This document shows positions 1 through 64,000 of a stretch of 64,000 bases of DNA, one piece after another. The position numbers and the translations under genes are program-made. Every line of letters starts with the position of its first letter. Within the stretch, counting starts at the first letter, position 1. This DNA is from Trebouxia sp. TZW2008 (taxonomy: Eukaryota > Chlorophyta > Trebouxiophyceae > Trebouxiales > Trebouxiaceae), in contig BDIU01000164.1 of NCBI GenBank assembly GCA_002118135.1, forward strand, positions 1 to 64,000, read 5' to 3'. The notes beneath the pieces were generated by a model. The model made no database searches. It saw only the letters and a program-made list of their open reading frames with translations, and was not told the DNA's origin.

Positions 1-543
1 CTTCAGTCTCTTGTGTGCTGTTCATTCATGTAAACTGTGCAGTCAAACATCAAAAGCCTGCTGTTAATGAGCCTTCAGTCTCTTGTGTGCTGTGCTTTGT
101 TGTGCACTGTGTTGGTCAAACATCAAAAGGCCTGCTGACAGTGAGCCTTTGTCTGTGTGACCAACACAATGCACATTTAGGCTCTGCACAAAATGTATAA
201 CGTAGTCTGGGTGATCTCTTCCTCACGCAAAACAAAGCACAGTGCAAACAGACAAAGGCTCACTGTCTTATGTAATATGCTTCAGTGTGCACTATGTGGG
301 TCAAACATCAACAGCCTGCTCAAAGACAGCCTTCTGACTGAAATTAAAGGTGCCGTGATGCTGCCAAGCAAGCCGTGTTGCGACTGCATGTCATGTCAGC
401 TGCTCGTAAGTCTCAGTATCCATTCCACGCCAGTCTGACAGGAAGCAAAGGAATGCTTTTTAACAAAGCGGAAAGTAAACTTGGTGAGTTACTGTGCTTT
501 GTTTCTATGCTGTCAGTGTTTCAAGTCTCACTTGCTCCTGCAG
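1..543. other. No confident exon; degenerate repeats upstream of first CLC exon
   Basis: I see no convincing CLC exon here. A segment around 'cttcagtctcttgtgtgctg' occurs at 1-20 and again near 69-88, each followed by 'gtcaaacatcaaaa...cctgct' (near 41-62 and 115-136); that second block recurs at about 300-320. A perfect 19-bp inverted repeat pairs 137-155 with 249-267. This is probably intron of the CLC gene, with its N-terminal exons further left. Confidence 0.5.
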
Positions 544-3500
544 ATCAAGACATTGCTGGCCAAGCTGGTTGGTGTCGTCTTTTCAATAGCAGCAGGGCTG
601 ATTGCTGGCAAGGAGGGGCCCTTCGTACATGGAGGGGGCATTGTGGGGGGCGGCCTTGGGGGCATGGGCTCCCAGTATGCTCCTCTTCTTAGTAATGGAT
701 GCACAGGCATTGGGCATGACATGCCTTTCTCAAGCATACACGCACATGCTCGTGCATGTACATGTCCAGCGCAAGCAGTCAGTTATGCAGATGCTTTTCA
801 TGACCACGCATGCATAGGCTGATACACCATGTGCAGCAGCATGCTAGAGCTTATTACTACATGTGCCATGCTGTCCCTAGGGCCCGTGATGATGATGTGC
901 ACAGCATTTATGCTTGAGTCTGCTACAACATGCAGTGCGTATCAGCATACCTTGGTGCTTGCAGATGCTGAATGCATTCATGATGTACGCACAAAGGGCA
1001 CATGCAACCTCGTAGCCGGCAGCAGGAGCAACTCAGCTGAATTACCGTCTGCTTGCAATGTTGGCATACAATCACAGCAGTTCAAGTAGTCCTAGCATGT
1101 CTCAGAGCAGCTTTTGCTGTGGCAGTCATACAAGCCCTTGTTGGTGCAGAACATTGTGGGAGCTGCTGAGAGGGAAGGTGCTGACTAAGGCAAAGCGAAA
1201 ATATGGCGGACTGTTCCACAACGATGCAGAACACAGGGACTTCACCGCTATTGGTACAGCTGCAGGTGAGACAAGCTCTGGACTTTGCCTGGAAAGATAT
1301 CCTTTTGCCCTGCATTTTGTTTAGAAAGCTCCACTTCTCGCCTGGCAAGCTCTGTCTTTTGCACAGAACCTCTAGCGTTTGCCTGAAAGGGCGGAGCTGA
1401 CGAGCCGAGTGTCTGGTAACAGGCTTGTCCAAACAATTGTCTGGTGTCAGCATGAGCATGTTTTGATTGACGCTAACCTTCTGATTAGTCACCTGCACAT
1501 AGCACCAGTCCTGCCTGCTGACCTGCTCGAGAGGCTATGCCTTAGGCCCAGCGCGTCATACATCAAACCATTACATGCAGCATCAACTGCTGGAACTGCC
1601 TAATCCTTTGAGCAAATGAATGCTGAGATCTCTGTGCGCACTATCTGGACAGCTCTTGTTTGCGCGCTTTGTGATTTGTGCTGACATAGCGTCTTGCATG
1701 GTTGAATGACACCAGGATACCTGGCTGAGAATCTCACAAACACATAGGCATTGCAGTCATGTGGCACCTGCAATCAGTCCTGTTATTTTGCTAAAGCATG
1801 TTCATGTTTCTTCTCCCAAGTGCAGCGACGGCTTTTGCAGCATCTGCTGGGGGGGTTTGTGTTCACAGTGCATCCTTGTACAAAGCAGCTTTCTTGGATT
1901 GTGCCCCTAAAAGCTTGCATGCTTTGTTCCAGGTGTGGCAACAGCCTTTGCTGCGCCTATTGGGGGCCTGCTGTTCACCATTGAAGAGGGGGCTTCCTTC
2001 TACAGCACCTCCATCTTCTGGAGGGGGTTCTTGTCCACCTGTATAGGGGTCCTTACCCTTCACTTCCTTGTCTCCTGTGCGGTAGGTTAAACAGTGCACT
2101 GGTCAAAGCCCTTTACCTCCCTTGCTCTGCCCTGCCCTGTCCTGCCCTGCCCTGCCTTGCAAGGTAAGAGAGGAAGCGGCATCCCTTTACAGTATCTCCA
2201 TCTTTTGGAGGGGCTTTTTGTCTACCTGTATAGGGGTTCTCACACTTCAGTTCCTTGCCTCCTGTGCACTAGGCCTCACAGTGCCCTGCTGCCTTGCCTT
2301 GCCCTGCCTTGCCCTGCCCTGCCCTGCCCTGCCCTGCTCTGCCCTGCTCTATCTTGAAAGGTAAGAGAGCAAGCAACATCCCTCTACAGCATCTCCATCT
2401 TCTGGAAGGGTTTCCTGTCTACCTGTATAGAGTCCTCACCCTTCACTTCTTTGTCTCCTGTGCGGTAGGCTTCAGGATGCCCTGATGCCTTGCCCTGCCC
2501 TGCCCTGCCCTGCCCTGCTGCAAGACTCGTGCAGCACACACCATGAAAATGATGTCCTGCAGGCTAAATCTCAGCCTGCTCTGTTGTTGTTTTCTACTTT
2601 TGCCACACTCACCCGCTTGTCAATTGTCATCCCAAGCTAGCAGCCCTGCACAGTGACACATGTTCAACAGACTTGCCCATGCAAAACGAGAGTCAAGCTG
2701 GCTATTGCTGGGTTGCAGGAACACCCAGGACAGGTCCTCACCACACACTTCGGTCGATATCGCGACTTTGGCTTGTATACAGATAGCTTGGCTTTCTACG
2801 GCTCCCGTATGTTCTACTATGTGTGGGATCTGCCCATCTTTGTGGGCATGGGGGCTGTTGGGGGGCTCATGGGGGCTCTGTTCATCAAAGTCAATGTCAA
2901 GATTACTCAGTTCCGGCATCTGTACATTCCTGTCAGGTACATTGCTACCCTTGTGGAAGCGAATACTTACTGCATAGCTCTTGATCTTCCAGAACGCCCC
3001 TGTTGCTTACAGATCTCTATTGCACCCCTGTTTTACATGTGTGGCCATGCGTGCATTTCAAGTTGCTGAATCATGTAGCCATCTTGGGAAGGTCATTGCA
3101 ATGAGAGCAAAGCTGACTGTGCGGATGATTTGCAAAGTTGCGCTGCAGCGCAAGCAACTCAAATCTTCTGCACGAGGTAAACATCTCCAATGCATACAAA
3201 ATCATTTCAAACCTGTGGCTGCAGGTCCCCAATACGGCGTATCTCAGAGGTCATGCTGCTGGTTTTTGTAACGGCCAGTCTGTGGTTTCTGGTGGCATAT
3301 GCCTCCCCTTGCAAGGCTCTGCCCCCGAAGGTACGCCACCTTCCAAAGACAGCCAGCAGTAACAGTTGTACTGGCGCTAGCATCAACAGCAGCATGAGCA
3401 GCAGCAGCAGTCATGTCTCCCTAACTCTGCACGCATTTCAGCACAAAATCTCTGAGATAGGCAGCAACATCATGACATTCCAAGTTGTGTCGGTGTGTCA

Positions 3501-6500
3501 TGTCAAATGCTTTGTCAATCTCTAAGTCAGATCGTTACAGCGTATCTGACAGACTGCGTTGAAGGAAAATTCAATATTGCAGCGTGACTTGCAAAACACC
3601 AACGTGCGTGCTGCAGGACCAAATGACATTCCTTGAGGCTGTAGAAGATACTTCATCAGCCTCTGGTGCTGATGAGAAGAGTGAAGACTTCTATGGTGGT
3701 GGCGGCCAGTTCAGGAAAGGTGGCAAGGAGCATTTCCCACAGCTGTGGTGCGGTAATGGCACCTACAGCAGTTACGGGCAGGTAACATGCACTTGTTGTT
3801 GACCATGGCACAATGACAAACAGGGTGTCACGCCAAGTAGCAATCATACAGTTACAGTATCAAGATGTTCATGATCAGTACCCACGCCACAACACAGTGC
3901 AGAGCAACCTAGCACAGCTCCGCACTGCACAGCGTCATGTAATGTTGTATTGATTATCCACATTTGCCTGACTTACGCAGTCTTGCAACAGCAAGGTGAC
4001 ATATTTAAATTAACACGCACAGCAGAGACTGACTTCAACTATCCCAGTGCATTTCACTCAACAAAGGCTGTAGTTGCAGCAATTGCCATTCAGCAAAGTG
4101 TGCATTGTTCAGAGTAATCATGCATCTAAGCCCCTACTTCTAAAACAGCTCCACTTTACCCCAAAAAGGCAAGACTTGCATTTCTGTTGCAGGTCTTCTT
4201 CACCCCCCTCTCCCAGTCACTAAGGCTGATTATCCACCTTGGCGAGCCTCTTCCAGAAGGCATTGACTTCCTGTTTGACTTTGGGGCCTTGATCTGCCTC
4301 TTCATCTTCTCCTTCACGCTGATGATGTGGACCAATGGCGTTGGAGCCTCCACTGGGATGTTTGTTCCTGCCCTTGCTGTTGGGGCTGTTGGTAAGTGCC
4401 CTCGCCTCAACATTCACTGTTGAGGGTGTTGCTACAATCACTACTGGCGCTGCTGCTATCAGGGCTTGTGGTGCATGTCCTAGCCAGCTCAGGTTGCTGT
4501 TCCTGACCTGTAATTCTGCTTCTGCTGGCAATGCTGATGCCAGCCAATCTTTGCCACCCTTCCTTTGCCATTGCAACTGTTTCAAGGTGCCAGTGCTGCC
4601 AAATCTGCCCTGCCTGCAGCAACTATCATGCTTGGTAATCAGCCAGCAAGCCTTTTGCCATGTCAGCAGATCTGCATCACCTTGAAGTGTCAAATCTTTG
4701 CATGACATGTTGCAGGTGGCAGGATCATGGGCCAGATCATACATACAATAGTGCGCCGTAGTGGCAGTCAGCTGCCAGTCAGCCTGTCCTCATACGCTGT
4801 GGTGGGGGCTGCAGCATTCATGGGGGGAGCCACCCGCCTCACCCTTACAGCCACCGTCATGGTCATGGAAACCACTGGCAGCCTACAGCTCATCGTGCCG
4901 CTCATGCTCACTGTCTTTGTGGCTAAGGTAGGGCATTGTCACCATGCAAGCCTGTCTTTCTGTGCTGTGGTGGGGGATGCAGCATTCACTGTGGGAGCCA
5001 TCCGCTTCACCTTTACAGCCACCATCATGATCATGGAAACTACTGGAAGCCTTCAACTCATTGTGGCGTTCATGCTTACTGTCTTTGTGGCCAAGGTAGG
5101 CACACAGCGGCATTGCCCCTGTCGGCATCAACTTCACTTGTGCTGCTCATGCTTCACTGTGTTTGTAGACAAGGTAGGTACACGTGCATTGTCACCCTGT
5201 GAGCCTGTCCTCCTATGCTGTGGTGGGGGCTGCTGCATTCATCTGAAGCCACCCACCTTACCCTCAATGCCATGGTCATGACCATGGAGATCATTATCAA
5301 GACATTGAGCATGGTCATGGAAATCACTAGCAGCTTGGCATGGCATAGCATAGCACAGCACAGCACGCTAGGGCATAGATAAACGTTGACTGCAACAGCA
5401 ATAGCAGACGTGATAGCGTAGTGTGTCTTCGCTAGCACACCCACTGTACCTGTCCACAGCCAAGGAAGTGGCTTGCAACTCTCTGTGCGTCTCATGCTCT
5501 GTATCTGTCAGGCCGAGCGTAGCTACTGCTGCGCTCATGGCATAGCCACGTGTGACTCGCATGCCACAATTCCATTCAAACCATAACACAGCACTGGGGT
5601 AGCATAATGTGCCTAGCCACTGGCATGCCTTAGCATAGCTCAGCACAGCACAGCACATGCCTTGGTTGCGACAGCAGCAGTGGACGTGGTAGCATAGCAT
5701 GCCTATGCTAGCGCATTCACTGTACCTGTCACAGCCAAGGAAGTGGCTTGTAGCTCTGTGTGTGTCTCGTGCTATCTGTCTGTGAGTCCAAGCTCAGTTG
5801 CTGCCACAATCATGGCATAGGCACTTGTGAGTGACATGGCATAACTGCAAGGCGCTGTGACTATGGCGCAGCACACAGCGACATGGCATGGCAGCATCTG
5901 CCTAGCCACTGGTGTGCCTTAGCCCATCCGAAGCCAAAATCCAAACACTATCCAACAACTTCAGTTTACCTGAGGGACCTGTCTGAGAAATCGCCCAAGG
6001 CGTGTTCGAGAAATTCCAAGAAGACCTGTCTCACCCTCGATTCTCATCCAAAAAGGTGTGTGTGTGTGTGCACAGGTGGTGGCTGATAAATTTGGTGCGG
6101 GCATTGATGACACCCACATCAAGATGCGAGGGGCCCCTGTGCTGGAGGAGCCCTCCCTGTCCTCTCACCAGAAGATGATTGCAGACAAGCTGACGGTCTC
6201 AGAGCTCATGACCATGGCAGTTGTTGCTTTGCCGCCTGTTGTCAAAGCAAGTTTTCTGCTGTCTTGATCTGACTGTCACAAACTTTTCAGTACTTTGCAT
6301 TGCTGTGAGAACAGCTCTCCCTGCCCTCCTGCGAGAAGATGAGGGCTGACGTTCTCAGAGCTCATGACCATGGCGGTTGTCGCTTTGCCGCCTTTTGTCA
6401 AGGTAAGTTTTCTGCTTTATGACTGTTGTTGCCACAAAGCCAGTCAAACTTCAGGATTTTGCATTGCTGTGAAAGACATATAATTTCTCATCCCATCAAA

Positions 6501-9063
6501 AGATGATTGCAGACAAGCTGACAGTCTCAGAGCTCGTGACCATGGCATTGGCATCAATGTTTTGCCGGCTGTTGTCAAGGTCTCTCTTCTGTGCTACAAC
6601 TGTCAGCATCTCACATTCTGTGATGTTCCCAGTCTTTGCGCTGCTGTGCAGAGCCTCTCTCCACCAATGACATGATGACTGCAGACAAGCTGACAGTTCT
6701 CAGAGCTCATGACTGTGGCGGGTGTTGCTTTGCTGCCTGTTGTCCAGGCAATTGCATGGACGTGCATGCATTCAAAAGCAGCCACGAGGGGGCCACAACT
6801 TGTGAACATCAAAGAATGCCAGATTCTTGTCCTCCTGATTTCAGCTGCACGCCAATGCCACCGCTCGTGAACAGTATGCAAAGCATGTGTATGGCTGCCT
6901 ATGATTCTGTTCTGGTTGCTATGATCTCTTCATGACTCTTACTTGATGCTGGCATGCTTGGTGTTCAGGTTGGGCAGGTTGTGGAGACTCTGAGGGGCTG
7001 CACCCACCAGGCCTTCCCAGTCACTCCAGATGTGGATAAGGCCTTTGAGTCAGCTGAGCCATTTGATCTGCATGGTATGCTCCTTGCTGGCTGTCAGCAA
7101 TCGCTATGCAAGGCATGTATCAAGCCTCCCAAGCACGATGTTTGGTCAAGCATTTAGTGTCACCATGCCAGACTGTCTGCTGCAGTTAGTTCTCTGTAAA
7201 GCTTGTGGGTTGGGGCAAGTCTTCTGTCAGTTTATCAGCTTGTTGTACAGCATCATGCGCAGTTTGCAAAATCTGCCATGCCAACATGTTTGCTCAGAGT
7301 TGGCTATGGCAAGCTGTAGCAGCGCGTCTGGCCAAATATATGGGTGCTTTGGAATGACAGTGCTTGCACACTTATTCTGATGCACTTCCGCCTGGTCTTT
7401 TGACATGCATTTCAGCCTCATTCCCATGACGTATCAAAGAAGATATCAGCGTGTGCTGCTGATCCAGATCAAAATGTTTTCTGGTGTTTGCAGGCATGAT
7501 TCTGCGGTCAACCATTGTCAAGCTGCTACAGCATAGGATAGGGCTTTTCTCACCTGATGTGAACGGCGACATACCACCAGCTAAGAGTCACATACCGACC
7601 ACTCAACAGGTCAGAACTGCACCAAAGCGCATTTGAACATGCCACTGGAGACTAGCATCATGCATGCTGCAGCAAATAGTTGCATGACACATTTCTGGTC
7701 AGACATGTCTGTTCCCCATGGTCCATGTGGGATTTCTTTCTTATGCATGGCTTGAGCCTAAATTCAACTTGTCTGGTCTTGCATGGTGAAGCCCAGGCTG
7801 TGAGTCACGCATGAACAGGTCTATCTTTATTTGTCAGTCTTGCTTGGCACACATGCTTTGCTGCTCTGCAACTGCTGCACCGTCGCAGTTGCTAGTCAGG
7901 CTGAATGTGCTGTTGAACTTCAATTCTGTAGCCTGTTGATTACTGGACTCGCTGCATCAGCCTGACTTGTGTCTCGCCTCCTTCTGTGATCAGCCCCAAA
8001 CTTGTGCTCTTGGTTGTGACAGGAACGGCTCAACTTGCTGGAGCGTTTAGAGCAGCGGCCGCTGAAGGTGCGGCCGAAGGAAGACTACGAGCCCATAGTA
8101 CGGGGCCTGAGCCAGTCGGACCTGCAATCTATGATGGATCTGCGGCCGTTTATGCAGCGCAATCCCTTCGTGGTACAAGCCGACGCCAACCTGTCGAGAA
8201 CGTATCGGCTGTTCCGCACCATGGGCTTGCGGCACCTGTTCGTGGGGCCTCCACAACCCAAGGTACACTGTCAGTCCTCTTTTGCTGCACAAATGCATCT
8301 GTATGTAGGCTGGCAACAAGCAATGTAGACTGCTTGAGCTGGGTCTGTGGTACTTCTGCATGCTCTCTTGCACAGCCTGACACATGGCTCAGATGCAGTG
8401 TGGAGTCAATGATTGCAATGTAGGGCTTGCTCAGCCAGCGCACTCATGTGTAACTGGTACAGCTCACAACAATTACCAGTCATCATGTGGCATCATCAAT
8501 GCAATGCATGCTGTATCTCAGAGCGTTTCACCAAGCAGTGCCTTGATTTGAGCATCCTCAAAAGTAAATGTGTTGCTGGATCACCAGCCATGCCTGACAA
8601 CGAGAATTCAATGCTGGACTACATTAAGTATCATCAGAAAGCTCATCTCTGTACTTGTCCAGGCAACTCAAGTCATGGTCGAATCTGTTCGCAGGTGATA
8701 GGAGTAGTGACCAGGAAGGATGTGGCTGAAGCAAATGCAAAGCTTGCTTTGGGCAGAAAAGCCAACCTGGGTTTAACAACAAACTCTGACAGTCTCACCA
8801 GACCAGATTCCCTCCCTTTCATTCCTTACGGTGCTTATGATCCGACCGTTGGGTCCTCCAACATGAGTCACATGGAGCCAATCAATGAGCGGGAACCGAC
8901 TGATGGCATCGAGATGAACTACACTCTGGATGGTGAATGGCAAAATAGCCGACATCAGCCTGTAGAAAGACGAAGCGGTAGAAGAAGGGACGACACAGAT
9001 ACTGAACATTCCCCATTGTTAGACCGTAGTCCTGGTAGTGGCAACTTGACAGATGCTGTGTAG
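544..9063 (+). CDS. CLC-family voltage-gated anion channel / H+-anion exchanger (5' partial)
   Basis: Membrane anion transport protein, probably an endomembrane proton-coupled CLC exchanger. Thirteen exons join in phase: 544-674, 1150-1265, 1933-2081, 2719-2936, 3225-3330, 3617-3781, 4193-4391, 4716-4927, 6076-6246, 6969-7074, 7494-7609, 8023-8262, 8695-9063 (TAG), about 766 codons. Exon 1 carries the selectivity motif [10 protein letters not shown] with the gating glutamate. Exon 3 has [14 protein letters not shown], containing the proton glutamate typical of the CLC-6/7 and plant type. Exons 7-8 give [18 protein letters not shown]. Exons 9-13 are the cytosolic tail with two CBS-domain blocks ([10 protein letters not shown]...; [20 protein letters not shown] then VIGVVTRKD). 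Exon 9 uses a GC donor at 6247. The N-terminal exons, including the expected GSGIP motif, are not visible and probably lie upstream. Family assignment is firm; subtype is inference. Confidence 0.93.
2082..2530 (+). repeat. Two decayed copies of CLC exon 3 plus CCCTG pentanucleotide tracts
   Basis: The end of exon 3 (about 1990-2081) is repeated at about 2175-2275 and 2365-2469. The copies are separated by CCCTG/CCTTG-type tracts at 2130-2160, 2282-2350 and 2487-2520. The first copy keeps an open frame but has lost the donor (gcactagg where the exon has gcggtagg). The second keeps the donor but has a one-base deletion that breaks the frame. The unit is therefore exon end plus pentanucleotide tract, amplified in tandem. 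Confidence 0.85.
4928..5320 (+). repeat. Decaying tandem copies of CLC exon 8
   Basis: Exon 8 (4716-4927) is followed by a copy at about 4950-5096 that reads in frame and keeps the donor AAG|gtaggc but has no clear acceptor. A fragment at about 5145-5175 again ends in a donor (aag|gtaggt). A further copy at about 5185-5320 carries an in-frame stop after the AAAFI block. These look like non-functional duplicates. Confidence 0.85.
5340..5920 (+). repeat. Two ~290-bp diverged tandem repeats derived from CLC exon 8 end
   Basis: Two units, about 5340-5635 and 5640-5920, align along their length. Shared blocks in order are AGCAC-rich starts, 'cactgtacctgtc..acagccaaggaagtggcttg', 'catggcata', and 'cctagccactgg.tgcctta'. 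The centre of each resembles the exon-8 end that encodes [11 protein letters not shown], so the array probably began as an exon duplication and then decayed and expanded. Confidence 0.7.
6300..6755 (+). repeat. Three partial copies of CLC exon 9 end
   Basis: The exon-9 end ([22 protein letters not shown]) recurs at about 6310-6402, 6480-6583 and 6640-6752. Several copies lack coherent acceptors or frame. The first two end in gtcaagg(t), preserving a canonical GT that the functional exon has replaced with GC. Confidence 0.8.
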
Positions 9064-10342
9064 GTGTTTCTGCTTATAGCTTGTCCTTTTCTTCTTCCCT
9101 CCTCCCTTTTTGTCTGTGTAGTTTCTGTTTGTGGAGTCGGCTGTCTCACAACTTTTCATTCTCATCCTGGATTGCTTGAAATTCTTGCAGGATGCTGTGC
9201 TGCTTGCTACTTTAGGCCTGCAAATGGTGCAGGGTCACAGGACTTCCAAAAGCTGCATGTGTCGTTGATTAGGGGACAACACGACATACAAGGGTGTTCC
9301 ACCCCTAAAAGCTGATATAGACTAGACTGATAATGGTGCTAAAGCGCTGCCTCACATTGTGTCAAGCAAAAAGCAGTCACTGCCTGTTGGTGATTTGTGA
9401 CATCATATGCAAACTCTGCACATGTCATTCAAGGCACGACTACCGTAGCATGCCATAATAATGGGGCACAACGCAAGATATCGTGAGCACCGCCACCTGT
9501 ATGCGTATGATATTGTCTGATCTTGACATCACATGAATCAAATCTTGGGAACACATCACTTGAGCATGCTGCAAAATGCAGCACTCACCATGCACGCATT
9601 GCAATGATCATGAGCCTGTCACAGGAATGATGTTTCTTGTAACAACTCTTAGTTTCAAGCAGGCATCACAACATCTACCAGAACCATCACATGTGGAAGT
9701 CGCTCATCATTGCTGATTTGAAATCACTCATCATTCAGAAAGAATTCTGTCTCGTTTGACGTGAACAATACGAATTTCAGCTGTCTATACGTCGACCTTC
9801 AGTCCAAGCCTGCCTTGACCAGCATTGCAATTCCATGCTATGGTCATTTCCGAGCCGGTCAAGAATTGTCAGAAAAGCGCTGCCAGAAGCACAAAACCAA
9901 CCCATACATACCCAGAGAAGGAAAAAAAAACCACATACAGGATAGGCTACCAGGTTAACACATCTGAACAAGATCAAGTGGCATCATCCGCGAAATGACC
10001 TCAAGTCGTGTCGTTTTGCAATATGAAGAAAACGACAGACACCAAAACCTTGATCAGAGGTGCATGCAGTGGCACATGTAACTGCATGACATGCTCACCC
10101 ATATCGTATATAAGATCTGCTTGTGCTATAGTGATGGTAAGAAATCCATGCTCAAAGAGCCTGTTCATCCATTCAAGTCCTGCTCAAATGCGCATGATTG
10201 CCTTCAGTTGTAAAGGGAGAAGCACCCCGGGAGAAAGCAGCAACACGCCCATTGCCGCCCTCCAAAATAGTCAAGTAGCTCCCTGAGTATAGCTACCAAA
10301 TGTACACATTGCAAGTAGGGTACTTGCAGAAAAAGGCCAATC
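9064..10342. other. Convergent intergenic region (3' flanks of CLC and cyclase A)
   Basis: No gene is supported here. The CLC stop is at 9063 and the minus-strand cyclase stop at 10343-10345, so both 3' ends face this region. A TGTAA at 9638-9642 is the green-algal type polyadenylation signal on the plus strand, but five bases are weak evidence. Confidence 0.5.
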
Positions 10343-13300
10343 TCAAATTCGCCCTGAAGCCCTTGGATGAGTCATGCTCACATGCCGGCCAGCTATTGTG
10401 CTGCTTGGTATTCTGGCTGCCATCACATTTAAACATAACAGAGGCTCTGCCGACAGCGGCAGGTGCAGTACATCAGGTAACAGCACCTGTGCGGACAATC
10501 CAAGGCTGTCATCCTTCTTGGAGCACACGCCTTTGCCTCGTATGCATGAGTCCATGTACCCATGACGGCGATTGGACAAGCTCGTGGGGAAAACTTGGCA
10601 CAGAATGATCTTTTCTGATGCACCCCTGAAGGTATGCTGCCCCATATGCCAGACCTGAACCCCAACAGGGGTTGTGGGGATCTCCTCTGGGGTTGCTGCT
10701 ACCCCCATGTCGGCTTTGCCACTCCTACTTGCATCTGCTATAGCATGCGTCTCAGCCTGAGCGCCACTCTTGCTTGTATCTGCTGCAGCAGTTGTCTCAG
10801 CCTGAGTGGCCCCTTCAATTTCCTGACTGGTCAGATCCGCCTTGGCATCTTTTTGCTCATCGACCCTCGTTTTTTGAGACACTGACAGTGCATCTGTGCT
10901 GCCATCCGAAAACCTCTTGACTCCCGTACCTTTTACTGGTGCAGACACAGGCGGTGCATCTGTTTTGCCATCTTGAGGCATCGTCACTTCAGCAATGCCG
11001 CTGCTGTTTCTGCTGAAGGCTGCGTTCTCATGCACAGTCATGCCTTGGGGAGTTGCCCCCGGGCTGCCAGAAGAGCCCTTTGCCCACCAGTCATCAAAGT
11101 CCCTGTCAGACAGTACAATGGCGTTACCACATCTGTGAATGCAAGTTTGCATGGCATGCTGTTTCATATCTGCATGGCATGCTGTCTGATATCTGCATGG
11201 CATGCTGTTAGATATCTGCATTGCATGCTGCAGGAGGAATTGGGGGCATGAAGACACGCAAAGCGCAGCATGTGCAAAGTGGTAAGACAGATGGCTGCAA
11301 GAACAGCATGCCAGTCCTGTGTCCAAAACGAAGTCTGTGTTGGCACACATGGGCTCATTACCTCAGCTGAATCTATTGTTGTTTGAGCAAATATCACATT
11401 TAGCTACACCCTTTGGGATGTTGAAACAATACGCATTGGTCCATACCTAATATTGCGTGAGCCCAAGTCAGTGGCACGAGACATCAGCCGCAGCAACCCC
11501 ACCCTAGAGTTGGGGGTGCCCATGGACACACTTCTTCTTCTGGCATAGGCATCCAGGTCACCACTGCCAGCTGGCAAACCGGATTCTGGATCTTTTGCTG
11601 CAGCAGCTGCTGCTGCTGCAACTGAAGACAGACCCCTAGGAAGGCTCTTGGAGTATCTGCTCATTGTGGATGACCGCTTGCTGAGCGTCACTTGTCTGCC
11701 CACAATGCCTGCAGTGACAGCCCATTATCAGTCTGCATCGTGTGGTGACACAGTGTCGAACGCAACTGATGACAGGCCTCTTTAGGGAGGCTCTTGAAGC
11801 ATCCGCTCATTGTGAATAATTACTTGCTCATTTTCACCTGTCTGCCCACAATGCCTGCATCATGATGGACTGTCAACTACATTGCGGTTATCTGGCGACA
11901 CAGCACGGTATGCATCTTTGATACACAGGGCACAGGTTAGATGGTGACAGGTTCTGACTATGATGCCCCATCAAGATGCAAGCTGCATTGACGCACGCTG
12001 ATAATAGTGCTGCAGCGCTGTCTGATGTTCATGTATGACGCCTTGTTTGAAAGTTCCTGACTTCAGTCTCAGCCTTGACCTTTCTGATAAATTGATTTGC
12101 TCTTGATGTGCCGTTGCAAGTGTTATCAGGCTCAAATTGACCCAGTGCTAAATGCATGCAGATAATTGGTGCACCAAGCTAAGGGCATGTGCTAAGCAGG
12201 TCAGCCTAAGAAGATCTGGAATGACATTGTTTTGTCTGGCTTCCACAAGTTGAACATTAGATGTCCTTACAAAGACGCTCAGAACAAGCCAGCCTGGCAA
12301 AACAGCTGGCAAAACAGAGCTTGGGCCACACACACCTAGCACATGTGCTGGACGGTGTAATGACTGTTATGATGTGCTGACCTGACAAGGATGTCTTTGA
12401 GCAGATCAGCTGTGCAGCTGCCTTGTCAACTTCTTGGCGGTGCACCAGCAGTGCATGGTTCTTTTGGGCAATATGACTCAGCGGGGCTGCTGGCAAGGGC
12501 CCTATGCCCTGAGCCCCTGTCCACTCCAGGCCCACTGTGTCTGCCAGCGATTGCTCAACCAGAATCTGCAGCAACATCACAGACTTTTGACCGTAATATG
12601 AAGCCATCTAAAAAAGTGTCAGCGTCTGTGAAGACATGCACAAAGCTTATCATGGATGCAGGCAAGCGTCGTGGACAAAGGCTAGCAGCTGTCTATCATG
12701 TACAGCTCAAAAGTCATGGACAGAGTTGCAGCTTGCCAAAATGTGGCAAGGCAGCTGGACAGACAAGTGATACAAGCTGGGTTGTGAGAGCTGATACATG
12801 CAGGCATGCATGGTTGGCAAACAGAGGGATTCCACAAATACAGTACTCTCTTTGTAATGACACTCATGTAAGGACAATCTTGATGTAAGGACAACGCCAT
12901 TGGTACCCAATCACTGCATTCTGACTGCACTGTTCCCTCTGAGTAAGGACAATTTGATGTAAGGACAAGTTTTTGGTAACCGAAGCAGTTGTTACGAAGG
13001 GAGTTTACTGTATGTGATTACCTGGCCTGCATTGCAGCCGCCCCAAAGGCGTGATGCTCTGCTGACTGGCGCTCCCACATAGTCAGCACGCCCTGCATTG
13101 ACATGCAGCATCTTGATGGCTCTATCTTGTTTGGTGCATTGCAAGTGCTGGTCCAGGGCTAAGTCAGCAGTGTCAAGGTACCCAACTCAATGCACTTGGT
13201 GCCAAGATGTAGCAAGGACAGCTGAGACCACATAATTCTGCTGGCAGGCATCTTGTCAGCCTTTGCAGCCTTGACAGGTGCTCAGCGGTGAACAGGACTT

Positions 13301-16300
13301 GCTGAGAATGCAGGTCCAGGTTTTGTCATGTTAGGCCACACCCAGGCTCAATTACATGCAGAACTCTGAAAAGTCCGCATGCCTTAAATGTGTTACAATT
13401 TGGCAGAGCTGAGCAAGACAGGTTTGATACACAAGCTTGTACACTTTACTGTAGTACAGCGCATAGTCTCAGCGCTGCTTGCTTGTCTGGCCATGAAGAC
13501 TTGAGACCTGAAACAAGCTTTTGGTTGGGGAACTCGTGCGGTCTCACTTGGTAGCAGCTCTCTGTTCTCAGTTGGTATTGGTTTGCGGTTTGAACCCAGG
13601 CTGGTTCAGCCACATGACTGTCCAACAATAAAGCATGTCAGTAACCTCCACAAGCTTTGTGTCCATGTGGAACTCAACAGAATCAATAACGACGACCATA
13701 CTCACTTCCCTTGCAGGTTCTACGTGAGACACCAGTAGTCATGAAGCATACCTGTAAGAGCATGAGGGCACAGCCTGGTGATAGGCCCTTGCACTATGCC
13801 CACTTTGGCTGACAAGCCCTTGAACAGCAGCTGTCCCGTGACAGGGTCATGCTGCTCGGTTGTAGGGGTCATGCTTAGCAATGCTTCACCCCAAGGCAGC
13901 CTAAAGCATCAGCACAGCAGCTGTCAGCTAAGACTGGTAGCGCAGAGCTGCTAAGCTTATATTGACAGGGTCATGTCTCTACTGCAGGCTCCATGCTTAG
14001 CAGTGCCTCACCCCAAGGTAGCCTACACCACCAACACAGCAGTCATAAGGTCAGAGGCTGACAGGCCCGCAAACAATAGCTGGCCTGAGACAGGGTCATG
14101 CTACTCTGTGATACGGGTCATGCTTAGCGATGCCTCACCCCATGGCAGCTCACAAGACCACCATGTCATTTGTGAGCTGTGAGCAGCAGCACAGCCAGTG
14201 AGACTTTACATCAACAGCACTGCACTGTTGGCCAACCATGGCAGCGCAGCGTTTCTGAGGTTGCATTTGCAGCAGAACTATTCTACCTTTCTGCCTCAAA
14301 GCAAAGCAGCCTGCATTGACAGCACACATTGCTTGGTCTCCATTGCTCACGTCGTACAGTGGCAGCATTGCAAGTTCAATGATGATGGTACTTGCTGCCT
14401 GTGAGGCAGTGAGCAGCTGGGAAACTATAAATACTTCGGCTTAGGTTGTGGGCGTGCAGATCAAACAGTCAAGCATGGCACTGCAAGATCTCACACAGAT
14501 CTTGCTGCTGGCACAAACCCAGCAGTGCTCAGCTCAACTTGTGTATATAGCTCTGGACTGCAGAAGCAAATAGCAGCGTGTCATGCATGTCTCCAGGAGC
14601 TAAGCCATGTCATGCATTCCACAAGAAGCTTGAAGCCTGTCATGCATTCCAGAAGCTTGAAGCATGACATGCAATTCAGAAGAAACATGGAGTATGCATT
14701 CACGAGCAGAGGGTGCATACTTGAGAAGAGCCAGCTGCAGGGTCACAGCCCACTCCAGGGCTGCCCTAGCGCTGCAGAAGGCCAGCAGGAAAGTGCCCTC
14801 CTTTTCTTGGCACTCGTAACCGTCAAACAGCAGCAGGGTCGTTCGCAAGCAAGACTTGAATCTGCCCAGAGCTATCAGGGCCAGCTGCTTATCAACGCTG
14901 GCAACCTCCTGCAATTGAGACCGCTGACAGTGAGATCAGCTGAAACTACAACAAGGCACTCATACCCATCAAACAGCAGCAGAATAGTGCGCAGGCAGAA
15001 TTTGAACCTCCCCAAGGCAATTAAAGGCCAGCTGCTTATCAACGCTGGCAACCTCCTGCAGTTGACAGACATGAGCTGATTCAGTGTGTTGTGTCTGTGT
15101 TGATCTGCAGGAAGGTGCAAATCCTCAACTTCTGCTTGTCACTGATGGGCGCCTCCAGCAGTCAACAACAGGTGAGATGTTTCAAAGTAAAAGCTTTTGG
15201 TGACAGTGTATACAGATCAATCCAAACAGTGAAGAGAGATTATGGCTCAGGCAGTGACACAGCAGCAAGGTGGTGCGCAGGCAGGACCTGAACCTCCCCA
15301 AGGCAATCAAGGCCAGCTGCTTATCAATGCTGGCCACCTCCTGCACTCGCAATCTTTTTCGGTCTGTCACTGGCAGAATGATCAAACAACAGTTCTTGTA
15401 AGACACAGCTTGGGCTGTTAAACAGCAGCAAGGTGGTGCAATCAGGACCAGCCGCTTGCAGTCAACACCATGTGGTCCACTTGCAGACCCTGTCTACAGA
15501 CTTTCAAGGAGGTGAGCAAAAGAATTTGCTGCACAACTAGCACGTCATGCAGATCAAGGCCAGCTGCCTGCTAGGCACGCTGCTTGCCGTTTATGGGCTC
15601 CCCGGGTTTTGCTTGAAGCACAGCATGATTGTCAAATGTGTATACACCAACACCTCCACGCTTGAAACCCATGTGTGAGCGAACCAGCAGCACAAAATAG
15701 CATCATGCTTCGTGACATGAGGGGACTTAGAACAACGAGACAAGGAGGATGTCTTGCATAGCATGCAAGCAAATGCGGAACAATGTGAAAGTTCACCTTG
15801 CAGCCTGATTCAGAAGCAAAGGCAAAGGTGACATCCGGCAAGTCCTGAGAGGAGCGCTGGGTGGTGACAGGCGACCCCCCCAGACCCAGGTGGGCTCCCA
15901 GGGGGTTGATCTTCTGGTGAGGGGTTACCTTGCCTGCAGCTTGAGCCCCAGGGGCATCAAAGAATGAGGGAGCAACCTGTATGCAGAGGTTGTGCATTGT
16001 CAACTTACACAAACGGAAAATTGTTGCATTACAAGGACCACCTCAGGGCACATCACACAGACGAGACCGCCTCATGTATGACAAATGACACCAGTCACAA
16101 ATCAGACGTACTGGCATGAGGCAAGGACTGTGATGACCAATATTCTCCAATATAAAGCATGCGATACACGCATACATTCAATGTGGCATGCAAGGACAAC
16201 CTACGCATGCAGCCTGACATCTTTGTCAGCATGTGTCCTGCTTTCTGCTCATAGTGCTAAGCAGCTGTCAAACAGCAGCGCAATGCAGATTGGAGGATCA

Positions 16301-18043
16301 TGGACATGCAGCGGATGAGTGCACAGCGCTGGGCTGCGAGGGGAGGGAAAGAGGCACAAGGGGGAAAGGAGCGAGGACAAAAGGGAAGAGGGGAGTGACA
16401 AAAGGGAAGGGGTGTAGGAGCTCAGCACAGCAGCAAAGATATAGGCTCACCTGGCTGGTCTGATCAAAGGGGGCAAAGAGGGCGGCCCTCTCCACCAGGG
16501 CTTCAGGCAGGATCTGCCTCACATGCTCCCCAGCAATACATGGCAGCGCAGCGTCATCAGCCGTATATGCCCTGTTACGGCACTCTGACAGCAGGTAACT
16601 GCCCATGTCTATGAGGATGCAGGCAGAGTGCTGCTGAGACGCCAAAGCGGTGGACTCTGAAGCTGCGTGGGCAGCTGATGACCTGCGGCGAAAGCTGGTG
16701 AAGAAGCTGCTGACCCCGCTTCTGGAAGTTTGGTGCTCTTCCATGCCCACTGCAGGAGAAATCAAAGAGGTCAGATCAATTGACTTGCCTGCTTGAAGAA
16801 GATAGGCATGTTCAACACACTGCTGAAGAGAGCATTGCGCAAAACAGACTGGCCGACTGAAGATGTCACTGTGAATGGTCTAACTATGTCAGACAGGAGA
16901 AGAGTACCAATCAAGCCTATATGCTTGAAGGACTACACTACATCAAGCCATTTCGGCCTGAGATTGGTGGGAATTTGGGGCTTGAGCTTCTGATGCCAGG
17001 GAAAAGGGCTCGCCCACGCAGGGATAGGGAAAACGAGGGCAGCAAAATGATGACTGACCAAAAAGATTTATCTTTTGGCAAGTGCTGGAACCTCCATTGC
17101 TGAAAAGCTGAAAACAAAGAACAGGGCAAGCGTCGAAGGAGGGCCCACAAAACAGAAATTGAGACAAGAAATCGCTGAGCATCAAGGTGTATCCCTGCAG
17201 ACAGCCTGTGGGCAGGCAGCAGAGCATTGCTGAGGCCTCTTATTCACTTGAAGGAAGCAAAGCATTCAGCACTTTAGTTTGAGAGCCTACGGACTAGAGG
17301 TTCAGAGGCGGTGAGACTGACCATCGAGATATATCTCTGTGGAGAGTCTGTGAGCAGGCAGCAGGTCAGTGCTGGACGCCCCCCTCTGCTTGAACGACAG
17401 CAAAACAGCAAGCTTTGGTGAAGGAGTGGAGGTGGAGGTGTTTGCAAGGAGCGGGCCAGAGTAGGGGTTGAGACGTGACTGACCATCAAGATGTATCTCT
17501 GTGGACAGTCTGTGGGCAGGCATCAGGTCAGTGCTGGAGCCACCCATCTGCTTGAAGGAGAACCAGGAGGACCGCTTCTGCTGCTGCAAGGCGGCTTTGC
17601 CGGCAGCTGACTTGGACATGCCACTGACAGCTTGCAGCAGGCCGTCTGTGCTGTGAGTGCTCTGTGCACTTGGGCTAGACGCCTGCAGTTGAAGCATTTG
17701 GGTGAGGTGTCTACTGTGTGTTTGCTGAACAAGATTAGAACCAATAACTGCCTGGAGAGGATGCAGCGTTGGCACCGGTGAGCTTTTGGCTGTGCCTGTG
17801 CTCAGAGTAATGTGGTGTCAGGAACATGAATGGGTTGTTGGTGGACCAACACCAGAAGGAGAAGAAGAAGAAGAGGAGAACAAATGTCAGACTCAAAGAA
17901 CAGCATGTGCGCCTCGCCTCAAATGTGTTGACCTAAATGCTTGCTGAAGAAAGACCAGAACAACAGGGCAAAACAGCATCACACCTGAGCTGGATGCAAA
18001 GGTGCAACTCCTACACCGCAATCCTCCAATTGAATCATGCAAT

Positions 18044-18080
<37 letters not shown>

Positions 18081-21000
18081 TCTGCAGCCAGACCTGCAAA
18101 CATTGATATCAAGCGCCCACCAAGGGCGTCTTGAAGGCTGGTCTGAAGTTCTCCGAGCTAATCTTACAGCACCATGAACAGCATCATCAGCAGCAGCATC
18201 AACAACAGCATCAATGGCAATGATGCCAGCAATGTTGTCTGGAGTCAGATCATGTCAGATCAGTGCAAAGTGACAGCATCGGCACCTACCAAGGGCTTAC
18301 TGAAGGCAGGTCTGAGGCCCTCAAAGCTAATCTTGGATCGGCTGCGCTCCAGACTGGACCTAGGGCACTGAAAGGTGAAGGCTGGCAGCTGAATCTCATG
18401 CAGCCGCCCTGCTGTATGCTGGGCAGTGGCATTGCTCAGCAGCACCTGCCCACCTGCTGGCAAGTGGGAGACTGCCTCTGTCAACTCAACCATCTCGCCT
18501 CTGTACTCCACCTGCTTGGTCACATTATGAACCTGCATAGGCAGATACTTTGCTGAGCCAATCACTGATGGAATGATGGTGGTTGCACTGCTCCCGCAGC
18601 CGACGTGCTGCGTGCTGTGCTGTGGCGTTGCTCAGCAGCACCTGCCCAACTGCTGGCAAGTGGGAGACTGCCTCTGTCAACTCAACCGTCTCTCCTCTGT
18701 ACTTCACCTGCTTGGTCACATTGTGGACCTGCACACGCAACTGTCATGCTGAGCAGACCAACCATGAGTGTGTCTAGAGGCAGCTAGCTGAATGCTGGAC
18801 CTTGTTGAACAGGACCTGTGCCTGCTGGCTGAGTAGGCTGGTAGAGAGCATCTGCCAGCTACACTCTAACTTTCTGATCCATGCCTGTGTAGTTACACGC
18901 TGCACCACATCCTGTGCACCACCATGGATGTGCTCAGCATTTAATTGGTCTGGGCAAGGGGATCAACACGAGGCCATGCTCTTAGAGAATTCGCTTGAAT
19001 GTTTGCACAAGCTTACACTCAAGGTAGGAATTCTTTAGCAGGGCATTGCTTGAGAAGCGCTGTGGATCAGTTATAGGACTCACAATGATCTCTTTGGGGA
19101 CGCCAGTATTGATAGCCATTCTGACCCCGAGCCCTCCTGAACAGCAGCTTGCCTTCAGGGCAGGTCTCCAGCCTAGCCTGAGGCTGTTGCACAAGGCTGC
19201 GCATAAACAGGCAAGAGGTGGCTTGCAAACGCAGTTTCATGACATGCAGACCGCTGACTTACAATGATCTCAGTAGGGACACCAGTGTTGATAGCCATCC
19301 TGACTCTGAGTCCCCGGAACAGCAGCTTGCCCTCAGGGCAGGTCTCAAGGCGGGCCTGAGGGTGGTTCAACAGCTCAAGGGGCCAGGGGGCCTCTAATAG
19401 GGCTAGCTGCACATGCAGGGCCCAGCCTATCGCATCCAAGGGCTCATGAAAAGCCACAATGAAAGCATCTCCTTCTGTGGTTACCTACAGCATTGGATGA
19501 GTGAAGTCAAGTATGTTGATATCGAAAACTGGTTGACATTGTGATTTCTATTAGGCTGGCAGGGCTAGCTGCATGTGCAGGGCCCAGCCTATGGCATTCA
19601 GACGCTCGTGAAAACGCCACGGCGAAAGTGTTTTTTCTTCAGTAGTCACCTGCAGTGGCAACAAGTGTATGTGAAGGCCTCAGCAATGAGGGTGTGTCAG
19701 CAGCTCAGGGGGTCTCCAGCAGGGCTAGCTGAACATGAAGGGCCCAGCCTGTCGCGTCCAGAGGCTCATGGAAAGCCACGACGAAGGCATCCCCTTTTGT
19801 GGTCACCTCAAGTCACATGAGCAGCATGTCAAGGGCTCGGACAGCAGCTGCGGGTGAAGCACTCAACAATAAGGGTGGGTCAGCAGCTCAGGGCGCCAGG
19901 GGCCCTCTAGTGGGCTAATTGCATGTGAAGGGCTCAGCCTATGGCGTCCAGAGGCTCATGAAAGGCCACAATGCAAGCGTCCCGTTCTGTAGTCACCTAC
20001 AATGGCAGCAGTCAGCTTGTTGGCATCATAGCTAAAACAGTTGAGCAGCAGAGACCGCAGGGTGAGGTCGTGCAAAGCACAAGCATGTGTCATAGCGTCA
20101 CAAAATTGCAGGCTGAAACAAAGGGGTCATCAGCAAGACGCTGACACTGCAGCCGGTGAGACTTCACAGAAGCAGCCCTGTTCAGGCCAAGCAATCAGTA
20201 GTAGGTCACGAGCGAGGCAGCTCACCTCATAGCCAAAATGATTGGGCAGAACGGATCGCAAAGTGTGGTCATGCAGTGCCAGAGCAGCGTTTGTGATGCG
20301 GCTGTTCAACGCAGCCTGCAGCTAGCGCTTGACCATGCTTCACCTCATGCCCAAAATACTTGAGCAGCTGAGACCAAAGGGTGTTGCCATGTCATGCAGA
20401 TGGCGTGAGCAGAAAAAGTTGTCCACCACCACTGAGCACCCCACAGATTCTCACCTCGTAGCCAAAGTACTTGGGTAGTAGAGACCGCAAGGTGTGGTCA
20501 TGCAGTGCCAGAGCAGCATTCATGATGCGGCTGTTCCACTCCCACAGGGCCGTGCTGCCCTCCACATCAGTCATGGCAATGCTCATGCCCTGATGGAACA
20601 CTTCCATACCCATGCCCTGTCGCTCCATCAATGTCCCAGGGGCATGCCTGCAGCAGCAGAACCGCTTTGTTAGTCTTCATGGTGCGGCTGCCTCACTCCC
20701 GCGGCGCCGTGCTGCCCTCCACATCAGTCATGGCAATGCTCCATCAGTGTCCCAGGGGCATGGCTGCAAAGACAGCAACAGATCATAAGCATCCTCCTCT
20801 GAAATACACTGCAGCTCACAAAGCAACAAGAAGAAGCAGGAGAAGGTGTCAATGCACAACAGTCATGGCGATGCTCATGCCCTGGTGGAAGAGCTCCATG
20901 CCCATGCCCTACTGGTCCATCAGTGTTCCAGGAGCATGCCTGGAGTGACACAGTTGTTGCATAGGCAGCCTTGTCAGCTAGAGGCTAAAGAACATCCTTG

Positions 21001-24000
21001 TGCTCTCAGCGCGGCTGTTGGACAGACAGCACATTGTTTGCAAAAGCAGCCCCAAGCTGCTGTCTTGAAAGACATACAGAAGCGCAATGTCACAGCGAGC
21101 CTCCTCAAGTACTGGTACAGGACATGTTTCAAGCCCAGACTGCAACAGCGTCAACCTCATTGTGGCAGGAAATTGTCAGAGGCAAGAAGATTGCATGCCA
21201 GCAGGTGCCTACCTGCGCTTGAGGCCATTGATACGCATCGTCTGCCACTCATTGATAAGGCGTTTCCTGTACATGAGGTACAGGCACAGCAGCACAATTG
21301 CCAGCAGAGCCACTGTGCCACAGGGAGCTGCAATAGCCCATATGGTTGATGAGTTGGTGCGGACGATGCACTCCATCTCAAACAAGCCTGCATGACACAA
21401 CAATGACTGAGGCATGGTCATGATTGCTGAGTAGGAACAGACAATGCATTGCATCTTGGATAAGCTTGCGTGACAATACCATTTGCTGATGTAGGTATGG
21501 TAAGAGCATAGCGCATGCTTTGGTAGGTCATGCTTTGAGGTCTCAGCTGAGGGCACTGTAGCTCATGCTTCAAATGCATAGCCTGCTTCAGACGCATGAC
21601 CAAGTTTGGCCACGTATTGCTTGAGCCGTCCATGGAGTCAGTCTAACTCAGAGACATACAGAAGCAATGCAGAGGCAGTTGAAATTAAGTTTGTGCGAGC
21701 CGGCTGGCAATGCCTAGTGTCTCATTTGTCATCAGGTGCATATGCTGCACCTTGCAGAACCTGTTTTGATGGAGCATGCGTGAGCTGCAGAGCCTGATAT
21801 CTGATATGTCAGGACATTCATGATGTGCAGTGCTTGATGTGTCAGGCAATGCAGGAGCTGCAGGGGCAACTACCTGATGCGTCAACAAAGTAGTTTGGGA
21901 CCAGAGGCGCGGTACAGGTACAGCCCTCATAGGAATACAGCAATGGCTCTGCTGCCACATAGTTGTAGAAGTATGCTGTGGTCAGGTTGGACTGGTTAGC
22001 AGGGCGCTGCAGCTGCATGGTGGGGCAGACTATACCAGGCTTATTGGCTGCAGTGCTGGTCTGATTGGGGTCTGACAAGAAAAGATTGGAGTAGCAGCTG
22101 CTGTTGTACACAGCTGCAGTACCGCCAGCAGCTGCATGACAAGCAGATTTAGTAAAAGGTGGTTGACGAGGAAAAGCATCTGAATTGCCTTAGCCATAGC
22201 CATATGCAGGGTTGCATCACGCAGCAACATATGGCTGCTGCTGAGTAGTGCACTGAGCAATTGCCCAGAATGGTCTAAGCCGCATGGGCGTGTCTAGCAG
22301 CTGTGCAGCCAGCGAGTCAATAGTGAGTGGCGAGAGACATGTCTTGATTGCCTAGCATGGCCTTGTGAAGCATGCTTTAGCTTGATCGCAGCGAAAATGC
22401 CTTGTGCTACATCAGACGAAGAGCAAGCAGCAGTGGGCAAAGCTGCACACAAGGGCAAGCGGCCCTGCAACAGCTGCAACAGTACAGCTCTTGGTAAGAG
22501 CAAGACAAAATCCTCACCATGCATCCTCTAAGAAGACTGCAGGAGCACATGTGTCAAGCAATGTCTGCAACATGAGCAACAGAGGCTTGCACACACATCA
22601 AGGCAATGCACAAGCAGGAGGGCAGGCACATACTTGGCTCTGCACACTTGTTCTGCAAGAAGGTGTCTTGAAGCTGCATGATGAGCATGTTGCTTGTGAT
22701 GGCAAAGGGCACATCCACAATCTGACCTGTGAGACCTGCCAACCAACCACAACAGGCATGATCAGCTGCCAGTGTGAAGAGCATCGCTAACAACTTGACA
22801 TTCGATCAAGCATTACAAACACTGACAGATGTTAGTTGGCCATTGTGCCTAATGACATTGTGTCGTGTCGGCCATTGTGCCTAATGAGATTGTACAGTAT
22901 CGCTGATGCGATTTTGCTCTTCTGTTGTTCCTGATGCATTTTTGCTGCTGCCGTACTGCTGCAACACGACACAGGTCTGTAGGAGATGCTATGCTTGCAG
23001 TCAAGATGTGTACACTGCGGCTGTCATTGTGCAAAGTGCGTGTTCTCAAGCATTGCGCAGCGGCATGGCCTGCTCAAGCAGCCGACCTGGATTGTGTGAA
23101 AGGAATATGATGGCCAGGTCTGGAAGCCCCGTGAAGACTGCAGATGGCAATGTGCCAGTCAGGTTTGCGGCTGCATTCAGCAAAACTATTGTCAGCTATC
23201 TGCTGGCCAATGCACGAATGTGCGGCTTGCATATGGCTGCAACATGTTTGCGCTTCTGGTGCAGCATGCTGTCGTGGTTTCCCGCCACCTAAGGTCTCAC
23301 TACATCAGTGTATAGTCTCCTGCAAGCTGCTGTTGCAGCATTGCCTGCAAGCCAAGTGGCTGACATAGCATAAAGGGATGAAGGCCTTGCAGAATGACGT
23401 TGCAAAGATTTTGCGGCAGGCAGCATGCTGCTGCTATACTGATACTGCAGCACAGCTACATGTATACTGCTTGCTTTCTGTCTGTTAGAGATGGCTGCAG
23501 ACCTGTGAGAGACAACTGACCAACTGACTGAAAGTCAGAGCAAGTTGGTAGCACGCTCTCTGAAGCTGTCAAGCAGCATGTCACACCCCACCAACGGCAG
23601 TAGCTGTAGTTCTCTGTGAACCATGGTACACTCAGCGTGAAGACATCCGTGAAAAGGGAGTAGTCCACCGCTGTGACACCTACAAGAAATCAGGATGTTC
23701 TGTGCTGAGGCCCTTTGTTGTGCTGCTCCTACTTTAGATCATGATTCGAGATAGGCAAGCTTACTGGTGGTGGACAGTGTGTCTTCATATGCTGACACCA
23801 TTTCCGCTGCTGCAGAATACTTGTATGCTGCATTCCAATAGTCTCCACCCAAGGCATTGTATATCTCTGTCAATGCTTCACGCTGTGCGGGAATGTCATT
23901 CTGTATCTGGTACACAGAGTTGATGACCAAATTTCCTGCCAAATCAGTGTGGGCAACGACACTGTTGGTAGCCGCTGAATACAGCCCAGCCGACACTGCT

Positions 24001-24114
24001 GCAGCGCCTGCAACACATGAGATGGTACTAAATGCTGCGTGCGCAATGCAAAACACCACACTCGGTCCTTGCCTCACCTGTAACCATGGACACAAGACAT
24101 AGTACAGCTTGCAT
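10343..24114 (-). CDS. Cyclase A: LRR-receptor class III adenylyl cyclase, C1-C2 in one chain
   Basis: Predicted type I membrane protein of 1351 aa with cytosolic cyclase activity (ATP to cAMP). Nineteen exons, 5' to 3': 24114-24078, 24007-23765, 23679-23503, 23170-23087, 22735-22634, 22131-21874, 21387-21213, 20647-20455, 19484-19263, 18532-18290, 17682-17484, 16749-16451, 15976-15797, 14908-14721, 13900-13752, 13092-13022, 12565-12382, 11708-11447, 11132-10343. They total 4056 nt, in phase throughout. Order: signal peptide; LRR-N-like block (CRWWGVTCC); one clear LRR; cysteine-bearing juxtamembrane exon; TM about 315-340; C1 with TDVEGSTALWE (Asp386) and TEGDAF (Asp429); C2 with FAFASE, EKEGTF (Lys840) and GRADYVGAPVSRASR (Asp920, Ser927, Arg931). 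The usual catalytic Asn of C2 is Ser927, so activity may be reduced. The C-terminal domain of about 130 aa matches cyclase B. Confidence 0.9.
11150..11232. repeat. Four short tandem repeats next to cyclase A last-exon acceptor
   Basis: A unit of about 23-25 bp around 'atatctgcatggcatgctg' repeats four times within the cyclase A intron just 5' (minus strand) of the last exon, with small differences between units. Confidence 0.75.
12841..13010. mobile_element. 170-bp mariner-like MITE, copy 1
   Basis: Non-autonomous DNA element flanked by TA on both sides (12839-12840 and 13011-13012). Ends are CAGTACTCTCTTTG and, on the other strand, CAGTAAACTCCCTTCG. Inside are several TGTAAGGACA blocks. It matches the reverse complement of 54797-54966 over its full and identical length. 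TA duplication and CAGT ends fit Tc1/mariner. It lies in a cyclase A intron, its edge 11 bp beyond the exon that ends at 13022. Confidence 0.85.
13970..14150 (-). repeat. Partial copies of a cyclase A C2 exon
   Basis: Blocks resembling the 13752-13900 exon start (gcctcaccccaaggtagcctac; tgcctcaccccatggcagctca) and its 'acagggtcatgctactc' section recur at about 13970-14030 and 14065-14150, upstream of the functional exon in transcription order. Confidence 0.7.
14955..15465 (-). repeat. Array of partial copies of the cyclase A C2 core exon
   Basis: The 5' part of exon 14721-14908 (EVASVDKQLALIALGRFKSC) is repeated at about 14955-15072 and 15270-15350, with a shorter remnant near 15390-15465. 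The copies nearest the functional exon keep cag|GAGGTTGCCAGCGTTGATAA-like starts, but none extends to the EKEGTF motif. Confidence 0.8.
17185..17420 (-). repeat. Two copies of a cyclase A linker-exon end
   Basis: The end of exon 17484-17682 (SSTDLMPAHRLSTEIHLDG) is repeated at about 17315-17420 (SSTDLLPAHRLSTEIYLDG, open) and, more weakly, at about 17185-17240. The nearer copy keeps the gatg|gtcagt-type donor. Confidence 0.8.
18045..18079. repeat. (CAG)n microsatellite
   Basis: Uninterrupted CAG run of about eleven and a half units. It lies in a cyclase A intron between exons 18532-18290 and 17682-17484, so it is not expected to encode polyglutamine in that gene. Confidence 0.95.
18595..18735 (-). 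repeat. Copy of cyclase A exon encoding the C1 end
   Basis: Near-duplicate of the 5' part of exon 18290-18532. It reads VHNVTKQVKYRGETVELTE then SHLPA.GQVLLSNATAQHA in minus frame, with few differences from the functional copy. It lies upstream in the preceding intron. Confidence 0.85.
19046..19998 (-). repeat. Array of copies of the cyclase A C1 EGDAF exon
   Basis: The functional exon is 19263-19484. Copies lie on both sides: about 19070-19190 (3' half: VRMAINTGVPKEII plus donor-like gtgagt) and, upstream, about 19561-19652, 19718-19807 and 19890-19998 (5' half around the EGDAF/HVQLAL coding block). None of the copies carries the complete exon. Confidence 0.8.
20030..20942 (-). repeat. Array of copies of the cyclase A C1 first-metal exon
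   Basis: The functional exon is 20455-20647. Copies of its 3' half (LPKYFGYE) are at about 20030-20086, 20221-20324 and 20338-20405. Copies of its 5' half (APGTLMERQGMGMEVFHQG, MTDVEGSTAL) are at about 20680-20763 and 20853-20942. The 20221-20324 copy keeps a GAG|gtgagc donor. Confidence 0.8.
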
Positions 24115-24707
24115 GCCTTGTTCCGTGCGCGTCTACTCGCTACCCAGCGCAGGCCAACGCGCTGACCAGCATCTCGCCCTCCCTGTATAGTTGCTCAGGG
24201 CATGCCTGCTTGTGCACGGTAAATGCTGAAATGCTTGATCACCGGGCAAGGGCGTCAGAAATCGCAAGTCAGCTCTGGACTTCGAATTCGCCAAATCTAG
24301 CTCATCTCTCAAAGCTTTTGGCTCAACATTTTTTGGTGGCTCAAAACTTCAGTCAGTCACGTGTCAAGCAAGCTGTACATTTGCACGTGATTGAGAAGGG
24401 CAAAATCAGTTTTCGTCGCTTTTGCTTTCGATCACCTCGATTTGACCTTGATCGCGTATGGCTGGCTCGCAAAATGAGCCACGATATTATGAGTCAGCAG
24501 TCGAGGTGCATCATGCGGTATGTCTGGCTTCGCAGGCTTTTCGCAGTGATGACAGCTTCTGCGGCAAGCTTCAGGCTTAAGGCCAGCCAGTACTGACTGC
24601 TACTCCGATACTGCTTCATACGACTGCATAGGAAGTCCTGCTGCTCAATCCAGCATGCTGTCAAGGTCAAGTCAGCAAGCGCGGCGTAAAGCACCCTAGC
24701 AGCGAAC
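24115..24707. promoter_or_regulatory. Shared divergent promoter of the two cyclase genes
   Basis: This 593-bp segment separates the start codons of cyclase A (24114, minus) and cyclase B (24708, plus). It contains no exon I can support. Two CACGTG boxes lie 20 bp apart at 24358-24363 and 24384-24389. CACGTG is a common bZIP/bHLH target in plants and algae; its use here is inference. No obvious TATA box faces either gene. Confidence 0.6.
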
Positions 24708-27700
24708 ATGCAGAGATGGCTGCAGCTGTCCAACAGAACAGCTCTGCTTTGGTTGGCTGTAACTGGTGAGGCAGCATGCGTTGAGCAATCAGCCTTCTGT
24801 TGGTGACGCATTACCATACACATGTGTGAGGCTAGCGGAGATGCACAGCCACTGCTGTTGCAGGTGTGCTGCTTAGCTCAGCTGTGCAAGCGGAAGTCAC
24901 GCTAGAGCTGAAGTCAGACCAGACTGGGGACGTCATTGCTGACCTGACAGAGTCTGGGCATTTCAGCTTATACAGCTCATACCAGCCGGAAAATGACATA
25001 CCTGCACAGCGCGCCGCACTGGAAAATCTGTACTACACAACCCAAGGACAGAACTGGACCCATGGCGCCTACTATTCGACGGTCTTCTTGGAGCAGATTG
25101 AGTACTTTGCATATGCGTATGCAAACTACACAGGCAAGGCTGCACTTTGTGCAGAGCACGTAGCGCATGCCACAATATTGCGCCAATGTGACCCTCCATG
25201 GGTCAATCTCTGCTGATCATTGCTTTCAAAGCAGCAATCCCAGGCTGCCGCTACAGACAGAGGCTCCTATTGTGGCGCCTCATGCCACAAACTTTGCTTT
25301 TCTTTTCTTACAAGGACTTGACCCAATGACGACAATTTGCAGGCACAATCTATGTGGATTTTCCCTCGTTTGTGGGCATCATGCTTTTGAAGGTGCCATG
25401 GTTCACACCTGGCTTCAGTTACTGCCGCTGGTGGGGGGTTGAATGCTGCCTGACAGCTTCAGAATCAGCCCTGCCAGCCTGCAGTGGCGGCTTTCAGTCT
25501 GTGGGCACATTAGCACTAGCAGGTCAGCATTCCACATCTTCCCAACTACAAGACAGCGCAGCAGACATGCAGTGCTGCAACCCATACTGTGTGGTAGTTT
25601 TCCTATGCTGATGAGGACCTTGTGCCATCTCTTCTTACCCTGGCAAAACAGCTTGCTGAAAATGCATTTGCATCAACAAAGCTTGATCAACTGTGGTTTG
25701 ATGAACATTCCAATGAAAGCTGTACTTTCTTTGCAGGTGCTGGGCTTGTGGGCACTTTCCCGCCATTGTACACAGAGCTGCCAGACTTGACACTGCTGTT
25801 TGTAGCCAACAATCCTCGTAAGGCAGTCTGACCTCAGCCATGCACGAAGCACATGCATGACTGAAACAGCCAAGACACCATTCATCTGGCATACAGATGC
25901 ACGAGAGCTGTACAGCATTCTCACGTCTTGTTTGAATTGCTGCCACACCTTGTCACAACAAAATTTCGGATGATTTGACATGGTAGCTTGACTGTCCAGT
26001 TCGCGGCCTAGCAATCCGGGCTTTGAGCACTACTCATGCCTTCAACTGATTATGGTCCTGAGTGTTTTTGCAGAACTGGTGGGTGTGTTAAGTAATGTGA
26101 CTGATGTGGTGCGGGCCAACATGCAGCTGTTCCAATTAAGCGGTACTTCCTTGCAGACACCCTGTGCCACCCCAGGTGTGTCATTGTATGGTGCTGCCCA
26201 CTTGCTCTTACCAAATCGAGAACAGCTTTCACAACTGTCACATGCATGCAATACAGTAATCATTAGGCACTCAAGCTTTTCCACGACCACATACTGCTTG
26301 ATGACATCCATGCCGCTTCTTCATTGCAGAGTGCATGGCACCCACAGACTTCAAAATCACAGCGCTGTGCTTTGTTATGCTTCAGCTATGCTTGCCACAA
26401 CTCAGCAAGCATGATCATTGCCTTTGCATCTGCTGAGATGATAGTTTGCTCTATGCTTACCTTATTGCAATGCATACGTGGCGTCACAAACAAGTTGCAT
26501 GGCAATGCAAATCTTATTTCTATCACAATCCAACTGGAGATGAGGATAGATCCTTACCATTACCATTTCAAGTGTTTTTCTTTGCATCAGCCGACCAGCT
26601 ACCCTATTGCATTGGCAGTCAAAAACATGTGTTGTTGCAATGCGCAGGTCCCGAGGGCAAAACAGCTATTTACCAAGGTGCCTGCATCCCAAACTTGTTC
26701 TCTTGGAACAGCCAACAGCAGTCTGCCTCCTCCAATAAGGAAGGCATGATCTGTCCTGGGCTGACCATCAACCGGCCTGACAGTGTCACCAACTTGTCAG
26801 CTTCGTACTACAACAATGTGGTGTCAACAGACCCTTTGTTGTACTGCTACCAAGGCTGCAGATGTGCATCGCCTCTCGTGGCCTTCTACTATGTTGACGG
26901 ATCAGGTAGCTGTCATTGCTGTCTTTTTTGACCTGACTGTTGGGTGTTCCACCTGGAAATGCCCGTGCTGAGTGTGTCTCATCTGTTCAACCTGCCTCTG
27001 GGAGCCAAGATCATGATTCGCTTGTGCAGCCTGTCAGATACGTTGTCATAGCATGGTGGCAAGTTGACAATGCATGCTTGCAAGTCTAGACAGGTCACAC
27101 AAGCAGATAATTGCAAATAGGTGTTGGGGCTTGCAGAAGTGATCCTCAAAGATGTGCTTAGCATTGAACATTGCACATCACGTCATGCAGTCACTTCAGT
27201 TTTGTGTCATGCACTGCCATTGCCGCTCAGGGTGTTGCATACATTGCTCACAACTTGACTGTTGGTCCGGCCTGGTCAGAGTTGCCCCTGATATCGACTG
27301 TTTGTGTTTTGTAATGCAGGCTTGTTTCAGATGAATTGTATAGCTGTACAGAAGCCAAACTGGGGATGGTACTTGGTAGGCCCGATCGCAGGTCTTGGCG
27401 CTTTGGCATTACTCATCATGTGGCTCGTCTTAAGGTACAGGCACAGCCTGTTGCGTGTGTGGGAGACCATGCATGTCAACTCCCTCAAACGCAAGTAAGT
27501 TCCAATCCTATGCTGTCATGTTGCCCGTTTCGCTTGACATCATGCTGGTTGACTGTTTCCAGATGTGCTTTTTCCACTTGCCATCATGCTGCATTGAAAA
27601 CATGCCCTTCTCACTTCGACACTTGACCAAACCCCGATCAGCCATGCAAGTGTGATCTTTCCCAGATTGTGGCAGGCTCCAGCGCGTGTTTTTGATTCCC

Positions 27701-30700
27701 CCCAAGCTTACTTGAGATTATGTATCTGCGTATTGCTACAGCAGCAGACGCATGTCACCTGAGCCTCACATCAGCAAACACCCTCATGGCATCGGCTGTG
27801 TTACCTTTTTGTCGCAGCATCTCTGCATTTCCTGTGAATATGACATTGGGTGGTGGCTGTCTGGATGTCCCTAGCTGAAGCTACACCAGGCGCTGACATG
27901 CCACACAGGTCAAGCTTCATGTGTGCATGGCAAGCCTTGTGGCCTGTACCTCAACAGTGCAGCTGTTTGTGATGCAGACTCTGTGAATTACTTGGTCCAG
28001 ACAGGTGCTTTCTACCAGTGTACGCTTCTCAGTTCACCTCAGATGCTGCATCTTGTGCAGTCTCGGCACACAGCAATGCTGTTGCAAGATGCACTTGTGT
28101 TGCCACTCTATAGGCAAGGCAGCAAGCATTCAAAACTAAAACCTTCTGTCGGACTTGACTGCAAGCATGAGCTGTCACAGATGTGTGATTCAGCAATTGC
28201 TCACAGGAATGCCCCTGAAACCTTAATGGGCAGGCAAGGCATGAGAATGGATCTCTTTCACAGCGGTGTCACTCTGGTGATGTCAGACATAGAAGGGCTG
28301 CAGGCTCTACACCAGGCAACCTCACTGCCAGCATGAGCTGCCAGACATATGTTGACCAGTGACTGTTTATAGGAATGCCCCTGTACTTTAATGGGCAGGC
28401 AAGGCATAGGAATGGATCTCTTTCACAGCGGTGTCACTCTGGTGATGTCAGACATAGAAGGGCTGCAGGCTCTACACCAGGCAACCTCGCTGCCAGCATG
28501 AGCTGCCAGACATATGTTGACCAGTGACTGTTTGCAGGAATGCACCTGGGACTCTGATGGGTAGGCAAGGCAAAGGCATGGACCTGTTCCACAGCGGCGT
28601 CACCCTGGTCATGTCTGATATAGAAGGGCTGCAGGCCTTGCATGCGGCCACTTCAGCTCGCTGCATGGGCGCAGCTCTGACTCTGCATGAGAATGCTCTC
28701 AGAGCAGTGCTGCCCAAGTACTGCGGCTATGAGGTCAGTCATACAACTCAGTCCAATGAGCTGTCACCAAGTGTTCCATAAACCTAGTTTAGGGTTGTTG
28801 CTGCTTTACCAATGTGTGGATCACCTGGATTGCATGCCGATGTCGCTTTAGACCAAGTAGCGTGTCCAAAACTCATGATATGGTTTCTACCTGTCAATTT
28901 GACAGCGAAACTTTTCAGTCATGTTGAGCAAGTCTCACGTTGTGCATTCAGCGTCATGGCTGCAATAACTCATTTCCTCATTTCCTGTCTCTTGCCTTTC
29001 CTGACTTTTGGTTTTTCTCTCTGTCCTAGGAGTCAATTGTAGGAGTTTTCGCTGCTCTACCAATGCAGAAGGCAGAAGGAGCTATTGGCAAACTGCATGG
29101 GCATGACAGTAACACAAGGAGCAAACTATTGGTGCTAATGGCATACTGACTGCAGGTGCTGACAGAAGGAGATGCTTTTGTTGTGGCCTTCCATGACCCC
29201 ATTGATGCCATAGCCTGGGCATTGCACGTTCAACTGGCGCTCATGGAGGTGGCCTGGCCCACAGACCTGCTGCAACAGCCTCAAGCCAGAATGGAGACGT
29301 GCCAGGATGGGAAGCTGCTGTTCAAGGGCTTGCGTGTCAGAATGGTCATCAACACTGGTGTCCCTGCTGAGATCATAGTAAGTCCTGCCACACACAGGTC
29401 CCGTCTAAACCATACTATTTATCCACGCTCCGGTTCTGTGGCAGCTGCTGGGGTGTTCTGTGCGGCATCAACCATTGTCAGGGGCTTGTGCTGTAGTGAT
29501 TGCCAGATGTCTTGTGAGCGGTCAATTACTTCTGTGCAGCAGGCACAGCTGCTTGGCAGGTGCATTGAGGCGTTGTGCTGGCAATGCTTTGTGCTATGGG
29601 CTTGAGCCTCAGAGGCATATGTGTTTGCTCAAATGCTGCAGACCTTGACTTGCAACAAATTTCCTCACAATGTAACTATCTATGCGTTGATAAAATGTAT
29701 ACAGCATGCCAAAGGGCATGGAGACCAGTGACGGTTTGATGGTTGTTTGCAGGTGCATAGAGCCAACAAGCATGTGGAGTACAGAGGGGATATTGTGGAA
29801 TTGACAGATGCGTTGCTGCGACTTCCCGCTGGCGGCCAAGTTCTGTTGAGCGACACCACGTTCCAGCGCATCGGTGGCCGCCTGCATGAGGTCAAGCTGC
29901 CGTCCTTGCCAAAGACTGGCGAAGCGCTCGAAAGGTGCAAGAACAGCATCGAAGGGCAACGAGTGATCATCGACGGGCAGTCCAGGTACCAAAGTTTGGA
30001 GGGAGTCATCAGGACCGTCGGCACCGGTACCCCGCCTCGAAACAGCACCGAAGCGCAAAGGGTCAGCATCGAGGCGCAATCCAGAAACCGGAGCTTAGAA
30101 ATAGTGGCCCGGGCTGGCGACAGTCACAGCTTGCCTTCAAGCAGACGCAGCAGCACAGACTCCGCCGTCAGGCTTGTGGTATGACCTGCAATCCTCAATG
30201 CAAAGCGTCCTCAGAATATGATTTCATCAATGCGCTCTCTGACTTGACTAGCATACAGAAGCGTTGAAGTGCCTCCAGACAATTGATCCAAAAGCCTTTG
30301 ACTGTTAAGTGAGCAGCTCATCAGCTGCTGCATGTGCTACACGCATGCACCTCAGATCCCATGACCCTGCTAGGCGCTTGTAGATGCAAGGCAATGGAGT
30401 TCTATCTATTTGATTGAATGCAGGGCGCTAGGCCAGCATCAAAGACAGCAGCTGAGCAATTGCTAGAGGTGGTACAGGCTGCCCCCTCCCCTCTAGCCAG
30501 GGGTGCTCCACCAACAATGGAGGAAAAGCTCAACATGCAGCGTATGGCCCTCAAACTGCAAAGGTCAGCATGCATGCAGGGGCAAAGTTTGATCTTCATC
30601 AGCAGAACTGTAATTGCTCTGTGCTTGAGAACAGCAGCATTGTTGTTGCTCATGCTCTGGAAACCAATGCTTGCAATGTAATGCTGCTGCTGCTGCTGTT

Positions 30701-33700
30701 GATTCTGTTGTCAATGCTTATGCTGCAGCTGTTGCTTCTGTACCTGCTGCTGATGCTGCTGCTGTCAGTGCTCAAGATGCAGGCGGCGATGCTGCCGGTG
30801 CTTATATGCTGTTGTTGCTGCTGCTGTAGTAGGCTTGCAAAGGTCAAAGCTAGACCTTGTGCTGCTTTGTTAACAGGGGCAAGAGGTTTAGTTTGGAGCT
30901 TGCACCAGCAGGCAACAGATTCAGCAGTCCAGATGATGTCATGGGTAAGCATCCTGAAGACAGCTTCTTGGCCATATGCTGCTCTGCCTACTCTTGCAAG
31001 TACAGGCGGCATCCTGACCCAAAGGATTGAAACTTGACAGGCTGCTTTTGACTCTATGACTTTGATTCCTGCCGCATGTTGCATATGCATGTCAATGCAT
31101 CGTGGGTGCGTCACAGTGTCATGTTGTCAGAAATGCACAAGTCCAGTGCAAGCGCAGCACAAGATAGAGCTACGTTTGAACAGGTACAGACAAGCAAACT
31201 TTGTGAAACTTGAGCACAAGTCAAGTCTTTTGCCAAAGTCAAATGCTCGATGGACAATGCAGATAGAGTGTTGCCCAAGATGTTGAGCCTTGTAAGCCAA
31301 GCATGGCTATTGGTTTCACAGTTTCTGTAGCGCCTCCTGTTGGGTTTTGAACACAGTGATAACAACAAGCAGGAATAACGGCCAGAGAACTTGCATATCC
31401 AACAAGGCACTCTGCTGCAGATATGACTGATTACGATGACACTCAGTCAGTTTCCGGGGCAGCTGCTCCTGCCCCCACAGCAGCTGAGGCAGCAGCTTCT
31501 GCAGCTCTGGCATCCATGCTACGCACGTCCTGTACCATCATAGACATGGGCAGTTACCTGCTGTCAGAAATCCGCAGCAGGGCTTATACGGCTGATGACG
31601 CTGCGCTGCCGTGTATTGCTGGGGAGCATGTCAGGCAGATCCTGCCTGAAGCCCTGGTGGAAAGGGCTGCCCAGTTCCCCCCTTTTGACCCCAAAAGACA
31701 GGTGGGGGCCATCTTGTCATGCTGTCATGATATGCAGCATGAGTGAGGCCCATCCTTGCATATTTGTTTTTGCATAACCAGACTGCACTTGACAAGCTGC
31801 GTACACTGTGTCTTGCATTCTGATTGGCAGTTGCGTTTGTCTTGTCTTGTCACACTCGCCAGACCTATTAGCTGGGTCAAGATTGCCAGGATCACTCAAC
31901 ATGTTGTTCCGTCAGGTGGCGCCTTCATTCTTTGATGCCCCTGGAGCGCAAGACTCGAATGAAGCAACCACCGGCATGGCCCCCCTACCCTCAGCAAATG
32001 CGGTTGTCCCTTCTGCTGTCTCGCTTGCCTCAGTGCAGCCCTTGTCGGATCGGGACCTGCCAAACATCACCTTTGCCTTTGCCTCTGAAGTGGGATACAA
32101 AGTAAGCCTACTGCCCCCTGCTGCTGTTGTGACTTGCCTAAGGTCGCTTTGCCTTGGCTTCTGAATCTGGGTACAAAGTAAGCTCATCTGCTGCTGCTGC
32201 TGCCGCTGCTGATGTTGTCTCGCTTGCCTCAGTGCAGCCCCTGTCAGACCGATATCTGCCAAACATCACCTTCGCCTTTGCCCCTGAAGTGGGATACAAA
32301 GTAAGCCTACTGTCCCTGCTGCTGTTGTGACTTGCCAAATGGCGCTTTTGCCATGGCCTCTGAGACTGGGTGCAAAGTAAGCTCATCTGCTGCTGCTGCT
32401 GCCGCTGCTGATGTTGTCTCGCTTGCCTCAGTGCAGCCCCTATCAGATCGTGACCTGCCAAACATCACCTTTACCTTTGCCTCTGAAGTGGGATACAAAG
32501 TAAGCCTATTGTCTCTGCTGCTGTTGTGACTTGCCTAATATCACTTTAGCGTCGGTTTATAAATACTGGTGCAAAGTAAGCTCATCTGCTGCTGCTGCTG
32601 CCGCTGCTGCTGCTGTTTGAATTGCCTCCGTGCAGTCCCTATCAGATCGGAACCTGCCCAACGTCACCTTTGCCTGTGCATCTGGCAAAGGCAACGTTGG
32701 CTCACAAAGTCAGCCCATCTATCTGCTGTTGCTGTTGCCCCTTCTGATGTCTCGTTTGCGTCTGAGCAGCCCCTATCAGATCATGATATGCCCAACATCA
32801 CCTTCGCTTTCGCCTCTGAAGTGGGCCACAAAGTAAGCTTGTCTACCTGCTGCTGCTGTTGCTGCTGTTCTGGCTGTTGTTGCTGATGCCTCTTCTGCTG
32901 TGATGTTTGCCTTTGTGTAGCCCCTGTCAGACCATGCCCTGCCACCTGTCCCCCTGCCCCTGAGGTCGGATACAAGAAAGCTTGTCTGCTGCTGCTGCTG
33001 CTGCTGCTGTTGCTGCCCCTTTGGCTGTCTTGCTAGCTCTGTATAACCGCTGTCTGTGCAATTGCTGTCGGATCAGGACCTGCTGAACCTGATCTTTGCC
33101 TTGGCCTTTGAGATCAGCTATCAAGGGTGCGCGTCTATTTGACCACTGTTGCTGATTTATCATGCTGAAGAGAGCTTTGCTTGCACTGCTGCCGCATCAT
33201 ACTGAACACATGCTGTGCAATCTGTACAGGAGGTGGCCCGGATTGACAAGCAGCAAGGGCTGATTGCCTTAGGTAGGTTCAAGTCATGTGTGCGTACCAG
33301 CCTGCTGCTGTGTGGAGGGTATGAGTGCCAGGAGAAAGAGGGCACTTTCATGATAGCCTTCCCTGGCCCTAGGGCTGCTGTGGAATGGGCTCTCACCCTC
33401 CAGCTTGCCTTGCTCAGGTGCTGAAAGCATAGCGCAGCATGCATATCACGACACAGCTGAGCACAGCATATGTAGCATGACACAGCTCAGCATAAGTTCA
33501 ATTGATGCCTTCAAAGATCATTATCAGCGATGCACGGCAGCAAATGCTGCCTTGCAGTTGCCTGTGAGTTTGTAGGCATCAAAAGAGGCCTTCAAGTGCC
33601 TTGCTTGGGCTGCCAGCGCTGTCTTGAACATCAATTGAGAGTGATTTGAAAAGGCATGCGCACTGTGTCTGTGACTGACTTGCAACAATTGGCCTTGTAC

Positions 33701-36700
33701 AAAAGCAAACTTGAACGCAACAGCCGATTAAGAATACGCTGGCTGGAGTATGTGAATTTGTTCACGTCTGTTTGTTCTTGAGTGTGGATTGCCGTTCAGG
33801 CTGCCCTGGGGTGAGGGCTTGTTGGGACTAGCCCCAACGCAAGAGGAACGCAGCCCTGTGACGGGGCAGTTGCTGTTCAGAGGCTTGGCAGCGCGAGTTG
33901 GAATCTTTCATGGACCCATTGTCAAGCTGTGCCCCCACAGCACAACAGGTACTCACCTGTTGACCAATGAGGACCAAGATCATGTTGTCATATGCATGCT
34001 GTGCTCACTAACACACTAAATCTGTTTGAATTGCCTCAATGAATGCGTGCTCTTCTAGTCAGCATGCAATGTGCTATATGTCAAGGTTTTTCTGTCAAGC
34101 TGCGGCTTGATATCATTACAGGTGAGTGCGTGCTGTGCTCATGGGCGTTATCAATCTGCTGAAACTTCTATGGACTTGTTGTCAAGCTGTGTCCTCACAG
34201 CTCAACAGGTCAGCATCTGCTGTGCTACTAGGCGCGCTGGCCTTTCAAAACAGCAACCTGTACTACTACTTTTCTGACCAATTTCTTGCAAGGCAAGCTG
34301 ACTTACGAGACCATGTAACAAACAATGCTCACTCAGCCCTTTATTGTTAATATTACTGGATGCAGGGCGAGCAGACTACTTTGGCACTCCAGTGAACAGA
34401 GCTGCGCGCTTTTGGTCAGGCTGCAACCCAGGCCAGGTGATTTCCTAGCTCTCATGCACAGCAGCACTCGATATGCATCACAGCAACCCAGGCAATGTTT
34501 TTGCAGTGTCATGCTCAGCAACATCCGTTATGCACAGCAGCGCTGTGTTTGCGTCCCAGCAACCCAGGCCATGTGACTATTTGCACTTTCATGCATGGTA
34601 GCATTCTGTATGTATCACAGCAGCCCAAGCCAGGTGACTTTTGCAAGGTCGTGCACAGCAGCATTTGTGTACACAAAAGTAACAATGATATGCTGTGCAG
34701 ACAGACAGCATTGTCTTTACATTCAGATAGTCATTGATCCTTTTGTGTCAACAATGCTGAAGGCAAGCATCACTCTTGCAGATACTGTTGGAGAAGTCCA
34801 TGGCAGAGGCAATAGGGCTGGAGTGGGCCAGGCTGGAGGACATTGCCCAAACCTGCCCTGCCGCTGCTGACAGCCACATTGCACTCCAAAACCAAGGCCT
34901 GTTGAGATTGACAGCCATCACGCTTCTATGCAGATACTACTAGAGAAGTCTTTGGCAGAGGCAGTAGGGCTGGAGTGGGCAGGGCTGGAGGGCATTGCCC
35001 AGACCAGCCCTGCTGCTGCTGAGAGCCACATCGCAGTCCGAAACCATGGCTTGCTGACTCAACGCATGGAGGCTGACTTGGCCACCTCTCGTAGCTCCCA
35101 TCAGCACTCCTTGTCCTCACCGCTGCAATCAGGTGATCACCTGCCCATCTGGCCACAAGTGATTCTGTCTACAGCTGTTAAAACTGCATTGATGGGAATG
35201 CAAGCCCTTGCCTGGTTCTCCAATGATGGTCAATGCCTGCCTGCACCTTGCAACAAGTCACCACGCCAGGTCACATAGGTACTCCTTGTCTTCACCTTTG
35301 CATTCAGGTGATTGCCTGCTTGAGTCGCTACTGACGGACTGCTCCTTGTTGAGCCAGAAACAGTCAGCAGGATGCGATCAATCACCCTGTATGATGCACC
35401 CTTCAATATGCATCGTCTGTTACAAAACACATGGGTCATTAAGAGTGTGAGCCGTCAAAGTGTGGTGTGAGACAAGCAATGTGCTGGCACCAGCACAGGC
35501 ACAACATCAGCTTTTCAGAAAATGAAGCACTGACAAGGAAGACAACTTTGTGCTTGTCACGTGGCTGTGCAGCTTGCCGTCTGTCGCCAAGCACTGCATT
35601 CTTTCCCAGCTCCAGTCAGGCTCCTGCCTTATCTCTCAATTGGATACACAGAACTATGCTGGGCTCTTAGCATTCACAGAGGCTCGCTTCATGATGCCTG
35701 CAATTTTCTGTTCTGCATGGGCAGGGAGGCTTGGGTCCACGATAAAGCGCACAAGCTCAGCAGTTCCCAAGGTCAGTTTTGGCAACAGGCGTGCATCAGT
35801 GGATATGCAGCTGCCAGCAGTGTACATATCAGATGGGAATGGGTGCCTGAGCCCTAGGCCAGCCAGCCGAAACCCTAGGCGCAGCGTGGACTTGTCCCTC
35901 ATAGCTTCAAATTTGAAGACCGCCAGCATGGCCAGCAGCATGCTGAGGTCTTCAGATGAAGGAGGAATCAAAAGCGCTGATGTGGAGCTGACTAACAGGG
36001 CTGCTAGCCGCTCACAAGGGCATGAGGACGCCAGCAGGCCTAGTTCGCGCAAGAATTCGCAGGGTGCAGGGGAGAAAAAGAACCCTAGGCGGCCATCACA
36101 TGGCTCTGGCGAGGTTTTGGCTGTTCAGCAGGCGTCAAAGAGCATGGACTTTTCAGGACTCCAAAGGGCACTGATGATCAACAACCCTGCCTTTGCCAAA
36201 AACCCATTGCAGACTGACGATGCTCCAAAAGTTGGTGATGATATCAAAGCTGCGCAGAAGCTTGGGGACGACATAAAAGCTGCATCAAAGCCTGGTGAGC
36301 ACTCCCTGCTGCCACCACACAATCAATGTTTTGTCTGACTTTCAAAAGCTGAATGTCAGATAACCCTACAAAGATGCTCAGAACAAGCCTGCCTGGCGAG
36401 ACAGGACTAAAGCCACACACACCTAGCACATGTGCTGGAATGTTCAATCATTATTTGTGTTGCCACACAGCCAGTTGAGCAAGTCAGTCAGTCAGTCAGT
36501 CAGTCAGTCAGCTCCTGTGTGACTCAGTCACCATGTGACATTAGCAATAAACAATGCACTGCTGCCTTTTGCAACAGAGGCAAGCTCTCATGGCAGCCAC
36601 CAAGTGCAGTATTGCTTGATTCATGGTATGACTTTGCAACAGCCCATCACAAAGTGCAGCTTGCCCAAGGCAGCAGCCGCCAACTAGTCCTGCTGCAACT

Positions 36701-37454
36701 AGTCCTGCTGTGCTGTGCTTTGCCACGTTGTGCCATGCTACGTATGCTGTATCATGCTATTTTACGCTGTGCTGTGCTGTGCTATGCTATGCTATGCTAT
36801 GCTTTGCAACTAGTCCTGCTGCAAAGCATGAGGCTATGCTTGTCCACGCGCGTTCATAAGCGCCTGTCCATGTCCACGAATTGCTTGTTGTATTGCGTAT
36901 CTGCTGAACAGGGACACAGCCTTGAGAGCAAGGAGCTGCTAGCCATTATAAATGACAATCATGCCCATTGCGGCAGCTTGCCAATAGAACAAGTCCTGCT
37001 CAAGAGCATCAGTCAGTCTTCAAAAGCATCAGTCACTCTTTGTCCATCTGTTGCAGACCTGCTGAATAAGGACACAGCCTTAGCAGCTGACAGTAAGGAG
37101 CTGCTACCTGGGATGCCTGCTACTTTGCCAAGCTTACCTGTCAAAGTGGAGGTCTACAATGTGGGGCAGTACAGCTACAAAGGCATCAACGCAGCAACCA
37201 ACGTGTGCCAGATACTGCCAGCTAGCTTGTCAGAGCGCAGGAACAAGCAGCGTGACGCTTCTACAGCACCAAACACTAAGGTGGTGTGCCTCAAGAAGGA
37301 TGACAGCTTTCACTTCACGGCACAGGCGCCGCTGCCAAGCGTATTTCATCTGCCATTGGCCGCTGAGCCGCCTTTGTATATAAATTTCCTGCATTCAGAC
37401 TTTCAGAGCTTCAGCCACATGTCATCTGGCAACCCACGTGTCACACGGGCATAG
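24708..37454 (+). CDS. Cyclase B: LRR-receptor class III adenylyl cyclase, C1-C2 in one chain
   Basis: Paralogue of cyclase A; 1405 aa, 20 exons, 4218 nt in phase: 24708-24765, 24864-25133, 25343-25522, 25737-25817, 26074-26175, 26648-26905, 27320-27494, 28538-28733, 29156-29377, 29753-30178, 30424-30563, 30877-30944, 31421-31701, 31916-32101, 33230-33417, 33800-33948, 34366-34436, 34934-35132, 35725-36294, 37057-37454. Order: signal peptide (ALLWLAVTGVLLSSAVQA); ectodomain with YCRWWGVECC and an LRR (LVGTFPPLYTELPDL); TM about 333-357; C1 with metal residues Asp402 (VMSDIEG) and Asp446 (TEGDAF) but no N-x3-R motif; C2 with FAFASE (no metal Asp), Lys917, and GRADYFGTPVNRAAR (Asp997, Asn1004, Arg1008). 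Lys/Asp suggests ATP specificity, so C1 and C2 should form one active site. Exon 2 has a GC donor. The protein tail is serine-rich, then a domain shared with A. Confidence 0.92.
28207..28537 (+). repeat. Two near-identical 5' copies of cyclase B C1 exon
   Basis: Units beginning at 28207 and 28373 repeat the first half of exon 28538-28733, including VTLVMSDIEGLQAL, with periods of 166 and 165 bp. The intronic part between them (catgagctgccagacatatg) is virtually identical in both units. Each copy has an AG in acceptor position (acag, atag) and ends near caccag|gcaacc, so inclusion as an extra exon cannot be excluded. Confidence 0.9.
32102..33130 (+). repeat. Tandem array of the cyclase B C2-entry exon end
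   Basis: After exon 31916-32101 the segment encoding PLSD..LPNITFAFASEVGYK recurs at 32238-32300 and 32437-32499 (both 63 nt, open, with gcag in front and gtaagc behind). It recurs again at about 32633-32700, 32771-32832 and, eroded, 32920-32980 and 33055-33120. CTG-rich tracts and short echoes of 'gcttctgaa.ctgggtacaaagtaagc' lie between. Confidence 0.88.
34048..34210 (+). repeat. Copies of the end of cyclase B exon 33800-33948
   Basis: Blocks matching 'gttgtcaagctgtg.cc.cacagc.caacag|gt' lie at about 34158-34210 and, weaker, 34085-34125. Both end in donor-like gtcagc or gtgagt. Confidence 0.7.
34437..34690 (+). repeat. Four tandem echoes of cyclase B NxxxR exon end
   Basis: The exon end 'caacccaggccag|gtgatt' and following intron bases recur as units of about 75-80 bp ('cacagcaacccaggcaatg', 'cccagcaacccaggccatgtga', 'cacagcagcccaagccaggtga'), each followed by a 'tttgca..tcatgca.agcagc' block. 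They do not carry the catalytic motif itself. Confidence 0.75.
34784..34916 (+). repeat. Alternative-looking duplicate of cyclase B exon 18
   Basis: This segment has its own cttgcag acceptor and begins ILLEKSMAEAIGLEW, against ILLEKSLAEAVGLEW in the modelled exon 34934-35132. The frame stays open through DSHIALQNQGLL. I see no clear donor at its end, so I model the downstream copy. A copy of the exon 18 end is also at about 35278-35312. Confidence 0.8.
36482..36510. repeat. (AGTC)n microsatellite
   Basis: Seven near-perfect AGTC units in the last cyclase B intron. Degenerate CTGTG/CTATG tracts follow at about 36714-36804. Confidence 0.95.
36900..36950 (+). repeat. Copy of the start of cyclase B last exon
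   Basis: 'ctgctgaacagggacacagccttgagagcaaggagctgcta' resembles the start of exon 37057-37454, with a small deletion. No good acceptor precedes it. Confidence 0.75.
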
Positions 37455-39673
37455 GCCAGCCGGAACAAATGTGCAAACTTTCCACAGCTCAGGCATTGTT
37501 TCTCGTACAATTGTACGTGGGTCATGTGTCACTCGGGCATGGGCCAGCAGTTCATCTTGATGTCAATCGTAAGCTCTGACATGACATGACTCCGGCAAGA
37601 TTTCTGTTCTGATAGTGTCATTGGTGTTGTTGTGTTGGGGTTGTGTCAAGGTGTTTGTGTTGGACTGTTCATGAGAGGCAAACAGTTGCTCATCATGCAG
37701 ATGACATTTAGCTTGTTTACTACTACAGTGATAGCTTAGATAGAAGTAGCAATAGTACGTGAGGTGACTCCCTGAGAGCAAATCGCCCAGCATGGTAACA
37801 CTCATGTGTCTGCTTCTGATACGTGTTGGGTAGATCTAGCCTCTAGATCTATTCTGGCCAAGATCATATACGCGACTGCAGCACTTTCTTCTGTGCAGAC
37901 CATTGGGGAAAACGCTAAGTGACTGTGAAACTTTGGTACATTCTTCGTCAGCAGGTCATTTTGCAGTGCAAACGAGCTGCAACTACTTATGTATGACAGC
38001 ATTCATTTTCACAACGGGTCCCACTTCTTGCCATTCACACGTTTGTCATTGCATTTCTTTAAGGACCTCGAGCTCATTTGTGTGCACATGGCGCTTCTGG
38101 AGCAGACACTCATGCACAATGATTGCTGTTGACGTCGTACATCCGCCACGTCAAACAGCGTCCAGTCTGTGCGATGCAGACTACATTGATCGCGATAACA
38201 TTATAATTATGCAGCAGCCAATTTTGAAACCTGGCTGTTGCTTGCATCATTACGATCAAGTGTGGGCAAATAGCGAAGAGGCACTTTCTGATTTGTACAG
38301 TGCGGAACTATCTGGAGTATGTCTGTTACAACCACAATGCAAGTTCACTGCACCAAAAGCAGACTGCGGACTCGGTCATCTGGCAATGCTTCCTATTATT
38401 GCTGAACTGTTTGCAGACAGAGCTGATGACCGAATTGCACTAAACCTAGATGACTCTTACACAACGGTCCTGTGAGCAAACCTAACAGGCTCTGTGGTTG
38501 GCCGCCGACAAGCACCTGCACAGCAGCATGTTTTGTAAGCTTTTGCAAGGTCACGCCTGGGCATGACAATTTGCAAGGAAAAGGAGAACACGGAGATGCA
38601 AGCTGGACAAACATTTCATTCATGCCAGTGTCTTGAGTTTACTGCTTTGGAATTTGCTGCGTCTGAAGCAGGGATTTGCACCAGAACCAAGCTGGGATCA
38701 TACCTTGCAGAGAGGCATTGAAAGGAGAGGAATGATGAGACCTAGAAACTGCCTCAGTCTGCATGTACCTCTCTGCCAGCCCACATCTCTAGCAGACATG
38801 CAATGCTGCAGCATACAAAGATGAACCTAACCACACGCAAATGACACAGGGCACTACACTCATAACCAGCAAAGTTCGGATTATACAGACTGCTGCTGCA
38901 AAGCAAGGTGGGCTGAAACCAGATGATGTACACGCAACTTCAGCAGCAAGCGCAGACGCAATACGCAAACTCGTGAGGCATGAAATTTCATGCTGTCAGG
39001 TTGGGCGCATGAGTTGTGCTGGAGGATGCAGAATGGTCATAGGGTGGGAGTGTTCAAGCCCTTCTGCCTCCCAGCAGAATGTCTCTGAAAGCACGTCGCT
39101 CTGCTGTGCGCTCTGCCTTCATCTGCAGCAGCATGAAGCTCGAATACACAATTTAGCCTGACAATGCTGGTCTGCAGAATTGGTGGTAAAGTGCTGGCTT
39201 CCTTTGGCTCACGAGCAAATGTGATGATACATAATGCTTGGTGGCACTTTGCTGCAGCCTTTCGAGCATTACAAGCTTTTGGCAATGGGATCAAAGGTCA
39301 TTTGCTTTCTGCTACAGCATTCTGCTACACAAACTGCTTTCGGCGTCAAAGCCAGGCAGCTTGGGGCACGACAATTTGCATCATTGTTATGGCGTAGCGT
39401 CAAAATTGAAAGTGGGTATGACTTTGCTGTGCTTTCCTCGCCTGACTTATGCAGCAAAGTATTAGCAGTGCCCCATCAGGTATTGCACCACTGATATGCA
39501 TGCATGTAGTGGCAAGAAGAGCAATGACACTATGTTTTGCAAACAGAGCGCAAAGCCATTTCAGTCTGACAAACAAAGCAGCATTTGTACAGAGCCTAGT
39601 GCCTGGTTTCTACGTTGCATGTCAATGCACTGTTGACCATCTGAAAACAATGAGATGTGAGCACAATGCCTAC
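37455..39673. other. Intergenic region between cyclase B and the YLPM1-like gene
   Basis: No confident gene. It must contain the 3' UTRs of cyclase B (plus) and of the YLPM1-like gene (minus), and perhaps that gene's last exon, which I could not place. One plus frame of 190 codons, 37903-38475, lacks an ATG at its start. Its second half (from about 38117) looks more protein-like and ends at a stop after DDSYTTVL, but I recognise no family. Confidence 0.4.
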
Positions 39674-42600
39674 CTGATCCTTGAAGGACTTGCTAGCAGG
39701 AATATGCTCTTTGGGCGGCCCCAGTCCTTCCAGCACATAGATAGTCTCCAGCTGCATGTTGCAATGAACTCTAACATTGCAGTACGTGAATAGTCTCCAG
39801 CTGCGTGCATGTTGCAACATAGTCTAACAATACAGCACAACAGCTCACAAACACAAAGCACAACAGCTCAACTAGTGAATTGGCGTCATATGCACCTTCC
39901 AGCTGCATGCAGCTGGAAGGTGCATATGACGCCAATCAAAATCTCACAGCACAATAGCTCACAAATTTTGGTACTGGTGTCCAGATGCAGTTCACCACAA
40001 AATCAAGTGTGCAGCAAAACAGCCCAGCAAGTACTGAACTGATTTCCAGCTGCATCAAGGTCACAACACAACAGCTCCAGAAACCCTGTAAAGGCGCAGC
40101 AAAATGCAGCATGCTTTGTATGTTTCTGTGTTGGCTGTGCATTGCAGCATGCAGCAGTGCAACGCTGCAGTACATACCAACGCAGAAAGGCACAAAGCAG
40201 GCAGCACAGTACAGCACAGCATAGCACAGCGCAGTGCAGCGCAGCACAGCACAGTGCACCAGATAGCAGACGACAATTGAGCTCAGCAGAACCCAACATA
40301 GCCAAAGGAAGCACACAGAGCTGTGCTGACCTGCTGTGACCCGCCAATCCTGAAGCCACTTTGGCTGGGTTGATCTTCATCAGCCCATCGCACAGATCGC
40401 CCGCCCCCAACCCCTGTTGACCCCACCTGCATGCAGACACACTTTGTCAGACCAATATCAAGGGCTTCTCAAAGCTGACATCAGCTGTTTGCATACGTCC
40501 TAAGGGCGGCGAGCTGAGACTTGGTCAGTAGTATGTTGACTGAGTTGTGCACCTGTGCGCTGCATGAAGAAAGGCACCTGCGTGAAACAGCATTGTTTAG
40601 AAAAGGTGCACTGTTGCTGACACAGTGGATGCCTGTTGCAGCTAAGGGCAAAATGACCAGGTAGATATTACGCAAAGCAACACAGTAGTCTGTGCAAGCA
40701 CAAGGTGCCAGTTGTGGGTACACAGGCATACAGGGCAATGATGCGCGTGACTGCTGCAAGCTTCTCAGGTGCAGTCTGGACAATAATAAACAGCATGAGC
40801 AATTCAAGGCCATGCGCAGTCCAACCCTAATGTGTCCATGCATGCCTATGAATTACACAGTCCAACCCTAATGTGTCCATGCATGCCTATAAATTACACA
40901 GTCTATTTAGACGTATGCGGCAGGGGCATATATCTCCAACATGTCCTTGCATAGAATTGCATGCTGTGGACGTGCACTTACATTGTGCTGTATGACTCGA
41001 TGCAGCAAAGGCATTACCTTTTTCAGGACCCCACGAGTGGCTTTTGCATTGTCAGGCATACCCCTGTGGCCTTGTTTCTTACCAAAAAACCCATCGAGGC
41101 CCGCTGTCAACCCATCGTAGTCATCATCAGCACCATCATCAAGCAGAGCTTTAGGCCGTTTGCTGCTGCCCTGCCCTTGTGAGGGCTGGGGCCGCTTGGA
41201 ACTGCCCTTTCTGGCAGGCTTGTCATCTGCTGCTTGTGCCCATCTGCAGAGATCAGCCACATGACCCTGTGGATTAGTAATGCACCGACAGTTTTGCCTG
41301 CTTGATGTTCAGTTGAGTGACAAGATGCCTACCACCCTGATTGGATGGGGCAAACACTCAGTCGGCTGACTGCAGTGGTGGGCACAATGGGCAGGTCACT
41401 TTTGCGCCCAAGTGCTAGTCAGGCTGATCTGCCAAAAGGATATGAGTATAACGCAGTAACAAAAAAGCGAGAGCCCAGCACACTGGTTTGCAGGTTGTGA
41501 AGCTGCATTTTTAGCTGTTGACAGATGTGTGCAACTCACTTGCTGCTTGGAAGCTTGGGTGCTGACTCAGTCTGGTGTTCCTCGTCGTCACTGCCGCCAG
41601 AGAGTGAGTCATCTTCCATTTCCACTTCTGCAATCCCGCCCTGCACTTGCAATATAGACATTTGGACGCAACAGGTCCAAGGGAAAATCAGTGAAGAAGC
41701 AATGAAAACAAGGTAAAGGAGGGCATGTGGAAGTGCAGGTTCGAGACAGACAATGGTTTTATCACTTGACACAGAAAAGCACATGCATCATGAGGCGTCA
41801 CCAGAAAGCACAAGCATTTGTGCGCTCCCACACAAAACAAGGAGCTGCAGGAAGGCACCGGAACCCTTGATGCAACAGCATCTAGTCTGTTCCACTGTAA
41901 AGCAGCACACTCAAATGGACAAGGCACAGGATGCAGCATGGCACCCCTGACGTTAGAGTTCATCAGGCTTTGGGCGCTAGGGGTGGAAACCCCAAAGAAA
42001 GATCTACAATGTCACATTTATTTGGGGACTTGGTAAGGTTGTAGGGTTTAGGGTTTTAAGGGTTTTTTTTACTCTTTCTATGGTGGGAATCAAATCCTGA
42101 TGACTTTCAGAGGGGGCATGGCACTACCAGCAGCCGTGGTGACTCTTCTCATAGCAGCCAAAAGGCCACTTCACTTTCCTGGGGCAAGCACAAGATGAGC
42201 TGAAGTGCTATTATTCTGGTAGCATACCTGTTTGTTCTTCTTTTTGGAGCCAAACATTGACGAAAGGTCTAGCACAGGGTAGACTGCTGGCGTGTCCTGC
42301 CATTGCGCTGCAGCTGCTTGGATGTCGACCAAGGTGCGATTGTGTATATTGTGCTTGTGACACTCTTCAGGAGAGGGATCAGTCATCTCCAGCACATACA
42401 CTTCATACCCAGCAGCCTGAGAAGCAGAACAGGAATGACAGTCAGCAGGCCAAACACGGCCCTGTGTGCATATCAAGTGTCATAAAGCTCATATCAAGTA
42501 AACAAAGACAATAAGTGCATAGCGTGTGGCACCAAAAGGTAGGGGAGCAAAGATGAAGGAAGCATTAAAAACAAGCTGTGTTGCACAGGCGGAGGCCAGC

Positions 42601-45050
42601 ATGCCTTTGTCAGCTGGCCACAGCATGGCTTCAGGGCTTGGGGGTATATGCAGAGGACTAATCTAGGCTTGGTGCATGCAATGAATTGCCATTTGGGGTG
42701 GCAAAGGTGGTCGTACATTTGTCAAATGGGCGAGCTGTTCAGACCATTTTGCAATGCCATGGAAAGTGTCATTTCAGACGTAAGAACAGGTTTTTCCTGG
42801 ATGAATTGGACAAGGCAAGGCAACCTGTCATGAAAAACAGCAGTCAAGCACAGACTCTTGATCGCATTGACGTAGTGATCCATAATCTCTGGGTGTTGCC
42901 TGAGTCTAGTTACACTTGGGGTCAACAATTTGAGACAGCTTAAACATGCATCATGCAAAAGAGGTCCCAGCAGGAAATACCTGTCCTTGAGACCAGTAGG
43001 CTTTCAAGTCATCTGCGGAGAGATTTGGGGCGTCAACAAAGACCATGCCAAAGCGGGCCTCCTTGACTGTACGTCCAAAGGCTTGCTTCAGACTGGCCTT
43101 GTACGCACCTGCACCAACAAGCGCCACCACTGCATCATGAGAGCTGTGCAACATTTCACGCAGCTGCATAAGTCAATGAGCATCTCAATCTGAGAGTAAA
43201 CTATGCAGCAAAATTGTGTAGTGCCTGTTGCTATTTATCCTCATCTGACATGCTATTGGCCTGCGTCAGCCACTCACCAAAATCACAACCAGGAGCAGTG
43301 TAGCTGCAAAAGCATCTGCTCAGACACGCTTCACTGAAAGGCATGCTATGCTCTGTTGGCAACAGTCACAAAGGTAAGTACAGCAGGAAAGGCTGGCAGA
43401 CCTTCTAGCTCAGCTTCAAAGCAGTACTCCATTTGGCGTAGCGTCCGCTTCCGTGGCTTCTTACCAGGAACGTCTTCTGCCACTTCCTTCTCCACTTCCT
43501 GTGGCAAGGGTATGCTCACCAAATTGGCTGCGACTTGCCATTTGTGAAAACTCGTAATGCATTTCATACAACAGCGCAAGCAAAAGAGGACTTGCGCAAC
43601 CAAAGCTCTTTGTGTAATAGGGCTGTATCACAGCAGCAGCCCCTCTTTGTCTCCTAGGGTGTGCACTTGTCTGAATGACGTTGCAGATGCAAAAACAAGC
43701 GACTGGGGTTTGCTTTCAGCTATACATGTACATACTTGGGATGCCAATGGCGACAGCAGACGTGCAAGCAGCTGCAGCAAGGCTTTTGCTGCAGCAAGTT
43801 GCATGAGTTTTGCTCCAGTAGAAGGCCAGCAACAAACAGAGGTTCAAGCCCAGCGATTGTGATGCAGGTTGAATGCACCAGGGAACCTGTGCCTTGCAAG
43901 GAGGGAAAAGGAAGGTTTGCGGCAGAAAAAGGTAAGCTGTAGCTGTGCACAGTATAGAATTCAGCTCTGAATTCACAGGAGCAGAACATGTCTGCACAGC
44001 ATGCAATGATGTAGCCTGACATGTCCATACCGTGACAAAGTAATCATCTATGGCATGTATACGTGGCGCTTCCCCGCCTTGTTCAACCTCGAATGCTTTC
44101 AGCTTTTTAGCCATGGGCGATTTGCCGCTGCCAGGCAGGCCTCTCAACACAATGGCGATGCGCTTCGGCCGAGTGGCCCGCCCAGGCATCAGAAACAGTG
44201 TGGCTGCATCTGTCACAAGGCGGGGAGGTTCCTGAGCAGGTGCCTGAACAGGTGCTTGAGCAGGCGCTTGAGCAGGTGCAAACTCGGCCATTGGAGGATT
44301 TAAAGCTGACTGGTGCGCTGGTGGCTGTTGGTATGCACTAAACTCAGGTTGAGCAGGCTGCTGCCAAGGGATTTGATGCTGTATTTGCCAGGATTGCGGC
44401 AGTGCTTGCACATATTGTGTGTAGACCGGTGGTGACTGCACAGGGTGTGTGTACTGTTGCGGCGGTGCTTGCACAGGCTGTGTGTATAAAGGGTACTGAT
44501 GGCTATAGGCTTCTGACTGCCACTGAGCATGCTGGTGAGGGAAGGAGTCAGCATCCTGGTACTGATATGACGGCCAGCCAGGTGCTGCAGGCTGCTGATG
44601 CAGCAAGGGTATTCCTGGCTGATATGCTGGTTGCTGGACATAGCTGGCGCTATCTAAGCTGCTAGGGATGTGTTCTGAAGGTACGTACGGCTGCTGAGCA
44701 CCTGGGAGCGCCGCTGAGGCCGGCTCAGGAGCCTGTTCCTGAGCCGGCCCTACAGGCAATGGAGGAGGGGCTTCAGAAGGAAGTGGGGGTGCCTCATCCA
44801 TTGGCAAGGGAGGAGCATCGAAAGCTTCCATCGGAGCGTGATGCTGCTGAAGATCCTCGGCATGAGAGAAAGGATCGTACAGCGCTTGCTGGTCCGGCAA
44901 AGCAGGTGCTTCTTGCTGTGAAGTGTTCTGCGCAACAACATCTGGTGGGGGGGCATAGAAGTGAGCCTGCTGATCATAGTAGGTAGGTTGTTCCTGTCCA
45001 AGTGTGCTCTGATTGTTGCCATCGAACCCGTGGTAAGGGTGATAAGCCAT
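39674..45050 (-). CDS. YLPM1-like nuclear P-loop protein (3' end unresolved)
   Basis: Homologue of YLP-motif-containing protein 1, a nuclear protein with a kinase-like P-loop domain. Exons 5' to 3': 45050-44031, 43498-43402, 43108-42981, 42416-42228, 41640-41540, 41243-41018, 40426-40331, 39751-39674, all in phase (645 codons). Residues 1 to about 290 are a Pro/Gln/Tyr-rich low-complexity region. Exon 1 ends with RIAIVLRGLPGSGKSPMAKK (Walker A) and HAIDDYFVT. Later exons align collinearly with the family: EVEKEVAED..KRTLRQMEY, AYKASLKQAF, GYEVYVLEMT, AEVEMED, SSKW, then SVRWADED and GFRIGG near the C-terminus. The last visible exon ends FKDQ|gtaggc, so a further exon is expected downstream; alternatively, intron read-through would stop at 39596. 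A 13-bp-arm inverted repeat lies within exon 1 at 44718-44749. Confidence 0.9.
39740..39830 (-). repeat. Echo of the last visible YLPM1-like exon start
   Basis: The exon start plus acceptor (plus-strand 'agtctccagctgcatgttgcaa') is repeated about 50 bp upstream in transcription order ('agtctccagctgcgtgcatgttgcaa'). This is a minor case of the exon-echo pattern seen in other genes. Confidence 0.7.
39879..39936. repeat. Perfect 58-bp palindrome with no spacer
   Basis: Bases 39879-39907 are the exact reverse complement of 39908-39936. The centre is ctgcatgcag. It lies in a YLPM1-like intron and contains 'ccagctgcatg', resembling the neighbouring exon-start echo, so it may have arisen from an inverted duplication of that sequence. 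Confidence 0.95.
40196..40262. repeat. AGCAC/AGCGC pentanucleotide tract
   Basis: Degenerate AGCAC-type satellite in a YLPM1-like intron. The same motif family occurs at about 5340-5370, 5640-5660 and 46675-46880. Confidence 0.85.
40817..40898. repeat. 41-bp exact tandem duplication
   Basis: Two adjacent 41-bp units starting 'cagtccaaccctaatgtg' differ at one position (g/a in ctatgaatt versus ctataaatt), so the duplication is young. It is intronic in the YLPM1-like gene. Confidence 0.95.
42042..42067. repeat. Short interstitial telomere-like sequence
   Basis: Contains TAGGGTTTAGGGTTTT then AAGGGTTTT, resembling two to three units of the plant/green-algal telomere repeat TTTAGGG. Intronic in the YLPM1-like gene. 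Confidence 0.6.
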
Positions 45051-46205
45051 CTGCTCTGCTCTTGATCACAAGCCAGCTACTCTTCAACGCACGTTGCTTC
45101 TCGCACACATATGGCCGTCGGCGTACATGAGCAAGACAACAGCGACGAGGCAGGAAAGGCAGCACGCAGTCAGCGCAATTTTTTATGCTAACATGTCGAG
45201 CCTTCTTGCTACGAGCAAGATTGCAGCTTGAACACATGTTTGACAAGTTGTTGATGACAAGGAGTACTTTCATGCATGCAGTCAGAATGCACCAAGCATT
45301 CCATGCAGCAATTTGCTGCACTGACTGGGTCAGCATGCTGTCATCTCATTGACTGCGCGCATGCCGCTGCTCTGAGACAAGCTGCATCATTGTGCAGCTT
45401 GAAGGATGCTGGACTTTGCTTTAAATTTGGGTCTTTACAAGCTACTCGTGCTTGAGTGAGAATGTGACAGCTAAAAGCCTTGATGTAGGTCATTCCATGT
45501 TTATAGCTTCATTGTTGAACACTCGGTGTGACTGCAAAACTGTGGCAATTAAGTGTAGTCTGCCACGTCTGCAAGCATGGCCTAACAAAATCTATGTACA
45601 GTGCGCTTCTGCCACAAGACTTAGTCTGTTGCTAGCTAAACCTCGACAGTGACCACAAAATCTGCTGAAACACGAGACACTTGTCCTGAACTGACTTACT
45701 CAGAAGAAAGGGCATGGGAAACATTGCACTGCAGTCGTAGTTATCAAGACACTTTGAAGCAAAACTAGCAATGGAGCCATGAGACATGAGAGTAACCCAC
45801 ATACAGTCACTATACTAATATATCATGACTCCAAAGTAGCACAAAAGGAAAAGGCTTGCCCTGTGTGGCACGCTTGCCGAGTCAAGCCATTGTCACTATA
45901 TTTTGAAAACAAGAGCTGCTGACCTCAGTATGGAAGCAGCAGCAAAGCGGTGCACAGCAAACAAGCATGCCAGACATAGTCTTTGGCCAATCTTGGAATG
46001 TTGCTGTCAAGAGCTAACCAGAAGAGCAACCAAGGGCCCAGCAGAACAGGGTGTGAGCCTGCAGTGGCTCAAGGATCCTCACAGTACGATCAAAAAGATG
46101 ATGGCCCAAAGGTAATCTCAAGGAGCCCTAACAAGGGGCTGATGATGGCCCTAGAGCACTCTCAAGGGGCCCTCACAAGGGACTGTTGAAGGTGCAAGGG
46201 CACCC
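45051..46205. other. Intergenic region between two minus-strand genes
   Basis: It holds the 5' flank of the YLPM1-like gene and the 3' flank of the bZIP gene. No coding gene is supported; plus frames such as 45903-46115 are short and unlike known proteins. At about 46020-46230 there are imperfect repeats with an 'aaggggc..tg.tga.gg..cc' theme. Confidence 0.5.
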
Positions 46206-49200
46206 TCACGGAGCTCTAAGAAGGGGCTGGTGTAGATGCATGTTGGCCATGGAAATGGTGTTGAGGTAGTCTGTCACATGCTGCCAGTCTGCGCTGTGCT
46301 GCAAGTCGCTCTTGCTGGTATCTGACAGCAGGCTGTGTACTGATGGCTCTCCATGCTGCTCTGCCAACACGCTCACAAGCTTGTCCTTATGCGTGACATA
46401 GGGGTACGCATGCACCAGCATGATTGCACGCTGCCGGCTGGTTTGCACCTGAAGCGGCACAGCAAGCAGCTCAGTCATCAGCTGAAAGCAGAGTTTGACT
46501 TCTCACATTGCTTGTGAGAGGCGCAATGTGTGCAGGGACAATTGTTAATGTCACTATGGTGCAGGATATCAGCAAGAGTGCTGCAGCGTTTGGCATATCA
46601 ACTGCTAAATAAATTGACTGCTATGCAGTCAGCCTACAAGCTATATACATGCTCACTCATGCCCAGCAAGTCAACATGCAGTGCAGCACAGCACAGCGCA
46701 ATCGGCACGCTTAGCACAGTACAGCATGTTTGCAAGCAGAAGATGGCAGTGCAAAACAGCACAGCGCAGCGCAGCTCGTTTGACAGCTTGACTCTCTGAA
46801 TTGGCAGTGCAGCACAGTACAGCATGACTGGTCACCACAGCACAGCACAGCACAGCACAGCTCAGCGCAGCGCAGCGTGTTTGAACCTCACCCCTCTGAA
46901 GATGGCACAGAAGGACTGCACAAAGACGGAGTACTCCTCAGCTGCGTTCACCCTCAGCTTCTCTGCAAGGTCTGACAGCACAGTGTAGTTGTCTGTGGCA
47001 CAGATATTCTCTGCTTCTGCTGTGCATGCAAGAGGCACTTGGCTTCGGAGCTCCTTACGCTGTCTGTACAGCTGCCCGAGCTTGCCGTAGTACAGGCGTC
47101 TGAGGTACAGCAGGTCCCTGACTTGGCTTTCTGTATATGACAGTCTTGGCTGCAGGCAGCAAGCAAACACATGAGAGACTCAACAACTTTCAAACATGTT
47201 GCATGACATGGTTGCTGATGTAATATAACAATGTGCTCATATACATATCGCAGGCAAGCAGCTAGATGTGACTGTCATACACATGCTGAGCAACAAGGGC
47301 TGAAACAAAGTTGGCTGTCACTGAGCGCTGAACGAGCTGCACAGCAACAGTGACTTGTGCTGAAGAGCAATGCTTGTTCATGCAGTCATAGTTCAGTGAA
47401 CAAATGACGAGTCAACCGGCTGGTTGATGACAACTACATCAGGCAAAGCAGCAGCAGCAGTAGTCATACAGAATCAGCCGTCGTGCCAGCTATCAGGTTA
47501 CGGCTGTTACAGCCACTTGACCAAGGCTTACCAACAGCTCCCTGTATGACTCATCACTCATGCGCTCTGGCAGCACACGTCCCACATCCAGCCTAGCTTG
47601 GCCAAAGGCCCGGAAGCTCTCAGGATTGTAGAGCGCCACAGCAACAGCCTGCAGGCAGCAGAACGATCTGAGAATTACTTTGAACACTTGTGCATTGTGA
47701 ATTAATAACAACAACAATAACAACAATAACAATAATGATGATGATGATGATGATGATGATAATTAAATGTTCCAGCATATACTGCTAGGTATGTGTGGCA
47801 CAAGTCCTATCTCGCCAGGCAGGCTTGTCTTGAGCGTCGCGATATGGACGCCTGATGTTCAACTGTTGAAGATCAGACAAAACAATGTCATTCCAGATCT
47901 TCCTTGGGCGACCTGGAGGATTTGATCCCTTGACTTGTAACACATGTTGTGAACTCAGCATTACGTATGATGACGCCTTGATGTTCTCCTTTCACAATAG
48001 ATGGACATTGTGTGCAAAAAAACTGTGCCTGTATGTGCTGGCAGTCAACAGCAAAGCCAGAGCAGGTGATACAGTTTGAGAGATGTGAATTCACTCCAAC
48101 AGCAGATAACTTGTCGTCATGAATGCATGCATGCATAATTGTGCGCTAGTGGGATTTTGGTCAGAATGCAGCCCGCTTTCTACTCACACTGCAACATGCA
48201 ACCCAACATAGCAGCAACAGTCAGGTCTCTGCATGTTCATCAAGGCGCAACACTGTGGTGTGATTGACACAAGCATGCAGTCGAGCAGTCGCCAAGCAGG
48301 TTTTGGGCGGCAAGGAAGCAGAATCAAAGCAGGACAGGCAAGAAATCTTACAAAGCATGTGGCTTCTGCTGTCCAGTTGTTGAGCTGCTCAATCATGAGG
48401 CTCTCAGCATTTCTGTCCACATCCAGCAGGCAGACAGCCAGCTTCTGTACAAATGCCTGCAAAACAATAAAGCAACACACGTCAGTGAGGTGCAGCATGC
48501 ACATCCATGCAGTCAAGAAGACCAGATTTCGTAACCTGCAGCTGTTCGAGCATATCAACTGCCATATGACCATACTTGTCTGTAGCAACGTCTTTGCAAA
48601 TTGCTATGATGCATACGCAACGGATGTAAGGGATACAATCTATTGTAAAGGTTTGCACCCTTGCTTGGTTTTCGAACGAGACTTGTTTTGTTTCTCTCCC
48701 AAAAGGAAAACAAACAAACTATGCAATACAACTTGGCCTTGCTGCTGTTAATCAGCAAGCACAGCAACAAGTGCGATGCAGCCTGTTGATAGGTGAGACT
48801 TTGACAGACTTTGACAGGTATGCAGCAATGATGTGGCAACAGCAACTGCAGTGGATGCTGATACAGGTTGACTAGGTTGTGCAGGAGCAGCTTGCAAACC
48901 TGCAGAGAGTTTCAGATGCAACACAAGGTGTCTAGCGGGGTGAACGAGAAAACAGCCAATGCTTACAGTGTACAGCTTGACCATGTTGGCCAGAGGCAGC
49001 TTGCAACCTGACAGAACTTCAGGTGCGACCACAGGATTGCGAAAAAACATAGAATGCTTACTGTGTACAGCTTGGCCATTTTGGGCAGAGGCAGCTTGCT
49101 GAGCTCATCCACTGTGACCACACAGTCCTGATCCCACAGGGTGAAGGTGAGTGCCAAGCCCTGCCCATTCTTGGCCTGTGCTTGCTCAGTCCAGGCCGGG

Positions 49201-50365
49201 TCACCCTATCAGGCAAGATAAGAGGATCAGACAAGACGTTGGTTCTTGACATGGCTGTCATGACTGCCGTATGTGCAAGGGCAGGAGTGAGTACACAGCA
49301 GGCATTCAGTGACTACTGTGTCAGGCAGTCTTGCAGGCAGACCATGTGAGGTATGCTCGCAGATTTCTGCAGTCATGACAATGACATGGATTGATGCGCA
49401 TTGCAACTTGGGCAGCAAGACATGCTGTCACAAATGTCATCAGTGCTTTGCACTTGACCAACACACTGCGCAGCAAAAGCCAGCATGCAGTGCGAAAGCT
49501 CTGAAGATCATCGATTTGATTTGCAAGACCTCTAGTTTTGTAATGCTGTGAATGAGTGCTCAACTTGGATCCTGCTGCTGCGGCACGCAAGCCTGATTGA
49601 GCGTGCGCTTGGTTGCGCCTCATGTCTGTCATGATGAATACAATGCATGCAACCCCACAATGCAACGCATGCAGTCACGATGCTGACCTGCCATAGAAGG
49701 CTGCGATCAGATGTGTTGCCAGCTCCTTTGTTCAAAAGGGCCACTTTTTCAAGCAACTGATTGCGCGCCTCAAGCTGACTCTGTTTGGCTCTCAATTCCC
49801 GCAGTGAGGCTGTGGCTTCTGCAAGCTGTGTTTCTATGCTGCGTGATCTGGCCTGTGACAAACATAACTATCTTGCTGAGCATACCAAAGGGCAGGACAG
49901 AGTATGTAGGTTCTGAAATCACAGCCTAAGCACCTTCTGCCTCTGTCTGAACCTCCTTTGCGCTTCTCTGTTGACTTCAAGTTTGCGTGTTTCTGAAACA
50001 GGACCCTTGTCTCGAGTTGACCACCGTCCAGTGGCCTGCCGTTCCCGCGAGCCTTTGCGTTCTTTCCCGGGACTTTGTCCAGACGAGGAGCTACTGAGCG
50101 CTTGATTTGCGGGAGGCGACTCAGGCAGTTCTGCTGACGCTTGCGGCTGTGCAGGCGGTGCAGCTGAGATAGAAGGCAGCGGGAACAGATCACTGACGAA
50201 GTCCAGCGAGGCCGTGGTTGTCGGCACAAAGAAGTCTGAAGGCTGTTGGGGGTGAAACTCGCTGAGCATGTCCAAGGAATACTCAAGAGACGGAAAGTTT
50301 CCGCCGAGAAACTCAGGACTGGCTAAACTAGCTAAGGGCGTCTCTATACACGTTGAGTCGCGCAT
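46206..50365 (-). CDS. bZIP transcription factor
   Basis: DNA-binding nuclear transcription factor of about 498 aa. Exons 5' to 3': 50365-49934, 49852-49688, 49205-49062, 48456-48352, 47648-47532, 47149-46892, 46481-46206 (TGA), every junction in phase 0. The N-terminal 115 aa are Ser/Pro-rich. Residues about 131-146 are the basic region (NREAQRRFRQRQKARS, the N-x7-R signature), followed by a leucine-zipper coiled coil (IETQLAEATASLRELRAKQ, then LEARNQLLEKVA). Exon 1 ends exactly after RQRQK, inside the basic region. The remaining 300 aa are probably helical (YNPESFRAFGQARLDVGRVL; SYTESQVRDLLYLRRLYYG), a pattern seen in green-algal bZIPs, with unknown role. I chose Met at 50365 (MRDST); an in-frame Met at 50473 would add 36 residues. 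Confidence 0.9.
46675..46880. repeat. AGCAC/AGCGC pentanucleotide tracts in a bZIP intron
   Basis: Two to three tracts of AGCAC and AGCGC units between the last two bZIP exons, reaching to within about 15 bp of the exon that ends at 46892. Confidence 0.85.
47698..47764. repeat. Compound (AAC/AAT)n (GAT)n microsatellite
   Basis: An AAC/AAT tract runs into about eight GAT units in a bZIP intron. Confidence 0.95.
48885..49030 (-). repeat. Copies of bZIP exon 3 end
   Basis: The end of exon 49062-49205 (ELSKLPLPKMAKLYT|gtaagc) is repeated at about 48967-49025 (EVLSGCKLPLANMVKLYT|gtaagc, open, donor kept). It is repeated again in eroded form at about 48885-48930. Convincing acceptors are missing, so they are probably inert. 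Confidence 0.85.
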
Positions 50366-52776
50366 ACTGCCCGGGTCAGTGCAAAGGTGAGCTGACTGCA
50401 AGCCTACGACGTCTCGGTTCGAGTGCCAAACGCGATAAGAGGACGATTCGCTCACAATAGATAACAGAAGCAAGGTCTATCAAGTGCCGAGACACAAGTG
50501 CGTCGATTGCAGCTCAGGAACAATGCGGTCGAAGTGGCCAGCGAGATCAAGATAACAGCTGGTGGTTAGAATGTTGACTCTGCGCCTGGACCCTCGCTAT
50601 AATTACGTTGCGCTAGACCTTTCCGTAGGTCAGCCAACATAGCTCAAAAGCCTCATCTAAGGCTTTACATCTGACATTGACTAAGGCCAGAGTGCCGCCG
50701 CTAGAATTTTCGCTTATTTCGAACAATTTTTTCGAAATACACAGCACAATGTATTGCATCTCTCTTTTTTCGTTTGGTAACAAGGAAACCGTAAGGAGTG
50801 GCGCCGGATTGAGTAACGAATTATGCAATTCTCCAATATCTAAGCAAGGAGCTGGCATCTCGTCAAAATTCAGACTGTTAAGCAAATTTTTTCGTCTGCA
50901 CGTGATTGTAGGCTGCATGTGGCTGCCATGTGGAACAATTTGACTTAGCTAAGTTAGTGCATGCCCCTCCTGTAAGCTTCAGCGAGCTCCGAGGAGTTGC
51001 CGCGAGATGGCTCAAAATGCTTGACCTGAGCCTTGTCTGTCTGACTTGCTGATTGCTTTGCACTGCCCATCAAGACGACGCATAGGCTGAACAGCGTACA
51101 GGGTGCCTGCATACTACACTGCAGCAGCAATGTATTTGCCTATTTCTGGGGACAACGGGCTCAAGTTACCTACATGAAGTGAATGCATGCTGCATGCAAG
51201 CTGCATCCGATGCTTGATAATGCCTGTATGAATGCATCATCGAATGATCCGGTTTGGTCATTCTGTGGTTTGACACATTATACATCTGGGGGCTGGCAAC
51301 TTTTGCGAAGGCGAGTACAAGTACATTGTGGCCGCTGTGTACTGGTATGTGGGCACAAGGTACATGAGGCACAAGTGAATGACTTGGTGATTGTCTCATG
51401 ACAGGACACCTGTACAGCTGCATGACGCTGTGGAAAACTCAGGGCATTGCACAAGCGTCCAGCTATGCTCCATAAGAGAAAGTTAGCAGAGCCAGAGACC
51501 AATCACTACATGCAGCTCACATTGACAACCTAGCAATATGCACGAAGTCCTGCTGTGACACGCCAGGATTGCTGCTTGAGGCACATGGCTTGCAGTCCTC
51601 AAGTACCCTGTTGAAACCTAAGATTCTGTAAAGTTTCAAGCGTTCTTGACAGATAGCAGAGGAGGTCAGCAGCTTAAGCTTTCCAGCACTGGGCCATGGG
51701 CTCAGCACAATGAGGGTTGTCTACTTTCAGACTGACTGTACATTTCACAGTGTACAGCTCAAGCTACTGACAAAACAGGGTGAGTCTGGGAGGTAAGTAT
51801 GCACAATATCTTCCTTGACATGATGTCATGCCACTAGATGCGGTCATGCTGCATCCCATAGGCTTAAGATATCAACCAATATACCACACATATACCACGT
51901 ATACCCATACTTTGCTGAAGATCAGGCACCGGGAAGGTGATGAATGCTGTGCTAGGGGGATGCAGCCACAACTTTTGCATAGCGATGGCAGATAGCATTG
52001 CACTTTGCATTCAGAATCCTCAAGGGAGAAGTCAGCATTCAACGTTGGAAATCTGACTGCTATGTAAATAGAAGAGGCATGCTTCACTGGCATATCAGCA
52101 TGCTGTGCATACCATAACTTGCTTCCTTGCTGACAGAGCAAAGGACTACAGGCAGAGCCGATAGCAACCTGCAGCTCTGTCGAGAGTTGAAAGGCATGTG
52201 TTGTGAGGTGCCTGGAGTTTTGATGCATGCTTCAATGGGCTGCAAGAACCGTTTTGACGGTGACTTCTTGCTCCAGCCAGCTGCAGCAGTTCTCTTTCAC
52301 ACCACTACTTGTGTCAAAGAGTAGTGGTGTCAAAGAGTAGTGGTGTGCAAGTTAGTTTTACTTGAAGAGTACAACTAACTTGGACAAGCTTTCATACAGA
52401 CCATTCAGTGTCAAAGCTTGCACACAAATGCTGACTGATGATTGTATTGGTTGTAAGATACGCAGTAACGCTTTGTGCTGATCAGTGGCTGACGTGAACG
52501 TGAATGTCTATCAACATGTGCTCACAATCAAGCTTGTCGCCGTCATAAACGTGCGCAAATGCCATGACGCACACCATACGACCTCGGGAAGCCAAGCGCC
52601 TGTCTTGGCAAGCTTGGCGTGCAATCTTGTGAGAGAGCGTCTGATCTGGCTTAGTAAACGTTAGCTGCTTGACTGAGTTTAGTCAAAGTGACCTTTCCAA
52701 AATCGTATCGGACATCTTTTGTGCCTGGCGCACTGTCGAAGCGTTGAGCCGCGCATGCTTTAACACAGACGCCACG
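50366..52776. other. Divergent intergenic region between bZIP and PYD1 genes
   Basis: 2.4 kb between the start codons of the bZIP (minus) and PYD1 (plus) genes. I see no supported gene; the longest frames are short, lack family motifs and have no coherent exon structure. It must contain both promoters. Confidence 0.5.
52298..52347. repeat. 16-bp direct repeats with inverted flank
   Basis: 'gtgtcaaagagtagtg' occurs twice in tandem (52311-52326, 52327-52342). Flanking bases 52298-52309 and 52336-52347 are exact 12-bp inverted repeats. The position, 430-480 bp upstream of the PYD1 start codon, would suit a regulatory dyad, but no factor can be named. Confidence 0.6.
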
Positions 52777-55700
52777 ATGATGTTGCAATCTCAGATCAGC
52801 TCCTCCCATCGATGTCATTGCTTGCACCAGCGGACACCCATTGGTGCCAAAGGTGCGCGTCTGAAGTTGCTCCGTCAGTTGCGTCAACTTTTGCTTTCGC
52901 TTGTCTGAAAGCCACATCTCAACACACTTCCCAGGTGCAGCAGCCAGGCGTGTGCAACGCAGTCTGATCACGCGAGCGGCTAAGCAGAATGGATCTAGTG
53001 CAGATGGTTCAATAGCCAATCTGGTGAGCTCATTCGAACGAATCCAATGGCTCGCAGGGTGCATCACAGCTTTAACTCATGAATATGCAATGCAGGAGAA
53101 TGGCAGGGCAGTCACTGGACCAGATCTATCTGTGAAGTTGAATGGCTTGACCCTCCCAAACCCCTTTGTGATCGGCAGCGGTGAGAGTCTGCTTTGAAAG
53201 CTTCTTTCCTTTGATGGCAGGTCTAGGCTGCTTGCCCTGTGCCATTTCACATGGCTGGTCACATTCAATTGCATGTTTCTGCTCAATGTTTCTGCTCAGT
53301 GTTTCTGCTCGCGTGACAGGTCCGCCAGGTACCAACTTTGCTGTAATGAAGAAAGCATTTAACGAGGGATGGGGTGGCGTCATTGCCAAAACTGTCTCTG
53401 TAGACTCCTCCAAGGTACTTTTGGCAAAGATTATCATGTCTGCTGCATGTTTGCAAGTTGGTTGTTGACTGCAATTTCTGCCACAGAATGCATTGCAGTT
53501 GTTGTTTGATCAACACCAAACTACAACATTACATCGTCTCTCCTGTTATTGTCAGCAACATCCACCTTTGTCTTTGCAGGTGACCAATGTGACGCCTAGG
53601 TATGCCAAATTACGCTCCAAGGATCGCCAGGTAGATTTTCAGTCTAAACATGTACGCTGGTTGATCCCACCAAAGAGAAGTGCATCAGTGCTTCTTCAGT
53701 CCGCATGTGCCTCATTGGCAGACAATCACCACAGATGCACTAATTTTTGCTGGCTTGCTGCTGATTCATAGAGCATCAAAAAATTACAGATGCGTTGATT
53801 CTTGCTGGCTTGCTGCTGATTCATTGAGCAACAAAGAACTGCGCCTGGTGTGATTGAGCCGTTGCATGGAGCCATTGGATTGAACCAGTGCAGCGAGCCA
53901 GTGCGACCAGCCAGTGCAACCAGCCATAACAATGAACCATTGCATTGAGCCATTGCATTGCATTGTACTCCTCAGCAGCCTGCTTGCTTCAGGACAAGCA
54001 GAACAGCCTGCTTGTCATGAAGTCAGAAGGCTGCTGAGGAGTACACGTCAGCCGCCCTGCCTGAAGCCTGGTGGAGCAAGCCTGCTGGCTCTGGGTTGAT
54101 GAGGTGAAGGCGCTCATCACTTCATCTGCCTGACCCCACATTGCGCTTTGTAACTGCTTGTTTCATTGCTAAGTGTGCGTCATCACACATTAATTACTAG
54201 AACAGAGCATTGATGGTATACTATTGCGCTCACTCTGCACTTCACCAGCTGTCTGAAACGTCTTGTCAACATCTTAATGCTACATGGCCATTGGATGGAT
54301 TGATTTGAGCGGTTGAACACCTGTGCCCCCGCAAACGCGAGGTAGGTAACTGCTATGCCTCATCTGTTCCTGTAGGCCATACTGCAAGCGTATACCATCA
54401 CCCAAAGGTGTGCAGCCGTTGGGGCCAGCAAGGTGATTGCATATCAGCCAGAGAAATGAGGCTTGCAAAGAGGCAGCATGGGCTGAGTAGCCCTCCGGAT
54501 CTCTCTGGACCTCAAAGCCATTTTGCCAGTCTCTTTTTGTTCAAATTGCAGGCGATTGGTATTGCTTTCACGTGATTTGCGTACAATAGTACGTATGAAC
54601 CCCCTCAAGCTACAAGCCATAACAAGAGTGAGTGTAGTTAGGAAACAGTGAGTCAGTATGCAGGTGATTGGGTGGGAGAACATTGAGCTGATCAGTGACA
54701 GGCCCCTGGAGACCATGCTGACAGAGTTCAAGCAGCTGAAGCAGGAGTTCCCTGACAGGTGCGAGCTTCAGACCAGTCCCTACAAAAGTGCTAACACAGT
54801 AAACTCTCTTCATAATTACTGCTTTGGTTCCCAAGCTGTCCTTACATTGAATTGTCCTTACTCAGAGGGACCACTGCAGTCAGAATGCAGTGACTGGTTT
54901 TCAATTGCACCGTTTTTATATCAAGAATGTCCCTACATTAAGCGTCCTTACAAAGAGAGTTTACTGTGATAGTACTTGTTCTACGCGCCTGCACAAGCGT
55001 GTGTATGTGGCCTAGGTCCTGTCTCTCCAGGCTATGCCAGTCCTCACAGGAGTACCTTGTGCAGCTGCCTGTGCAAGTCTTCATGCCCACACTCCAAATG
55101 GCATGACACCTGATCTTGCATGATGTCCTGCCCAATCAAATGTACTGTACCTGCTGTGACTGTTGCTGTGACTGCTGCTTTTGCTGCAGCAAGTCACACC
55201 TGTATGGTGCCTGACTCAGACATGTTCGTCACATGAAATCATGCACAAGATGTCACAGCTACAGCTTTCTGGCCTGGTCAGGTTGGGTGAGCATGGACTG
55301 GACACACTTGTGGTTCATCTTGTGCATTCCCCGAGTGATCATTCAACCCTTTGCTCTACTTACCTCACACATGCTTCTTATGCGCAAGCTGACAGCCTGT
55401 TACAAGCATCTCACCTCCCTTCATGCACAGTCTAGATGGTTGCAGATAGCACAGGACTGAGTTGCTTGGAGACACTTGATTGCTCCAGTATGTAACTAGC
55501 TGGGCCTGCTGAGCCTGTCCAGCATACCTCTAGCATGTATGCTTGAAATGAATGAAGCTGACAGCAACTATCCTGCCCAAGGACAGCAGGGAGATTGCTG
55601 CCATTGGAGGGCTGATGAGTGACCTGTCACCAGCTCTGCAACATCCTGACCCCTAGTCTCATCCCAGCCTCTATCCAGTTGAACACATGGAGCGTCATGA

Positions 55701-58700
55701 CTTTGGGCGAAACTAGGCCAGAGGTGCAGACTGCTTGCAGCAAATAGCATGGGATATCGTCGCAGGGTGCTGATATCCTCCATCATGGAAGAGTACAATG
55801 ATGGAGCCTGGGGGAAGCTAATGAAACACAGTGCAATGCTTCTTCAGTCACTTGTTGAAACCTGTTGATCAACATCACAATTCAGTCCTTGACCATTGCA
55901 GCGCAGTTTCTACAGTGTCCAGAAGTTCCAAGGAAACAGACCAGGATTGTTACTTGCAGAGTGCTGATAGCATCAATCATGGAGGAGTACAACAAGGGAG
56001 CCTGGGAGGAGCTGATAGAGCGCTGCCAGGAATCTGGTGTTGATGCTTTTGAGATCAACTTCTCTTGCCCACATGGCATGCCAGAGAGGAAAATGGGCAT
56101 GGCTATGGGTCAAGACCCTGAAATTCTACAGGTAGGGTTTGGTTGCTTAGTGACAGATCCTTATAGTACATAGCACAGCCTGCTAGGAAGCTGGTGTGAG
56201 CGCCTTTGAGATCGACTTCTCTTGGGTCCCACGGCATGCCAGAGAGGAAAATGGGCATGGCTATGGGTCAAGACCCTGAAATTCTGCAGGTAGGGTATGG
56301 CAGTACATACTAAGTGGGCTGGGCTTTTGACGTTTTGCTGAGCTCTGGCTGATGTCATTGTCAAAGTTGTCAAACATCGTGATCTAGACGAGAATCTGAA
56401 TGGTCATGAATCGAGGATCCTGAGATCATGTAGATCTATTTCATCTGTATAGCTTACAAAGTCAGTATCGCACAGCATGAAGACATGAGCACAACAGCAG
56501 AATCTTGAGCGTTCATCGATGACGATACAGACAGCATGCCAGTCTGAGGCTAGAATAACCTTCTTGGCTGTTTGCTTTTGTTGTCTAGATACTCTGATTG
56601 TTCTCCACATTTGGCAGCTGCCATGTCTGCAGGAGGTTTGTGGCTGGATCAATCAACATGCCAGCATTCCAGTCTGGGCCAAAACGACACTTTGTGATTC
56701 TGCTTCAGTTAAGACTTTTATATCAATGTTGTGTGATGATCATGTTGTTCTCCACATTTGGCAGCTGCCATGTCTGCAGGAGGTTTGTGGCTGGATCAAT
56801 GAGAAGGCCAGCATCCCAGTCTGGGCCAAAATGACACCAAACATCACAGACATCACCTTTCCCGCCAGAACTGCTTTGAATGCCGGCTGTGAGGGTGTGG
56901 CCGCCATCAACACTATCCAGTCAGTAATGGGTGTAAATCTAAAAACCCTGAGGCCCGAACCCTCGGTCGAGGGCTATACCACGCCTGGGGGCTATTCCAG
57001 CGTTGCAGTCAAGCCAATAGCCCTTGCCAAGGTAGCTGATCAGTAATGACAATCTTGTTAACACACTGTCTTGTTGTCATTGAGCAGTCCAGGGTCTTTT
57101 CTGGTCTGTTGACAAGTTTGATGAAGGTGACATGCAGCTTTGAATCATCAAACTTTGCTGCAGCTGGAAAGGCGCACCTTCAGTCATGTCAGGTCAGCCA
57201 TGGCACATATGACTACCTTTGCAAGGCACAAATGACCAAACTTTTGTCATTGGCTTACCTTTCTTGTGTTTGACCTGTTTACCTTATTTGAGAAGATGTC
57301 GTCAAATCTGCAATCATGCATTTTTGTGCCAGTGCTGACAAAAGCCTGATTAGCATATGTCAAGTCGTTGTGCTTGCTTGCACCACTGCTGATGTTGAGT
57401 TTGCCATCACACCTGGCGTAGTCATAATGTCTCTTCAAACCCACTTGGCGTAGTCATAGTGTCTCTGCAGACCCACCTGGGGTAGTCATAATGTCTCTGC
57501 AGCAGTGCAATGTGCCCGGCTGATTTGTGCAGCTGCGTTCACATGCATCACCACCATCGTCTCCTATGTGACGCGCATAGGCTTGTATGAGAAACCACGC
57601 CTGAGCTGTGCAATAGACACAAACAAACGAGGTCAAGGCGTCCGAAACACTATGAGTGCGCATGTGGGAATGCCCAACAACAACACAAAAAGCTGCAGCA
57701 ATCGTGCCAAGCAAATGTATGCAAGCAGTAGTTCACATGCCTCACCACAGGATTTGGCCACCAGATGTTGCCGCTTGACATCAGCTCACAAGCAACAGTG
57801 CATCAAGTGTTTGGCGGCAATGTCTCAGCATATTTACGTTTAGGTTAGCACATGATTGAACTGGTTGAAGACAGTTGATTGCTTCTGTACGTACCTAGTT
57901 GGGCCTGCTGAGCCTGCCTAGCCCGGGCTTACAATGCATACATGAATGATTGAATATTGCAAGCAAACAGTACACTCTCACATGCTGCATCATTTCGTCA
58001 GCACCAACAGCATCAAGCTTGTAACCGGAGAAGCATGTGCAACAGGTGATGAAGATTTGGCAAGTCATCAGGGATGATTATGACAAGAAGAAGGAGCTGT
58101 CAGTCATGAGTAGCAGAACTACATCAGCAGCAACAGTAGCAAGCTTGTAAACAGCAGATATGTGTCACAGGTGATGAAGATTGAGCAGGTGATCAGGGAG
58201 GAATTTGACAACAAGAATGACCTGGCCAGCATCAGCATTGAACCAGCATCAGCATCAGCAGCAACAGTAGCAAGCTTGTACTCAGGCGAGTGTGTGTTAC
58301 AGGTGATGAAGATTGGGCAAGCGACCAGGGATGAGACTGACAACAAGAAGGACCTGTCAGTCATGAGTAGCAGAACTACATCAGCAGCAACAGTAGCAAG
58401 CTTGTACTCAGGTGAGTGTGTGTCACAGGTGATGAAGATTGGGCAAGTGATCAGGGATGAGTTTGACAACAAGAAGGACCTGTCAGGCATTGGTGGTGTG
58501 GAGTCTGGCCAAGATGCAGCCGAGTTCTTGTTGCTTGGCGCCAATTCTGTGCAGGTCAGTCTGCAGCCCCTGTGCGTGCTTCCATTGTCTGTCATGAGTG
58601 TGTGCTGTGAAGTCTGCACCCTGAAACTGAGCACTGACAGTGTCAGGCTTTGCCCATCTTCTCAATGTTTTGTCTGTCAAGAATATGTGCTGTACAGTTT

Positions 58701-59917
58701 GCATGTGGATAGTGAGCAATTGCGCTAGGAGCTGCTTCAGGACCCTTGGCAAGATGCCTTGCCTTGATCTGGTTGTTGCCCATAGGAGGCTTAGATGGCT
58801 TGGTCACACAGCACGAATGTCACAGGACACATTTCCTTATCAGTGTATGTTTGGGCAGTTATCAGGCATTCAGGCCAAGGGTAAATCCAAAGATATTTGG
58901 CAGTCAACTGTGTACAAGGACCTCTCCGCCCTTCATGTCCAATATAATTGATTTAGATTACCACATGATCGAACTGCTCGGAGACAATTGATTGCTTCTG
59001 TACGTACCTAGTTGGGCCTGCTGAGCCTGCCTGGCCCACGTTTATAATGAATAAATGAAATGAATGAATGGAATGAATGAGCTGCGTCAAGCACAATGCT
59101 AGATGCTAGAGTCACTTTGCACTGCATGCTCAAATGCACATTATAGGACTAGCATCCATTGATGTTGGAACATGCCGGTCAAGGGCATAGATGTTGTTAC
59201 ATCATAGCATTGTGTCTTCACATCATTACAGTTTTCAATGTTCTTTTTGCTGCAGGTATGCACAGGTGTCATGCTGCATGGGTACCCTCTGGTCAAGCAA
59301 CTGTGTGGCGAGCTTCAGGTAGGCATATTGCGGTCTCATCCTCAATGGTGGTAACATGAAGAATCTGGCCATGAACTCACTTGTGTTGACATCAGCAGCC
59401 ACAATCACCTCTACTGTGACATCAGAGCAGCATGTCTCCTGGCTATGTCAGCCTTGCTTCATGTATGCAACTCAGCTGTGTTTTGTTCAATCAGCTGTAT
59501 TGACCCTCTGCAGGCTGTAGACCCTCAGCATTGAGCATTTGGTCTATCTTTGTTGCTTATGCACAGTCTGCTCTGTGAGTGCATAAGCATCCCAGCTGCA
59601 GCTTCACTACTTGCCTGAAGATACGTTTCAAGGTTGGTTTCAATGCACATCAGCTAATGCATACAACATCAAGCATTCATGATCTGAAATAACAGAATTC
59701 TAGCAAGCTGCGAGGTGCATCACAGGAGTTCATGAGCGAGCATGACTTCAAGAGTATAGAAGACTTCAGAGGCGCCAGTTTACCGTACTTCACAAGTCAC
59801 AGGGAGCTGGTGAGACTGCAAAGGGAAAACAAGGCCAAGCGACGAGGCTTGGCAAATGATGCTGAATGGTCTGGGGACGGTTTTGTGAAAGAAACAGAGT
59901 CTATGGTCGCCAACTGA
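52777..59917 (+). CDS. PYD1: Dihydropyrimidine dehydrogenase (NADP+), plant plastid type
   Basis: Reduces uracil and thymine to dihydropyrimidines, the first step of reductive pyrimidine catabolism, with FMN and NADPH. Eleven exons: 52777-52852, 52935-53023, 53096-53180, 53320-53414, 53580-53630, 54664-54758, 55960-56131, 56780-57031, 58429-58554, 59256-59318, 59726-59917; 1296 nt, 431 aa, in phase. The first ~55 residues are Ser/Arg-rich with few acidic residues, suiting a chloroplast transit peptide. Then the TIM-barrel: LPNPFVIGSGPPGTN, GWENIELISDRP, FEINFSCPHGMPERK, VWAKMTPNITDI, INTIQSVMG, GYTTPGGYS, LSGIGGVESGQDAAEFLLLG, VCTGVMLHGYP, and the conserved end WSGDGFVKETESM. It lacks the Fe-S domains of animal DPYD, as plant PYD1 does. 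The segment MGMAMGQD has Met where animal DPYD has its active-site loop Cys. Confidence 0.95.
53736..53960. repeat. Short direct repeats in PYD1 intron
   Basis: A block 'cttgctggcttgctgctgattcat' with flanks is repeated about 57 bp apart (near 53750 and 53805). It is followed by CCAGTGCA/CCATTGCA-type short repeats up to 53960. Confidence 0.8.
53965..54044. ncRNA. 80-nt long imperfect hairpin (possible small-RNA precursor)
   Basis: The outer 17 bp are perfectly complementary (53965-53981 with 54028-54044). After a five-base mismatch the stem continues (cttca.gacaagca against its complement), giving arms of about 36 nt and an 8-nt loop (gaacagcc). It lies within a PYD1 intron. A hairpin of this length could be a miRNA-like precursor or a transposon remnant; the sequence alone cannot decide. 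Confidence 0.4.
54797..54966. mobile_element. 170-bp mariner-like MITE, copy 2
   Basis: Same length as, and in inverted orientation to, 12841-13010. Ends are CAGTAAACTCTCTT and its near complement AAAGAGAGTTTACTG. The central segment 'actgcagtcagaatgcagtgac' is recognisable in both. Unlike copy 1 the flanks are not TA (ca/tg), so the target-site duplication has decayed. It sits 38 bp into the PYD1 intron after exon 54664-54758. Confidence 0.85.
55441..55562 (+). mobile_element. LINE 3' end remnant 1
   Basis: Contains 'cttgattgctccagtatgtaactagctgggcctgctgagcctg' and ends in gaaatgaatgaag. It matches the non-coding 3' end of the LINE fragment at 58737-59085 but is more diverged. Confidence 0.7.
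55763..56690 (+). repeat. Extra copies of PYD1 exons 7 and 8
   Basis: Exon 7 (55960-56131) has a partial copy of its start at about 55763-55815 (VLISSIMEEYND-like) and a copy of its end at about 56176-56289 with a frame change near SCPHG but a donor kept. Exon 8 (56780-57031) has a copy of its start at about 56628-56690 (EVCGWINQHASIPVWAK), preceded by the same 70-bp 'ctccacatttggcagctgccatgtctgcag' leader. Confidence 0.85.
57842..57955 (+). mobile_element. LINE 3' end remnant 2
   Basis: 'gattgcttctgtacgtacctagttgggcctgctgagcctgcctag' is nearly identical to the 3' end of the fragment at 58737-59085. It ends near a short atgaatgattgaat tail. No coding part remains. Confidence 0.8.
58046..58428 (+). 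repeat. Three tandem copies of PYD1 exon 9 start
   Basis: Copies start at 58046, 58171 and 58303, before the functional exon at 58429. Each has cag|GTGATGAAGATT and about 60 bp of exon-like sequence, then a shared segment 'acatcagcagcaacagtagcaagcttgta'. From 58162 the frame is open through the last two copies and the true exon (spacings 132 and 126, both multiples of three). The first copy ends in a stop. Confidence 0.9.
58737..59085 (+). mobile_element. 5'-truncated non-LTR retrotransposon (LINE) fragment
   Basis: A short frame ending near 58951 reads HRRLRWLGHTARMSQ, GQLSGIQAKGKSKDIWQ, VYKDLSALH. This is the characteristic C-terminal stretch after the reverse transcriptase of LINE ORF2-type proteins. 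It is followed by a 3' UTR shared with 55441-55562 and 57842-57955 and an (ATGAA)n-like tail. It is inserted in sense orientation in the PYD1 intron between exons 9 and 10. The reverse-transcriptase core is absent. Confidence 0.85.
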
Positions 59918-61005
59918 TCATAAATACTTGCCGACCTGGCTTTTGGCCTTTCTGCTTTGGCTAGGAGCGCCCATTGTGCCAATGCAGATTTTTGCGAGAG
60001 TTGCTGCTTTCAGAAGCAGCCTGGGGATAGGTACTGTCAGTTTGCACAAACGAACAAATGAGGCATACATTCAGGCAGCATCATGTGTGCTGTTGTGACC
60101 CTCACATGCATGGGGTCGCTGGTTGTACCATATTCTTGCAATTGCTGTTTGTGCTCATGATCATGCCGATCAGGCATGTTAGGTGATGCAACCTTTGTGC
60201 TCTGTTGTCTGCTGTGCCGATTAGCTTAGAGCTCTTGCGCTTTGTCCACTACAGCAGTACGCCATACATGGATGACAGCATAGCTGCGCATGCAAGATCT
60301 GAGGTGCTCACAATCCGTGCAATGCTCTGTGACATGGACGAGTAGAAAGACATCATGATTGAATGATGCCATACGTTATGCATGGGAGTTCCATTTCTCA
60401 GGTTTCAAATTTCAAGCTGCCTCATCAGTTCAGAAAGTCGTCAGCACACTTCCTGGATGACTTGCTGATAGCAACTTGCAGAAACACATGCAACTTTCAC
60501 ACATGTCGGGCCGTCTGCCTGCAGGTTCAAAGATGTTGTTTCTAGACAAAATTCCATGTGGCACCTGTGCCAGCACGCCATCATGCTTGCTCCGATTCGG
60601 ATCTGACTGAAGGCAAGTCAGCTTGTCGATATACAGGTGGCTAAATTTGAATTGGCCCAGGTGCGCACATGCAAATCTACATTTCCGTGCGAGCCGTACT
60701 TTGTGCCTCTTTGAAGTGCAAATTTCTGCCCCAAATGTCTTTCGGAGATTTCATGGCGCTCAAACTCAGCTGCTGACGAAGGCTGCACGTTCCGACACAG
60801 GTTGTGCTCGGCATCTCTTGCATGGGCATGCACGAGCATCTGCAGCATCGTACCGGAGCGCAGAAACCCTGGCATATTCGTTCCTTACACGCTTCAACGC
60901 CAACTTTTGAGCTCAGTCCAGACCCGGGCTTTGCCCCTTGAGTGCAAATATATAGAGTGAAACACCAAATATTTGCGGTGCAGCGAAGCATCTGATCGCA
61001 GCGTG
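59918..61005. other. Intergenic region between PYD1 and the small gene
   Basis: No supported gene. A plus frame at 60623-60910 lacks an ATG start and any recognised motif. Its sequence is probably promoter or 5' flank of the next gene. Confidence 0.5.
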
Positions 61006-61615
61006 ATGGCAGCTAGTGAGGCCGCACTGATACTCAAGGTGAGCCTTCACGCGGCGGGCATTGCATCCCGGACTCACGGCAAGTGTATTGGATGTTATGT
61101 GACCTTCGGTGCTTGCAGTACTTTGGTCGCGCGGTGACCGCGGCTGCAAAGCCACGACAAGGTGTTGTATCCACAGCAGCAGGATCAGCCAGCAAAACTT
61201 CCTCGATGCAGCCTTTGTCTGAATTCACAAGCAGGCCGGCTCCGCAAGCACACATCGAGCTCAGCAATGACGCAAGCAGAGTGTTTGCCTTCATGCAGAT
61301 GCATGGTAAGCGTACATGCTTAGCCACACGCTTGTTAGACAGGTTCTGACGCAGTCAGCCTGTCTACATGCTGCACACTGTACTCAGATAGACTCTGCAG
61401 GCAGTGACTCAGCATCAGACCCACAGCGTGCAAAGTCCAGCAGAAATGCAGCTGACTCCCGTTCACAACAGCATACCTCCTTTGCTAATCACAACAACGA
61501 TTACAGGTTGGGACCCTTCAGAAATGTCTTGCAGATTGACCTAGCTCGTGCAACATGTGCAAATGCATTTGGCCAACCTAGCTCAGACCTCCTGGATGCT
61601 GTCTACAGGTACTGA
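61006..61615 (+). CDS. Small protein of unknown function
   Basis: Three exons join in phase: 61006-61038 (MAASEAALILK|gtgagc), 61119-61305 (YFGRAVTAAAKPRQ..SRVFAFMQMH|gtaagc) and 61401-61615 (SDSASDPQRAKSS..LLDAVYRY, TGA), 144 aa. I recognise no family. The middle third is Ser/Ala/Pro-rich and probably disordered; the last 40 residues (LGPFRNVLQIDLARATCA) look more ordered. An alternative donor at gtctacag|gtactg (61609) just before the stop means the gene may continue beyond 61608. It converges with the minus-strand gene ending at 62193. Confidence 0.55.
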
Positions 61616-62192
61616 AACGCTGGCCAAAGCGTGCACATGATGGGTCTGGACAAGCAAGCAAAGCTTGACGCTCAGCAGTAGCAGCTTCAAACCAGCGCTA
61701 CACTGCAGATGAGTCGCATCTTATGATCAGAGCAACATGTGGCTCTCCAGCTGTAGTCTCGGCGCTTATCAGAACCAAATGAATCAAGCAACACAGATAT
61801 TGGGAATCCCTGTACCACCACCTTAGAGATTGTTGCTTGCGATGCATGTGCCAACAGGTGTAGGGTCAGCGTGTAGATTATCAGATGTCAGTGAGTAGGA
61901 GCTCAGCTTATAGATTGTCTTTGCTAGGCTGGCCTGTGATTTCTTTCTATTTTGTCATGTCTTGCAAAATAGGTTGTTATAGATGACTACTGCCCTTCCA
62001 TGCTGACTTGCCTCGACATGCTAGGCCTGCGACAGATTGCAACACTATGTGCCGCATTTGTTGTAAATTCCAACATGCCACAGGCCTGTTCAAGCCTACT
62101 TGTCATAGAACAGGTATTATGACAAACACAAGTGCTGCAAGTATATACATCAAATATATTCGACAGTGCTTCAAAGCCCAGCTGACTCTGTT
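61616..62192. other. Convergent intergenic region
   Basis: No exon supported. Both neighbours end here unless the small plus-strand gene continues. Confidence 0.4.
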
Positions 62193-63985
62193 TCAAGCAG
62201 GACTTGATAGCGCTGTTGCATATGCCTGACAAACAGCCTCGTTGTGCCAAGGTAGCTGCAGTGACTGCAGGTATAGTGATGCCTGACTGATGTTACTCAG
62301 GGCTGCAGCGTTTGCCTCAACAACATCCCTGGCATTGACATAAGCTGGGAGCACACTTGATTCAATCAATGAGCTTTTGACTTTGTCTGTTCCCAACAGC
62401 TTGTGTAGTAGCTTGGCTCCAAAGCTCTTTAGCTCTCGCTGTTGGTTTGCAGCGCTGTCATGTGCATCAGTCCCAGCATGTAGCAATGCTGTGTCAAGAA
62501 CGGCTCGCCAGTCTTCAACTTGCAGATGGGATCTCAGCGCCTCAATAGGAAGCTGCACCATCATTTCGAAAGCTTGGGATTGCACCTTTGCATCCTTATC
62601 TCTGCATTTGAGCGCTATGGTTTGCAAAATGGCTTGCTCCCGTGCTGACTGCTGCTCCGAAACCACTGAGGTCAGCAGTGACATGACTGCTCTGCGAGTT
62701 CTGATGGATGGGTCTCTGGTGCATGTGAACAGCAGCAAGTGTACAGCTTCTTCAGGCCACAGTGCAAGCTGAACAGCATCATTGTTGTTGCTATCCTGGA
62801 GAAAGTTGTCAACAGCTCTATCCATGGCTGCATACACAAAAGACACGTGTTCAATCATGCCACTGTTGTGGTGTGCAAGTCTTGCTTGAAGGGCTAAGGA
62901 TATCAAGAGGGATTTGGAACATGTGTTTGCCTTGTACAGTGTGTTGTATAGCAAGCTGCAAAGCTTGGTGTAACACAGCTGGCAAGCAGCATGGACAAAT
63001 TTCGCAAAACACAACAGGCTCCGAAACCATTGTTACAGAGCACGTATGAGATAAAAAGCATTGCTAGCTAGATGGCGAGGTGCTAATTCCTCACACTGCT
63101 ACACAGGCTTTCTCACAAGCACAACTGAGGAGCAATGCTGCAGCACACCCTACTTTGTAACGATGCCCACAAGCAACAGCAATGCCAATACAGTTCAAAC
63201 CCATGCTGAACAAGCTTTGCAATAGCACATGCAAATGTCAGCAAAATTCAGCAGGCACAAAGATGACTGCTAATTGTATTAAGATAGGTTGATAGCAGAG
63301 ACTCACTGAGTAAGCCCTCCATGCGCACTGCTACTGGCTGATTGCTCTCTGGCTTCAACAGATCACAGCAGCCTGCCAGAGTGGCTGATGAGCAGTGGTG
63401 AAAGCAGCGGCTGAAAATGTCAAAAAGTTTCTTCATGCCTGCACGTAATCAGTTGCTGACATGCCAGGATTTGTCATGTTTGTCTCAGCATGTCTTACAG
63501 AGATGATGTGCAGATAGTCTGCTTTGAAGTGGGATGACATTCTGAGAGAAGCATGGCTCATTGCTATCAAGAAAACTGACCCAAACAATGGAAGGTACAT
63601 ATTGTAAAGGTACAGTCTAGCCACATCAGGACAGGAGTTGGTTGAGGCAGGGATACTGGATCATTTCTTCTGCACATTGGCTGATGCCTCATTCTGACAG
63701 TTTCCTGTGATGGCACAGCACTGGAAGCAATCAGGCACTGTCAAAGATTGGACATTTACCTTTGGTGTTGCTGGCAGTCGAGCTTGTCAGCATGGTTCTG
63801 AGCCACAAGGAGGCTGTCTGTGTGCATGCCAGCACCCGACACAAGGCTTCAATGCCTGGCTCAGACAGACATGCAGCTCCTTTCTCAATACAGGTAGCTG
63901 TGAGCTTCTCAACAAAGCAAGCCAGGCAAGCGTCCCATGTCATGCTGCTAATTTCAGCATTGCAGGCCCTCCATCCCCACAGAAA
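62193..63985 (-). CDS. Helical-repeat (HEAT/ARM-like) protein, C-terminal part
   Basis: Three exons join in phase: 63985-63760, 63438-63307 and 62893-62193 (TGA), 352 residues visible; the 5' part lies beyond the right edge. The sequence is Leu/Ala-rich and all helical in appearance, with a HEAT-like segment (CRDKDAKVQSQAFEMMVQLP) and other pairs such as DPSIRTRRAVMSLLTSVVSE. This style is common in condensin, cohesin-loading and other scaffold proteins, but I cannot assign one. The first listed exon start (gtatgcag|TTTCTG) is the least certain boundary. Confidence 0.7.
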
Positions 63986-64000
63986 CTGCATACACACATT

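What the first reader, a model, noticed from the sequence alone, without database searches (positions are those of the whole stretch)
10343..37454. Head-to-head inverted pair of LRR-receptor adenylyl cyclase paralogues
Two genes of 1351 and 1405 aa run divergently from a 593-bp centre. Seven exons have identical lengths in both (102, 258, 175, 222, 188, 149, 71 nt), and the phases match nearly throughout, so this is one inverted duplication followed by strong protein divergence. Both keep the signal peptide, ectodomain, TM, C1 and C2 order. Receptor cyclases in such a divergent arrangement could be co-regulated subunits or ligand-diversified sensors.
Basis: partly seen in the sequence, partly recalled or inferred. 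Interest (0 to 1): 0.9.

Follow-up and report, generated by a model that had tools for sequence, protein, structure and literature searches.

The report
Head-to-head split receptor-cyclase gene pair
In a lichen-forming green alga two neighbouring, oppositely read genes encode sister membrane receptors, each with two cyclase domains; one has kept the metal-binding half of the enzyme and the other the nucleotide-binding half, so the two proteins probably have to join to make a second messenger.

Summary
Genes A (-, 24114-10343) and B (+, 24708-37454) start 593 bp apart; the seven exon lengths match, with AG..GT borders. The closest proteins are from the lichen alga Trebouxia; in Trebouxia C0004 orthologues of A and B have neighbouring locus tags. 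Each encodes signal peptide, weakly LRR-like ectodomain, one TM helix and cyclase domains C1 and C2. Best PDB matches: trypanosome receptor adenylate cyclases.

New: the copies have decayed in opposite halves. A keeps the C1 metal site but lost the catalytic Asn of C2 (Ser or Gly, 4 of 4 strains). B keeps C2, but its C1 loop is replaced in 3 of 3 strains; the first metal Asp is gone in C0004 and C0005, not in this genome. The same genome holds a second head-to-head pair, on contig C191 (469 bp), in another branch of the family, with the same split. Eight loci without such a partner keep both halves where readable.

Best explanation: A and B form a heteromer with one composite site, C1(A)+C2(B). 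Against: this B keeps both Asp; no B was found in Trebouxia C0009. Activity and substrate are untested.

The parts
10343..24114 (-). Gene A: receptor twin cyclase with intact C1 metal half and degraded C2 (about 1318 aa)
24708..37454 (+). Gene B: receptor twin cyclase with intact C2 half and degraded C1 loop (about 1322 aa)
24115..24707 (.). 593-bp shared intergenic region between the two start codons, presumably a bidirectional promoter (inferred)
   Evidence: sequence
22634..24114 (-). A: signal peptide and first part of the ectodomain (37, 243, 177, 84, 102 nt exons; LRR-like)
21874..22131 (-). A: 258-nt ectodomain exon
21213..21387 (-). A: 175-nt exon with the transmembrane helix
18290..20647 (-). 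A: C1 cyclase domain (exons 20647-20455, 19484-19263, 18532-18290); metal-site motifs MTDVEGSTALWE and TTEGDAF intact
16451..16788 (-). A: exon with the C1 tail segment (IDMGSYLL...GEHVRQILPEALVERA); that it belongs to the C1 fold is suggested by the aligned range of an orthologue
12382..15976 (-). A: C2 cyclase domain; 71-nt exon 13092-13022 encodes RADYVGAPVSRASR (catalytic Asn replaced by Ser)
24708..26175 (+). B: signal peptide and first part of the ectodomain
26648..26905 (+). B: 258-nt ectodomain exon
27320..27494 (+). B: 175-nt exon with the transmembrane helix
28538..29890 (+). B: C1 cyclase domain (exons 28538-28733, 29156-29377, start of 29753-30140); both Asp kept but loop GSTxLWEWN replaced by GLQALHAAT
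31421..31701 (+). B: exon with the C1 tail segment (IDMGSYLL...GEHVRQILPEALVERA)
31916..35132 (+). B: C2 cyclase domain; 71-nt exon 34366-34436 encodes RADYFGTPVNRAAR (Asp, Asn, Arg intact)

Best explanation
A and B are two subunits of one heteromeric receptor cyclase. Each is a single-pass membrane protein with an extracellular, LRR-like sensor and two cytosolic class III cyclase domains. The ancestral protein made its active site from its own C1 (two metal-binding Asp) and its own C2 (adenine-contacting Asp, ribose-orienting Asn, transition-state Arg). After an inverted duplication, A kept C1 and let the C2 active site decay; B kept C2 and let the C1 active site decay. In the complex A's C1 pairs with B's C2 to make the nucleotide site, while A's C2 and B's C1 form a vestigial or regulatory pocket, as in soluble guanylate cyclase and mammalian adenylyl cyclase. 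The shared 593-bp promoter region would keep the two subunits in step. Shown: gene arrangement, homology, residue losses, opposite rate shifts, a second head-to-head pair from another branch of the family with the same pattern. Inferred: physical association, activity, cAMP as product, co-expression, ligand.
For: Residues (25 rows chosen from the hits): of the 16 rows outside the pair, the first C1 Asp is kept in 15 of 15 readable and the C2 Asn in 15 of 15 readable. A type: C1 intact, C2 Asn lost in window, C0004, C0005 (Ser) and C0009 (Gly). B type: C2 intact in window, C0004, C0005 (a fourth B row, P0066, lacks that stretch); C1 loop changed in all three, first Asp to Ser in two. Orthologue identity window to C0005: A C1 87.4%, C2 76.7%; B C1 78.0%, C2 92.5%. 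Copy-specific changes against an outgroup consensus (A-only, B-only): C0004 C1 5, 21 and C2 15, 3, Fisher 3.9e-5; C0005 5, 20 and 15, 3, 5.1e-5; window 10, 18 and 13, 7, 0.078 (the three rows share history). Changes on the stems at sites at least 90% conserved outside: B 5 in C1 and 0 in C2; A 0 in C1 and 3 in C2, Fisher 0.018 (looser cut-offs 0.024 and 0.033). Trees: A clade 100/99, B clade 100/100; stems in C1 B 0.19, A 0.05; in C2 A 0.23, B unresolved with short branches; with other rows C1 B 0.26, A 0.074; C2 A 0.14, B 0.083. Second pair on C191, first in-frame ATGs 469 bp apart: + gene C1 intact, C2 without Asp, Asn and Arg; - gene C1 loop degraded, C2 intact; branch lengths again opposite (C1: - gene 1.5, stem of the + clade 0.44; C2: 0.51 and 1.03). 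Eight own-genome loci without a match on the opposite strand of their contig: C2 Asp and Asn kept in 8 of 8, second C1 Asp in 8 of 8, first C1 Asp in 7 of 7 readable (strands). A and B orthologues of Trebouxia C0004 have neighbouring locus tags and the same 51.8-kb contig length. Precedent: NeoR and RGC1/RGC2, an obligate heterodimer encoded on opposite strands of one cluster (PMC8815786, passages).
Against: In the window species B still has both C1 Asp residues, as has the - gene of the second pair, so B might work alone; loss of the first Asp is seen only in C0004 and C0005. The rate contrast is only suggestive for the window rows taken alone (p 0.078). At the loosest cut-off A's stem also has 5 changes in C1 (B 10). 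No B was found for Trebouxia C0009, whose A also lost the Asn (three protein searches); either B is lost or unannotated there. C2 Asn is also lost in two Myrmecia proteins (P0069, P0080) whose partners are unknown, so loss of C2 is not proven to need a partner. The two C191 genes are not shown to be each other's closest relatives (weak support). No complex was modelled, no expression data seen. Trans pairing would require C1 and C2 of one chain to pair with another chain.
Confidence: 0.6

Rival explanations
1. B is a complete cyclase acting in cis (its C1 keeps both Asp in this genome), and A is a pseudo-cyclase that regulates B or competes for ligand.
For: Window B has both metal Asp and an intact C2; A lacks the C2 Asn. 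Pseudo-enzyme regulators are common (general knowledge).
Against: B's C1 has lost the conserved loop in 3 of 3 strains and the first Asp in 2 of 3, and diverges more than B's C2 (78% against 92.5% to C0005), while A's C1 is better conserved than A's C2 (87% against 77%). A pure regulator has no need of an intact metal site.
Confidence: 0.22
2. Two independent receptors diversified for different ligands; each still cycles nucleotides weakly or is decaying, and the opposite losses are drift.
For: Ectodomains of A and B differ most (43.6% identity against 65.3% for C1 and 71.1% for C2); Trebouxia C0009 appears to have A without B; Myrmecia has C2-damaged relatives of unknown partner status.
Against: Losses are complementary, not random, in two head-to-head pairs from different branches, and eight loci without such a partner in the same genome show none in the residues read. 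The four equal cyclase exons compared have dN/dS of about 0.1-0.2 between A and B.
Confidence: 0.18

Closest known systems
Trypanosoma brucei receptor-type adenylate cyclases (GRESAG4.1/4.3, PDB 1fx2, 1fx4)
   Different: Trypanosome enzymes have one cyclase domain per chain, act as homodimers and carry Venus-flytrap ectodomains (PMC6027212, passages); here two domains per chain, LRR-like ectodomain, split sites.
Mammalian membrane adenylyl cyclase C1/C2
   Same: Two unequal cyclase domains in one chain, metal Asp in C1, Asn and Arg in C2; the same asymmetry holds in the algal rows compared.
   Different: Single TM helix and extracellular receptor instead of 2 x 6 TM; here a second split lies on top, between two chains. 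The C2 lysine (K938, mammalian numbering recalled) reads Gln by my eye on the alignment.
Soluble guanylate cyclase alpha/beta
   Same: Heterodimer of homologous subunits with active-site residues contributed by both and a pseudosymmetric site lacking key residues (PMC3591389, abstract and passages).
   Different: Soluble, one cyclase domain per subunit, haem sensor.
Heterodimeric rhodopsin-guanylyl cyclases RGC1/RGC2-NeoR of Rhizoclosmatium globosum
   Same: Obligate heterodimer of membrane sensor-cyclases; NeoR is coded on the strand opposite to RGC1/2 in a cluster said to allow concerted bidirectional transcription (PMC8815786, passages).
   Different: Rhodopsin sensor; [quoted passage not shown]
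Plant LRR receptor kinases with reported cyclase centres (e.g. PMC12185792, PMC5632652; seen in search listings only)
   Same: LRR receptor linked to cyclic-nucleotide synthesis.
   Different: Those centres are reported within kinase domains; here a genuine class III cyclase pair replaces the kinase.

Membership tests
Class III nucleotide cyclase (PF00211) | Pfam match over the curated cut-off | tested here: met
   A 52 bits, B 64.4 bits, cut-off 21.9; best stretch C1 in both.
Class III nucleotide cyclase (PF00211) | Cyclase fold of C1 and C2 | tested here: met
Class III nucleotide cyclase (PF00211) | Complete catalytic set within one chain (two Asp, Asn, Arg) | tested here: inconclusive
   A: Asn missing in 4 of 4 strains, not met. 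B: complete by letters in the window, first Asp missing in C0004 and C0005.
Adenylyl (not guanylyl) cyclase | Adenine-specifying Lys/Asp pair | tested here: inconclusive
   C2 Asp present in window A and B (Glu in A of C0004 and C0005); the Lys position reads Gln in the readable rows (position assigned by eye). The guanylyl Glu/Cys pair was not seen.
LRR receptor | LRR repeats in the ectodomain | tested here: inconclusive
   No LRR hit to E 0.1 in the window proteins; at E up to 1 LRRNT_2 in 7 of 21 and LRR_8 in 6 of 21 family members; a related branch has clear LRR domains.
Trypanosome-type receptor adenylate cyclase | One cyclase domain per chain | tested here: not met
   Two unequal cyclase domains per chain.
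Heterodimeric cyclase with composite site (sGC-like) | Complementary catalytic residues on two subunits | tested here: inconclusive
   Met by letters in C0004 and C0005 (first Asp lost in B, Asn lost in A). In the window the A half is lost but B keeps both Asp with a replaced loop. In the C191 pair the + gene lost Asp, Asn and Arg of C2, the - gene keeps its C1 Asp with a replaced loop.
Heterodimeric cyclase with composite site (sGC-like) | Physical heterodimer, active only together | not testable with these tools
   No assay, no complex prediction.

The most novel reading that the evidence does not exclude
Trebouxia has at least twice turned a self-sufficient receptor cyclase into an obligate two-gene enzyme: in each head-to-head pair one copy kept the metal half and the other the nucleotide half, so that the second messenger is made only when both sensors are expressed and assembled. 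Such a receptor would be a built-in coincidence detector, possibly for signals from the lichen fungus.
Probability: 0.45. Interest if true: 0.85.

Novelty: new variant of a known kind. Interest (0 to 1): 0.72.

Why it matters
It gives a concrete, cheap test of how a heteromeric enzyme evolves from a self-contained one, with two pairs in one genome and intact single-gene relatives as controls. It also points to receptor cyclases as a sensory system in lichen algae. The listings of ten full-text searches (open-licence PMC papers only) showed no title or abstract start that describes such receptors in green algae. In the main text of two Trebouxia genome papers the word cyclase does not occur (PMC12712428, PMC11523091; term searches).

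Tried and rejected
Exon models by dynamic programming with a low intron penalty gave many spurious small exons; a higher penalty gave usable models. Those models include tandem-duplicated exon copies (A 20315-20226 and 18728-18642, B 32238-32300 and 32437-32499) and, in B, two short doubtful exons (27978-28004 and 34727-34762); I left these out, by judgement, in later comparisons. A short A exon (11854-11824) and the linker exons are also unproven.

A chance match of exon lengths was rejected: the matching exons carry the same domain segments in the same order and phase.

The idea that B and the - gene of C191 share a common degraded C1 (their loops look alike, EGLQALHA and EGTQALSQ) was tested by trees of C1 and C2; B groups with A in both, so the likeness is taken as convergence. 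The C191 - gene has a long branch and its exact place is unsure.

A missing B in Trebouxia C0009 was sought with two long queries and one 374-aa query (candidate length limit 0.55 to 1.75 times the query); none found. Orientation of the pair in other strains could not be read (proteins only). Seven further contigs with PF00211 matches in this genome (C126, C184, C108, C183, C314, C113, C388) were not examined; own-genome searches score only the best candidates, so further members or partners may exist. A first motif scan read only one strand of the loci and is superseded (by 45). The fold of the ectodomain was not tested on its own; the structure matches shown are filled by the cyclase domains. 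The value 1/45 for 'the two split loci are the two paired ones of ten' is after the fact.

Rows dropped: from the trees P0066, P0021, P0065 (fragments) and P0003 (second model of C0004 A). The C2 tree leaves out P0072, P0073, P0075, P0077 (gappy or missing C2). Outgroups: 10 rows, 13. Columns with too few outgroup letters or without a majority residue were skipped, and columns with a gap in any A or B row.
Full report
What was checked. The two genes are as described. Translated comparison of the two flanks gives homologous blocks in the same order from the centre outwards. Exons of 102, 258, 175, 222, 188, 149 and 71 nt exist in both genes with AG/GT borders. The start codons lie at 24114 (minus strand, exon 1 of 37 nt) and 24708 (plus strand, exon 1 of 58 nt); the gap is 593 bp. 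Intron phases agree at the first nine introns and at the six counted after the linker. The linker and C-terminal exons rest on my own exon-chaining script and are provisional.

Where it is. The window is part of a 68.5-Mb genome in 527 contigs. The closest proteins come from the lichen alga Trebouxia. In Trebouxia C0005 the B orthologue is annotated as two neighbouring pieces (P0011, P0006).

The asymmetric family. In 25 aligned rows chosen from the hits, the 16 that are not A or B keep the first metal Asp of C1 in 15 of 15 readable rows and the catalytic Asn of C2 in 15 of 15 readable rows. In C1 the position of the catalytic Arg is not Arg in any of them (two rows have an Asn at the Asn position); C2 lacks the metal Asp. 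So the family is built like mammalian C1/C2: one active site per chain, from unlike halves.

The opposite losses. A has C1 motifs MTDVEGSTxLWE and TTEGDAF in all strains seen, but in C2 the Asn is Ser (window, C0004, C0005) or Gly (C0009). B has C2 RADYFGTPVNRAAR in the three strains readable there, but its C1 loop GSTxLWEWN is replaced in all three, and in C0004 and C0005 the first Asp is Ser. In the window B keeps both Asp. Identity of the window protein to its C0005 orthologue: A C1 166/190, C2 122/159; B C1 149/191, C2 147/159. Copy-specific deviations from an outgroup consensus go in opposite directions for C1 and C2 in all three strains (Fisher 3.9e-5, 5.1e-5, and 0.078 for the window rows; not independent). 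Counting only changes fixed on the stems at sites at least 90% conserved outside: B 5 in C1, 0 in C2; A 0 in C1, 3 in C2 (Fisher 0.018). At 70%: C1 A 1, B 7; C2 A 3, B 0 (0.024). At 50%: C1 A 5, B 10; C2 A 5, B 0 (0.033). Of the 90% set, four of B's five changes lie in the C1 metal loop and two of A's three in the C2 base/ribose motif. The tree supports A (four strains, 100/99), B (three, 100/100) and A+B (100/100); in the C1 tree the B stem is 0.19 and the A stem 0.05; in the C2 tree the A stem is 0.23 and the B rows are unresolved with short branches. Trees with other rows agree in direction (C1 B 0.26, A 0.074; C2 A 0.14, B 0.083).

A second pair. On contig C191 of the same genome two more members lie head to head; the first in-frame ATGs of their signal-peptide exons are at 102418 (+) and 101948 (-), 469 bp apart. 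They belong to the LRR-rich branch, not to the A/B group (trees); whether the two are each other's closest relatives is not resolved. The + gene and its orthologues P0074, P0076, P0078 have an intact C1 and a C2 in which Asp, Asn and Arg are all replaced; the - gene has a degraded C1 loop (TDVEGTQALSQ, VDGDAV; both Asp are kept) and an intact C2 (GRADYFGPFVNR and, on the next piece, ARF). Branch lengths are again opposite: C1 1.5 for the - gene against 0.44 for the stem of the + clade; C2 0.51 against 1.03. Both C191 proteins were pieced together by eye.

Controls. Eight other loci of the family in this genome (C340, C181, C169, C123, C333, C178, C188, C40) show matches on one strand only. C2 Asp and Asn are kept in 8 of 8, the second C1 Asp in 8 of 8, the first C1 Asp in 7 of 7 readable (C169 not read). 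Against this, two Myrmecia proteins (P0069, P0080) have an intact C1 and a C2 without the Asn, with unknown partners.

How it most likely works. A and B are subunits of one receptor. Ligand binding to the ectodomains brings the cytosolic parts together; A's C1 supplies the metal site, B's C2 supplies base, ribose and transition-state contacts; the other two halves form a pocket without a full catalytic set that may regulate, as proposed for sGC (PMC3591389, abstract and passages). The head-to-head promoter region would match their amounts, as suggested for the NeoR and RGC genes (PMC8815786, passages). Association, activity, co-expression and ligand are inferred. ATP is favoured over GTP because C2 keeps the Asp used by adenylyl cyclases and does not show the guanylyl Glu/Cys pair (residue roles from PMC2576301, passages); the Lys partner reads Gln, so this is open.

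Weak points. The window's B keeps both metal Asp. C0009 shows A without a detectable B. The statistics per strain are not independent, and the association of pairing with splitting rests on two pairs and was seen after the fact. Gene models lack transcripts.

Noticed in passing
G000:C191:92001-112000 (L039, L040): A second head-to-head pair of twin cyclases with the same complementary loss, first in-frame ATGs 469 bp apart, in the LRR-rich branch of the family.
   Followed up: yes
28203-28636, 32017-32684, 18400-18754, about 19560-19996: Tandem partial duplications (period 165-199 bp for the first three) that carry copies of cyclase exons in both genes, e.g. repeated copies of the C1 metal-loop exon start in B and extra 63-nt in-frame copies of the start of C2; they could be alternative or dead exons.
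   Followed up: partly
P0069, P0080 (Myrmecia bisecta): LRR-type twin cyclases with intact C1 and a C2 without the catalytic Asn; possible partner genes were not looked for.
   Followed up: no
P0022 (Apatococcus fuscideae): A twin cyclase of this family annotated with EF-hand domains as well, hinting at calcium input.
   Followed up: no
P0067, P0024 (eukprot transcripts): Proteins of about 1500-1600 aa with three cyclase-like metal motifs in one chain.
   Followed up: no
Trebouxia C0009, P0005: An A-type gene whose C2 Asn is Gly, with no B-type gene found in the protein searches.
   Followed up: partly
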